NCBI GenBank assembly: GCA_949825065.1
Contig: OX463863.1
Span: forward strand, 18,771,240 to 18,835,239
Length of the DNA stretch: 64,000 nt
Reading direction: 5' to 3'
Source: Odontocerum albicorne
Taxonomy: Eukaryota > Arthropoda > Insecta > Trichoptera > Odontoceridae
Part shown: positions 1-64,000 of the stretch, one piece after another
Layout: the number at the start of each line of letters is the position of its first letter
How positions within the stretch are numbered: position 1 is the stretch's first letter
The notes under the pieces: model-generated
Told to the model about the DNA's origin: nothing
The model's database searches: none
Seen by the model: the letters and a program-made list of their open reading frames with translations, nothing else
Made by a program: the position numbers and the translations under genes

Positions 1-212
1 ATGGCACTAAATCCACATTCAGCTAAATATGAAGATGGAAATGGTACGAGTAACAATAGTTTTCTTGCACATTTGGTTGGATTTGGATATTTAATTCCGG
101 TTTCCTTACAAAGCCAAGCCATCGCATCACATCGCTCCTTTTATATTAAATACGGTCAAGTTTTAATTGACTCATCATTTTGCAGTACAAAGGAATGCCT
201 GTACTCGTGAAC

Positions 213-355
213 CATGATACAAATATTACAGATAAAGCAATCCGGATCGCAGCTAACTTCCCTCCACTGTCGCGTATTACGTCACGGCGTATACGCGACA
301 TTGGAGTGAAGTTAGCTGCGATCCGGATTGCTACATCTGTTATACTTGTATCATG
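213..355. mobile_element. Small foldback MITE
   Basis: Two arms of about 67 bp (from 213 and back from 355) are near-perfect reverse complements with a very short loop near 280. The outer ends read CATGATACAA and TTGTATCATG. Flanks CTCGTGAAC (204-212) and CTTGTGAAC (356-364) match at 8 of 9 bases and look like a target-site duplication of 8-9 bp, as expected for hAT or Mutator-type MITEs. There is no coding capacity. The superfamily is not settled. Confidence 0.75.
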
Positions 356-600
356 CTTGTGAACCACAATATAGAAATATGGTTAATCTAAACTCTCAAC
401 GAGTCAATTTTCAAACTGCCCCCCTTAAAAATCAAATTGCCCCCCTGAGCGGTGTGGGCCCCACGTTGGGGAACACGGGTCTAGACCGTAAGTATTGTCT
501 TTTGTATAATTTAATGTGATCAATAAATCTATAAGCTATAATGTGAATGTATTTTACTATAAATATATTGCTTGGCATGGTTACGACTACATTCAAAATA
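356..600. other. Unassigned AT-rich spacer
   Basis: No coding signal or repeat structure is recognised here apart from short C-rich tracts near 420-450. It lies between the foldback MITE and the left end of the first piggyBac. Confidence 0.4.
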
Positions 601-719
601 TTAAGTGTCACTTGTAGGTGACACTGGGCAGTATTATAACAAAACTATTGTTTAGCGCTTGTTTTACTGCTTTATGGTGATGGGATTCAGAGCTTGTTTA
701 CGTCTTAAAGGTTGACATT

Positions 720-1080
720 ACGAGATATTGTCGACGAATTAGAGGCCGAGGAAGACATTATACAGAAGATATTATTTTATTTCCGCCTGATGATGATATG
801 ATTACTGATGAAGAAAGTGGAGATGAAAATGAAGCTAATTTGCTCCATCTTCCTAGTCGTACGCTCCGTTCTCAAGTAGAACTACAAAGAAGGCCCACTG
901 CTTCTGAAGACATTTATACAGGCGTCCAGGAGGAAGAAGAAGAACACAATGTATCTGCGCCGAAGAAAAAAAAGAAGGAAAATGCTATGAAAAAATGGTG
1001 CAACGACATTTCTCTCCCTGTTTGTGGTAAAAGAGACTGTGATGAAGAAGTTATAAACTATCATTATAGCATAATAGCAT
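720..1080 (+). pseudogene. piggyBac transposase, N-terminal remnant
   Basis: This translates to the acidic N-terminal region typical of PGBD-like piggyBac transposases: RDIVDELEAEED, then in another frame ILFPPDDD followed by DEESGDENEANLLHLPS. The two blocks are separated by a frameshift near 770. A basic run APKKKKKEN follows, then the reading frame runs into the 36-bp minisatellite. The region normally holding the first two catalytic aspartates is absent. The PPD...DEESGDE...LPS pattern is what I recognise; the rest is inference. Confidence 0.7.
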
Positions 1081-2556
1081 TGTTACAGTTGCATCAAACT
1101 GTCATGGATTGAGTCCTATTACAGTTGCATCAAACTGTCATGGATTGAGTCCTATTACAGTTGCATCAAACTGTCATGGATTAGTTATATCACAGTTGCA
1201 TCAAACTGCTATGGATTAGTCCTATTACAGTTGCATCAAACTGCCGTGGATTGAGTCCTATTACAGTTGCATCAACCTGCCATGGATTAGTTATATTACA
1301 GTTGCATCAAACTGCTATGGATTAGTCCTATTACAGTTGCATCAAACTGCTATGGATTAGTCCTATTACAGTTGCATCAAACTGCCGTAGATTGAGTCAT
1401 ATTACAGTTGCATCAAACTGCCATGGATTGAGTCCTATTACAGTTGCATCAACCTGCCATAGATTGAGTCATATTACAGTTGCATCAAACTGCCATGGAT
1501 TGAGTCCTATTACAGTTGCATCAAACTGCCATGGATTGAGTCCTATTACAGTTGCATCAAACTGCCATGGATTGAGTCCTATTACAGTTGCATCAAACTG
1601 CCATGGATTGAGTCCTATTACAGTTGCATCAACCTGCCATAGATTGAGTCATATTACAGTTGCATCAAACTGCCATGGATTGAGTCCTATTACAGTTGCA
1701 TCAAACTGCCATGGATTGAGTCATATTACAGTTGCATCAAACTACCATGGATTGAGTCCTATTACAGTTGCATCAACCTGCCATAGATTGAGTCATATTA
1801 CAGTTGCATCAAACTGCCATGGATTGAGTCCTATTACAGTTGCATCAAACTGCCATGGATTGAGTCCTATTACAGTTGCATCAAACTGCCATGGATTGAG
1901 TCCTATTACAGTTGCATCAAACTGCCGTAGATTGAGTCCTATTACAGTTGCATCAAACTGCCATGGATTGAGTCCTATTACAGTTGCATCAAACTGCCAT
2001 GGATTGAGTCATATTACAGTTGCATCAAACTACCATGGATTGAGTCCTATTACAGTTGCATCAACCTGCCATAGATTGAGTCATATTACAGTTGCATCAA
2101 ACTGCCATGGATTGAGTCCTATTACAGTTGCATCAAACTGCCATGGATTGAGTCATATTACAGTTGCATCAAACTACCATGGATTGAGTCCTATTACAGT
2201 TGCATCAACCTGCCATAGATTGAGTCATATTACAGTTGCATCAAACTGCCATGGATTGAGTCCTATTACAGTTGCATCAAACTGCCATGGATTGAGTCCT
2301 ATTACAGTTGCATCAAACTGCCATGGATTGAGTCCTATTACAGTTGCATCAAACTGCCGTAGATTGAGTCCTATTACAGTTGCATCAAACTGCCATGGAT
2401 TGAGTCCTATTACAGTTGCATCAACCTGCCATGGATTAGTTATATTACAGTTGCATCAAACTGCTATGGATTAGTCCTATTACAGTTGCATCAAACTGCC
2501 ATGGATTGAGTCCTATTACAGTTGCATCAAACTGCCATGGATTGAGTCCTATTACA
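1080..2556. repeat. 36-bp minisatellite array
   Basis: About 40 tandem copies of a 36-bp unit (CCTATTACAGTTGCATCAAA plus CTGCCATGGATTGAGT), with a minority of 35-bp variants at both margins. Variants (TGCCATGGAT, TGCCATAGAT, ACTACCATGG, TGCCGTAGAT) recur in a fixed order, so blocks of several units were copied together. As 36 is divisible by 3, one frame stays open for 360 codons (1392-2474) with a 12-residue repeat (SPITVASNCHGL). It has no independent sign of being a gene. Confidence 0.95.
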
Positions 2557-2565
2557 AAACTAGAT

Positions 2566-2737
2566 CAGATTGGATTCGTTAATAAAAAGTGGGTGAAAAT
2601 TAAAGTAGACTGCCCAGCTATTATCAAGTATAACAAATAATATGGGTGGAGTTGATTTTGATGTGAATGTTGACTCCATGAGGGTAAGTCTTTGTGGTAA
2701 AAAGTGGTGGTTCCCTCTGTTTGCTTTTGGTTTAGAC
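2566..2737 (+). pseudogene. piggyBac transposase, C-terminal remnant (upstream of hAT)
   Basis: This reads VDCPAIIKYNK, a one-base shift, then MGGVDFDVNVDSMRVSL and KKWWFPLFAFGLD. It matches the piggyBac block YNxYMGGVDxxD that carries the third catalytic aspartate and the KKWWWPLF motif. It is cut after codon GAC at 2737 by the hAT element. The reading resumes in frame at 5320 after the duplicated target site. Confidence 0.8.
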
Positions 2738-5311
2738 CAATGATACTCAACCTTTTTTTTCTTCGGGCCACATACATATATTTGTAAAGCTACGTGGGCC
2801 GCAACACTATACTGGTATGACAAAAAATATCATGAAACCCACCACCCCCGTTTTTTTGGAAAACCATTTGAGATTTATAAAAATATAACCAAAACAGAAT
2901 AATAATAGTACATATCACTTATCAGCATACGGTTCGTTAAAAATTACAATAGTGAAAAAAATAAAACTCAAAAGTAACATGTATCCAAGTGTTTATTTTG
3001 AAATTAGTGGGATTTTTGACATTGGGATAAATTTTCAACAATTTTAGACAAATCGGGTTTATAATTGCTGCATGCTACCCTCAATACATCATCAAGGTGA
3101 GAATCAGTAAGTCGATTCCTGTATACGTTTTTTGCATATTTCATTTTGGAATATGATGACTCACAAAGATATGTCGATGCAAACAATGTGAGGAGCAGGC
3201 AGGCACAATTTTTTACAGTCTTGTATTTTTCAGGAACTAATTCCCAAAAATGGATGTACTCCTTCCCCTCTCTTTTTTCTTCAAAAATAGCTTTCAGATT
3301 AGTATCGTTCTTAAATTCGATAAATTCATCAAAAAGCACTGCATAATCATATCCCAATGCAGCTAAATGTGTTAAAGTTGCTGTTTCTAGGTGCCAGGGA
3401 TTTTCTATAAGTAACGAACAATTCTTGATACAACGTAAGTCCTGAAATCTGCTCTTAAATTCCTTAGCTAAGGCAGTTAAATAATTTAAAAATATCTTAT
3501 AGTTTTCTTCAGAAACATGTATACCATCTTGTTTAGCTTTTATAACAGTTGGAAAGTTATGCAATACTTGGTTCTCTATTTCTTCGTGGTAGATGTTCAA
3601 TTTCTCTTCAAAAGTAAACACTTTATTCGCCATCTCCGAAATGATTTTATTTTCGCCCTGTAGGCCACGATTGAGTTCATTAAGTTTTTCTGTGATATCA
3701 CACAGAAAAGCTAAAAGACACCACCATCCGCCATTATTAAGTTCGCTGTAAATTTTATTATTTTGTTGTAAAAACAAAATAATTTCATGCCTCAAAGAAT
3801 AAAACCGTTCCAGAACTTTATCTTGGCTTAGCCATCTCACCGAGGCATGTAAAATAATGTCACTATAGTTACTGTTCAATTCTTCCAAAAGACTTTTAAA
3901 CTTCCTGTGGTTCAGTTCTTGGGCTCTAATATAATTAACTATACTTATTGCAGTCTTCATCACGGCGTCTATTTCGGCAATGGAGATACGTGCTGATAAG
4001 TTCTCTCGGTGTATGATACAGTGGAAAGATAAGAGATTTGTTAAATTATATTTCTCTTTCAATAAAGCAACAAATCCTTTTTCGGATCCGATCATTGAAG
4101 GGCATCCATCCGTGCATACACAAACCAATTTTTTAATATCAATATCATTGTTTTTCAGAAATGTACCGATAGTATTGAGATAGTCCGTGCCTCTGGTTTG
4201 ATTTTTCATAGGAAGAAATTTCAAAAAATCTTCATGAACTGAATTGTGTCCTGTACAATATCTAACAAAAACGGAACATTGTGATGTTGCTGAAATATCG
4301 GTGCTAGAATCAAAAGCCAAACTAAAATATTTGCATTTTTTCAGATCTTCTATGATGCGATTAAATATGTGTTTTGCAATATCTTCAATGCGTCTAGCAA
4401 AGGTAGAATCAGAGAGCTGCATACTTTTGATCTGAGATATTATTTGATTTTTATTGCTAAATTTATCAAATAATACGTTGGAAGCACTGAGGAAACATTC
4501 TTTCACAACCTCTGCGTCGGTAAATGGTTTCATATATTTACCAAGTATGTAACAAATTTCATACGACGCTCTTGTCACTGCTGCGTCATGTGATACCGCC
4601 CCGCCATTGATATAATATTTTGTTGATGTTGTAAGGACTTCTTGAAGAATGTTAACTTTTCACGTCTTATTAAAGAGCCACGAGGAAAGGTATCACTAAA
4701 TGTTTTGTGCTTCGTGGTATAATGACGAAGAATGTTATATTTTTTCAATATAACACTCTCACGACATATCAAGCATGTGGTCGAACCATGTTTATTTGAC
4801 ACAACGAAATATTCTTCTTCCCATTTGTCTTGAAAAACTCTTTTTTCGTCGGACATTTTTCGATTGCATTTCGAAGACACACCCGCCATTATGGGTAATT
4901 AAATTATAACAAAACAATATTTTATAAGACAGCAAAAAAAGCTATCGTATCCGTGTTCCGCGTAATGTTTACTTGAAATAAAGCCGCAACACTGTGACGC
5001 GTTCAACTTTGGAGCTGTCAAAAATTTATGTGTTGCCACAAGCAAAATTATTCGCGCGCATATTTGTCTGTCAAATGTTTGTTTTTTGGGAATAAATCTA
5101 GCGTGTGCAGTAGCAACACTCTTAAACCAGATCTGATGTTGACACGACAACGACCATCCTCTTCGGGTTTCCATGTATGTACGTCAAAGTCGAAATTAAT
5201 CTCAAGATATACGAAATATAGAATGCCAGATTTTGTAAATCATGTTCCTGATAATAAATGTGTTGAGGGCCGCACTAAAAAGCTTGGCGGGCCGCAGGTT
5301 GAGTATAACCG
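2738..5311 (-). mobile_element. hAT element 1 (2574 bp, with 8-bp target duplication)
   Basis: The left terminus is CAATGATACTCAACC (2738-2752). The right terminus is the inverted GGTTGAGTATAACCG (5297-5311). Both are flanked by the identical 8-bp duplication GTTTAGAC (2730-2737 and 5312-5319), diagnostic of hAT transposition. Subterminal GGGCCGC-type motifs occur at both ends. The transposase is on the minus strand. The host site is the coding sequence of the piggyBac at 605-5624. Confidence 0.93.
3004..4889 (-). pseudogene. hAT transposase, BED-finger type, one frameshift
   Basis: The 104-codon N-terminal frame (4889 to 4575) holds a BED zinc finger (CLIC...HYTTKH) after a DKWEEEYF motif. 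The remaining 524 codons (to 3004) overlap it in another frame, so one indel near 4600 splits the protein. The catalytic landmarks of RNase-H-like hAT transposases are visible: the FDSSTD aspartate, the CTDGCPSMIG aspartate, HCIIHRENL, and the C-terminal LCESSYSKMKYAKN dimerisation region with the presumed glutamate. Length and layout match ZBED5/SCAND3/GTF2IRD2-type hAT proteins of insects. Apart from the frameshift it looks intact, suggesting fairly recent inactivity. Confidence 0.9.
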
Positions 5312-5480
5312 GTTTAGACGCTGCTTGTCGAAACGGTTGGTTTATCAAAAGACAATCAGCAAGTAACTGGACCTATTGCGATTTTCGCAGAAATATAGTC
5401 ACCACATATCTTCAAATATATGGAAAGCCTCCGTCCCGTGATACTTCTCGTGGAGTTCCAGTCGAGGTTAGGGTCTCAAA
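5312..5480 (+). pseudogene. piggyBac transposase, C-terminal remnant (downstream of hAT)
   Basis: This continues the piggyBac frame after the hAT insertion: AACRNGWFIKRQ, then YCDFRRNIVTTYLQIYGKP and a short tail. Skipping the hAT and one copy of GTTTAGAC, the frame runs without break from FAFGLD into AACRNG. Together with 2566-2737 it gives about 110 residues of the domain. The usual Cys-rich C-terminal ribbon is not evident. Confidence 0.75.
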
Positions 5481-5624
5481 GTGTTGGTATATGTTCCATA
5501 ATAATTTTTTTTTAATAAAAACAAATTAATTCTCAAAAAATTACGTTTCACTTGTTTAAGAACTAAGAAGTAAACTGGTACGAGAAGTACAAATATTGCC
5601 CAGTGTCACCTTTAGGTGACGGCC

Positions 5625-5755
5625 TTCTAAAAAAAGTGGGGTTAAATTTTTTTTTAAATTTATTTTTTGGTGTTTTTTCAAAGTGGAAATATAATACTTA
5701 GTAAAAGAAATAACAAAATTTTTCAATATCATAGCTATGGAAATTGAAGGGTTAA
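5625..5755. other. Spacer between piggyBac 1 and the 134-bp satellite
   Basis: AT-rich sequence with a poly(T) tract near 5647. No coding feature is seen. Confidence 0.4.
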
Positions 5756-7035
5756 AAGGACACTCGAATTCCTTCGAATGAATCTTATCTTTAAAAGAAC
5801 ATTCGAATGTCTCATACTGAATGTTATATTTAAAACAATTGAATTCCTTCGAATGTGTCATAAAATTCTTATTTTAAAAGGACATTCAAATGTCTCATAA
5901 TGAATTTTATCTTAAAAGGACACTCGAATTCCTTCGAGTGTCTCATAATAAATCTTATCATAAAAAGACATTCGAATTCCTTCAAGTGTCTCATAATGAT
6001 TCTTATCTTAAAGAGACCTTCGAATGTCTCATAATGAATCATATCTTAAAAGGACACTGGAATTCCTTCGAGTGTCTCATAATAAATCTTATCATAAAAA
6101 GACATTCGAATTCCTTCAAGTGTCTCATAATGATTCTTATCTTAAAGAGACCTTCGAATGTCTCATAATGAATCATATCTTAAAAGGACACTGAAATTCC
6201 TTCGAGTGTCTCATAATAAATCTTATCATAAAAAGACATTCGAATTCCTTCAAGTGTCTCATAATGATTCTTATCTTAAAGAGACCTTCGAATGTCTCAT
6301 AATGAATCATATCTTAAAAGGACACTGGAATTCCTTCGAGTGTCTCATAATAAATCTTATCATAAAAAGACATTCGAATTCCTTCAAGTGTCTCATAATG
6401 ATTCTTATCTTAAAGAGACATTCGAATGTCTCATAATGAATCATATCTTAAAAGGACACTGGAATTCCTTCGAGTGTCTCATAATAAATCTTATCATAAA
6501 AAGACATTCGAATTCCTTCAAGTGTCTCATAATGATTCTTATCTTAAAGAGACATTCGAATGTCTCATAATGAATCATATCTTAAAAGGACACTGGAATC
6601 CCTTCGAGTGTCTCATAATAAATCTTATCATAAAAAGACATTCGAATTCCTTCAAGTGTCTCATAATGATTCTTATCTTAAAGAGACATTCGAATGTCTC
6701 ATAATGAATCATATCTTAAAAGGACACTGGAATCCCTTCGAGTGTCTCATAATAAATCTTATCATAAAAAGACATTCAATTTCCTTCAAGTGTCTCATAA
6801 TGATTCTTATCTTAAAGAGACATTCGAATGTCTCATAATGAATCATATCTTAAAAGGACACTCGAATTCCTTCGAATTGTCTCATAATGAATCTTATCTT
6901 AAAAGGACGACAATTCGAATTCCTTCAAATATCTCACAATGAACCTTATATTTAAAAAACAATTGAATTCCTTCGAATGTCTCATAAAATTCTTATCTTA
7001 AAATGACATTAAAATGTCTCATAATAAATCTTATA
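5756..7035. repeat. 134-bp satellite (left part)
   Basis: Tandem repeats built on a subunit of about 45 bp (CTTAAAAGGACACTCGAATT then CCTTCGAGTGTCTCATAATGA). Three diverged subunits form a 134-bp higher-order unit: the same open frame restarts at 6158, 6292, 6426, 6560 and 6694. The edges are more degenerate. The array is split by the mariner at 7036 and continues at 11067. Confidence 0.93.
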
Positions 7036-8200
7036 TTAGGTCCTTACATATGAAATTGGCGTTTTGCCGTACTGGCAACTTTGATCTCAAATATCTTCTC
7101 TTTGGTTAGGAATTCCAAATTAAAATTTATACAGCTATTTACTCAAGTATTTGTGTTTCGAAAATTATAATTTATTTGTTTTTTCCTCAATTGTTTTTTT
7201 TCTTTGCGTCACTCAGTTTACAAAATGGAAAACTTGAAATATCGCGTTATTTACGAGTACGAGTTCCACCGTGGCACCAGTGCTGCAGAAACGGCTCGAA
7301 GGATTAATGATGTGTATGGCGACGGTGCCGCAAAAGAAAACACAGTGCGTTTTTGGTTCCAACGTTTTCGTTCTGGAAATTTCGACCTGCAGAAAAAGCC
7401 CCGTGGACGGCCGGAGACCAAAGTTGATAATGAAGAATTGAAGGCTATTGTGGAAGCGGATCCATCGCAAACCACGTCCGAGTTAGCTGCAGGCTGCGGT
7501 GTTAGTGATAAAACTGCTTTAATCCACTTGAAGCAAATTGGGAAGGTGAAAAAGCTTGAAAGGTGGGTACCTCACGAATTGAGTGAAGCAAATCAACAAA
7601 CGCGCGTTGACTGCTGCGTTGCATTACTCAACCGGCACAATAATAAAGGGATTTTGAATCGAATCATTACCTGTGATGAAAAGTGGATCCTGTATGATAA
7701 TCGGAAGCGCTCATCGCAATGGCTGAACCCTGCCGAACCAGCCAAACCATGCCCCAAGCGAAAATTGACTCCAAAAAAGTTACTTGTGAGCGTTTGGTGG
7801 ACTAGTGCTGGTGTCGTTCACTACAGCTTTCTTAAATCTGGCCAGACGATTACGGCAGATGTCTATTGTCAGCAACTGCAAACCATGATGGAAAAGCTAG
7901 CTGCTAAACAACCGAGGCTGGTTAATCGCTCTAGGCCACTGCTGCTTCATGATAACGCTAGACCACACACTGCACAACAGACGGCTACCAAATTAGAAGA
8001 GCTTCAATTGGAATGTCTAAGACATCCACCGTACTCTCCGGACCTTGCCCCAACAGATTACTATTTTTTTCGAAATTTGGATAACTTCTTGCAAGGGAAA
8101 AAATTCAACTCCGATGGGGCAGTCCAAACCGACTTCAAAGATTTTATTGATTCCCGTCCGAATGGTTTTTTTAGTAAAGGGATCGATGAACTACCTATGA

Positions 8201-10936
8201 CAGGGATGGCGAACCTATGGCACGCGTGCCACAGGTGGCACGCGAGACGATTTTGCGTGGCACGCGAATGAGGAGAAAAAATAAAAGTGTATAAGAAAAA
8301 ATAAAAAAAGTTTTAGAAATAGTATTAAAAAAATATTTAAATAGCGACGTGTATTTTCTTCGTTCATAAATAATTTCAGAAACGAAGGATATGACGACAT
8401 TCATGCATAAATAAATCGCATTGTTTAATGCTTCCCGCGCGGTGCTAGTCCCTTGAGGTGTATTTTTTTTTTGTAATGAACTTCGCTCCCGGCACGAGCC
8501 GTTCCGAAGTGTTTGATTTATCCACGACATACGTCGCACTGCGCGCTCTCGATGCGCATTAGACCATCAGCTCTCCTGTGGTTTAGGTGTATAATTGCTA
8601 CTCTTGTGGATGAATATGATTTATCGACAATTTAAATTCGACGATTTGATGTTTCAGTGACAGAATAACTCTTTACCTGATCGGAGCAGTTTTGTTATCA
8701 ATTTGTGCTATAAAAACAATCTAATTAATACAGAAACAAACTGTTTATTGGCACCCACAAAGATGGCTGTACCATATAAGAAACAAAAACTTGGTGAAAC
8801 CAGCAGTAAAAATTCTGGCAGACAATTTCAAAATTGGTGGACTGAAATGTACGGTGTAATTGAAAGAAGTGACAAAGCAATATGTGTTATATGTTCTGTG
8901 TCAGTGGTATCTAGAACATCATCTGTAAAAAGACACTATGAAACAATTCATAAGGAACATCTTGGCAAAAGCAGAGATGAACAAAAAGAATATATTTTAA
9001 GAGCAATCAAAAACAAAAATCTACAATCGAGTGCTTTAAATAAGTTTGTTAATAGTAATTCCAATTATGTTGCTGCTAGCTTTGAAATAGCCAAAATAAT
9101 TGCCAAAAATGGAAAACCATTCAGCGATGGAGACTACATCAAGAATTCATTTTTAGAATGCGCACCATTTCTTTTTGAGGATTTTGGAAATAAAGAAAAA
9201 ATATTCGAACGAATAAAAGAATTGCCTATCGCTCGAAATACAATAAAAGACAGAATCTTGAAGATGGGTAAAAATGTAACATATCAACAAAAAACAGATA
9301 TAAAATTATGTGATTGGATTTCTATTTGTCTTGATGAAAGCACTGATGTCACTCTCTCGGCTCGATTAGCTATTTTTGTTCGATATTTTGTTGGCAATAA
9401 AATAATGGAAGAATTAATAAGTTTGGTATCTTTACCAGAAACTACTAAAGGCACAGATGTTTGCAAAGCAGTTGTAGAGGCTCTTTCTAGAGCAGAAATA
9501 AATTTGTCGAAAATCGTTTCAGTAAGTACAGATGGTGCACCCAGTATGATTGGCCAAACAGCAGAATTCGTCAATTTATTTACAAAGTTTGTTGGCCATC
9601 CACTGTTAGCATTTCATTGTATAATACACCAGGAAGCGCTGTGTGCAAAGGATGGTCTTAAATCTTTTGAAGATGTGATGAAACTTGTGACTAAGATAGT
9701 CAATTATATTGCTGCGCATCCTTTATGCAAAAGAAAATTTGAATCATTATTAAATGAGGTCAATTCAATTTATAATGGATTAACGATGTATAATAACGTT
9801 CGTTGGCTTAGTCGCGGCAAAGTACTTCAGCGTTTCGTCGAGTGTTTTGATGAAATTTATATGTTTTTAAGTAACCAGAAAATAATTCAGTATGAAAAAT
9901 TATCAGATGTTGAGTGGATTTCGAGATTGATGTTCTTTACTGATTTTTGCTCCCATTTGAATGATCTAAATATAAAATTACAAGGCCGTGGCAAAATAAT
10001 TACTGTTATGTTTGATAATATAAAAGCATTTGAAGCTAAGTTACAAATATTTAAGCGTGATATAATGACCAGAAATTTTAAGTACTTTCCCAACCTAAAA
10101 AATACATGATGGATCTGGAAATCCATGAAAAGTCAGACGTAGGAAAATTAATAGAATCATTTGAAAATGCTTTAGACGCAACAATAGAACAATTTTCAAG
10201 AAGGTTTGTTCAGTTTCGACAACTTGAAAAAACTACAAAATTTATTACCCATCCAGACACATATAAGTATCAACAATTAAACTTAACAATGTTTGAATAC
10301 ATGGAATTAGATGATTTTGAAATGGAATTGGTAGATTTTCAGTCGAGTTCGATATGAACACAAAAATTTAAAGACTTAAGAATAGTTTTGGAAGAAATTG
10401 AGCGAGATCGATTCGTTGGACCAGTCCAGAGGAATGCCGAAAATGAAGTACTTACAACTTGGCAATCCATCCCGGAAACTTTTTCTTGTCTTAAAAAAAT
10501 AGCAATAGGCATATTAACAATTTTTCGTCGACGTATTCCTGTGAATCATTATTTTCTTCAATGAACTTTATTAAATCAGACATAAGAAGTAGACTTTCAG
10601 ACGAAAGTACTACTGCTTGTATTTTATTAAAAGCTACCAGCTATGAACCCGATATAAAATATTTGGCATCTAGCATCCAACAACAAAAATCTCACTAATA
10701 AGTTTTGAGGTTCACAATTTTTTTCAAGTCTATTTTTTTATTTATTTCTCTTAGTTCGCCATTAATAAGTACTTAATTATTTTCCTCGGTGTATTAATTT
10801 TTGTTTTTATTAAAAATCTGAAGTTACACAAACATTTGATGCATTTTTATTTCCATGGCATGTGGCACGCGACATATTATTTTATTGAAAAAAAAAATTT
10901 TTTGGCACTCAGTCTCAAAAAGGTTCGCCATCCCTG
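8201..10936 (+). mobile_element. hAT element 2 (2736 bp) inside mariner 1
   Basis: Inverted ends CAGGGATGGCGAACCT (8201) and AGGTTCGCCATCCCTG (ending 10936) are flanked by the 8-bp duplication ACCTATGA (8193-8200 and 10937-10944). The left side has GGCACGCG repeats and the right side repeats GGCACGCGAC. The transposase runs on the + strand. Confidence 0.95.
8763..10696 (+). pseudogene. hAT transposase of element 2
   Basis: The frame is open from the ATG at 8763 (MAVPYKKQKLGETS; it also extends upstream to 8703) to a stop at 10107, about 448 residues. It contains a BED finger (CVICSVSV...HYETIH), LDESTDVTLSARLAIFVRYF with the first catalytic Asp, VSTDGAPSMIGQ with the second, FHCIIHQEALC and NNVRWLSRGKVLQRF. 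Past 10100 a frameshift, a stop near 10355 and further shifts break the C-terminal dimerisation part. Its homology is still visible to the final SSIQQQKSH before 10698. It is related to, but clearly different from, the hAT proteins at 3004-4889 and 53610-55412. Confidence 0.9.
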
Positions 10937-11066
10937 ACCTATGAGATGGCAAAAGTGCATAGATAGCAATGGTACATACTTTGATTAAATAAATATATTA
11001 TATTAAAAAAAAATCAACTTTATGTTCCTCCCAAACAAAACGCCAATTTCATATGTAAGGACCTAA

Positions 11067-11300
11067 TATTTAAAACATAATTGAATTTCTTCGAATGTCT
11101 CATAAAATTCTTATCTTAAAATGACATTCAAATGTCTCATAATGAATTTTATCTTAAGAGAACACTCGAATTCCTTCGAATTATCTCATAATGAATTTTA
11201 TCTTAAAACAACATTCAAATTCCTTCGAATGTCTCATAATGAATCTTATCTTAAAATGACATTCGAATTCCTTCTCATGAGTCTTATCTTTACACGCCTT
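11067..11300. repeat. 134-bp satellite (right part)
   Basis: The CTTCGAATGTCTCATAATGA satellite resumes after the mariner and degenerates by about 11300. Confidence 0.85.
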
Positions 11301-11744
11301 TATCTTAATATGACTTAAAAATAGTGAAAACTTTCAAATGTTTTGTTATTCAAAATCAATATAGACGTTAAAAAATACTTTTTTTCAAAAAAAATACAAA
11401 TATATACATATTCATGAATGCATATATTATATATACATTAACATAGCCTTGTTATGACTGACTGCAAATTAGTGAATCAAATATAGGAAAAAATATTGAA
11501 TTATCCACATATGTGTAAACAAGTATTGACGTGCACAAGAAAACAGCATTATTTACATAAATAAATTAAAATTTCACTAAAAGAATGGCGTTTATCTTTT
11601 TTTTTTATTTGCAATAGCAACTATTCAAAATCCACTTTTTAGGGCTATTTAATAATAAAATGTATGATGAGGAACTCTTTAGCAAAGCCCTGAATTGATA
11701 TCTTGCCTTAATTCCTATGGTGGATTGCTAATTGATCGATTTAC
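11301..11744. other. AT-rich spacer
   Basis: No coding, repeat or element signature is seen beyond poly(T) and short AT runs. Confidence 0.4.
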
Positions 11745-14700
11745 ATTTATTCGTTCGTATGACGTACTTGAACTGGTATTACTGTTTTCCTAATTCATTC
11801 ATTCAAGTGATACTCCTTAACATATTTGAACTGGCATTGCTGTTTACTCAATTCAAATTCGTTCATTCGAGTGATAACTCTTAACATGCTTGAACTGGCA
11901 TTACTGTTTTCCTAATTCAAATTCATTCATTCAAGTGATACCCCTTAACATGTTTGAACTGGCATTGCTGTTTACTCAATTCAAATTCGTTCATTCGAGT
12001 GATAACCCTTAACATGCTTGAACTGGCATTACTGTTTTCCTAATTAAAATTCATTCATTCAAGTGATACCCCTTAACATGTTTGAACTGGCATTGCTGTT
12101 TACTCAATTCAAATTCGTTCATTCGAGTGATAACTCTTAACATGCTTGAACTGGCATTACTGTTTTCCTAATTCAAATTCGTTCATTCAAGTGATACCCC
12201 TTAACATGTTTGAACTGGCATTGCTGTTTACTCAATTCAAATTCGTTCATTCGAGTGATAACTCTTAACATGCTTGAACTGGCATTACTGTTTTCCTAAT
12301 TCAAATTCATTCATTCAAGTGATACCCCTTAACATGTTTGAACTGGCATTGCTGTTTACTCAATTCAAATTCGTTCATTCGAGTGATAACCCTTAACATG
12401 CTTGAACTGGCATTACTGTTTTCCTAATTCAAATTCATTAATTCAAGTGATACTCCTTAACATATTTAAACTGGCATTGCTGTTTACTCAATTCAAATTC
12501 GTTCATTCGAGTGATACCCTTGAACATGCTTGAACTGGCATTACTGTTTTCCTAATTCAAATTCATTCATTCAAGTGATACTCCTTAACATATTTGAACT
12601 GGCATTGCTGTTTACTCAATTCAAATTCGTTCATTCGAGTGATACCCCTTAACATGCTTGAACTGGCATTACTGTTTTCCTAATTCAAATTCGTTCATTC
12701 GAGTGATACCACTTAACATGTTTGAACTGGCATTGCTGTTTACTCAATTCAAATTCGTTCATTCGAGTGATAACCCTTAACATGCTTGAACTGGCATTAC
12801 TGTTTTCCTAATTCAAATTCATTCATTCAAGTGATACTCCTTAACATATTTGAACTGGCATTGCTGTTTACTCAATTCAAATTCGTTCATTCGAGTGATA
12901 CCCCTTAACATGCTTGAACTGGCATTACTGTTTTCCTAATTCAAATTCGTTCATTCGAGTGATACCACTTAACATGTTTGAACTGGCATTGCTGTTTACT
13001 CAATTCAAATTCGTTCATTCGAGTGATAACCCTTAACATGCTTGAACTGGCATTACTGTTTTCCTAATTCAAATTCATTCATTCAAGTGATACTCCTTAA
13101 CATATTTAAACTGGCATTGCTGTTTACTCAATTCAAATTCGTTAATTCGAGTGATAACCCTTAACATGCTTGAACTGGCATTACTGTTTTCCTAATTCAA
13201 ATTCATTCATTCAAGTGATACTCCTTAACATATTTGAACTGGCATTGCTGTTTACTCAATTCAAATTCGTTCATTCGAGTGATACCCCTTAACATGCTTG
13301 AACTGGCATTACTGTTTTCCTAATTCAAATTCGTTCATTCGAGTGATACCACTTAACATGTTTGAACTGGCATTGCTGTTTACTCAATTCAAATTCGTTC
13401 ATTCGAGTGATAACCCTTAACATGCTTGAACTGGCATTACTGTTTTCCTAATTCAAATTCATTCATTCAAGTGATACTCCTTAACATATTTGAACTGGCA
13501 TTGCTGTTTACTCAATTCAAATTCGTTCATTCGAGTGATACCCCTTAACATGCTTGAACTGGCATTACTGTTTTCCTAATTCAAATTCGTTCATTCGAGT
13601 GATACCACTTAACATGTTTGAACTGGCATTGCTGTTTACTCAATTCAAATTCGTTCATTCGAGTGATAACCCTTAACATGCTTGAACTGGCATTACTGTT
13701 TTCCTAATTCAAATTCATTCATTCAAGTGATACTCCTTTACATATTTAAACTGGCATTGCTGTTTACTCAATTCAAATTCGTTAATTCGAGTGATAACCC
13801 TTAACATGCTTGAACTGGCATTACTGTTTTCCTAATTCAAATTCATTCATTCAAGTGATACTCCTTAACATATTTGAACTGGCATTGCTGTTTACTCAAT
13901 TCAAATTCGTTCATTCGAGTGATACCCCTTAACATGCTTGAACTGGCATTACTGTTTTCCTAATTCAAATTCGTTCATTCGAGTGATACCACTTAACATG
14001 TTTGAACTGGCATTGCTGTTTACTCAATTCAAATTCGTTCATTCGAGTGATAACCCTTAACATGCTTGAACTGGCATTACTGTTTTCCTAATTCAAATTC
14101 ATTCATTCAAGTGATACTCCTTAACATATTTGAACTGGCATTGCTGTTTACTCAATTCAAATTCGTTAATTCGAGTGATAACCCTTAACATGCTTGAACT
14201 GGCATTACTGTTTTCCTAATTCAAATTCATTCATTCAAGTGATACTCCTTAACATATTTGAACTGGCATTGCTGTTTACTCAATTCAAATTCGTTCATTC
14301 GAGTGATACCCCTTAACATGCTTGAACTGGCATTACTGTTTTCCTAATTCAAATTCGTTCATTCGAGTGATACCACTTAACATGTTTGAACTGGCATTGC
14401 TGTTTACTCAATTCAAATTCGTTCATTCGAGTGATAACCCTTAACATGCTTGAACTGGCATTACTGTTTTCCTAATTCAAATTCATTCATTCAAGTGATA
14501 CTCCTTAACATATTTAAACTGGCATTGCTGTTTACTCAATTGAAATTCGTTCATTCGAGTGATACCCCTTAACATGCTTGAACTGGCATTACTGTTTTCC
14601 TAATTCAAATTCATTCATTCAAGTGATACTCCTTAACATATTTAAACTGGCATTGCTGTTTACTCAATTCAAATTTGTTCATTCGAGTGATACCCTTGAA

Positions 14701-17030
14701 CATGCTTGAACTGGCATTACTGTTTTCCTTATTCAAATTCATTCATTCAAGTGATACTCCTTAACATATTTGAACTGGCATTGCTGTTTACTCAATTCAA
14801 ATTCGTTCATTCGAGTGATACCCCTTAACATGCTTGAACTGGCATTACTGTTTTCCTAATTCAAATTCGTTCATTCGAGTGATACCCCTTAACATGTTTG
14901 AACTGGCATTGCTGTTTACTCAATTCAAATTCGTTCATTCGAGTGATAACCCTTAACATGCTTGAACTGGCATTACTGTTCTCCTAATTAAAATTCATTC
15001 ATTCAAGTGATACTCCTTAACATATTTGAACTGGCATTGCTGTTTACTCAATTCAAATTCGTTCATTCGAGTGATACCCCTTAACATGCTTGAACTGGCA
15101 TTACTGTTTTCCTAATTCAAATTCGTTCATTCGAGTGATACCACTTAACATGTTTGAACTGGCATTGCTGTTTACTCAATTCAAATTCGTTCATTCGAGT
15201 GATAACCCTTAACATGCTTGAACTGGCATTACTGTTTTCCTAATTCAAATTCGTTCATTCGAGTGATACCACTTAACATGTTTGAACTGGCATTGCTGTT
15301 TACTCAATTCAAATTCGTTCATTCGAGTGATAACCCTTAACATGCTTGAACTGGCATTACTGTTTTCCTAATTCAAATTCGTTCATTCGAGTGATACCCC
15401 TTAACATGTTTGAACTGGCATTGCTGTTTACTCAATTCAAATTCGTTAATTCGAGTGATACCCCTTAACATGCTTGAACTGGCATTACTGTTTTCCTAAT
15501 TCAAATTCATTCATTCAAGTGATACCCCTTAACATGTTTGAACTGGCATTGCTGTTTACTCAACTCAAATTCGTTCATTCGAGTGATACCCCTTAACATG
15601 CTTGAACTGGCATTACTGTTTTCCTAATTCAAATTCGTTCATTCGAGTGATACCACTTAACATGTTTGAACTGGCATTGCTGTTTACTCAATTCAAATTC
15701 GTTCATTCGAGTGATAACCCTTAACATGCTTGAACTGGCATTACTGTTTTCCTAATTCAAATTCATTCATTCAAGTGATACTCCTTAACATATTTAAACT
15801 GGCAGTGCTGTTTACTCAATTCAAATTCGTTCATTCGAGTGATAACCCTTAACATGCTTGAACTGGCATTACTGTTTTCCTAATTCAAATTCATTCATTC
15901 AAGTGATACTCCTTAACATATTTGAACTGGCATTGCTGTTTACTCAATTGAAATTCGTTCATTCGAGTGATACCCCTTAACATGCTTGAACTGGCATTAC
16001 TGTTTTCCTAATTCAAATTCATTCATTCAAGTGATACTCCTTAACATATTTAAACTGGCATTGCTGTTTACTCAATTCAAATTTGTTCATTCGAGTGATA
16101 CCCTTGAACATGCTTGAACTGGCATTACTGTTTTCCTTATTCAAATTCATTCATTCAAGTGATACTCCTTAACATATTTGAACTGGCATTGCTGTTTACT
16201 CAATTCAAATTCGTTCATTCGAGTGATACCCCTTAACATGCTTGAACTGGCATTACTGTTTTCCTAATTCAAATTCGTTCATTCGAGTGATACCCCTTAA
16301 CATGTTTGAACTGGCATTGCTGTTTACTCAATTCAAATTCGTTCATTCGAGTGATAACCCTTAACATGCTTGAACTGGCATTACTGTTCTCCTAATTCAA
16401 ATTCATTCATTCAAGTGATACTCCTTAACATATTTGAACTGGCATTGCTGTTTACTCAATTCAAATTCGTTCATTCGAGTGATACCCCTTAACATGCTTG
16501 AACTGGCATTACTGTTTTCCTAATTCAAATTCGTTCATTCGAGTGATACCACTTAACATGTTTGAACTGGCATTGCTGTTTACTCAATTCAAATTCGTTC
16601 ATTCGAGTGATAACCCTTAACATGCTTGAACTGGCATTACTGTTTTCCTAATTCAAATTCGTTCATTCGAGTGATACCACTTAACATGTTTGAACTGGCG
16701 TTGCTGTTTACTCAATTCAAATTCGTTCATTCGAGTGATAACCCTTAACATGCTTGAACTGGCATTACTGTTTTCCTAATTCAAATTCGTTCATTCGAGT
16801 GATACCCCTTAACATGTTTGAATTGGCATTGCTGTTTACTCAATTCAAATTCGTTAATTCGAGTGATACCCCTTAACATGCTTGAACTGGCATTACTGTT
16901 TTCCTAATTCAAATTCATTCATTCAAGTGATACCCCTTAACATGTTTGAACTGGCATTGCTGTTTACTCAACTCAAATTCGTTCATTCGAGTGATACCCC
17001 TTAACATGCTTGAACTGGCATTACTGTTAA
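11745..17030. repeat. 64-bp satellite with 128-bp dimers (about 5.3 kb)
   Basis: About 82 monomers of 64 bp. Type A contains GGCATTACTGTTTTCCTAATT and type B contains GGCATTGCTGTTTACTCAATT; they mostly alternate, giving a 128-bp dimer. Rare variants recur exactly 1408 bp apart (11 dimers): TACCCTTGAACATG at 14691 and 16099, CTGTTCTCC at 14977 and 16385. So a block of at least this size was duplicated. There are no open frames of note. It lies in the 5' flank of the silk gene, about 17 kb upstream. Confidence 0.97.
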
Positions 17031-17104
17031 CTTAATTCTGATTCATATAATTCATTTGATACATTACGTACTATATTTATGTCCATTTATATTTTTTTTG
17101 TTTT

Positions 17105-17285
17105 ATTCATTTACATATGGTGTGGACTAAAAAATGTCTGATGTCCTTTATTGGTGGGGGTGCATCTCAATTGAGAGGACGTTATGAGAGGAGTCAGACC
17201 TTTTGGTAGCTTCTCTTTCTTCACCATCATCTTGAAATATATCATATATACAATACTATTTCAGGATATGTACTTATTTTATTGT
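17105..17285 (+). repeat. Dispersed repeat family A, 3'-end fragment
   Basis: It contains AATGTCTGATGTCCTTTATT, GGTGGGGGTGCATCTC and AGACCTTTTGGTAGCTTCTC. The same order of motifs recurs at 58935-59015 (+) and, inverted, at 17820-17945, 32629-32809, 33345-33525 and 34880-35075. In the last copy the unit ends in AATAAACCTAATA followed by ATTT-type repeats, suggesting a retroelement 3' end. The parent element is not identified. Confidence 0.6.
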
Positions 17286-17289
17286 ATAG

Positions 17290-17400
17290 TATTGTATTAT
17301 ACTCTCATTATATACAGTACAACCTGGTAGCTTATTTCCATATAGCAATCTCATCCAACCGATCAGAAACGTGTTAAAGCGGCCTTAAGTGAAAACCTTG
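17290..17400 (-). mobile_element. Truncated tRNA-derived SINE (3' part)
   Basis: On the minus strand it reads GTTTTCACTTAAGGC, a GGTTGGATGAGATTGC tail and a TGTACTGTATA end. This matches the 3' half of the SINEs at 32426 and 36150. No promoter part remains. Confidence 0.6.
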
Positions 17401-17525
17401 GCGCGAACTGACATAACATATCAGTGTATGCGTGTGCCTGTCAACATGGCCGTCGCGAGGGTGGGATGGGCGACACGATGCCTCCCAAAAAACTTCGTCG
17501 CGCCCCCGGTTAAGAATCGCTGTAC
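17401..17525. mobile_element. Possible hAT terminus fragment
   Basis: The segment ends in CCCGGTTAAGAATCGCTGTA. Inverted, that resembles hAT ends of the CAGNGNTTCTTAACC kind. No partner end or 8-bp duplication was found, so this is tentative. Confidence 0.3.
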
Positions 17526-17554
17526 TGGATGACACATAGTTCATATTGTCTTGT

Positions 17555-17790
17555 ATTACTCTTTTGTTGTATAAAGTACAACCTGTTGGGCGTATTGCCA
17601 TGTGGCAATCTCTTCCAAGCAACATAAAGAAAAAAAAAGAAAAAAAAAGCCTTGATCACTTTAATGTATTCTTGTCTAGTTTTCACAAACTAGACAGGAA
17701 TACATTAAAAACATCTGTTTTCCTGCGGGATTTGAACCCGCAACCTCCGGGCTCGGAGACAAGCGTCTTACCTACTAGGTACATAGATCC
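17555..17790 (-). mobile_element. tRNA-derived SINE
   Basis: The minus strand has a tRNA-like head: CTAGTAGGTAAGACGC (A-box region), then GGAGGTTGCGGGTTCAAATCC (B box in GGTTCAAATCC), then a body and the tail GGAAGAGATTGCCACATGGC. The centre carries a 22-23 bp hairpin (17660-17683 with 17687-17709) and an A/T-rich run absent from other copies. Confidence 0.75.
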
Positions 17791-17819
17791 TACATCGCAA
17801 AATAAATAACAGAAAATAT

Positions 17820-17945
17820 GTTTAAGAGAGAAGCTATCAAAAGGTCTAGGCTTATCCCATAACATATCTCCGGTCGAGATACACCCCATAAATATAGGTC
17901 GAGCCCGGCCGCGGGGATATCAGATGTTTTTCAGCCCACACCCAT
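17820..17945 (-). repeat. Dispersed repeat family A
   Basis: It holds AGCTATCAAAAGGTCTAGGC, GAGATACACCCCATAAATAT and GATATCAGATGTTTTTCAGC, the inverted form of the family A motifs. It lies just beside the 5' end of the SINE at 17555-17790. Confidence 0.65.
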
Positions 17946-18116
17946 GAACAAAATACTATGATGCTATCAATTTAAGTTAAATTCAAACGTAATGTCCTTT
18001 TTGCTGGTGGACAATGGCTTTCGATACTTCTTATTTCAACAATCGATATATTCAGTGTTTGAGTATAGTCTGCACTCTAAACGGCACTATATAAATTGTC
18101 ATTTTATTCTTAATAT

Positions 18117-18944
18117 TATTTATTCCAGACTCTCTCATGTTGCACTATTCATTTCTTCCCCGTTCTCCTCGTTTGTCCTGTATACTCCAACACTTTCTCC
18201 CATCCCTGACTATCTTGTTAATAATATTCCAGACTCTCTCATGTTGTACTATTCCTTTCTTCCCCGTTCTCCTCGTTTGTCCTGTATACTCCAACACTTT
18301 CTCCCATCCCTGACTATCTTGTTAATAATATTCCAGACTCTCTCATGTTGTACTATTACTTTCTTCCCCGTTCTCCTCGTTTGTCCTGTATACTCCAACA
18401 CTTTCTCCCATCCCTGACTATCTTGTTAATAATATTCCAGACTCTCTCATGTTGTACTATTACTTTCTTCCCCGTTCTCCTCGTTTGTCCTGTATACTCC
18501 AACACTTTCTCCCATCCCTGACTATCTTGTTAATAATATTCCAGACTCTCTCATGTTGTACTATTACTTTCTTCCCCGTTCTCCTCGTTTGTCCTGTATA
18601 CTCCAACACTTTCTCCCATCCCTGACTATCTTGTTAATAATATTCCAGACTCTCTCATGTTGTACTATTACTTTCTTCCCCGTTCTCCTCGTTTGTCCTG
18701 TATACTCCAACACTTTCTCCCATCCCTGACTATCTTGTTAATAATATTCCAGACTCTCTCATGTTGTACTATTCCTTTCTTCCCCGTTCTCCTCGTTTGT
18801 CCTGTATACTCCAACACTTTCTCACATCCCTGACTATCTTGTTAATAATATTCCAGACTCTCATATGTTGTACTATTCCTTTCTTCCCCGTTCTCCTCGT
18901 TTGTCCTGTATACTCCAACACTTTCTCCCATCCCTGACTATCGA
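18117..18944. repeat. 103-bp minisatellite, eight copies
   Basis: Unit starts at 18121, 18224, 18327, 18430, 18533, 18636, 18739 and 18842, an exact 103-bp step. The unit includes TATTCCAGACTCTCTCATGT and CTTCCCCGTTCTCCTCGTTT. Copies are nearly identical; the first and last differ slightly. No gene is inferred. Confidence 0.95.
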
Positions 18945-19164
18945 ATCTGTACATTTCTTGACTCTTACGTTGCGTATATTTGATTTCATGTAAAAAGTTA
19001 TTTGAAATAATGTGTATACTTAAAAACATTTATTCAGTTGTGTTTGCCGTCCTCCAATCTTTATTTTACCAAAAACAATAATACGCTAAACCAATGCTGT
19101 AACAAGAGTTCCTTTTACGATAAATTCATTTAATTAATGATCAAAGTCAACAACAGAAATTCCT

Positions 19165-20145
19165 AACAGTTTAAAGTACAAAAGGGTGTACGGCAAGGGT
19201 GCATCCTCTCTCCCGATTTGTTTAACCCTTCTTTCCCTGTGTTGTGTAACTAGTACACATTGCTTCTAAAAACTTTAATATCTCTATAAATATAATAAAT
19301 ACTGGGTTCAGATTTTAGGTATTCCTCCGTAATACATTTACGAATTGAATAAAAAAATAATATTAATAATAATTAGCACTTATCGGCCACATCAGAGATA
19401 TTTTGTGAAAATCAGGAATAAATTCACCGATACAATCAAACGTGTGCCAACGTATGACGTAGTTATATTCATTCTATAAAACCGCTATGGGTGAGGCAGC
19501 GACGCTATTCACGTCTCACTATCACTCTACTTCGGTATATGGGAACGCAATAAATAGAATCTCAGCTCGCTTTCGGGCATCCATTTGAGGAGGTCGCTTC
19601 GCCCAAGAAAAGGAGGAACGCAAGAAATAGAATCTCAGTTAGCAGTTGTGTTTCTTCCTTCGAGGTATAATAAACACAGTGTTAGTCCGTCTCAGTCGTT
19701 CTAGCGCATTCATCTGAGGTGTTTTTTTTGCCCGTTTTGTGAACGTCAGCCGATGTGTTTTTTCATGTTTTCAGCAATTAAATTTTAATTATTATCATTT
19801 TTGACTTCAAATTTAATAGATTTAAGAGATTGGCTATGAATATTCTTATTTTTCCGATTTTAAATCGCTCATTTTCACATGTGTATTGAATACATAGCAC
19901 CGGAACGCGCCGATTTTTTTAGCACAGGAAGGGAAAGGTTAACCTACATGGAGAATATATTATGAGGAGAGCATTTGAAGACTGGGATGGAGGGATTGCT
20001 GTTAGTGGAAGAAAGCTCTCAAATCTTAGATATGCAGATGAAACGACATTAATTACTACATCAGAAAAATAAATGGTCACGCTCCTTAAAAAGGTGAAAC
20101 ACGAGAGCAATCTCCTGAACCTGGAAACCAATAGGTAAAAAACTA
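19165..20145 (+). pseudogene. RTE-like LINE reverse transcriptase fragment split by a MITE
   Basis: The left part (19165-19225) reads GVRQGCILSPDLFN. The right part (19943-20145) reads LHGEYIMRRAFEDWDGGI, then RKLSNLRYADETTLI. These are the RT core motifs of non-LTR retrotransposons, with the catalytic YADD box changed to YADE. The MITE at 19226-19938 separates them, and the frame joins when one TTAA is kept. It is decayed beyond 20060. Confidence 0.8.
19226..19938. mobile_element. piggyBac-type MITE, copy 1 (713 bp)
   Basis: TTAA at 19222-19225 and 19939-19942 flanks inverted ends CCCTTCTTTCCCTGTG and CACAGGAAGGGAAAGG. TTAA duplication with CCC-type ends is the piggyBac signature. There is no transposase frame inside. 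A second diverged copy lies at 29119-29707. Its ends differ from those of the two piggyBac elements in this window, so the mobilising transposase is elsewhere. Confidence 0.85.
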
Positions 20146-20575
20146 AGTTAATAATAATAAATTATGGTTCACAACAGTATATATTAGTGCCAATGTTAAC
20201 ATATGGGAGTGAGACGTGGAAGTGAAATAAGACTAAAAAATGGCCACGCTCTTAAAAAAGGTAAAACACGAGAGCAAGCTCCTGAACCTGGAAACCAATA
20301 GGTAAAAAACTAAGTTAATAATAATAAATTATGGTTCACAACAGTATATATTAGTGCCAATGTTAACATATGGGAGTGAGACGTGGAAGTGAAATAAGAC
20401 TAAAAAATGGCCACGCTCTTTAAAAAGCTGAAACACGAGAGCAAGCTATTGAACCTGGAAACCAATAGGTAAAAAACTAAGTTAATAATAATGAACTATG
20501 GTTCACAACAGTATATTAGTGCCAATTTTAACGTATGTGAGTGAGACGTTGAAGTGAAATAACACTAAAAAAGAA
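20070..20575 (+). repeat. 167-bp triplication within LINE sequence
   Basis: Three tandem copies with the same landmark (TGGCCACGCT, TGGTCACGCT in the first) at 20074, 20241 and 20408. Each carries KHES..LLNLETNR-like coding and an ILVPMLTYGSETWK-like block. These are RTE reverse-transcriptase tail motifs, so an internal LINE segment was tandemly triplicated after insertion. Confidence 0.85.
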
Positions 20576-20930
20576 AAAATAAATTGTGTAGATATCAGTG
20601 CACTTTGAGGAATACGTGGGGGGACAATGTATGACAGAATATGAAATGAAGTGATTAGGTATGAACTAAAGACTGGTGTGTCCAGTGAAACGAGGAAGAA
20701 CACTCTAGGATGATTTGGGCATATAAATGAAAAAAGACTTACAAAAAAATAGATATGGTATACAGTGTAAATTTGAGTAGAAAACGTTGAGGAACACCAA
20801 AAAAAGCATGGTTAGATCAAGTGTATACATGTTTAAAAGTTCGAAAAATTTTAAGGCAGTACGAGGTGTATTGATGAGGAAGTGGCAAAATATGTGTTAA
20901 TAAAGGAAAGTCTAGTGCTCGGACCTCTCT
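20576..20930 (+). pseudogene. RTE-like LINE, decayed C-terminal part
   Basis: Frame-hopping translation gives ALRNTWGDN, MIWAY and GTPKKAWLDQV. These correspond to the LR..GVTMYDRIRNE / RWFGHV / GRPRRTWLDQV tail of the same LINE family seen intact at 49690-49860. Many stops. Confidence 0.55.
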
Positions 20931-20954
20931 GCCTACACCTAAAAAGAAATGGCA

Positions 20955-21185
20955 TGATGGTATATATCTTCTTCTTCTTCCTCTTGGTTTAGGTCGTATG
21001 ACCTGTTTGTGACGGTGGGCTGTCCTGGGATGATGGCGTCCAGCTGTCCTTCCACATTCGGCGGCCTTCCTGGTAATCTCCTGCTGCTAGGGTTTTCAGT
21101 CTTAGCGATTTTCGCAAGTCTCGTATCCTCCATGCGGCCTACATGATCCCTCCAGAAGCACCTTCTGCTTCTTCCCCCCCTCACT
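20955..21185 (-). pseudogene. LINE C-terminal tail fragment
   Basis: The minus strand reads RCFWRDHVGRMEDTRLAK, then SSRRLPGRPP. This is the arginine-rich 'GHVxRMxxxRLxK...RRxxGRPxxRW' tail common to non-LTR reverse transcriptases. It is short and without flanking RT core. Confidence 0.55.
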
Positions 21186-21249
21186 ATGTGTTGAAGATGG
21201 TATATATCAGTGTATTATTTTTTTTGTTACTTTCATTTCAGGACTTTTT

Positions 21250-21617
21250 CATAACGCGCTCTCTATTTATGCACCTGTTTGTTGCCCCCTATTTTCATAA
21301 TGGGCTCTCTATTTGTGCACCTGTTTGATACCCTCTATTTTCATAATGGGCTATTTATTTGTGCACATGTTTGTTGCTCCTTGTTTTCATAATGGACTCT
21401 CTATTTGTGCACCTATTTGTTGCCCCCTATTTTCATAATGGGCTCTCTATTTGTGCACCTGTTTGTTGCGACCTATTTTCATAATGGGCTCTCTATTTGT
21501 GCACCTGTTTGTTGCCCCCTATTTTCAAAGTGGGCTCTCTATTTGTGCACTTGTTTGTAGCCCCCTATTTTCACAATGGGCTCTCTATTTGTGCACCTGT
21601 TTGTTGCCCCCTATTAA
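21250..21617. repeat. 46-bp minisatellite, eight copies
   Basis: Unit CTCTATTTGTGCACCTGTTT then GTTGCCCCCTATTTTCATAATGGGCT, with small substitutions. The open frames across it (LFVHLFVAPYF repeats) are by-products of the repeat. Confidence 0.93.
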
Positions 21618-21904
21618 GTTACGACACTGCTCTGTATAATGTTTTTTTCACTGTGCAGCGGTGCATGGTTAACTTTCATAGTAGAGAAACAGATGGAAAA
21701 ATGAATTAATTTTGTGTATTTAAATGACAAAATATATTAAAATACACCCATACCCCGTTATACGGCCGCTTTTTATAAAAATAATTTTAAAAATTACAAA
21801 ATATAAAGCCCTATTTAAAGATCCAACTCTCCTCAAAAGCGCTCTAGCTCAGGAATAAACCCCACTATTATTAACAGAGCAAATGAAAAACGAAGAATAT
21901 AATA

Positions 21905-23186
21905 GGTTAGTCAAAAAGTTTTGAAAGCGACATCTATGGAGTAGTAGAAAACCAAAACTTCTACGCCATTTTAATATTTCATCTTTCATAAGAACGTACT
22001 CAAAATTTCATTTCGATCTGTCAATTCATTCTTTGTTTACAAGCCATTTGAAGTTGACGTGTCAGTGTATTTTTTAACAATGGAAAAATCCGAATATCGT
22101 GCAGCGATTAAATTCTTTGTTTTGGAAGGTTTATGAGATCCATGCAAAGATGGTGAAAGTATTAAAAGAGTCTTCTCCTTCATTTCCAACCGTTCACCGA
22201 TGGGTTTTGGAGTTTAAGCGTGGCCGTACAAGCGTTGAAGACGATCCACGCTCAGGACGTCCAAGAAGTGCATCAACACCAGAAATCATAGCGAAAATAC
22301 AGGATATGGTTTTGATATATCATCGATCGACTATGGATGTGATAGCTGACACCATAGGCATCTCCTCACATGGAACAACATGGCATATTTTGGCTGAAGT
22401 TTAGGGTTTCAAAAAACTGTGTGCACAATGGGTGCCGCATTTGCTAACAATGCAACAAAAACACGTTCGAATGCGACTTTCTGAGCAGCATTTGGAGCAA
22501 TTGCGAAAGGATAAAAAGGATTTTCTGCGTCGGTTCATCACTATTGATGAGACTTGGGTCTACCATCATGATCCTGAATCAAAACAAGAGGCTAAGGAGT
22601 GGTGTGAACCAGGCATTTTGGCTCCGAAGCGAGTTCGTGTCCAGAAATCGGCCAAGAAGGTGTTGGCGTCAGTTTTTTGGGATGCAAAAGGTATTTTATT
22701 GATAGATTATCTCTAAACTGGTAAGACAATCAACTCTGATTATTATTGTGACCTTTTAGATCAGTTGGATGAAAAAAATTTGCGAAAAAGACCCGGTTTG
22801 CAGAAGAAAAAAAACATTTTTCATCAAGACAATGCACCTGCTCACACAGTTCAAAAAACCATCGCGAAAATCAGTGAATTGGGGTACGAATTGTTGCAGC
22901 ATCCACCCTATTCGCCAGATTTAGCTCCCTCTGACTTTTGGCTGTTCTCACACCTCAAAAAATTCCTTCGTGGAAAGCATTTTTCATCAAACGAAGAGGT
23001 TATAGCCGTCGTAGAGGAGTATTTTGCAGGCCTTCCAGAAAGTCACTTCCGTGATGGGACAACAAAGTTGGAAGATCGTTGGACCAAGTGTATTGATCTT
23101 ATGGGAGACTATACTGAGCAATAAAAGTGATTTACCCCCAAAAAAAATGTATTTTCATTTCCGCTTTCAAAACTTTTTGACTAACC
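21905..23186 (+). mobile_element. mariner element 2 (1282 bp)
   Basis: Inverted ends GGTTAGTCAAAAAGTTTTGA (21905) and TCAAAACTTTTTGACTAACC (ending 23186) with TA on each side (21903-21904, 23187-23188). The length is that of a whole mariner. The family differs from mariners 1 and 3. Confidence 0.93.
22080..23124 (+). pseudogene. mariner transposase, frameshift and two stops
   Basis: It starts MEKSEYRAAIKFFVLEG at 22080, stops at once (TGA near 22134) and continues in another frame. An HTH region (VHRWVLEFKRGRTSVEDDPR) follows, then a TAG at 22402 and a TAA at 22714. The triad is preserved: TIDETW, FHQDNAPAHT and APSDFWLF, with 34 residues between the last two aspartates (DD34D). It ends CIDLMGDYTEQ at 23124. 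The nearly full-length homology with three lesions points to an old but not ancient copy. Confidence 0.92.
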
Positions 23187-23188
23187 TA

Positions 23189-23320
23189 GTAGTAGATGCA
23201 TTTGAAATGTGGCGCTAAAGAAGGATGCTACTAATTCCACGGACAGTGCGAGTATGTTAAGACGAACTAACGTCTTTATTCTCGAAGAACTTAGAATCAC
23301 TAATATTTTATGTTTTACAT
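23189..23320 (+). pseudogene. RTE-like LINE fragment
   Basis: It reads VDAFEMWR, RRMLLIPRT and later LEELRI with stops. It parallels IDAFEMWC..RRI in the fragment at 60290-60915. It is the tail of an RTE-like reverse transcriptase adjoining the right end of mariner 2. Confidence 0.6.
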
Positions 23321-23333
23321 ACAATTTTATTCG

Positions 23334-24690
23334 TACAATCTCTGCTCTTTCCGATTCTGGACTATGCGGACGTCGGTTATTTAGATGTTACAGAGGAACA
23401 GCTGGACAAATTACCGCGTCTTCAAAATGTTTATTTTCAACCTAAGAAAGTACGATCATATAACTTCATACCAGAAGGCACTGAACTGGTTGAATGTTAG
23501 AAATAGATGCCAAATTCACATACTGTCTCTATTGTATAATATACTCAACTGTCCCGCCGCTCTCTCTTATCTCGCCGAAAATTTTCAACGTCTTTTCAAT
23601 CATGGATTAGCGCTACGCTCAAACAGAGATTTTTCATTGGCCTTTCCAGTTCACCGCTTGTATCGGACGTGTGCCGTCACCCTTGTGTGTGTGTATGTGG
23701 TATAAGGGAAAAGACATTTATGTGTAGATCTGTATATATATACAATTGATGTAAACTTGTATTTGTCTATTTGATATGTGTATGAACCTTTTATATCTAT
23801 AACTGTCATGTAATTCTATGCTATTTTGTTATAATAATATGTAGAATTTTTATATGTAAAATGTGTTTGTTTGACTCCGATCGCGTTCGCGACCGCACTG
23901 GAAATAAGTGACTTGCGAGGTGGGGCGATCGGAGTAGGTCGGGGCCCAGTCGGCGTAAGCAGGGCCCAAACCCCGAAAGTTGTATTTCGCGGGCAATGGG
24001 TGCTTGTGACGGCCGACTGACCATTAATATAGAGGGCCCCCTGATTTTTTAAATATAATACTTCTCAGTAACAACCGACTATACCGCGTTTTCCTTGAGA
24101 CCCGCTACCCTACTTCGACTGCCTGAGAGGAATCTCTCCCTCCTCTTCTTCTTCTTCTTATACTGGATCTTCGCTACGGAATTCGCTACCTCGATTCTCT
24201 GAGCGCTACGCGGCAACCAACGTGCCTATTTACAGTTTTTGTACCCGTCCGGTACACCGCTCCTCTTTTTTTACGTCGTATTTTACTGTCCATGCAGTGA
24301 GACTCTGGAATCAGTTACAAACCAATATATAAGACTTGCTCCGTCCTTGCCATGCTTTACGAAGCGACTGAAAAAACTCTTAATTTCTAGTCAGTAAAAT
24401 AACGTGTTTCATTCCTGATTTTTCTTTTCCTTTCCTCCCCACCATCCCTTCCTTTACTTTTAATTGATGATATCTCACTTTATATGAAAAATAATGTTCG
24501 GGTTATTGTCCGTCTTGCGGAGTTCGTGAGCATATGCTCATGTATGTGTTTATGGATTTCGTGGGGATGGATAGTCATCTGAATGATGTATGCGACCACT
24601 TAACTTGTCTGATTGGTTGGAAGAGATTGCCGCCTGGCAATAAGTCCGCCTGATTGTATTTGCAATAAAAGTGTTAAATAATTAAATAAA
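23334..24690 (+). mobile_element. Jockey/CR1-like LINE 3' end, itself interrupted
   Basis: The first part (23334-23690) encodes FPILDYADV..LDVTEEQLDKL, then ILSLLYNILNCPAALSYLAE and RSNRDFSLAFPVHR. The second part (24268-24390) encodes the end, VRLWNQLQTN-like and CFTKRLKKLLIS-like with shifts. The 3' UTR ends with TTGGTTGGAAGAGATTGCCG and CCTGGCAATAAG near 24600-24660, then an AT-rich tail. The 23700-24265 insert contains GC-rich sequence, a pyrimidine run and no recognised motif. A better copy of the same 3' end is at 45286-45900. Confidence 0.7.
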
Positions 24691-24939
24691 CAATTTTAAA
24701 TGAAAAAAAAAAAACTTTAAATGTATTTTCAACCACACACTTTATTATTTTTTAAATTTTGTTACAAAACTGGAACATTCTATAGAATTTGTATGACTAT
24801 ATGAATATAAATTATTTGTTTTACAGTTATTTTTCAGGAATGTTTTTCGTCTGTACTGTATAGCGAGGGACGAGTGTATATGAAAAAAAAGTAATTTCAA
24901 ATGGACACTCTTAATTTATATATATTTGAGTCTGCTACG

Positions 24940-25015
24940 TGTTATTTTTCGTGGCCTCGGTAATAAACTAGGATGTTGCCTGTATCTTATTGACCACATA
25001 GGGATATGAAAAAAA
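24940..25015. repeat. Dispersed repeat family B, fragment
   Basis: AATAAACTAGGATGTTGCCT and the neighbouring bases match the longer family B copies at 35320-35775 and 37205-37640. The parent element is unknown. Confidence 0.5.
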
Positions 25016-25180
25016 AATAGGTTGATAATTTTTAACAATTATTAATTTTTATAAAAAGACAATTTTTATAGCGCCGTTTATTTATTTACTTATTTTTAAT
25101 CGACGGTACAATTTACATTTCAAAATTATTTATAAAAAGAAAACAATTTTAAAATTATAATAAAACAATTTATTATAGCA

Positions 25181-26036
25181 CTAGCTGTACAAGGCCTCGC
25201 GTTGCTGTGGCTCAGACTGGTTAAATGGAAAAGAAAGAAAAGAGAAAGCACACGTTTCTAATATGTTTAATTTCACAATGCTTGTGGGTATACAATATTT
25301 CTGACGCCTTTCAGCCACTCTCAGTCTGTCGCGTTCATTTTCTTGAGAACGAAGCAGATCTGAAGCTGCAAAACGCGATCGCCGTGCTCGCAACCGTGCA
25401 TCCTCAAAGCTGGCTGCACGTCGCTCTGCTGCTTCCTCGGCATTTTGATGAACTAAAGCAAATCGATTGCACTGAAAAAGAAGACAGAAAGTTATAACAA
25501 AAACGTATAAAATTGCGAAACACTAAAAGAAGAAAATACACGAACTAAAAATCAAAGAAAAAATGAAAAAATATTAACGAAATATTTCACTTCAAATGCA
25601 AATCAATCGATACAGGTAAATTGTAACGCATTTCACGATATAACTATGGCGGATAAAAATTTAGTATATCGTGTGCTGCTTTTACGTCCAAACAGATGGC
25701 GCTATTTTTCAATACACGCATTTGAACATTTAATATTTATTATTTAATATTTAATTATTTAATATTAAAGAAAAATAAAAAAAATTGTTAAAAAACGAAA
25801 TGAAAGAATCCGAAACGTCGAAAGTGCAATGTGACATAACTGTCAATGAGAATTGTTTAGTTTGCGTGTGTCACTGCAGGGGGTGCTCACATTATTTCGC
25901 CTGTTTTATATACAACTGTATATAAAAAAATGTATACGAATGCAACCTTTTGTCAAAATTTCAAAACAATCGGTGAAGAACTTTAGGAGATTAGAGATTT
26001 TCTATTAACGAACATTTACATTTTTATTTATATAGA
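25181..26036 (-). mobile_element. Helitron copy 1, non-autonomous (856 bp)
   Basis: On the minus strand it begins TCTATATAAATAAAAATGTA at 26036 and ends ...GTACAGCTAG at 25181, followed by T. A TC start, a CTAG end and an A/T target with no duplication fit Helitrons. A minus-strand frame at 25181-25393 (RFAASDLLRSQENERDRLR) is the arginine/glutamate-rich N-terminal region seen in insect Helitrons. Its start abuts the end of the neighbouring Helitron with no base between. Confidence 0.82.
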
Positions 26037-28138
26037 CTAGCTGTACCCGGCCACGCGTTGCTGTTGTTCAGTCTGGTTAAATGGAAAAGAAAGAAAAGAG
26101 AAAGCACCCGTTTCTAATATGTTTAATTTCACTATGCTTGTGGGTATACAATATTTTTGATGTCTTTCAGCCACTCTCAATCTGTCGCGTTTATCGCCGT
26201 GCTCGCAAATGATCGCGTCACTCCAAGAGGTCAATTCACGATATGATTTGAATTCAAATGAAAGATCGATTGCACTGAAAAAGAGAAAAGAAAGTTACAA
26301 CAAAAACGTATAAAATTGCGGAACATTAAAAAAGGAACTGAATAATATTAAGTTCGTAGAGGTCTTTGTTCTTGGCGGCAACAATAGCTCGTTCACTCAG
26401 CCAATCGTGATTCTTATAATTGATTTTAATATTGGGAAATACTTTTTCAACCAATTCTTCTTTTGACATCATTAAATTGCAGAAGTTATGAGACAATGAA
26501 ATTCGTCCTGAGGTCATATCAACCGGCACCTTTCCGTTTCCAATTTCCAGCAATTGATGTGAGAATATCTCAGCTGATTTGCAGCTGGACACGCATATTT
26601 GTAGTTAATTTCAACGTATTTACGTGTCGCCACAAAGTAGAGTATTTCAGGCAACATATAAAATGCGAAACATAAAAGTAACTAATTAAATGTTAAGGGA
26701 AGACAGAGAGATAATTGTAACAAATTAAATGTTAATGGAAGACAAATAGATAATTGGAGCTAATTAAAAAAAAATCTCCATTTCTACATACGATTTGATA
26801 GATTTTGAAATATACTCGTAAACATACAGATAAAATTAAATTCTATATAAAAAAGATACTTTTGATATTCCTACTGACCTATTTCAGTCACTATCAGCCT
26901 GTCGCGCACATTCTGTTGAGAACGAACCAGTTCTGAAGCTGCAGAACGCGATCCCCGTGCATCCTCAAGTCTGGATACACGTCGTTCTGCTGCTTCGTCG
27001 ACATTTTGATGAACTAAAGCAGATCGATTGCACTGAAAAAGAAGAAAGAAAGTTATAACAAACACATATAAAGTTGTGAAACTTTAAAAATGAGTGAATT
27101 TGTGAAACATTAAGTTATGAGACAATGAAATTCGTCCTGAGGTTTCCGTTCCCAATTTCCAGCAATTGGTGTGAGAATATCTCAGCTGATCGATCGTTTT
27201 GCAGCTGGACACATTTGTCCAATAGGAGTATTGTTAAGGAAATACAGAGATAATTGGAACTAATTAAATGTTAAGCAAAGAGAGAGATTATTGGAATTAA
27301 TTAAATGTTAAGGAAAGACATTGCAAACTACGCACGAATTTAATTTGGATGTGATATGTTTGGACGCGTTATTAATGAACTACTATATAAATATCGATTC
27401 TAATAAATAGCAAGTTATTTAGGTAAATACATTACAAAAAACTAACAATAATGACAAATTAATACATCGCGTTACAAATTAGCAAACATTTAGCAGTTCG
27501 TTTAAAATAAATATTACGTTTGTTAAAAATGTACATACCAACATCACGTTGTCTCTCTGAAGTAAATGATCGAGTCACTCCAAGAGATCAATTCATGATA
27601 TGATTTGAATGCAAACGAAAATCTATCAACACAATTAAATTTTACCGCTAATTGAACTGAAAAATAAAAAAATAAGTTAAAAAAACTAAGTGAAACAGAT
27701 ACTTTTAGAGGTAGATGTCAACAGCGCACATTACGAAATGAAAATGGCGGATAAATTAGCGCAGATGGCGCTATACAAAAAAATTATGTCGCGACTTTTC
27801 AATAAACGTATTTGAAAATTTAAAATTTATTATTTATTATTAAACATTAAATTATTTAATATTTTATTTATATAGATTTAATTATTTAATATTAATTCCG
27901 AAACGTCAAAAATGCAATGTGACATAACTGTCAAGTTTAGTTTGAGTTTGTCGCTGCAGGAGGCGCAAACGTTATTTTTTCTTATTTCTAAACTTTTTTA
28001 TATACACCGATATATAAATAAAAATATATATACATTTCTGTATACGAATGCCAACTTTTGTCAAAATTTCAAAGCGATCTGTAGAGAACTTTCGGAGATT
28101 AGACATTTTCTATATACGAACATTTTTATTTATATAGA
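26037..28138 (-). mobile_element. Helitron copy 2, carrying a helicase scrap (2102 bp)
   Basis: On the minus strand it starts TCTATATAAATAAAAATGTT at 28138 and ends GGGTACAGCTAG at 26037. The interior has a Pif1-type helicase fragment (26326-26592) and a second diverged copy of its 5' part around 27115-27210. It also has two arginine-rich pieces (26037-26234, 26871-27065) like the one in copy 1. It cannot encode a full Rep/helicase. Confidence 0.82.
26326..26592 (-). pseudogene. Helitron Pif1-like helicase fragment
   Basis: The open minus-strand frame of 88 codons reads FSHQLLEIGNGKV, then GRISLSHNFCNLMMSKEEL and VFPNI..NYKNHDWLSERAIVAAKN. The WLSERAI-AAKN block is a hallmark of the Helitron helicase C-terminal half. 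ATP-binding motifs are missing. It is truncated at both ends within the non-autonomous Helitron. Confidence 0.85.
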
Positions 28139-28149
28139 TTACGACAAAA

Positions 28150-28510
28150 CCAAATAAAATTTAAAATAATACGTATGTAAGATCGTCGTTGTCGTTGCCG
28201 GGCCTCGTTGTCGAGGATCCCCTCGCCACTCCAACGTCAATCTTGAACTTCTCCGAGTACTCCATCCTGCAGATAGCACAGACATGTGGATCTTGCTGAC
28301 TTGTCTGGCAATGTTGACGCGTATTCCCAGTATGCTGACTGTTTGTCACACGTTTAGCCGTTGAGACGCCATCAGCCCGAGAACAGATCCTTTACAGTCT
28401 TGAGCCATCTGCTTCCAGTCCTTACACATCCCACATAAACTCAGCGACTCTCGCAGACTGTCCTTTTTGCGCTTTTTCTGCCCGCCAACCCTTCACTCAC
28501 CAACTGATTT
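28150..28510. other. Unassigned sequence, possible LINE debris
   Basis: A minus-strand frame (28161-28349) contains a lone CAIC motif. Only weak coding resemblance is visible and no element ends are seen. Confidence 0.25.
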
Positions 28511-28544
28511 TGGGAACTTATGATCGCCCATGCGTACCACATGT

Positions 28545-28835
28545 CCTGTCCCCCATTTTAAGTTTACAGTTGGAGCGTTGCAGGGATGGTACGGGCACAT
28601 AAGACGGAGACCACCAGACCATACTGCAAATCAGGCAAGGTCTGTGGATCTTCCTCGACAGCCGTCCAGAGGAAAACCAAAGAACTACTGCATGACTCAA
28701 TGCTCCAAAATCCTGCATCGAAACGGCCTAGATGAAAGCGACACTCAGAACCGAAGAATATACAGCCTGAGAATGAGAAGAGCCGACCCCAACAGCCACT
28801 CTAGGCAATGAGTTGAGACATTGCCAGGAAGAAGA
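28545..28835 (+). pseudogene. LINE reverse transcriptase tail fragment
   Basis: The plus strand reads LQGWYGHIRRRPPDHTANQA, then QPSRGKPKN and LHRNGLDESDTQNRRIY. This is the WYGHVRRRP...RGRPKxxW...GL...DRxxWR tail of non-LTR reverse transcriptases. It ends in GAAGAAGAAG-type sequence near 28835. Confidence 0.65.
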
Positions 28836-29118
28836 AGTTGGAGTGTTACAGGCCCAAGACATTTGTGACGTGATCACTCAAGTGGATCCAATGATTTCAA
28901 CTAAGGAAACGTTGGTAGAACACGAGTCAAAATGATTACAAAAATAAGAAAATTTAACTAACGTATGTACACAATTGATCACATGATACGGGGTCGTCTC
29001 TGGGCAACTGCCCGCACCTCACTATACCAATTTGACATTCATGCGAAAAGAATAGTACAATGCAAGATCAACTTTGTAATCAGCCTACTTTTATAGCTCG
29101 ATAAGTATATGACTGCGG
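28836..29118. other. Spacer without recognised feature
   Basis: No open frame of note or repeat homology within the window. Confidence 0.35.
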
Positions 29119-29707
29119 GGTAACCCTTCCTTCCCTGTGATGTGTAACTAGTACACATTGCTTCTAAACACTTTAATATCTCTATAAATATAATTAATAC
29201 TGGGTTCAGATTTTAGGTATTCCTCCGTAATACATTTACGCATTGAATGAAAAAACATAATATTAGTAATAATTAGCACTTATCGGCCACATCAGAGATA
29301 TTGTGTGAAAATCGGGAATAAATTCACCGATACAATCAAACGTGTGCCAGTGTGTGACGTAGGTATATTAATTCTAAAAAATCGCTATGGGGGAGGAAGC
29401 GACGCTATTCACGTCTCACTCTCACTCTACTTCGGTGTATGGGAACGCAAGAAATAGAATCTCAGTTAGCAATTGTGTTTCTTCCTTCGAGGTATAACAG
29501 TCCGAGACCGAGTCCCGTCTCAGCTCTCAGTAGCTCGCGGGCATCCATTTGAGGTGGTCTATTCGCCGTTTTGTCAAATTTAATTAATTTAAGCGATTGG
29601 CTACGAATATTCTTATTTTTACGATTTTAAATCGCTCATTTTTACATGTATATTGAATACACAGCACCGGAACGCGCGGATTTTTTTAGCACAGTAAGGT
29701 AAAGATT
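29119..29707. mobile_element. piggyBac-type MITE, copy 2 (about 590 bp)
   Basis: It is collinear with the MITE at 19226-19938: GTAACTAGTACACATTGCTT, ACTGGGTTCAGATTTTAGGT, TTCTTCCTTCGAGGTATA and the GCACCGGAACGCGC block near the right end. The left end is GTAACCCTTCCTTCCCTGTG (TTAA mutated to GTAA), and the right end is degraded. It is about 120 bp shorter owing to internal deletions. Confidence 0.85.
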
Positions 29708-29830
29708 GTGGTAAATCCGGAAAGTCACCGGTTCGAAACCTGCGTCATACTTCTTTCCTCGAATGATACAGGCATTTTTTCCGCCTAGTATTCAGTGGTA
29801 AAAGATTACCTACGACTTTGGTCATATCTG
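29700..29830 (+). repeat. tRNA-like dispersed fragment (family C)
   Basis: It contains CACCGGTTCGAAACCTGCGT (B-box-like GGTTCGAAACC) and ATTTTTTCCGCCTAGTATTC. A matching piece at 34355-34460 has ATTTTTTCCACCTAGTATTC after a degraded B box. It is possibly a second SINE family. Confidence 0.4.
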
Positions 29831-30379
29831 TTCTTTCAAAAAATGAAAGAGAAAGCGTGCTGTGTGTATGCCCTCATCGTCTCACTTCAGTGTGCCATCG
29901 GACCCAGTACAGCGGTAAAATTAAAAAAATAATCTGGTGTTGTGTAACCAATTTGTCAATATTAGATTTTATACTAGTCAGCTACATCCTTAAATATCTA
30001 CTGTCAACATTGCGCAGTTCCATTTCTATTCGAAAGACTTGTGTGACAGAACTAAATCCTCTTTTTATTGCAACTTGCTTCTCAACGCCCCCCTACTGCA
30101 ACTGGAGATAGTAATATCCCTCCAGATTCCTCCAGCGCCTACTGAAGAACAGTAACACCCACTTTAGGAAACAATGCATTATTTTTTTAGCATTGTGTGC
30201 TATGCAACCAGGTGTCAAACTCACAGACGTTGACTCTAATTTTCCAAAGATGATGCCGATCGTCGGCGAATGGTTGGGGCTGTTAACTATTGCCAAGTAT
30301 CAACGAAGGCCCCACTTGTGCATTTCATATGCAGTGAGGACTACACCGCAGCTGATCCTATTTAGAGTACACCACTGCT

Positions 30380-31215
30380 TCCTTTAGAATTCACGGTCGA
30401 TGTGATACGATTTGCAGACGTCATTGCCCTTATCGCCGATAGCGAAGAAGAACTAAAAAAGACCTTGGAAACCATGAAGAATGTCCTAAATACCAAGTTC
30501 AACATGAAAATAAACAAGGACATAACAAAAGTGATGACCGTAGGCAGAGACGAACATCAAATGAACATACTGATGTCAGGAGCTGCGCTTAAGAACGCAA
30601 AATAGTTTGTCTATCTTGGAAGCAAGATCACATGGGATGGCCGTACAAAAAGAAAGGTTGACAGTCGCATCCACCAAGCAAAACTCGCCTTTAATAAGAA
30701 ATCAAAGATTTTCGAATCCAACAACATGGACCTAAAGCTCCGCAAGCAATTGGTCAAAACATATGTGTGGAGTATTTTGATGTATGGTTGCGAGACATGG
30801 TGCATAGGCGAAAGGGGTCGAAAAAGATTGGAGGCCTTCGAGATGTGGACCTATAGAGGAATCCTAAGGATTTCCTGGAGATACCACATTACAAATGACG
30901 AGGTTCTCAGCAGGATCGAAGAAACCAGGCACCTGTCGGAAAGGCGTGCAGAATGGATGGGTCACATGCTGCGACATGACAATCTCCTGCACAATATACT
31001 GGAGGGAATGATCGAGGGACCGATTGGCAGAGGGCCCCTCACCATGAGTATCTGGAGCAAATATGCCACGATATGGACTGCACCTTTTATACAGAGCTCA
31101 AGAGGATCGTTGAGGACCGAGCTGAGTGGAGGAGGGCATGCAGAGCTTTGCTGCTTACCAATCCCCAGGATTGAAACTGAAGAAGAAGACTTTTCCGAGG
31201 TAGGGAAAAGCTGAG
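30380..31215 (+). pseudogene. RTE-like LINE, C-terminal half of reverse transcriptase
   Basis: It reads VIRFADVIALIADSEEELKK (catalytic FADD changed to FADV), FNMKINKDITKVM, one stop near 30603, then FVYLGSKITWDG and MYGCETWCIGERGRKRLEAF. MWTYRGILRISWRYH, RRAEWMGHMLRHDN and GMIEGPIGRG follow. This is the standard end of RTE-clade endonuclease-reverse transcriptases. After 31020 frames shift, and the element ends near a GAAGAAGAAG motif at 31180. It is cut at the 5' side. Confidence 0.9.
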
Positions 31216-32425
31216 AAGCGTGATCACAAATTGTTGGACATATTCATGTGGTTTTTTTTAAAAAAAAAGTGCGGTGGTTTCCCATTGATATCCGCACCAC
31301 AATAAGGCATTGTATACATGTTGTATATATTGTGAGCCCTGCTACCTAAACTCAATATTTTTGGATAAAGTACTAATTCGCAAAGGAAATGTGTACTTTT
31401 GTAGGTAATATTAAAGGTCAGAATCCCGAGTTAAAACGCCCTTTAGCGCATTAAATTGCCCTTTTTTTTTATATACTTTCAACTTATTTTTACAACTCTA
31501 TATGGAAATGATTAACGCGTGCTTACCCTTGTACTTTCTCAAAGTGTATTAACACCTTGCACATCAATTACTGAAAAAACAATATGATAAGGAATGCAGA
31601 GAATCCAGCACAAGTGCACAAGTGCACCAGTGTTATTTACATGCTGACATTACATATGTCTATACATATTGCAATTTATCAGACACAGTGCACGTATGAG
31701 GAGGTAACATTAAAAAAAGATCATGTCCATCGGATACAAAAAATGAGTTGATAAAGCAGATTTCTTCTTATCGATGGTACGGAGCCGTTTAACATTTTTA
31801 TTTTAATGAAAAAAGCACATAAATAATTTTTAAATCAAAATAAAAAATCAGTATTTTTTCAAAAAGAATCTTGTCCAGGCTTCAAATCGATCAAAAAAGA
31901 TCATGTCCGAATTGACCAATCGTAGCGTTCCGATTGTGTCTAACTTCGTACCAGTTCACCAGCAACTGTCAGTTTTAAATGGTACGTGCAGAGTAATGTA
32001 ATGTCTAACATTACTATTGTATATACAGCTTTAACATATCTCCCTATGCTACTCGTACACACCCTACATATATTTATACTTTTATACTGATATCTCTTCT
32101 TATTTCCTAACACTTGACTTATTTTATTTGATTAAAATTCAAATAAATTACTCTACCCAATTATTTTTTGTTTAATATTTTTGAAATGGAACAAAAACCA
32201 CCATGTCCCAGAGCTGTTCAATAAAAAAAGATGAAAGTAGAATTGTTCTTACAAAAAGGATCATGTCCACATTTTAAACTAGAATAACTATTTTAATTAT
32301 TATGATTCGATTTTAAACAACAAATCAAGTCACCTTAAGCGATTTTAAGGATTTCAGATATTTTTACAATGAGTTATTATAGTACGAGTGTCATGTATTT
32401 TTAATGCAAACATTTTAAATATAAT
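31216..32425. other. 1.2-kb AT-rich stretch with a recurring GATCATGTCC motif
   Basis: No gene is visible. The motif AAAAAGATCATGTCC occurs, with small changes, near 31712, 31861, 31892, 32193 and 32252. The copies are all in the same orientation and unevenly spaced. Confidence 0.5.
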
Positions 32426-32632
32426 GACTACCTCCGCGCCCTAGTTGATAAGAAGCCTGTCTGCTAGCCCGGAGGTTGCTGGTTCAAATCCCGCAGGAAC
32501 CCTGATTTTTTAAAGAATTCCAGTCCAGTTATCACTTAAAGTCACATTAAAATCTTTCTGGTTAGTTGACGGATATTGCAACATGGCAATAAGCCTGCCA
32601 GATTGTACTGTATAGAACGAAAGTTTAATACG
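32426..32632 (+). mobile_element. tRNA-derived SINE
   Basis: The head is GACTACCTCCGCGCCCTAGT (A-box region), and the B box is in GCTGGTTCAAATCCCGCAGG. The body has TTCCAGTCCAGTTATCACTT, and the tail is TGCAACATGGCAATAAGCCT then GCCAGATTGTACTGTATAGA. The tail matches the 3' end of the LINEs at 24600 and 45830. Confidence 0.85.
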
Positions 32633-32809
32633 TACGAGCCCGTATATCTCATAACAAACAGCAGAAAATATATTTGAAAGAGAAGCTATCAAAAGGTCTG
32701 GGCTTATTTCATAATATCTCTCCGGCCGAGATACACCCCACCAATATAGGGGGAACCCGGCCACGAGGACATCAGATGTTTTTCAGTCCAGACCCTTTTA
32801 CATATTCCT
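32629..32809 (-). repeat. Dispersed repeat family A (member of a close pair)
   Basis: It begins TACGTACGAGCCCGTATATC and includes AGCTATCAAAAGGTCTGGGC and GGGGGAACCCGGCCACGAGG. It is almost identical over about 180 bp to 33345-33525, 716 bp downstream. Such identity suggests a recent local duplication rather than two separate insertions. Confidence 0.8.
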
Positions 32810-32929
32810 TCGTAAAGATTGACCACAATCAACTTAAACGATTAACACGTAAATCAAAACTCAAATCCAACATATTCGTAAGCACTTAAAAACTTTGAGC
32901 TATTTCATTAAAAATGAATGTATTTTTTT

Positions 32930-33270
32930 TACATTTTCAATCATTGAGACAGTTCTTACATTTTCGATCATTGAGACAGTTCTTACATTTTCGATCATTG
33001 AGACAGTTCTAACATTTTCGATCATTGAGACAGTTCTTACATTTTCGATCATTGAGACAGTTCTTACATTTTCGATCATTTAGACAGTTCTTACATTTTC
33101 AATCATTGAGACAGTTCTTATAATACATTTTCGATCATTGAGACAGTTCTTACATTTTCGATCATTGAGACAGTTCTTACATTTTCGATCATTTAGACAG
33201 TTCTTACATTTTCAATCATTGAGACAGTTCTTACATTTTCAATCATTGAGACGTTCTTATATTTATTAAT
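32930..33270. repeat. 27-bp minisatellite
   Basis: About 12 copies of TTACATTTTCGATCATTGAG plus ACAGTTC. One frame reads VLTFSIIET repeatedly, a by-product of the period. The array lies between the two near-identical family A copies. Confidence 0.93.
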
Positions 33271-33344
33271 CGTTCTTTAGCTTTTAAATAAATATAGGTT
33301 AATTGATAGCGAAATAGAATGTACATTTATAAAATGCATTCTAA

Positions 33345-33525
33345 AATCGTACGAGCCCGTATATCTCATAACAAACAGCAGAAAATATATTTGAAAGAGA
33401 AGCTATCAAAAGGTCTGGGCTTATTTCATAATATCTCTCCGGCCGAGATACACCCCACCAATATAGGGGGAACCCGGCCACGAGGACATCAGATGTTTTT
33501 CAGTCCAGACCCTTTTACATATTTA
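33345..33525 (-). repeat. Dispersed repeat family A (second of the pair)
   Basis: Same sequence as 32629-32809 with hardly any change, ending in TCAGTCCAGACCCTTTTACA. It is about 400 bp upstream of the L-fibroin TATA box. Confidence 0.8.
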
Positions 33526-33530
33526 AGAAA

Positions 33531-33930
33531 AAAAAAAAACAGAAAATTATTTGATATCAACATATTACTCGTACATATATAATATAAATATCATATATTC
33601 CGAAATCACACATACATATATCTCAAAATAAACTTTTTTATACTCCACCAAGTGTAAGCTTAAAGTTTGAATCAAAGCGTTATATGCTAAGACTAAACCA
33701 TTAGGTGTTCTCCAAAGCTGTAGGGCAAATAGAAAACGGAGGTAGTCAATACCTTACATGACAAAACAGACCTTAGTACAATTGTGAAAATTGCTAAGTG
33801 AAAATCTCTGCCTGATATATATGACTCTTTCATACCCATAACTATCGAAAGTGAATATTGATATACCGTTAGCATGATTGTGTGCTAAAAGATAATATTA
33901 CGTCAATATTTATGTTCGTGTGAACAGAAA
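33531..33930. other. 5' flank of the L-fibroin gene
   Basis: Unique AT-rich sequence between the repeat pair and the core promoter. It is where silk-gland control elements would be expected, but I cannot name any binding site with confidence. Confidence 0.4.
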
Positions 33931-33935
33931 AAGCA

Positions 33936-33942
33936 TATAAAA
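33936..33942 (+). promoter_or_regulatory. Putative TATA box of the L-fibroin gene
   Basis: TATAAAA lies 96 bp upstream of the start codon. An initiator-like TTATTG has its A at 33967, 31 bp downstream, and a TCAGT insect initiator lies at 33974-33978. A TATA box fits a gene strongly expressed in one tissue. Confidence 0.6.
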
Positions 33943-34031
33943 TGAATTACACTGCATTATGCTGTTATTGACATCAGTGCTTTACGATCGAATAAATCAT
34001 GCAGATGTTGCAACAGTTGCGATCAAAATGT

Positions 34032-34153
34032 ATGAATACATTCATACTGTTTCTGATAACTGCAGAACTTTCCTTCTCTCTGGCCAAACCCGCTCCAGTA
34101 TGTCCAGTAACCGCTTTCAATACGAGTGGAGAGATGCAAATCCCGCTTCTAAA
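34032..34153 (+). CDS. Fib-L: L-fibroin exon 1 (signal peptide)
   Basis: Forty codons plus two bases: the signal peptide, then KPAPVCPVTAFNTSGEMQIP and LL. The donor is CTAAA|GTATGT. The two leftover bases (AA) join A at 47480 to give Lys 41. Confidence 0.85.
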
Positions 34154-37100
34154 GTATGTACATATAATTTTTTTTATTCTTCTGTGTTTGGACATCAGAT
34201 GCTGTTCGTATTCTTCAATCAGATTACTATATTAGGTTATATATCTACTGTAACCCTCCACAATACCCATACAGTGGGCAGCCATCATGGCATATTAACT
34301 GTAGCCCTCCAGAATACCCATACAATGGGCAGCTATCATAACATCACCAGTGCGGAAGACCAGCATTTCGAACCCCGCGATGTGTTACTCCCCTCGAACG
34401 ACACAAGTATTTTTTCCACCTAGTATTCAGGAGAATAAGAATACATATGACTTCGGTCAAATATATTTATTTATACGAGATCCAGCAACGACGAATTCTC
34501 CAACGAGATCACATCATCTGGTGTTAGGCGATGGAGGTCCTGCACGCTTCCAGGAAACCCATAAGTGGGCAGCTATCATAGATGTGGTATATAATCCATA
34601 CATATGTAGACAGAAGACAGACCACGAGACTTTCTTATCTCGACAGAGCTCGTTAGCTTATTCTACGTCGTTATTTTGCGAAAAGCGTTTAAGTCTAAAT
34701 ATTGAGTTTTAAGATAAATGCAATTTAAGTTTCGGAGGGCGATGTTAAATCAAGTTATATGACTTTTTACCTTTCCATAACAGCGAAACCATATAACATC
34801 ACTTTTGGACATAAATGTTTTTTCCGTGTGTAGATATTTCAATTTAAATAAATAAATAATAAATAAATATTAGGTTTATTGACAGCAACATAGTATGTAC
34901 AAGATCACACCTGAATAACACTTCTAAAACACATAAATTGCAGACAATACATCAAACACAAAAGCTATCAAAAGGTCTGGGCTCATCTAATAGCATCCCC
35001 TCGGCCAAAATACACCCCACCAATATAGGGCGAACCCAGCCACGGGGACACCAGATGTTTTTCAGCCCACACCCTCAATTTTAAGTAAAATGGCATCAAA
35101 AAGTCATTTTAAGCAAACCCTTTTCGTAGAACAACGACGATATAATGGCCTACTTGTAAAGACGCCAGTATCCCAATCCAGAGTTACATATTCAAATCCT
35201 GCTGCAACACAGATTTAAAAAATATATATTCCAGTCTGGTATTCACTCAAGGCTTCTTTAACATATTTCTTGTTGGTTGAAAGAGATTGTAACATAGCAA
35301 TATTTATTTATTTTACACGTGAACAACAAGTAATTTAATTCGGGCACACAATTTTAATGGATCTGGGTTTGTTGCCTTTCATTTGTCGTGTCCCTAGTAA
35401 ACTAGGCTTTTGTCTGTATCTCACTGAGGACATATAGTATGAAAAAATTAATCGATACTTCTTTCCGATTTTTTGATTATATAAAACCCCGTTGCACATT
35501 CTCATCAAGCTGACAAACAGTGACACTCAATTACATATGTATACATCACGTGAAATCAAACCCCTCACACTTCATCACTCCAGACAGACCAAAACATTCA
35601 TCCCACAATATACCGCACATAATCATAAAATCAAAAATATATACTCGTAAATATAAAACAACAAAAAACACCACACTCAAGAGCTCACACAAACCTTTGC
35701 TACAAGTCATTCCTCTTGCAAGCCCAAGTACTCAAACTCCTGTCGCAATAACAACCACGCTCCGGTCGACGTGATTATCTCGCCAGAATGTATTTTATAT
35801 AGCGAAAGTGTAATGAAAAACAATAACTTCTACGACTTCCTACGTTTCTTTTAGAATTATTCACTTGATCTAACCATACTTTCCTTGGTCTTTCACACGC
35901 CTCACATTTGCACTGTATATATTTTGTTAGTTTTTTTTCATTCATTCGTTCCACATGCTCACATCTCAACTTACTTAAGTTCACGTTCATCCCTTATAAT
36001 TTAATTCCCTATTCTGTCATACATTGTCACTCCATGTATTCTTCTAAATGAACGCATTTCCAAAGAATTCTTCAGTCCCTTTGTTTTAGCCAGCAGTGGC
36101 TACTTTTAGTATTTTTCCCGTCTTCATTTCACTCCCATACAACAGCCTCGACGACCTCCGTGGCCTGGTGGTAAGACGCTTGTCTACCGATCCGGAGGTT
36201 GCGGGTTCGATCCCCGTTGGAATCCAGATTTTTTTAAATGGAATTCCAGTCTGGTTTTCACTTAGGCCCCATTAAAACATCTTTCTGGTTGGTTGGAAGA
36301 GATTGCCATATGGCACAAAACTCGCCAAGTGAAATTAAAAAAAACAAAGTTGGCACCAGAATACTATTATGAACTTATTCTTTACACTCAATGAGGCCTT
36401 AAGTAAAAACCAGACTGCAATCCTTTTATAGAAAAAATGTGTTCCAGCGGGATTTGAACTCGCAACCTCTGAGCTGGATAACAGGCGTCTTATCAACTAG
36501 GCCACGGAAGTCGTCATTATGCGTTCATATATCTTCCAATATGTACCATACATTCGTCTTTAGGTGTAGTGTTCATGTACCACCATAAATTTTGATAAGA
36601 CTTCTCAAAAAGGATTGTCTTCAAGGGTTCTTTATGTTAATTCTTTATAATAATTAATCTCTAAAGCTGCACATGCCACACATTTCACAAGAAACCTTTA
36701 TGTATGATATCTTTCAATATGTGATAGTAATACATTCGTCTTTAGGTGTAGTGTTCATGTACAACCATACATTTTGATAAGACTTCTCAAAAAGGGTTGC
36801 CTTTAATGGATCTCTAAAGCTGCACATGCCACACATTTCACAAGAACCCTTTATGTATGATATCTTTCAATATGTGATAGTAATACATTCGTCTTTAGGT
36901 GTAGTGTTCATGTACAACCATACATTTTGATAAGACTTCTCAAAAAGGATTGTCTTCAAGGGATCTCCAAAGCTGCACACGTCACCCATTTGACATGAAA
37001 CCTTTATGTATCTTCCAATATGTGATATTAATACATTCGGCTTTAGGTGTAGTGTTCATGTACCGCTATAAATTTTGATAAGACTTCTCAAAAAGGATTG

Positions 37101-40100
37101 CATTTGATTTGCGACATCCTTTTCCACTTTTTAATGAGATTTTCTTTACGACTTAATTTTTTTTTTTATATATGTGTATGACAAGACATTTAAGAAATAC
37201 TAATTACATTTAAATACATTTATTACATAACTAATGAAAGAACAACAGGTAATTTAATGTGGACACGCCATTTTAATGCATCTGGGTGTGTGGCTTTCAT
37301 TTGTCGTGTCCCCAGTAAACTAGACTTTTGCCTGTGACATATAACATGGTAACTGAGGACATATAACATGGAAAAATAAATTAATATTTCTCTCCGATTT
37401 TGCATACCACAATAAATAACTCGTTGCACATTCTCATCAACTGGACAAACAGTGACACTCAATAACATATGTACATAAATCACGCGAATCAAACTCCTCA
37501 CAGTTCATCACTCCAGATAGATAAAAAGGTCATCCCAACGACAACACACCACACACAAGAGTTCACATTTGCTATAATTTATTCCTCCTGTAAGCTCAAG
37601 TATTCAAACTGTTGTCGCAATAATAACCACGCTCCGATCCACTGCCTGAATTGTTTGACCTCTTTTGCCTTCATTGAATTCGGCAACCCATTGTATGTCA
37701 TGGGAATAATAATGAGAGATTAATTTATATAGCATCCGGAAATATAAAAAGAGAAACAATTAAAAACCAATAAATTCATCAATTTAAAATCATGCTAAAA
37801 GCATAATGACGACTTTCGTGGCCTAGTCGGTAAGACGCCTGTTATCCAACCCAGAGATTGCGAGTTTAAATCCCGCTGGAACACAATTGAAAAAAAAGGA
37901 TACCAGTCATTGTTTTCACTTAAGACCTCATTGAATGTTTCTGGTTGGTTGGAAGTAATTTTTACATGACAATAAGTCAGTCAGGTTGTATTATGTACAA
38001 CGAAAATGTATACCAGAATATATAACAGAAACAATAAATGCACAATGTTAAAAAAAGCATGGCGCTTCAGTTGATACAACACAGGAATATTCCGACAGGG
38101 ATTCACGACACAGGAATATTCTGACTGATATATACGACACAGGAATATTCCGACAGAGATACATGACACAGGAATATTTAATAAGAAACAAAACCCCAAC
38201 AACTAAACTTGTAAATGATTTTAAGAGAACAAATCTTTCAAGTTTTGCAAGCTTAATTGAAAAATATTGTTTTAGTGAATATCGAAAAGGTTTTGTTCCA
38301 TCGCGATAACGCTAGACCGCACACAGAACAGACAACACTACAAAAAATTAAATACTTTGATTGAGAGCTCCTACCTCATCCTTCTTACTCACCAGATGTT
38401 GCCCAAGTGACTTTAATTTATTTCTGGCGCTTTAGATTTTTTTGTGTGTGAAAATTTAGAGACATTGTAATTTGTTTAGTCAAACACTGTTTATTCTACT
38501 AAACATAACGTTATAACCCTACCGGTTTCAAGGTTTTCACCTCATCATCAGGGATCATATTCCATGCTATGCTATATTATGTCATATAACGTTAGGTTAC
38601 ACTACGTATCCCTCGCTATGCTACAATTATTTTATGTTAGGAGTCTTGTCTGTGCTGTCTCCTAACGATGAGGTGAAACCTTGAAACCGGTGGGATTATT
38701 CCGTTTTTTTAAGTTGAATAAACAATGTTTGACTAAACAAAGTACAAAAATACAATATTCCTAATATTTACTTAGATACAGCAATTTAAGTAAACCAGTG
38801 ACAAACATCAGAATTTCTGATAAAAGCTGTCTTGATTATGATCGAGTCTAATGTTATAATGCACCTATAGTTGTAGACTTTGACTAACATCAGAATTCTT
38901 GGAAAAATCTGTCTTGATTTTGATCGCGTCTAATGTTATAACGCACCTATGGTTACAGATTTTGGCAAGCATCAGAATTCCCGGAAACAACTGTCTTGAT
39001 TTTTATCGGGTCTAATATTAAAACGCATATATGGTTACAGACTTTGATTAACATCAGAATTCCCAAAAAAAATCTGTGTTGATCTTGATCGGGTCTAATG
39101 TTATAACGCACCTATGGTTGAAGACTTTGACAAACACGAGAATTCCCGGAAGAAGCGGTCTTGATTTTGGTCGGGTCTAATGTTATACCGCACCTATAGT
39201 TGCAGACTTTGACAAATATCGAAATTCCCGAAAAAAGCTGTCTTGATTCTGATCGGGTCTAATGTTATAACGCACATATGGTTGCAGAGTTTGATTAACA
39301 TCAGATTTCCTGAAAAAAGCTGTCTTGATTCTGATCGGGTCTAATGTTATAAATCACATATGGTTGCAGAGTTTGATTAACATTTGATTTTGATCGGGTC
39401 TAATGTTATACCGCACCTATAGTTGCAGACTTTGACAAATATCGAAATTCCCGAAAAAAGCTGTCTTGATTTTGATCGGGTCTAATGTTATAACGCACTT
39501 ATGGTTGCAGACTTTGGCAAGCCTCAGAGTTCCCGGTAAAAATTGTCTTGATTTTTATCGGGTCTAATGTTATAACGCACCTATGGTTGCAGACTTTGAC
39601 AAACATCAGAATTCTCGGAAAAAGCAGTCTTGATTTTTATCGGGTCTAATGTTATACGCACCTATGGTTGAAGACTTTGACAAACATCAGAATTCCTGGA
39701 AAAATCTGTCTTGATTCTGATCAGGTCTAATGTTATAATGCACCTATGGTTGCAGACTGACAAATATCGAAATTCCCGAAAAAAGCTGTCTTGATTCTGA
39801 TCGGGTCTTATGTTATAAAGCACATATGTTTGAAGAGTTTGATAAACATCAGAATTCCCGTAAAAAACTGTCTTGATTTTGATCGGGTCAAATGTTATAA
39901 CGCACTTATGGTTGCAGACTTTGGCAAGCATCAGAATTCCCGGAAAAAACTGTCCTGATTTTTATCGGGTCTAATGTTATAACGCACCTATGGTTGCAGA
40001 CTTTGACAAACATCAGAATTCCCGGAAAAAGCAGTCTTGATTTTTATCGGATCTAATGTTATAACGCACCTATGGTTGCAGACTTTGACAAATATCGAAA

Positions 40101-43100
40101 TTCCCGGAAAAAGCTGTCTTGATTCTGATTGGGTCTAATGTTGTAACGCACCTATGGTTGCAGGCTTTGACAAACATCAGTATCCCTGAAAAAAACTTGA
40201 TTAAGATCGAGTCTAATGATATAACGCACCTATGGCTGCAGACTTCGACAAACATCAAAATTCCTGGAAAAGCCGTCTTGATTTAGATCGGGTCTAATGT
40301 TATAACGCACTTATGGTTGCAGACTTCGACAAACATCAAAATTCCTGGAAAAGCTGTCTTGATTTTGATCGGGTCTAATGTTATAACGCACTTATGTATG
40401 CAGACTTCGACAAACATAAGAATTCCTGGAAAAAGCTGTATTGATTTTGATCGGGTCTAATGTTATAACGTACCTATGGTTGCAGACTTAAACAAACATC
40501 TGAATTCCTGGAAAAAGCAGTCTTGATTTTGATGGGGTCTAGTGTTATACCGCACCCATGGTTGCAGACTTTGACAAACATGAGAAATCCTAGAAGACTC
40601 TTAAATTAGATTGGGTCTAATGTTAAAACGCACCTATGGTTGCAGACTTTGGCAAACATCAGAATTCCCGGAAAAAGCTGTCTTGACTTTTATCGGGTCT
40701 AATGTTATAACGCACCTATGGTTGCAGACTTTGGCCAACATCAGAAACCCCAGAAAATACTGTCTTGATTTTTATCAGGACTAATGTTATAACGCACCTA
40801 TGGTTGCAGATTTCGACAAACATCAGAATTCCTGGGAAAAACTGTCTTGATTTTGATCGGGTCTAATGTTATAACGCACATATGGTTGCAGACTTTGGCA
40901 AACATCAGAATTTCCGGAAAAAGCAGTCTTGATTTTGATCGGGTCTAATTTTATACCGCACCTATAGTTGCAGACTTTGACAAATATCGAAATTCCCGAA
41001 CAAAGCTGTCTTGATTCTGATCGGGTCTAATGTTATAATGCACATATGGTTGCAGAGTTTGATAAACATCAGATTTCCCGAAAAAAGCTCTCTTGATTTT
41101 GATCGGGTCTAATGTTATAACGCACCTATGGTTGCAGACTTTGGCAAGCATCATAATTCCCGGTAAAAACTGTCTTGATTATTATCGGGTCTAATGTTAT
41201 AACGCACCTATGGTTCCAGACTTTGACAAACATCAGAATTCCCGGAAAAAGCAGTGTTGATTTTTATCTGGTCTAATTTTATACGCACCTACGGCTGCAG
41301 ACTTTGACAAACACGAAAATTTCCGGAAGAAGCGGTCTTGATTTGGATCGGGTCTAATGTTATAACGCACCTGTGGTTGCAGACTTTGACAAACATCAGA
41401 ATTCCTGGGAAAAAACTGTCTTGATTTTGATCGGGTCTAATGTTATAACGCACATATGGTTCCAGAGTTTGATTAACGTCAGAATTCCCGGAAAAAGCCG
41501 TTTTAATTTTGATCGGGTCTAATGTTATACCGCACTTATAGTTGCAGACTTTGACAAAAATCGAAATTCCCGAAAAAAACTGTCTTGATTCTGATCGGGT
41601 CTTATGTTATAAAGCACATATGGTTGCAGAGTTTCATTAACATCAGATTTCCCGAAAAAAGCTGTCTTGATTTTGATCGGGTCTAATGTTATAACGCACC
41701 TATGGTTGCAGACTTTGGCAAGCATCAGAATTATCGGTAAAAACTGTCTTGATTTTTATCGGGTCTAATGTAATAACGCACCTTTGGTTGCAGACTTTGA
41801 CAAACATCTGAATTTCTGGAAAACTCTGTCTTGATTTTGATCGGGTCTAATGTTATAACGCACCTATGGCTGCAGACTTTGACAAACACGAGAATTCCCG
41901 GAAGAAGCGGTCTTGATTTTGATCGGGTCTAATGTTGTAACGCACCTTTGATTGCAGACTTTGACAAATATCGAAATAACCGGAAAAAGTTGTCTTGATT
42001 CTGATTGGGTCTAATGTTATAACGCACCTATAGTTGCAGATTTTGACTAACATCAGAATTTCCGGTAAAAACTGTCTTGATTATTATCGGGTCTAATGTT
42101 ATAACGCACCTATGGTTCCAGACTTTGACAAACATCAGAATTCCCGGAAAAAGCAGTGTTGATTTAGATGGGATCTAATATTAAAACGCACATATGGTTG
42201 CACACTTTGATTTACATCAGAATTCCCGGAAAACGCTGATTCTGATTGGGTCTAATGTTATAACGCACCTTTTGTTGCAGACTTTGGCAAACATCAGAAT
42301 TCCCGGAAAAAACTGTCTTGATTTTGATCGGGTCTAATGCTTTAACGCACATATGGTTCCAGAGTTTGATTAACGTCAGAATTCCCGGAAAAAGCAGCCT
42401 CAATTTTGATTGGGTCTAATGTTATACCGCACCTATAGTTGCAGACTTTGACAAATATCGAAATTCCCAAAAAAAGCTGTTTTGATTCTGATCGGGTCTA
42501 ATGTTATAACGCACATATGGTTGCAGAGTTTGATTAACATCAGATTTCCCGAAAAAAGCTGTCTTGATTTTGATCGGGTCTAATGTTATAACGCACCTAT
42601 GGTTGCAGACTTTGGCAAGCATCAGAATTACCGGTAAAAACTGTCTTGATTTTTATCGGGTCTAATGTTATAACGCACCTATGGCTGCAGACTTTAACAA
42701 ACATCAGAATTCCTGGAATAAGCAGTCTTGATTTTGATCGGGTCTAGTGTTATAACGCACCTATGGCTGCAGACTTTGACATGCACGAAAATTCCCGGAA
42801 GAAGCGGTCTTGATTTTGATCGGGTCTAATGTTATAACGCACCTATGGTTGCAGACTTTGGCAAACATCAGAAATCCCGGAAAATACTGTCTTGATTTTA
42901 ATTGGGTCTAATGTTATAAGCACCTTTGGATGCAGACTTTGACAAACATTCTAATTCCGGGAAAAATCTGTCTTGATTTTGATCGGGTCTAATGTTATAA
43001 CGCACCTATGGTTGCAGACATTGACAAACACGAGAATTCCCGGAAGAAGCGGTCTTGACTTTGATCGGGTCTAATGTTGTAACGCACCTATGGTTGCAGA

Positions 43101-46100
43101 CTTTGACAAATATCGAAATAACCGGAAAAAGCTGTCTTGATTCTGATTGGGTCTAATGGTATAACGCACCTATAGTTGCAGATTTTGACTAACATCATAA
43201 ATTCCGGAAAACGTTGTCTTGATTATGTTCGGGTCTAATGTTATAACGCACCTATCATTGCAGACTTTGACAAACATCAGAATTCCCGGAAAAAAACTGT
43301 CTATATTTTGATGGGATCTAATATTTAAACGCACATATGGTTGCATACTTTGATTAACATCAGAATTCCCGGAAAACGCTGATTCTGATTGGGTCTAATG
43401 TTATAACGCACCTTTTGTTGCAGACTTTGGCAAACATCAGAATTCCCGGAAAAAACTGTCTTGATTTTTATCGGGTCTAATGTTATAACGCACCTACGGT
43501 TGCAGACTTCGACAAACATCAGAATTCCTGGAAAAAAACTGTCTTTATTTTAATCGGGTCTAATGTAATAACGCACATTTGGTTGCAGACTTTGACAAAC
43601 ATCAGAATTTCAGGAAAAATCTGTCTTGATTTTAATCGGGTCTAATGTTGTAACACACTTATGGCTGCAGACTTTGACAAACACGAGAATTCCCGGAGGA
43701 CGCGGTCTTGATTTTGATCGGGTCTTATGTTATAACGCACCTGTGGTTGCAGACTTAGAAAAATATCGAAATTCCCGAAAAAAGCTGTCTTGATTCTGAT
43801 TGGGTCTATTTTTATATAGCACATATGGTTGCAGAGTTTAATTAACATCAAATTTCCCGGAAAAAGCTATCTTAATTTTGATCGGGTCTAATGTTATAAC
43901 GCACGTATGGTTGCAGACTTTGGCAAGCATCAGAATTCACGGTAAAAACTGTCTTGATTTTGATCGGGTCTAAAGTTATAATGCACCAATGGTTGCAGAC
44001 TTTGACAAACATCAGAATTCCTGGAATAAGCAGTCTTGATTTTGATTGGGGCTAGTGTTATAACGCACCTTTGGTTGCAGACTTTGACAAACATCAGAAT
44101 TCCTGGAAAATGCAGTCTTGATTTTGATCGGGTCTAGTGTTATAACGCACCTATGGTTGCAGACTTTGACAAACATGAGAATTCCTGGAAGACTCTTAAA
44201 ATTAGATCGGGTCTTATGTTATAACGCACCTATGGTTGCAGACTTTGGTAAACATCAGAATTCCCGGAAAAAACTGTCTTGATTTTTATCGGGTCAAATG
44301 TTATACACAGACTTTGACAAACATCACAATTCTCAGAAAAAGCTGTCTTGATTTTGATTGGGTCTAGTGTTATAACGCACCTATGGTTGCAGACTTTGAC
44401 AAACATGGAAATTCCCTTAAAAATATGTCTTGATTCTGATCGGATCTAATGTAATAACGCACCTATGGTTGCAGGCTTTGACAAACAGGGAAATTCCCTT
44501 AAAAATATGTCTTGATTCTGATCGGATCTAATGTAATAACGCACCGTTGGTTGCAGGCTTTGACAAACACCAAAATTCCCGGAGAATACGGTATCGATTT
44601 TGATCGGGTCTTATGTTAATACGCACCTACGGTTGCAGATTTTGAAAAACATCAGAATCCCTGGAAAAGACTTGATTAAGATCGGGTCTAATTTTTTAAC
44701 GCACCTATGGTTGCAATATTCGACAAACATCAGAATTCCTTGAAAAAGCTGTCTTGATTTTGATCGGGATCTAATATTAAAACGCACATATGGTTGCACA
44801 CTTTGATTAACATCAGAATTCCCGGAAAACGCTGATTCTGATTGGGTCTAATGTTATAACGCACCTTTTGTTGCAGACTTTGGCAAACATCAGAATTCCC
44901 GGAAAAAACTCTCTTGATTTTTATCAGGTCTAATGTTATAACGCACCTACGGTTGCAGACTTCGACAAACATCAGAATTCCTGGAAAAAACTGTCTTGAT
45001 TTTAATCGGGTCTAATGTAATAACGCACCTTTGTTTGCAGACTTTGACAAACATCAGAATTTCTGGAAAAATCTGTCTTGATTTTGATCGGGTCTAATGT
45101 TAAAACGCACCTATGGTTGCAGACTTCGACAAACATCAGAATCCCTAGAAAAGACTTATTTTAAAACGCAACTGTGGTTGTAGATTTTGCACTCATAAAT
45201 CAGAGCAATCATGCATATAAATACTATACAATGTATGCACAGGCGGTTTTTCATTTCGTTTGATGAGTGATACGTAACGTCTCAATAGCATTGTTGCATT
45301 TTATTGTCGAAACAATAATTTATACGCTATGTCCCTGTTGTACAATGCAGAGAAAACAGACTTCCATTCAATTCTTCCATTATTGTATAATACCCCTAAC
45401 TGTCCCGCCACCCTCTCTTATCTCGCTGAAAATTTTAAGCGTCTTTCCTATCATGGGCATGCGATACGCACAGACAGAGATTGTGTATTGGCATTCCCAG
45501 TTCGCCACTCTTATTTTTTGGCATCGTCCTTAATTGTCCGTGCAGTGATACTCTGGAACCAGTTACAAACCAATGTGATACTCCCTCCTTCCTTGGCATG
45601 CTTTAAGAAGCGACTGAAAAAATCTCTTAATTTCTAGTCAGTAAAATAACGTGTTTCATTCCTGATTTATCTCACCTCTCCTCTCCCCCACCCCTTCCTT
45701 TCCCTTTGATTGATGATATCTCACTTTTACTTTTAAAATGTAAAGTCCATAAATTTCATGAATATGAATGATCTTTTGAATGTTTTTTTGTGACCATGTA
45801 ACTTGCTTTATTTGCTTTCTCTAGTTGCTTGGAAGAGATTGCCGCCTGGCAATAAACCTGCCGGATTGTTAATACAATGAAGTGTTAGATAAATAAATAT
45901 CATTTATACATTTTACATTTGATACAATTACATCTTTACTATGCTATGTTATGTCACGATACAATAGGTTATGTTACATAACATTGCGATACATATTCCT
46001 CACTAAGCTATGTAACGTCACGTTACAATAGGTTACGTTACATAGCATTGCGTTACATATTCTTCACTAAACTATGTTGTGTCCCGCTACAATAGATTAT

Positions 46101-49100
46101 GTTATATAACATTGAAGAGCATATTCCTCACTATGCTATGTTATGTCACGTTACAATAGATAACGATACATAAGATTGTGTTGCATATTCTTCACTATGC
46201 TATGTTATGTCACGCTGTAATATGTTACGATACATAACATTGTGTTGCATATTCTTCACTATGCTATGTTATGTCACGCTATAATATGTTACGATACATA
46301 ACATTGTGTTGCATATTCTTCACTATGCTTTGTTATGTCACGTTATAATAGGTTACGATACATAACATTGTGTTGCATATTCTTCACTATGCTATGTTAT
46401 GTCACGTTACAATAGGTTACGATACATAAGATTGTGTTGCATATTCTTCACTATGCTATGTTATGTCACGCTATAATATGTTACGATACATAACATTGTG
46501 TTGCATATTCTTCACTATGCTTTGTTATGTCACGTTATAATAGGTTACGATACATAACATTGTGTTGCATATTCTTCACTATGCTATGTTATGTCACGTT
46601 ACAATAGGTTACGATACATAAGATTGTGTTGTATATTCTTCACTATGCTATGTTATGTCACGCTATAATATGTTACGATACATAACATTGTGTTGCATAT
46701 TCTTCACTATGCTATGTTATGTCACGTTATAATAGGTTACGATACATAACATTGTGTTGCATATTCTTCACTATGCTATGTTATGTCACGTTACAATAGG
46801 TTACGTAACATAACATTGTGTTACATATTCCTCACTATGCTATGTTATGTCACGTTACAATAGGTTACGATACATAGCATTGCGTTACATATTCCTCACT
46901 ATGCTGTGTTATATCACGTTACAATAGGTAACGTTACATTACATTGCGTTACACATTCCTCACTAAGCTATGTTATGTCACGCTACAATAGGTTATGTAA
47001 CATAACATTGAACAGTATATTATGTACTATGCTATGTCACGTTATGGTAGGTTACGTTGCGTAACATTGAGTTTCATATTGCTCGCTACGCTATGTAATG
47101 CCATTACGTTACATAGCATTGTGTTGTAATTTACATACCATTTTATGTCACGTCACTTTAGATTACGTTACAGGACATTGCATTACACTATACTATATTA
47201 TGTCACATAACTTTACGTTAAATTACATACTCGTTCGTTATGCTATTTAATGTCACGTTACATAACATTGTCTTGCACATTACATATTATGCTATGTTAT
47301 CCCAAGTTACGGTAGGTTACATAAAATAAGATTGCGTTCCATATTCCACGTTGTGCTATGTCATGTCACGTAATGGTAGGTTACATAACATATCCCTCGT
47401 TATGCTATGTTATGTTATATTGCGTATCTCATGATACGCAGTATTATGTTACGTAACGTAATTTTGAATATATTTCCAGAGATCTCCTCACCCAGCTCGC
47501 AACCCTAGTGCCCACGAAGAACAGCCTCCAGAAGTGCTTGAAGGCGGCTCTGTTGACCAGCATTAACGGCACCTCGGAGATAGAACAGGACTTGGCGGAT
47601 GCACTCATCATCATCTCGCATACAAGTCAGATCTTCGACATGAAACCGAGTGCTTGCCCATTCGCTGAGGTGAATATCCATTTATATTCCTTCATGTCTA
47701 CTATCCAACACTTCCGCCATTGTAACACAATCCCTTTCACGTTTGTAACACGATCACTTCCACATTGTAACACTATTACTTCCACATTTATAACACTATC
47801 ACTTCCACATTTGTAACACGATCACTTTCACGTTTGAAACACGATCACTTCCACATTCGTAACACTATTACTTCTACATTTATAACACGATCCCTTTCAC
47901 GTTTATAACAATTTATAAAACTATCACTTCCACAATTGTAACACGATCACTTCCACATTCGTAACACTATTACTTCCACATTTATAACACTATCACTTCC
48001 ACATTTGTAACACGATCACTTCCACATTTATTACACTATCACTCCGACATTTATAACACGATCACTCTCACGTTTGTAAGACGATCACTTCCACAGTTAT
48101 AACATTATCACTTTCACGTTTGTAACACGATCACTTCCACATTCGTAACACTATTACTGCCACATTTATAACACTATTACTTCCACATTTGTAACACGAT
48201 CACTTCTACGTTTGTACCACTATTACTTCCACATTTATAACACTATCACTTCCACGTTTGCAACACGAACACTTCCACGTTTGTACCACTATTACTTCCA
48301 CGTTTATAACACTATCACTTCCACGTTTGTAACACGATCACTTCCACATTTGTAACACGATCACTTGCACATTTGTAACACGATCACAATTCGTAACACT
48401 ATTACTTCCACATTTATATCACTATCACTTCCATGTTTGTAACACGATCACTTCCACGTTTGTAACACGATCAATTTCACATTCGCAACACTATTACTTC
48501 TACATTTATAACAATTTATAACACTATCACTTTCACAATTGTAACATAATCCGTCTTGATTATATGTTTGAAGATCCGCTTCTCAAAAACTTCGATTCGT
48601 TGTGATGTCTGTTTCAGTGTCCACGCCTCCATCCCATAAAGGAGAATTGAGAAGATATGACATTGATCAATATACATTCTAAATTCCAAACTCGCGTTTT
48701 GTTTGTTTTCTTTCTTCTCTTCTTTATCAAGTGCTCAATACTCAGTGTCGAGTTATTCTTCTATGTCTCAAACTGGGCGCACCCCCCCACCCCCCCTCTC
48801 CATTCCTCCCGATCAATGGCTTGATGAATATTTCTAGCTCTTTATCACAGAGGATCCTGTTAGCTTCATTTATTTGATTCGTTCACCTTATTTTTGCTCG
48901 CCTTTCCTTAACTGTCCCCGCAATCCGACTTTCATATTTTTTGTAGTAACACGTCCAAAGTACGTAAGGTAGTGGTTCATAACCGGTCAGGTGCCTTAAG
49001 CGAGTTTACTCGCTCTCTGTTGCTGTGTCCGTGGGGCCGGACAAACAAAATTAACGAGGTAAATCGCTCAACATTATGCCTGTTTCTAGCCAATGTTTAG

Positions 49101-52100
49101 TACTAATTCGAATAATCTAAAATATGGGACATATAGAGACATCTATTGAGATGATGAATAAATAGTATAATATTCCAGTTTACAGAGATTTACCTAAAAG
49201 CTTGGCATGACAGTGGACATGTGTCTCTAATACAGGGTTGTCAGTGCGAGCGTTTTACTTATTTAACCGTTGAAATTTGAAATGATTTTATAGTTACATT
49301 ATTTACTTTCCGTGCGTTATTAAAATAAGTAATTCTTAATTTAATTCTATCAAATATTTGATGAATGTACGTTTCCGTATTTCCTGCGATAAGCTGTGAC
49401 AACTCTGACATTGTGTTTTTCTGAGTGAACGCCGGCACAAACGACACATATTGTACATACCATATTTGGTCTTACAAGTCTTCGTAATATCCTTTGAATA
49501 TGTATACAAAAAAGATAATTCTATTAAGTTTTATTTTTGCTAAAAAAATTACGACCCTCCGGGATCAGCCATACCTTGCGGCACTTAAAGGGTTAAGGAG
49601 TTATCGATCGAGATGTTTTGGTGCTAACTTTGATGTGTGGGAGTGAAATGTAGATGTGAAAAAAGACTAAGAGGAACTGAATAAATGCCTTAGAAATGCG
49701 TGCACTTAGAAGAATACATGGGGTAACAATGTATGACAGAATACGGAATGAAGTTATTAGGGATGAATATGTACTTAAGCCTGATGTGTTGAGTAAGGTG
49801 GAGGAGGTCGCGCTGAGATGGTTTGGGTATGTAGAGCAAAGAAAAGAAAAAAAGACTAACAAAATAAATGTGTCGACGCTTTTCAAACCCAGGTATGTCC
49901 ACGCAAATTCAAACCGAGCAAAACGATATTTTGTTCCTGATTACAGAAAACTATATAAAAATGACGTGTATTTTTAAGAATTGCTTTACATTGTGTTTTC
50001 AAAAAAAAAACGATTCAGAACAAGAGGAGAGGCATGCTGACAAAGGGAGTCTGCCTGCTGCACGACAATGCCAGACCACACACGGCCAATGCCACGAAGG
50101 AACTGCTCGCCTCGTTTAAATGGGATGTCCTGAACCATCCCGCGCATTCCCCTGACCTAGCACCTTCAGATTACTATCTCTTTACCTCCCTGAAGCTGCA
50201 CATGGGTGGAAAAAGGTTTTCAACCGACGAGGAGGTAAAGGAGAAGGTGGAGAAGTGGACGGAGGGGTTGGATATGCCTCGTATGTTATGTCACGCTACA
50301 ATAGATTATGTTACATAACACGAACTATACTAATTACGTACATTTAATTTAAGGTATAAAAAAAATCGATAATCCAATGCAGACTAACGTAGAGATTTTT
50401 GACGAACGTCACCAAATATTATTTGATTTTAACAAACTGCCACATTTTTGCTAATTTGTAACATGATGTATTAATTTGTCATTACTGTTAGTTTCATGTA
50501 ATGTATTTACCTAAATAACTTGCTATTTATTAGAATCGAGGCTTATATAATATTAAAGTTGATAAAATAATTAAAATTACTAAACGTCGTTACAAGGTTG
50601 TATTGGGGCAAATTTATGAACTGTCACAGGAACCATGCTACAATTTCTCAAGTATAGTAATTTTTTTAATTTTTTTTATCGAATTTGCCCGAATTTCTCT
50701 TGTTACACAAAGAGGGTCTGTTTCTAGCGTTGGCTTTTTCGTTAGGAAGAATATCAGCCAGGACTCTTCTCATACTGCTAGACGGTGCCGAGACTATATC
50801 CACGGTGTCACTCAGTTGGTTCAATATCTCTATATCACGCGTGACTATAGCTGAGTGTTTAGCCATGATATTCCTTCTGTAAGTTGCTATGTATTATAGA
50901 ACAGAGGGTGATACCTAGCCTTGCACGGCTATATTTATTGGGGACATATAAACTTAATGCTTCTAGTGTCGCGGGATAGTTAAAGCAACCTTTAGTAGGA
51001 ATATCGCAACGGATTCTTGCCTTCTTGTTTCGAGGCTTCTATAGTTACACACCGTGAGAAGTTCGACATGGTGAGCATATTTTGGGTAATCCCCCTTTGT
51101 TCTGTACCATAGATATCTGAGGAGTTTTTTTTGTATTTGTTCTATATTGTTTTTATATTTGAGCTGATGAGGAGCCCAAACTGTAGATGCATATTCTAAT
51201 TTGGTTCTAATTAGATAATTATACAAGTTTCATATAAATGTAACACATAATTATTAAATATAGCTTTTTTATAAATTCGGCTTTCGCCCGGCACTATTTT
51301 CGTGAATCTCGAATGCTTGACCCGTGACCACAATCATGTTGAGATCCTCTGGACTAAACGCATTAGCCCTGTTATCAATAGAATAAAAAACGACAGTGAA
51401 TATGGACTTGAATATCATCGGAAATGGATTTGCGGAGAATAAAGCTCAACTTACACTTTAGTTTTTAGTTGCAAGGTTTGTTGTGTGGTGAGAAATACTT
51501 CGTTGTAAGATTTATTGTATGGTGAGAAATACTTCGTTGTAAGGTTTGTTATGTGGAGAGAAATACTTCGTTTTAAGGTGTGTTATGTGGTGAGAAATAC
51601 TTTGTTGTAAGTTTTGTTGTGTGGGGAGAAATACTTTGAATGAATCGAAAAGGATATCTCGAGAGGTGCCATACATACAGTGCTATGGATAATACTAGAG
51701 ATCTAATCAATCAAAAATTTAAAATTTTCAGGCTATCAACGGAACAGTGGCTGCACAGCAGATGAGGAATAGGACTTTGCTACTGAATACACTCAAATTC
51801 GGCCAAGTATCGAATTTCAATTTCTTCGATGATGTCGTAGCGTACAACGCCAAGAAATCTTCTGGATGTGTAAAAGTGTGCGAAACACCTAAGGTAAGCT
51901 TTTATAATCTTACATGAAATAACCTTAATACTTCTGGAGGCTTAACATTGTGTGAAACACTTAACTCTTTCACTGCTGATACAAAATGCATGACAACCGA
52001 TCGATCGGGGTTCAATATATTTGAATAATAAAAAAACAAGTTGCGACCCGTGAAATATTCACGGAAGTAAAACAAATTCTACATTTATGAAAATACATAT

Positions 52101-55100
52101 TCATAAATATAGAATTTGTTTATATATATATATATATATCATTTATACATCGTCCCCTTTCACACCGGTTCAAAAATTGTTAGCTAGGTATTTAAAATTC
52201 GTTGTATTTATTTTTATTTTGTCCATTGGGAATTCGGCGCAAAATGAGAAACCCATTTTTTTTTATCAAACGTTCTTGAGTGACTTTTTTGTGTGATAAG
52301 AGTGATGTTGGTATTTTTATGCATACCGTAATGCAGAGGTTCCCAACCTTTTTGTACTCTAGAGCACATTCTAAAATATCGGTAGGGTGGCGGGCACCAC
52401 CTATTTTTAATCGACAAACTCCTTCCATAACTTCTCATTTTCCCATAATTTATTTTCTTGTATTCATAATTTATCAATAAATAATAAACAAAAATGTTTC
52501 AAAATAATAAAATTACTAGGTAAGTCCAGAAAGTAAGTGTACTGAATTTTTGTAGGTTACAATTTTTTTTATTTAAACAAAAAAATTACGGGGTTACCGT
52601 AGTACATATGTAAGCTATTTTTCGACATAGTCGCCATTCCTCTCAATGCAGGTGGTGAAGCGGGGTATCAACTTTTTGATGCCTTCCTCGAAGTAGCTTC
52701 CCGCCAACTCCTCCATCCACTTCTCCACCTCCTCCTTTACCTCCTCGTCGGTTGAAAACCTTTTTCCACCCATGTGCAGCTTCAGGGAGGTAAAGAGATA
52801 GTAATCTGAAGGTGCTAGGTCAGGGGAATGCGCGGGATGATTCAGGACATCCCATTTAAACGAGGCGAGCAGTTCCTTCGTGGCGTTGGCCGTGTGTGGT
52901 CTGGCATTGTCGTGCACCAGGCAGACTCCCTTTGTCAGCTTGCCTCTCCTCTTGTTCTGAATCGCCCTCCGCAATTTTTTTAGGGTCTCACAGTATCTTG
53001 CAGAGTTGATGGTCTCCCCTTGAGGCATATATTCAATTAAAATTATGGCTTGACAGTCCCAAAACAATTTCGTCAGTCACAATTGAAGGTCTTCCGCTCC
53101 TCTGATCATCATGCACAGACGTACGACCGTTTTTAAACTCGCGACACCACTTGTACACACTCGTACGATTCATAGCTTTATCTATAAACCTCAACCGGAG
53201 GTTTTCCCTTCCAAACGAGATAACGGATGACGCCACGTATTTCGCACTTGGCGGGAGATTGGATTTACATTTTTCACGAAACGTGTTGTCGCGTCGACAC
53301 TTCTCAACGTACTGACCTCGAACTGGTCTCGTTGCGGAGGGAAAGGGTCAGGCTACACGGAAGTGTAGCCAACATGTCGAAAAATAAAATCCATCCGGTC
53401 GTGAGAGCCTCAGTACACTTACTTTCAGGATACGCCTCGTATTATTCAAATTGCATACACACAGATAAATGTATTTACAAAACGTAAACAAAGTAAACAA
53501 AAAACACAAATACAAAGAAAATACTTTATAAAAAAATATAATATCAATATGTCGATGTGATCTTTGGCATTGCATATTATTGGCCAGTGCCAGTGCCTCA
53601 TACTCATAATTAGGAGAGTATGACGATAGCAGATAATCCTGTTAGCAAACAATCATAAAGATGCTCATCGGTGAGTCGAGATCTATATCTTGATTTTATT
53701 CAGTTCATGTTTGAAAACAATGATTCGCATTAATATGTCGAACCGAAAAATTATTCAGTTTTATATGCCGCTTTTTTTAAAAATGGGATCTTTTCTCTGT
53801 CCACTGTATTCCAAAAGTCCTCTGATATTAAGGATTTTAGCAAAATATCATTCTTAAGGTCCAAAATTTCTAACTCAAGTTCTTCTGTCTTACCTTGAAC
53901 AAAATCTGCAATACATGCGGCCATTTCCATTACATTTATTTGGCAAGTAAAAGGATTGATACAGAAGGAAACAATTGGCTCGATATGTGTAAACTGCAAA
54001 AATCTCTCTTCAAACTGTTTTTTTAACACTTGAAGATGCTTAATAAATAATGACCCGTTTAATTCATTGTTACCTAGCATTTTCTTCATATGTGGGAAAT
54101 GCACGAGAGAATTGATCTGCAGTGTGATATCAACAAATCCAATTTAGCTTTAAATGACTTTACAGAGCTTATCATTTCAGCTATGTTTTTGTCTTTCCCC
54201 TGCAACTCGAAATTTAAAGAATTCAATTTTTCCATGATGTCTGTGAGAAATCCCAAATCAATCAGCCAGCGAGAGTGCTAGTCAGCTAGTTCATCATAAT
54301 TTTCCTTTTTATCGTTTATAAATGTTTTTATTTCTTCAATTAAACTCACAAATCTTGTAAGAACCTTTCCTTTACTGAGCCAACGTACTTCAGTATGCAG
54401 AATAAGATCATGTTCTTTATCTTCAGTATCTTCTAACGGGGCCTTGAAAAGTCGGTGTTGCAAAGGAGCTGCTCGAATAGAATTGATTATTTTTGTAACT
54501 ATTTTCATAACGTGTTCAAATGGCAATATTTTACAACACAGAGCTTCCTGGTGGATAATACAGTGGTAGGACATAAAGTTTGAAAATGATTCATCCTTCT
54601 TGCAGAGGGCAATAAATCCTTTGTTTTTACCTACCATTGCTGGTGCCCCATCGGTGGTTATCGCAGACAGCTTGTGCAAAGGCATATTTATTGGCTTGGC
54701 GTATGTTCTGAATGTATTATATAGTAAATATCCTCACCCCTTGTCTGTCCTTTCATAGGTAATATTTGCAACATATCCTCTTTTACTGGGAAGTTACTAA
54801 ATACCATTCTCACCATAACTGCTAACTGTGCGGTGTCTGATATATCTGTTGACTCGTCAAATTGTAGCGAGAACCAGTCACATATTTCCAAGTCAGTCTT
54901 TAACTGAGTTTGTATGTCTGTTGAAATTGCATGTATTCTTCTTGTGACGGTGTTATTTGACAACTGTAAGTCTTGTATTGCTGAGACAATCTCACGTTTG
55001 TTAGAAAATCCATCAAACAAACAATCGGCACCAGTCAAAAATAGTTCTTTAAACAACTCACCATCAATGAAAGGTTTCTTCTTTTTTGCGAGCATGTGAG

Positions 55101-58100
55101 AAATTTTGAAAGAAGCAATGGTGGCCTTTTTAGAATTTTCCACATGTCTAGTGAAAACAGTCTGTTGTGCAGTTAGACTTGATTTTAGTTGACATATTTT
55201 TTTCTTTCTTACTTCAGATTTAAGTGGATAATTCACATCAAAAATTGCATGAATTGTCTGAAAGTGTCGTTCAACATTGTTTTTTTCGGCACTGCAATAC
55301 TACTACCACACAACAAACAAACGCATTTATTTTTCAAATTAACGAAACAATATGATTCCTCCCAGTCAGTGTTAAAATTATTGGTTCGTTGTCTTTTACT
55401 CGGTCCACTCATTTTAGGACTAAAAAAATAAAAAATAAATAGTAATCGAACTACAATATAATATCAATGTTATAGCGCACGTCTGTTCTACATTATATGC
55501 ATAAATGTATTATAACAAGGACTATAACTATCCCCACAATCATAATAGATTATCGCTTATTAATATAATAGATTACGCACCTCGCTTTTAGCCCGTTAAA
55601 AATTTTCAGAAGGAATATCAAAACTCCTAATTCGTGTTTCGTCAGACGAAGATGTCTCCTAGCTAACTGTCGCGACCCGAACGGGGCAGCAATCGCAATC
55701 GCAATGACAACAACGCGGTTCCAGGCGGGGAATGCTATTTGCACATCACTCCTTGTACACGCCGAAAACCCGAAGTGAGCCGATGATCGGCGAAGCAATC
55801 GGGACGGTACGAGCACGTGACTACTGTCAGTTTGGCTGTCGGGGCCGTGCTTATTGCTTTCACCGACAGACAGAGCTGTCAGAGTCATGTGCCATGTGTT
55901 TTGGCACCTTCGGCGTTCATTGGCTCAGTTAGTGGCGTTCGTTCACTTCGGGTTTTCTGCGTGTACAAGGAGTGATGTGCAAATAGCACTCCCCGTTCCA
56001 GGCTAGCGTGAAGAGTGCAGTCTGGCTCGCCGCTAGACAAGTTGCGACAAGTACTGTCAGCAAAGGAACCACTCATACATACAATATCGCAAACATACGA
56101 ACGTATTTAATAAACCTAGGCACTCAAAAAAATTAAAACTTTAACAAATAAATAAAAATAATTCACATTTTTAATTAATGTTTATGAAAAAATTCTGTCT
56201 CTGTCGAATGGTGACGGGCACATACGAATCGTTCCGCGGGCGCCATGGTGCCCGCGGGCACGGGGTTGGGAACCTCGGCCGTAATGGTATTGAATGGAGA
56301 GTTTTATGACATTTTTCGAACAACATTATATTACAAAAAAAAAAACAATATTTTATAAAAACGAACAGAAAAATATACTTACTAATTAGGTGTACACAAT
56401 ATTTTTTTTTTAAATAATTTAATATTTGTGGTATAATTGGAAACAAGGGTCCAAACAATGGCCAGGTTGTGTGGGGCAATCTGAACAAAAGAATAATGAA
56501 GCATTTCTTTTCTTAGCTGTATCCCAGCATTGCCTACATCTGCGTCTTTTGATTTTATTATCAGTGTCTTTTTCACAAAACTTCGGCAGATGTATCTTCA
56601 TTTTTTATTATACTGTTTGTCTCGGAATTGATGATGGAGATGGACCTAATCATTTTTTTATTATAAATAGCCTGAAATCATACAACGGCATTTTCTGTGA
56701 ATTGTCTGAATTGTATGAATGCCAAGAATTCAATAACATCGTCTGGAACAGATGAATGGCCATTTTTTTATACCAACGTAATGTTTTCCTTTTGCATGGG
56801 TAGTAAGCTAACATCTGGTCATGATAGTCTATACCGCCCATATGATTGTTGTAATTTATTACTATATTTGGTTTGGTGACCACTTGACCATGTCGGTTTT
56901 TAGTATCAGACAGCTCCCCATCAAATTCAGAAGAAATCATAAAGACTTCTCGGTGGTCTTTCCATTTGGTAACACACATACCATTTTCTGTGTACTGACT
57001 CACACTTTCTCTTTTCTTTAGTTTTTTTTTCTATAACATCGATCGGGTTTTCTTTTCTATTTGCTCGTAGTGTCCCTGTGACATATGTGTTTTGGTTCAA
57101 CAAATTTTTTGTAAGAGGAACACTATTATAGAAATTATCCATGAAAACTGAATATCCGGCTCCCGTCTTCCCCTCTAGCAATTTCTGAACGACTTTATTA
57201 GTGTGGCCTTGGCCACCTAACTCTTCATCTGATGATCCACCATATACAATTATTTTTACGGCCAATGCACTTGATTCCCCTAACATGTAAAGTTTTATAC
57301 CATACTTGGCATTTTTGCCTTTTATATATTGACGAAAAATCAATCGGCCTCTCTAAAGAACCAAATGATTCATCTATCGATAGTTGTCTGTGTGGATCAT
57401 AAATTACTTCCATCCTTCCATTGAAAAAATCAATCAATGCCCTGACTTTTGCCAAGCTCGACAGATCTTCTTCATTATTGTTGAAATTAAGTGCCCGTAA
57501 GATGAGTAAAAATCTATCTCTTGACATGAATTGTAAAAATGGCGGTAAATTGAATAGGTAGTCCGTCTTCCAGTAGTCACTCAACCGGTTCAAACGTATT
57601 GTTTCGGTGTGTAGTAGTAAACCCAACCACACCCTCATTTCGTCTTTAGTAACATTTTTCCATCGCGTGATTCTGCTTGTATCACCTTCTGATTTCGATA
57701 ATACTTCAACAGCATACAAATTAGTTTGGGTTGTCACAAGGTTGTATAAATCTTCATTGAAAATCAAATAAAAATAATCTATCGGTTCTTTACTTGACAT
57801 CTCAATTTTCAACCCGGGTTTTTTTGAAAATGGTATATAAGGCTGGTTGTTTTTTTTATATTCGACCATTGCGTAGAGTTAACGTCTGGTGTTCTAGATG
57901 TTTGTGAAACAGTTTGAATTTGAATATTGTCATCATTTTCAATATCTGACTCAAATTCAGAATCGTCCTCAATAATGGTGAATTCCTCATCACTAACGTC
58001 ACTAAATGAATCATCCTCAATCTTTTGTCTTTAAGAGCTCGATGTGCGATCCATTTTTCAAGGTAAACGTATTTTTTTTCGTAAAATAAAAAAGAAACTT

Positions 58101-61100
58101 ATATGATATCACTATGTACACCAATGACTATGATATATTTTTCAAAAGGCACTTCTTTTTGCTCACAATTCACTATGTCACTCATTCAAAATTGAAAATA
58201 ACTAGAAAACATGAACAAAATATATCTACAATAAATATCCCTTGCAGTGACCTTTTCACCAAACAGCGCTAGAGAAATAGTCCAATTATTATTATTATCA
58301 AGTCTCACAATGAAAACAAACGGAATAAAAACTAGAAAAAATATTACAACTGCGGGTGTAAACTCAACTTTATAATGCGATGCACACGCGAAAACGCCCT
58401 AATGCGACGGAATCTTCCGAAGTAATGAACGAATATCGTATGCTGATGTAATACACTAACAATATTTAGGCATGGATACGCCACGCGTGTTCTGAGCATG
58501 AAGCAGATGTTCACATGGACACGCCAGGCGTGTTCTCAGCATTGGACGAGTTTTAAGGTAGGCTTTATAATCTTATGTGAGATAAGCTTAATACTTCTGG
58601 ATGCTTAACGTTGTGCGAAACACTTATACACTGTGGAGGTTGAAAGACATTGTAATTTGTTTAATCAAACACTGTTTATTCCACTTTATACAATGGTATA
58701 ACCCTACCGGTTTCAAGGTTTTCATCTCATCATCAGGGAGCACAAACAAAAGTCTTGTTTGTACTCCCCTGATGACGAGGTGTGCACCCTGAAACAGGTA
58801 GGGTTATACCGTTACATTAAGTAGAATAAAGTGTTTGATAAAACAAATTACAATTGGTAGTAATTATTGATTTTCTGTTTTTTTTTCTTAATCTTCATGT
58901 ACAATACAAAGTTAAACCATTATTGTAATCTACATGTGCATGTGGGTTAAAAACACATCTGATGTCCTTGCGGACAGGCTCGCCCTATATTGGGGGGGGT
59001 GTATCTCAAATTTAATAAATCACATATTGCAAATATATGGTGTCCTATCGCATCTCTGATATGTGAATTTTTACATGCCTTGCCAAACTCTTGAATGTTA
59101 GTGTAACTCCAGAATTCCAAAGTAGTGGAGTTAGAAAAGTTAAAAGGAAAAGAACATATGTCATATGGGTGAAAAATTAAAGATTAGAGCAAGTTGAAGA
59201 ATTCTGCTATTTAGGTAGTATTTTCTCAGATGATGGAAGAATTATGAAGGACACTGAACGGAGTGTATCAATAGGAAAGAAAAGTCAATGGGACCTATAA
59301 TCATATACTCGTATATTTGAACCGGATAGTATGCTAGCTTGAATGTTGTAAAATCCAAAGTAAAGATGATATAAAAGTGTGGAAGGAAAAATAAATGTTC
59401 TTCTTCTTCCCAGTGTCATATCAGGTCCCCCCAACGTTTAATATCACTTGAAAGTAGGCGTCTTTGTCCCCGGCAGCCCGAAAAAGATCTCCAACGCCCC
59501 TTATGCCAGTCCAATCACGTATATTGCGGAGCCAGGAGATTTGCCTCCTACCAACACCTCTTCGACCCTCTATTTTGCCTTGGATGATCAGGTGCAGTAA
59601 TTTGTACTTTTCTCCTCGAAGTGCATGACCCAAATAGGACACCTTTCGGATTTTAATATTAGTCAGCAACTCTCTATCAACTTTGGTTCTTTGAAGAACC
59701 CTCGTGTTGCTGACCATATCCGTCCAGGGTATCCGTAGCATTCTCCGGTGCATCCACATTTCGAATGCTTCCAGTCGATTCATACTACCAACTTTGAGGG
59801 TCCATGATTCCACTCCATGCAATAACACTGACCAAACGTAGCATTTGACTAACCATTATCGAAGTTTTAAGTTTAGATTATCATCGCAGAATACGCTTCT
59901 CATTTTATTGAAAGCCGCACAAGATGATTCAATTCTGCACTTGACTTAGGTTTCTGGGTCGAGGTCTTCCACTAGGTTACTTCCGAGGTATTTAAATGTT
60001 TCCACTCTCTCTATATTGGCACCGTTCAATGTAAGATGTGCTCCTGCGTGGTCCTGCCGGCCAAACACCATGAGCATAGTTTTACTCACGTTCATTTTCA
60101 GCCCCAGCCTCACACCGGCTTCATTAATTCTATCTATAAGCGTTTGACGGTTGTCAATACTGTCTGCTAGAATAACCGTATCATCTGTGTATCTGATTTT
60201 AATAAATGGAAAAGTAAATACAACATATTATATAATATTATTGTAAAATGAAAGATTTGAGCATATTGAAAATGAAGTAACGAACTGCCACCAAATAATG
60301 TGAATCATGGTCTGGAAGTGGTTACTGACTGTATTTACTTAGGCTCCAGTATTACCAACAGTGGAGGGTGCGAGGCTGAGGTGGAAAGAAGAACTGGAAT
60401 GGCATAAAATGCGATGTCGAAGCTGGAAAAGATATGGAAGAGCAGAACTATCACCATCATGACGAAAATGCGCCTAGTTAAGTCTCTCGTCTTCACAATA
60501 TTCGTGTATGGTGCAGAGACTTGAACTCGGAGAGCAAGCGAGAGACGTTGAATAGATGCGTTTGAAATGTGGTGCTAAAGAAGGATTTTTATTTTTATTT
60601 TATCGACAGCAAGGGGAACTAACACCTCCATTCTCGAAGATCTGAGAATCACTGACAGATTGTCGACAACATACCTTCGACAAGTCCTGCGATTCTTTGT
60701 GCACATTACTCGTGGCTAACGAAACAGTTTGAGGTTACTGGAGGCGTGGAAGGACAACGCACAAGAAGATAAATCTCAAATGCATTGGACTGACCAAGTG
60801 AGTGACGCAACTGCCCTTCGAGCCGCGGAGTGTAGGGATAGATGGAGAGGAGTCGTCAGAAGCTATCATGGGAGTCACGGTGCCCAGTCATGAGCTACAC
60901 GACAGGATGATGATTGACTATAAATGTGACCAGTCTCAAGAGAATGTGTAGTGTTCATATACCATCATTAATTTTAATAAGACCTCCATAAATGGGTATA
61001 AATATTCCTTTTATTATTATTATTCCGCCAAAAGATGTTCGTTATAATGACTTTTTTTCATTAAAACGAGATTCGTTAAACACATTCTTTTTTGCACGTT

Positions 61101-62850
61101 TGTTCGATTCAATAAAATTATTCTTTATCCTGAAAATAACATTTCTTCAGTATTCGTTATGATGAAATTGGACCTATATTTGCAGACAGTATCCGTTTGA
61201 TTTAATATGTGTTATTTGTATATTTGTTCACAGCTTCCTTAATTTATTTGTACATTTGTTCACAGCTTTCCAAATTTATTTGTTTATTTGTTCAGAGCTT
61301 TTCAAATGTATTTGTTCACAGCTTCCCAAATTAATTTGAATATTTGTTCACAGCTTCCCAAATTTACTTGCTTCAACAATGGTTTCGTGTATGATATTGA
61401 GGCGGCGTGGGACCTCTACGGGGACGGCATAAACAAAGACACCAGATGCTTAGTGAGGTCCCTGTATGACTCGAAAGACTTCACAGACAACTACTTGGCG
61501 GCCATAGTCACAAGGGCAATCTTACCTTTCAGCCGACTTCTCGACAAAGGATTCAACGTTGATGTTGGACTTGAGGTATGGTTATTTTTCATTATTTTAG
61601 CCTTAATATTTGTGCAAATTTAAATTACAATAATTATAACTTAACTTTACCTTACATAATGGTTAAAAAACGAATAATATCACAAAACTGATAAAAAATC
61701 CGGATAACTTATAAAAATCAAATAACCCCACATAAACGATAATAAACTGGATAGTCTTGTATATTTGATAAAAACTAAATAACCTCACATAAACGATAAT
61801 ATCCTTTCTTGAATATTCGAAAATACTATAGTTTCACTTTGTGGTGCCATATTTTATGTAACAGGAAAAATTAGTAAATAAAAGACTTATTTTATATTTT
61901 TGTGTTCACCACTGGTTTATTTTTGGGCTTACTACTGGTTTCGAAGACAAACGTCTTCATCGTCAGGTGAAGATAAACTTAATTGCTAAAAATACATTTC
62001 CTGTACAAGTGTAAATAATAGAAGAGGAATGAGGTAGGGGGAGAGAAGTGGGGAGATATGTGATTCAATGGTAAATGGGGCAGGGAAAATGAAAATGAAT
62101 CTTTCGGGCAGGCCAGGGTCTGGATATCCAAGGGGGTGGATTTTAAATAGGAAACATATTAAGCAGAGGGCTATTATTAAAATTGGTCTGGTTGTTGATG
62201 ATATTTAGACTTAATTTTACCCCTACCTCATTCCTCTTATTAATTAGCTTAGGACTTGTAATTAGTACTTCTCACTCGCACTTGTAAATAAGTATATTAG
62301 TACTAAGCATTAGTATATCTTAGTACTAATATGCTTGTTGTCACTAAGCAGCTTAGTACAAACTAAAAGTACTAATGACAAATACTAAGCTCGTGTAAAC
62401 ATGGCATTACATGTGGATACAAATGCGAGTGAGAAGTACTAAGGACAAGTACTTAGCTCGTGTAAACATGGCAATAATATGACAATATTTATGACTCATA
62501 TATTTTCTTACCAAATATGTTTGACTGAAGATATGCAGATTCGGGGAAGTACTGAATCTAATGGCCGCACCCACTGCTTTCCTATCCTTGGACTCGCTAG
62601 TTTTTTTTTAATTATTTAATCCTGTTAATAATAGTATTATAGAATCCCAACGCTCTAGAAATATATTTAATAAATTGCCTTGTTCCAGTTACTTTCTTTC
62701 GTTAAGAAAGATCCGATTCCCAAACAATGCTGCTGCGAGAGACTTGACAGGATTGAAAAGCTGAAACAAGCCAGTATCACAGATGGATTGAGGTTATACA
62801 AAATGCTAGAGACGGTCTACGCCTACCCGCCTGACTACAAGATCTGCTAA
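34032..62850 (+). CDS. Fib-L: Fibroin light chain (L-fibroin), complete five-exon gene
   Basis: Exons: 34032-34153, 47480-47669, 51732-51893, 61354-61575, 62689-62850; 858 nt, 285 residues. Introns are GT-AG and the phases agree (2, then 0, 0, 0). Residues 1-18 form a signal peptide (MNTFILFLITAELSFSLA). Exon 4 carries the family core CFNNGFVYDIEAAWD...DTRCLVRSLYDS, which parallels GGGRIYDFEAAWD...EEYCIVKRLYNS of silkworm L-fibroin. Cysteines 100, 164 and 190 lie where the silkworm precursor has 101, 160 and 190; residue 190 is the one known there to bond the heavy chain. The protein is secreted in silk glands and lets the heavy chain leave the ER. Unlike silkworm L-fibroin (three Cys), this one has 11 cysteines, including a CCC at 246-248 and a terminal Cys 285, plus three N-x-T sites (70, 107, 117). 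The start at 34032 is preferred to an in-frame ATG at 33999, which would place a charged stretch before the signal peptide. Confidence 0.9.
34230..34460. repeat. Short duplication and family C fragment in intron 1
   Basis: Two copies of a unit of about 60 bp (CTGTAACCCTCCACAATACC and CTGTAGCCCTCCAGAATACC, each followed by CATACA-TGGGCAGC-ATCAT) are followed by the family C block also seen at 29700-29830. A third GTGGGCAGCTATCAT occurs at 34566. Confidence 0.6.
34461..34860. other. Intron 1 spacer
   Basis: No gene or clear element end. AT-rich, ending in AAATAAATAAATAATAAATA next to a family A copy. Confidence 0.35.
34860..35075 (-). repeat. Dispersed repeat family A, longest copy
   Basis: On the minus strand the family motifs run to TTGCTGTCAATAAACCTAAT and an ATTT-type tail, which looks like a polyadenylated retroelement 3' end. 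AGCTATCAAAAGGTCTGGGC and CACCAGATGTTTTTCAGCCC mark the other side. Confidence 0.65.
35133..35300 (+). mobile_element. tRNA-derived SINE, diverged
   Basis: The head ATAATGGCCTACTTGTAAAG and a degraded B box (ATATTCAAATCCTGC) are followed by ATTCCAGTCTGGTATTCACT and the tail GTTGGTTGAAAGAGATTG. Same family as at 36150, more mutated. Confidence 0.7.
35310..35775. repeat. Dispersed repeat family B, copy 1
   Basis: Collinear with 37205-37640: AACAACAAGTAATTTAATTC, CATTTGTCGTGTCCCTAGTA, TTGCACATTCTCATCAAGCT and GACAAACAGTGACACTCAAT. A part is also at 24940-25015. No terminal repeats or coding motifs are recognised. Confidence 0.7.
35790..35990 (-). pseudogene. RTE-like LINE tail fragment
   Basis: The minus strand reads KLRCEHVERMNEKKLTKYIQ, then RPRKVWLDQV. 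It is the GHVERMxExRLTKxIY...RPRKTWLDQV tail of the same LINE family as 49615-49935. Confidence 0.65.
36150..36335 (+). mobile_element. tRNA-derived SINE, best-preserved copy
   Basis: The head is ACGACCTCCGTGGCCTGGTG then GTAAGACGC (A box TGGCCTGGTGG). The B box is in GCGGGTTCGATCCCCGTTGG. The body has AATTCCAGTCTGGTTTTCAC, and the tail is TTGGTTGGAAGAGATTGCCA. The promoter boxes are near consensus and properly spaced for RNA polymerase III. Confidence 0.88.
36390..36515 (-). mobile_element. tRNA-derived SINE, 3'-truncated, inverted beside the previous
   Basis: The minus strand starts at GACGACTTCCGTGGCCTAGT (36515), with TTGCGAGTTCAAATCCCGCT as B box and a GCAGTCTGGTTTTTACTTAA end. The tail is missing. 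It faces the SINE at 36150-36335 and forms a tail-to-tail inverted pair. Confidence 0.82.
36530..37110. repeat. Tandem repeat of about 150-180 bp, four copies
   Basis: The landmark TTTAGGTGTAGTGTTCATGT occurs near 36560, 36742, 36895 and 37043, each followed by TTTTGATAAGACTTCTCAAA. The units also share GCTGCACATGCCACACATTT. A diverged piece lies at 60945-61000. Confidence 0.88.
37205..37640. repeat. Dispersed repeat family B, copy 2
   Basis: Same order of motifs as 35310-35775, with an internal insertion of about 20 bp (GTGACATATAACATGG). It is a separate copy of the same unknown element. Confidence 0.7.
37808..38012 (+). mobile_element. tRNA-derived SINE
   Basis: The head is GACGACTTTCGTGGCCTAGT then CGGTAAGACGCC. 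The B box is weakened (GCGAGTTTAAATCCCGCTGG). The body is TACCAGTCATTGTTTTCACT and the tail is TTGGTTGGAAGTAATTTTTA, ending in GTTGTATTATGTACAACG. Confidence 0.83.
38070..38182. repeat. Short minisatellite of about 31 bp, four copies
   Basis: Units built on ACACAGGAATATTCCGACAG, each followed by a GATTCACG-type spacer. Confidence 0.8.
38286..38440 (+). pseudogene. mariner transposase scrap
   Basis: It reads VLFHRDNARPHTEQTT, LQKIKYFD and LPHPSYSPDVA. It covers the second catalytic aspartate (HRDNARPHT) and the HPSYSPD block before the third. No ends are left. It matches none of the three larger mariners closely. Confidence 0.8.
38455..38757. mobile_element. Inverted-repeat element with hammerhead-like motifs, copy 1
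   Basis: The outer arms (ATTTGTTTAGTCAAACACTG and its inverse near 38725-38750) and inner arms (ACCGGTTTCAAGGTTTTCAC near 38523 and GTGAAACCTTGAAACCGGTG near 38672) are inverted. The minus strand of the left arm reads CTGATGATGAGG, a short loop, then CCTTGAAACCGG. This has the CUGANGA...GAAAC core and stem II of a hammerhead ribozyme. The right arm has CTAACGA instead, so its core is damaged. Such motifs are known from Penelope-like retroelements; no PLE coding sequence is present. Confidence 0.6.
38790..45175. repeat. 82-bp satellite, about 6.4 kb, in intron 1
   Basis: Nearly 80 units around 82 bp (GATCGGGTCTAATGTTATAA, CGCACCTATGGTTGCAGACT, TTGACAAACATCAGAATTCC, CGGAAAAAGCTGTCTTGATT). Monomers differ by up to a fifth and some are cut short. 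Multi-unit blocks recur: one marked GGATCTAATATT with ACGCTGATTCTGATT begins near 42171, 43314 and 44767. Every minus-strand open frame here is a by-product. Confidence 0.95.
45286..45900 (+). mobile_element. Jockey/CR1-like LINE 3' end
   Basis: An open frame (45329-45637) encodes LLYNTPNCPATLSYLAENFK, RTDRDCVLAFPVRHS, LIVRAVILWNQLQTN and CFKKRLKKSLNF, then stops. The VRLWNxLP...F..RLK ending is typical of Jockey/CR1-type reverse transcriptases. The 3' UTR has GCTTGGAAGAGATTGCCGCC then TGGCAATAAACCTGCCGGAT and ends in AT-rich repeats. The 5' side is truncated, as usual for LINEs. Confidence 0.82.
45950..47440. repeat. 64-bp satellite in intron 1, unrelated to the one at 11.7 kb
   Basis: Unit ACATAACATTGTGTTGCATA, TTCTTCACTATGCTATGTTA, TGTCACGTTATAATAGGTTA and CGAT. 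TTGCATATTC starts at 46181 and 46245, a 64-bp step. It becomes irregular from 46900 towards exon 2, ending about 40 bp before the acceptor. A scrap is found at 50280-50322. Confidence 0.93.
47480..47669 (+). CDS. Fib-L: L-fibroin exon 2
   Basis: The acceptor is ATATATTTCCAG|AGATCTC. It encodes DLLTQLATLVPTKN to SACPFAE (residues 42-104), with Cys 60 and Cys 100 and an NGT site. The donor is GCTGAG|GTGAAT. The frame stays open into intron 2, but the phase match with exons 1 and 3 fixes the ends. Confidence 0.9.
47690..48545. repeat. 24-bp minisatellite at the start of intron 2
   Basis: About 35 imperfect copies of GTAACACGATCACTTCCACA then TTTA/TTTG, beginning some 20 bp after the exon 2 donor. 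Confidence 0.92.
48545..48680 (-). pseudogene. RTE-like LINE fragment
   Basis: The minus strand reads SILLYGMEAWTLKQTSQRIE, then VFEKRIFKHIIKTDY, the ILMYGCETWTL...RIEAFEMW region of non-LTR reverse transcriptases. Confidence 0.65.
48681..49600. other. Intron 2 spacer
   Basis: No gene is recognised. A C-rich run at 48783-48798 and a small open frame at 49259-49447 (minus) show no family features. Confidence 0.35.
49600..49935 (+). pseudogene. RTE-like LINE fragment
   Basis: It reads VLTLMCGSEM, then ALEMRALRRIHGVTMYDRIR, NEVIRDEYVLK and ALRWFGYVEQRKEKKTNKIN. It is the LRRxxGVTxxDRIRNExIR...LRWFGHVERM tail of the LINE family also seen at 20576 and 35790. Confidence 0.8.
50015..50275 (+). pseudogene. 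mariner transposase fragment (family of mariner 3)
   Basis: It reads KRRGMLTKGVCLLHDNARPH, then ASFKWDVLNHPAHSPDLAPS and DYYLFTSLKLHMGGKRFSTD, ending near VEKW. Almost identical in sequence to the C-terminal part of the mariner at 52516-53439 but on the other strand. Both catalytic aspartates of this region remain; no ends. Confidence 0.88.
50380..50560 (+). mobile_element. Helitron fragment
   Basis: TGCTAATTTGTAACATGATG, TAATTTGTCATTACTGTTAG and TACCTAAATAACTTGCTATT match, inverted, the 27400-27490 part of Helitron copy 2. No ends are preserved. A scrap of the 64-bp intron 1 satellite lies just before it (50280-50322). Confidence 0.65.
50561..50955. other. Unassigned intron 2 segment
   Basis: Overlapping open frames of 60-80 codons exist on both strands around 50603-50882, but none shows a motif I recognise. 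Confidence 0.3.
50960..51240 (-). pseudogene. Jockey/CR1-like LINE reverse transcriptase fragment
   Basis: The minus-strand frame of 87 codons reads YNYLIRTKLEYASTVWAPHQ, then NNIEQIQKKLLRYLWYRTKG and LLTVCNYRSLETRRQE. This is the LVRSxLEYASxVWxP...IExIQxxFLR...L..LxxRR segment just after the RT domain. It is open but truncated on both sides. Confidence 0.82.
51465..51640. repeat. 34-bp minisatellite, five copies, in intron 2
   Basis: Units of TTGTAAGGTTTGTTGTGTGG then TGAGAAATACTTCG, ending about 90 bp before exon 3. Confidence 0.88.
51732..51893 (+). CDS. Fib-L: L-fibroin exon 3
   Basis: The acceptor is AAAATTTTCAG|GCTATC. It encodes AINGTVAAQQMRNRT to SSGCVKVCETPK (residues 105-158). AING follows the Cys of exon 2 as VINS does in silkworm L-fibroin. 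The donor is CCTAAG|GTAAGC, a strong consensus, and its surroundings are duplicated across the piggyBac at 51965-58552. Confidence 0.9.
51876..51960 (+). repeat. Duplicated exon 3 donor region, left copy
   Basis: The segment from GTGTGCGAAACACCTAAG|GTAAGC to CTTAACATT is followed by a second unit start GTGTGAAACAC at 51950. The rest of that second unit (GGTAGGCTTTATAATC to CTTAACGTT) is at 58557-58612, beyond the piggyBac. It therefore was a tandem repeat of about 73 bp before the insertion. Confidence 0.85.
52516..53439 (-). mobile_element. mariner element 3, internally deleted (924 bp), inside hAT 3
   Basis: TA at 52514-52515 and 53440-53441 flanks ends CTAGGTAAGTCCAGAAAGTA and, inverted, CGAGGCGTATCCTGAAAGTA, which match at most positions. 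It is about 370 bp shorter than a full mariner. Confidence 0.9.
52615..53236 (-). pseudogene. mariner transposase, core deleted
   Basis: The N-terminal frame (53236-53033) has an HTH piece (RTSVYKWCREFKNGRTSVHD) and RSGRPSIV. After a break near 53065 the other frame (53067-52615) starts at MFWDCQAIILIEYMPQGE and contains VHDNARPHTANATKE and HSPDLAPSDYYLF, ending CIERNGDYVEK. The segment with the first catalytic aspartate is missing, so it is inactive. Confidence 0.9.
53610..55412 (-). pseudogene. hAT transposase of element 3, several frameshifts
   Basis: It starts MSGPSKRQRTNNFNTDWEES at 55412, with a BED finger (CVCLLC) broken by a shift in an A run near 55290. Then come FIDGELFKELFLTGADCLFD, LQFDESTDISDTAQLAVMVR (first Asp), a shift, ITTDGAPAMVGKNKGFIALC (second Asp), HCIIHQEALC and EVRWLSKGKVLTRF. 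A gap near 54278-54104 has another lesion. The last part to about 53610 has degraded dimerisation motifs. It resembles the other two hAT proteins in layout, not in detail. Confidence 0.9.
56419..58065 (-). pseudogene. piggyBac transposase of element 2, frameshifted
   Basis: It begins with an acidic N-terminus (IEDDSFSDVSDEEFTIIEDD) in a shifted frame. The fragment 57869-57225 has TRWKNVTKDEMRVWLGLLLH and LSIDESF (first catalytic Asp). After a shift, 57343-56927 has RQYIKGKNAKYGIKLYML and FMDNFYNS (second). After another, 57003-56650 has NYNNHMGGIDYHDQML (third). A further frame, 56601-56419, gives the C-terminal Cys-rich ribbon (CRQCW...CSDCP...C...C). All key residues survive but at least three indels break the frame. 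Confidence 0.92.
58553..58626 (+). repeat. Duplicated exon 3 donor region, right part
   Basis: TTAAGGTAGGCTTTATAATC to AACGTT, followed by a third unit start GTGCGAAACACTTA. It carries a cryptic donor AAG|GTAGGC at 58557. About 85 percent identical by eye to 51890-51950. Confidence 0.85.
58645..58858. mobile_element. Inverted-repeat element with hammerhead-like motifs, copy 2
   Basis: Same family as 38455-38757: outer arms ATTTGTTTAATCAAACACTG and its inverse, inner ACCGGTTTCAAGGTTTTCAT. The minus strand of the left arm reads CTGATGATGAGA, a loop, then CCTTGAAACCGG. The plus strand of the right arm reads CTGATGACGAGGTG, then CACCCTGAAACAGG. Both cores CUGAUGA and GAAAC are kept. Confidence 0.62.
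58935..59015 (+). repeat. Dispersed repeat family A, short copy
   Basis: ACACATCTGATGTCCTTGCG and CTCGCCCTATATTGGGGGGG fit the family A 3' part. Confidence 0.6.
59140..59300 (+). pseudogene. RTE-like LINE scrap
   Basis: It reads VEEFCYLGSIFSDDGRIMKD, then VSIGKKSQW, the FxYLGSxISxDG...RIxxxKxAF segment that follows the RT core. Confidence 0.7.
59405..60205 (-). pseudogene. RTE-like LINE, C-terminal half of reverse transcriptase
   Basis: The minus strand reads IRYTDDTVILADSIDNRQTL (YADD as YTDD), then AGVRLGLKMNVSKTMLMVFG, ERVETFKYLGSNLVEDLDPE and a stop near 59950. It continues VWSVLLHGVESWTLKVGSMN, AFEMWMHRRMLRIPWTDMVS, IRKVSYLGHALRGEKYKLLH, QGKIEGRRGVGRRQISWLRN and ends near 59405 in GAAGAAGAAC. 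Only one or two lesions in about 260 codons; the best-kept LINE in intron 3. Confidence 0.9.
60290..60915 (+). pseudogene. RTE-like LINE fragment, tail of another family
   Basis: It reads VVTDCIYLGSSITNSGGCEA, EVERRTGMA, KIWKSRTITIMTKMRLVKSL, FTIFVYGAET and IDAFEMWC, with scattered stops. After a short T-rich insertion at 60590 it continues LEDLRITD, then DKSQMHWTDQVSDATALRAA and DRWRGVVRSYHGSHG, and ends GATGATGATTGA near 60915. Confidence 0.8.
60920..61215. other. Intron 3 spacer
   Basis: It holds a diverged piece of the intron 1 tandem repeat at 60945-61000 (TGTAGTGTTCATATACCATC) and AT-rich sequence. Confidence 0.45.
61216..61357 (+). repeat. Fib-L: Ladder of repeated 3' splice-site-like units before exon 4
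   Basis: Five imperfect tandem units of about 25-32 bp, each ending like TTTGTTCACAGCTTCC. AG positions are 61233, 61265, 61295/61297, 61321 and 61353. Only the last opens into an uninterrupted frame. Acceptors at 61233, 61265 and 61321 lead to stops within 3 to about 25 codons. Confidence 0.85.
61354..61575 (+). CDS. Fib-L: L-fibroin exon 4 (family core)
   Basis: The acceptor is TTTGTTCACAG|CTTCCC, the last of a ladder of similar sites. It encodes LPKFTCFNNGFVYDIEAAWD to LDKGFNVDVGLE (residues 159-232), including the heavy-chain-linking Cys 190. The donor is CTTGAG|GTATGG. This exon gives the family identification. Confidence 0.93.
61880..61990 (-). mobile_element. Hammerhead-like remnant in intron 4
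   Basis: The minus strand reads CACCTGACGATGAAGACGTT, then TGTCTTCGAAACCAG: CUGACGA, a six-base stem GAAGAC/GUCUUC, and GAAAC. It is a different family from the two inverted elements (stem sequence differs) but has the same core. Confidence 0.5.
62245..62475. mobile_element. Palindromic MITE in intron 4
   Basis: The left end AGCTTAGGACTTGTAATTAG then TACTTCTCACTCGCA and the inverted right end (TGCGAGTGAGAAGTACTAAG then GACAAGTACTTAGCT) form arms of about 40 bp. The interior has an AAGCTCGTGTAAACATGGCA duplicate near 62388 and 62454. No target duplication is settled. Confidence 0.65.
62689..62850 (+). CDS. Fib-L: L-fibroin exon 5 (Cys-rich C-terminus)
   Basis: The acceptor is CCTTGTTCCAG|TTACTT. 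It encodes LLSFVKKDPIPKQCCCERLD to AYPPDYKIC and stops at TAA 62848-62850. The CCC cluster and the last Cys have no counterpart I recall in silkworm L-fibroin. Confidence 0.88.
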   Translation, partial: LLSFVKKDPIPKQCCCERLDRIEKLKQASITDGLRLYKMLETVYAYPPDYKIC

Positions 62851-63014
62851 GATAAATATGTTAACCTGGACACCAACTACAAGTCTCTCAGGAGATTTTC
62901 AACCTTCACTGTTGGATAGAGGTCTCCACCAAATCTCTCCACTGCTTTTTGTGTCCATTGGTTACTGCCACACATGGTTACTTTTTTTTATATCACTCTT
63001 TTTTTTAATTTCTT

Positions 63015-63092
63015 GTGTTACCCTTCAAGAGTGTTTTTAAGCATTATACATAGTTGTATATAACACTTAAAAACACTCTTGATGGGTAACAC
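63015..63092 (+). other. Stem-loop in the putative L-fibroin 3' UTR
   Basis: Arms 63015-63041 and 63066-63092 pair at 26 of 27 positions around a 24-base loop. It lies 165 bp after the stop codon and just before the poly(A) signal. Confidence 0.85.
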
Positions 63093-63099
63093 GTATTGT

Positions 63100-63105
63100 A
63101 ATAAA
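63100..63105 (+). terminator. Fib-L: Poly(A) signal of L-fibroin
   Basis: AATAAA, 250 bp after the stop and 8 bp after the stem-loop. It gives a 3' UTR of about 270 bases. Other AATAAA-like motifs further down are possible alternatives. Confidence 0.55.
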
Positions 63106-63264
63106 TATAACATAAAATAATTCGATATTTTAACACTTCTATCTAAATATTATAAATAAATATTAATTAATTATAACATGTATTACATTAAACATATGTT
63201 TATATAGAGTTTATTAAAATAAAATAAATAAATAGCTTTGTTATTCCACCGTAGACGAGTTCTT

Positions 63265-63365
63265 TTTAGATCCATTTCAGATGCAGAAAGGTGTACATCA
63301 AGGCTGAATACTGTCACCAGATTTATTCAACATACATACGAGTGACATAGAGCAAAACCAGCGTA
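63265..63365 (+). pseudogene. RTE-like LINE scrap
   Basis: It reads FQMQKGVHQG, a stop, then ILSPDLFNIHTSDIEQNQ, the GVRQGCxLSPxLFNIY motif of the RT core. It may be the 5' neighbour of the fragment at 63725-64000, with foreign or decayed sequence between. Confidence 0.7.
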
Positions 63366-63724
63366 TCCAACAAAACCTTAAAAATGAGTTAGTGTTAAAA
63401 TTTGAGTCACATAACGTTTCTTTATAAGCCAGAAGTGCATTTACTTCAAAATTCTAAATGTTATGTACTACTGCTGACATCTATCATTTCTTTTGGCAAA
63501 GCGATTTTCGTGATATGCTTTTATGCCAAATTTGCGTATCAAACAAAAAAACTTTAATCGTCAAATAATCTTGTCATAATATTGGATTAATTTTTGTGGT
63601 ACTTTTAGAATGTATCTGTTCAATGAATAAAAAACATTAATAACACATTTGATTTATAATAACCCGTAGACTTTAAGGTCCACTATCTTATTTCAACATA
63701 TTCGTTGTATAGGCTGGTTTGGCA
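63366..63724. other. AT-rich spacer
   Basis: No feature is recognised. Confidence 0.35.
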
Positions 63725-64000
63725 GTTCGCCACTCATATAGAGACCACGAGAAAAATATTAGAGGGATTGGAGGATGGTTTTGTCATAAGAGGTTGTAAA
63801 ATTTCAAATATGGGATTCGCAGACGGTATTATGTTTCAAGTCAACGACAATGATGAAATAGACGAACTTGATTATTGAATTGAAAAAAAGAATCGCCAAT
63901 AAAGAGCTAATAATAAACAAAAGTCTGTATCGTGGACCGATTCAACAGTCTGAAGTGATTTGCTAAGAGATTACAAAGAGTTTGTCTAACTAGGTGCTCT
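63725..64000 (+). pseudogene. RTE-like LINE fragment cut by the window edge
   Basis: It reads EKILEGLEDGFVIRGCKISN, then MGFADGIMFQVNDNDEIDEL (YADD changed to FADG), and DYKEFV at the end. It is an RT palm region with stops and continues beyond the window. Confidence 0.75.

Follow-up and report, generated by a model that had tools for sequence, protein, structure and literature searches.

The light chain of fibroin (L-fibroin, FibL) is described in the excerpts available from PMC9504780 as a silk protein, found only in Lepidoptera and Trichoptera and forming a family unto itself, and the Arg in its H5-H6 connector is presented there as invariant. The silkworm Bombyx protein has three cysteines, of which those at 101 and 160 form an internal disulfide and that at 190 bonds the heavy chain (H-fibroin). 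The L-fibroin fold has ten helices. For caddisflies, the excerpts of PMC11092239 and PMC9432349 describe FibL as one gene with six exons and a product of 23-24 kDa, that of Limnephilus being about 35% identical to Bombyx; a single FibL gene is counted in the part of the Limnephilus lunatus silk study at hand (PMC11092239). The synteny given for FibL in the accessible text of PMC11906653 is with DRC4 and HDAC11.

Several further silk-related proteins bear on the locus studied here. Limnephilus silk is reported to contain LAN32, LA27 and LS29, proteins of 27-31 kDa in which Leu is the commonest residue, whose function is given as unknown and whose genes form a triplet on the chromosome also bearing FibL (PMC11092239, in excerpt); LAN32 was first named in Plectrocnemia, where its gene has seven exons (PMC9432349, PMC11092239, in excerpt). 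In the moth Neomicropteryx cornuta the excerpted PMC11906653 reports fibX, a distant fibL-like gene, 25-28% identical to FibL proteins. Our search of the open-licence literature turned up no caddisfly for which a multigene family of L-fibroins had been reported.

We analysed a 64,000-nt stretch of DNA from the caddisfly Odontocerum albicorne (the window; C32, positions 18771240-18835239), in which a sequence-only reading had proposed a complete five-exon L-fibroin gene spread over repeats and had taken it for the silk light-chain gene of a moth or caddisfly. The gene is complete, running from Met to a TAA stop: its five exons of 122, 190, 162, 222 and 162 nt lie where that reading had placed them and join in frame with matching phases, giving 858 nt that encode 285 residues and the stop, and all four introns are GT-AG. 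The coding share, put at about 3 percent by the same reading, is 2.98% of the 28,819-bp span, and the N-terminus, inspected by eye, resembles the signal peptide it had claimed. The features of the gene in window coordinates are as follows.

33936..33941, plus strand: candidate TATAAA box 5' of exon 1, a pattern match only
34032..34153, plus strand: exon 1, 122 nt with two codon bases left over, carrying Met and the start of the mature chain; the hydrophobic signal-peptide-like stretch MNTFILFLITAELSFSLA (plus strand) was recognised in it by eye, and the exon is also present in tandem copy 2
34154..47479, plus strand: intron 1, 13.3 kb, GT-AG
38799-45142: 82-bp satellite array in intron 1 (TRF)
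45933-47010: 64-bp array in intron 1 (TRF)
47480..47669, plus strand: exon 2, ending in DMKPSACPFAE, with Cys100 aligned to Bombyx Cys101 of the internal disulfide
51732..51893, plus strand: exon 3, AINGTVAAQQ...SSGCVKVCETPK, with Lys152 opposite the Arg of the Bombyx connector
61354..61575, plus strand: exon 4, the conserved core, with Cys164 (Bombyx Cys160), Trp178 and Cys190 (Bombyx Cys190, the H-chain bond)
62689..62850, plus strand: exon 5, the C-terminal part, with CCC at residues 246-248 and a terminal Cys285
62848-62850, plus strand: TAA stop at the end of exon 5
63100..63105, plus strand: candidate AATAAA polyadenylation signal, a pattern match only

The gene thus differs from the described caddisfly FibL in having five exons rather than six and in belonging to a tandem pair (see below) rather than being single, and the mature chain, taken without the first 18 residues, is 29.7 kDa rather than 23-24 kDa. 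Its commonest residues are L (12.0%), K (8.2%) and A (7.9%), and the protein has 11 cysteines as against three in Bombyx. We also considered the C30 'C-rich' class of silk proteins and rejected it, the excerpted description giving 11.0-11.7% Cys for that class versus 11/267 in the window protein.

Judged by profile search and alignment, the window protein is an L-fibroin homologue. L-fibroin (PF05849) was the sole Pfam family found at E<=10 with the joined protein (E=4e-4, 20.4 bits), and exon 4, which had been singled out earlier as the place where an L-fibroin match should be seen, gave one weakly by itself (E=4.3e-4, 20.3 bits); these scores, and the 18.3 bits of copy 2, do not reach the gathering score of 27 bits. 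Alignment to Bombyx FibL, which itself scores 329 bits on PF05849, yielded a score of 114, whereas none of 2000 shuffles exceeded 63 (mean 31.1, sd 4.6), with 29.5% identity over 139 aligned columns. All three silkworm cysteines are aligned: Cys100 and Cys164 provide both positions of the internal disulfide, and Cys190 sits within DTRCLVRSLYDS, after YDIEAAWD, in a core that aligns as YDxEAAWD...C.V..LY.S. Trp178 stands opposite the invariant Trp of L-fibroin. The Cys noted earlier at 190 is therefore the aligned counterpart of the silkworm residue, and the identical number is, on this alignment, a coincidence of numbering. The invariant connector Arg is replaced by Lys152; we identified it, in our own reading of the PMC9504780 text, as the sole Arg of that Bombyx stretch. 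A PDB search with the joined protein gave a best E of 0.11, which is at chance level.

An intact second gene with five complete exons and Cys190 lies within 50 kb past the end of the window, on the same assembly sequence (C32).

76730-76851, 82082-82271, 89417-89578, 92760-92981, 95732-95893 (window coordinates): exons of copy 2

Its protein is 89% identical to that of the window gene. The tandem copy with the same exons, the score to Bombyx FibL and L-fibroin as the sole Pfam family together make the gene more than a chance assembly of open frames. The exons of the two copies are identical at 813 of 858 nt with no gaps (153 of 162 in exon 5), versus 1677 of 1936 identical positions and 23 gap runs in the 200-bp flanks, a comparison that partly spans stretches with no apparent homology left between the copies. 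From this difference in gaps the reading frame of the pair seems to be under constraint; a frame free of stops is by itself weak evidence, with a probability by chance of 0.20 in simulation. Among the 45 exon differences 39 are nonsynonymous (no-selection simulation: mean 32.3, 5-95% 27-37), with dN 0.061 and dS 0.032 (NG86), and exon 4 differs at only 2 of its 222 nt. Either the two proteins are diverging in the parts encoded by the other exons, or gene conversion homogenised exon 4; the nonsynonymous excess together with a near-identical exon 4 could reflect either diversifying selection or gene conversion.

Searching the Odontocerum genome with the window protein returned 35 matches at E<=10, on C32, C37, C24, C25, C10, C2, C8 and C21. 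The closest relatives after copy 2 are on C37, whose exon-4 matches show 38-44% identity (E 1.3e-17 to 5e-10), followed by the seven C24 matches in which exon 4 was read (E 1.9e-4 to 0.0045) and those on C10 and C2 (0.10 and 0.23). The exon-4 set that we examined comprises 18 sequences (two on C32, five on C37, seven on C24, two on C25 and one each on C10 and C2); two C24 matches, three C37 matches to exons 3 and 5, and those on C8 and C21 were left out of it. The Cys equivalent to Bombyx 160 and the Trp are present in all 18, and the Cys equivalent to Bombyx 101 in each of seven exon-2 sequences, which makes it likely, on these shared residues, that the C24, C10 and C2 group belongs to the family. 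By these criteria the family numbers about eighteen genes, the window gene and its tandem copy among them. Cys190 is confined to the window pair (2/18); the other 16 have Q (7), L (3), D (2), T, Y, E or N (1 each) at its position, and four residues N-terminal of it a different Cys is found in all nine sequences from C24, C10 and C2.

A Pfam comparison covering ten of the 18 exons gave L-fibroin scores for exon 4 of 42.5 bits for the minus-strand gene on C25 (C25 minus), 20.3 for the window gene, 19.8 for C37:10.41, 14.8 for C37:20.577 and 13.7 for C37:20.555; exon 4 of C37:0.06, C25 plus, C24, C10 and C2 had no L-fibroin match to PF05849. Exons 2-4 of C25 plus, when joined, scored 26.1 bits. 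In pairwise comparison with the window protein C25 plus (58.9 bits) scores above Bombyx FibL (48.5) and C25 minus (28.1). The exon-4 tree (73 columns) sets the window pair beside Bombyx FibL and C25 minus, outside the other paralogues (94/95, drawn open); an AU test did not reject a grouping of the pair with the C37 genes (p 0.29), and the program issued a warning of long branches meeting.

The gene in this genome that looks most like an orthologue of FibL, on profile score and tree position, is C25 minus.

G000:C25, about 12238.2-12243.4 kb, minus strand: exons 2-5 in the layout of the window gene

Its joined exons 2-5 give the best profile match found in the genome (70 bits to PF05849), and it groups with Bombyx FibL at 99/99 in the exon-4 tree with the Cys column left out, both being long branches about which the program warns. 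It differs from the window gene in having Asp at the Cys190 position and GC, not GT, directly 3' of exon 2, on account of which the gene may be defective or spliced poorly; no exon 1 was found for it. Genome-wide, PF05849 at E<=10 returned two matches, C25 minus (40.6 bits) and one on C9, which we rejected as a classical FibL exon and take to be due to chance, as it lies in an A+T-rich frame with reverse-transcriptase-like frames nearby (by eye). The corresponding search with Bombyx FibL returned four, led by copy 2 (27.6 bits) and the window gene (27.0), which are 38% identical to it over exon 4, and followed by C25 minus (20.7) and C37:10.41 (20.4). Neither search at E<=10 found another gene with all three cysteines. 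Both searches treated each exon separately, after a pre-filter that let through two candidates for PF05849 and four for Bombyx FibL; since the former missed the window's own exon, the search was not exhaustive. The assembly searched (1.287 Gb, contig N50 0.4 Mb) has 1241 contigs versus the 1267 scaffolds of the genome note, in the part of that note available. Given the narrow filter and this difference in sequence number, the searched assembly or the list of matches may simply lack a classical FibL.

Since it has a tandem copy and the family counts about eighteen genes, the window gene is probably not the classical light chain but a diverged light-chain relative. The reading we prefer, with a probability of roughly 0.58, is that of a working gene for a secreted, Cys-rich protein of the L-fibroin kind, a diverged light-chain paralogue probably of the LAN32/LA27/LS29 class. 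Size (27-32 kDa in that class), Leu as the commonest residue, secretion and clustering, compared by description only, lead us to infer this membership, with the class itself then being a branch of L-fibroin; the Plectrocnemia LAN32 gene has seven exons and the window gene five. Counting against the preferred reading are that the link to the class is drawn from size, composition and secretion, that the Pfam score lies below the cut-off and that the exon-4 tree places the pair with Bombyx FibL and C25 minus. As a distant fibL-like gene the window gene also resembles fibX, from which it differs in that fibX has six exons, is from a moth and is reported as one gene in the excerpted PMC11906653, again by description only. 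As a diverged light-chain paralogue the window protein would be made in the silk gland and would adopt an L-fibroin-like fold around the Cys100-Cys164 disulfide and a buried Trp178; Cys190 would be free on the surface to form a disulfide with the C-terminus of H-fibroin or with a different silk protein, and the eight other cysteines may add cross-links.

It is possible, if doubtful, that the window gene and its tandem copy instead encode the light chain actually used in the silk of this species, which would be joined to H-fibroin at Cys190 and be required for H-fibroin to be secreted. That the pair alone among the 18 loci has the third of the aligned L-fibroin cysteines, and hence all three, and is the best Bombyx FibL match in the genome searched favours this, and we grade it as high as we do mainly because neither the profile nor Bombyx FibL brought out another three-cysteine gene. 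Against it stand the weak match to PF05849 (20.4 bits versus 329 for Bombyx and 70 for C25 minus), the five exons, 29.7 kDa and 11 cysteines set against the six-exon, 23-24-kDa FibL of the excerpted PMC11092239 and PMC9432349, the 29.5% identity to Bombyx FibL versus about 35% for Limnephilus, the Lys in place of the connector Arg, and the narrow filter behind which a classical FibL may have escaped. The sequence-only reading was right that the gene is complete and of the L-fibroin kind, with a cysteine matching silkworm Cys190, and its moth or caddisfly is a caddisfly; its designation as the silk light chain is not supported for a gene that has a tandem copy and belongs to a family where 16 of 18 members lack Cys190, with a size and exon number unlike those of FibL and with C25 minus at 70 bits. 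A variant that we regard as rather unlikely has the classical light chain decayed, as C25 minus, and the window pair, having kept or regained Cys190, replacing it as the covalent partner of H-fibroin; if true, a silk subunit would have been supplanted by its own paralogue. An excess of amino-acid-changing differences and many clustered copies are usual for secreted families with roles in the gut, saliva proper or a reproductive or body fluid. The many clustered copies here and the 39 of 45 nonsynonymous differences would fit such a role outside silk for a secreted family with the L-fibroin fold, in which Cys190, seen in only 2 of 18 loci, would be coincidental; we consider this unlikely, L-fibroin being described only in Lepidoptera and Trichoptera and as a silk protein (PMC9504780, in excerpt). 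Scarcely credible is a decaying duplicate without function: the dN above dS and the 0.20 chance of a frame without stops would allow it, but splice sites and frames are all intact in both copies and no gap interrupts their 858 nt, as against the 23 gap runs of the flanks.

An expanded L-fibroin-like family in one caddisfly could explain the origin of some orphan silk proteins. Its pattern of residues suggests that the H-chain bond is lost sooner than the internal disulfide and the Trp of the fold. The family also offers a natural set for testing the need for Cys190 in underwater silk.

The description of the gene as spread over repeats was borne out in part by TRF arrays, which make up about 32% of its span, with transposon fragments adding further. 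We ascribe no role to the satellite arrays and transposon remnants that make up the long introns. Other satellite arrays found by TRF in the window, at 11767-17062, 1083-2556 and 18121-18942, have units of 128, 36 and 104 bp, respectively; the 36-bp satellite leaves an open frame of 360 codons that is a repeat. Transposon-related sequences include a Mariner-type transposase in a long open frame at 7171-8268 (PF01359, PF17906), fragments of relatives at 22717-23121 and 52618-53076, a hAT dimerisation region (PF05699) at 3007-4659 and a piggyBac-type DDE_Tnp_1_7 (PF13843) at 57228-57878. An Rfam scan of the whole window had no matches at the gathering cut-off.

At the exon-4 acceptor, the splice site and the first exon bases (CACAGCTTCCCAAAT) are tandemly repeated in the region 61212-61375, with two exact occurrences of CACAGCTTCCCAAAT at 61317 and 61349; in copy 2, CACAGCTTCCCA occurs five times. 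These repeats would provide a chance for alternative acceptors. Just 3' of the stop codon, a near-perfect long inverted repeat (GTGTTACCCTTCAAGAGTGTTTTTAAG and its complement, about 63018-63091, by eye) likely falls in the 3' untranslated region. Elsewhere in the assembly, short COX1-like nuclear pieces on C9, C43, C21 and C28, three of the four with an internal TGA, look like nuclear copies of mitochondrial DNA, and the mitochondrial contig, read from ARAGORN in mitochondrial mode, has the usual insect gene order.
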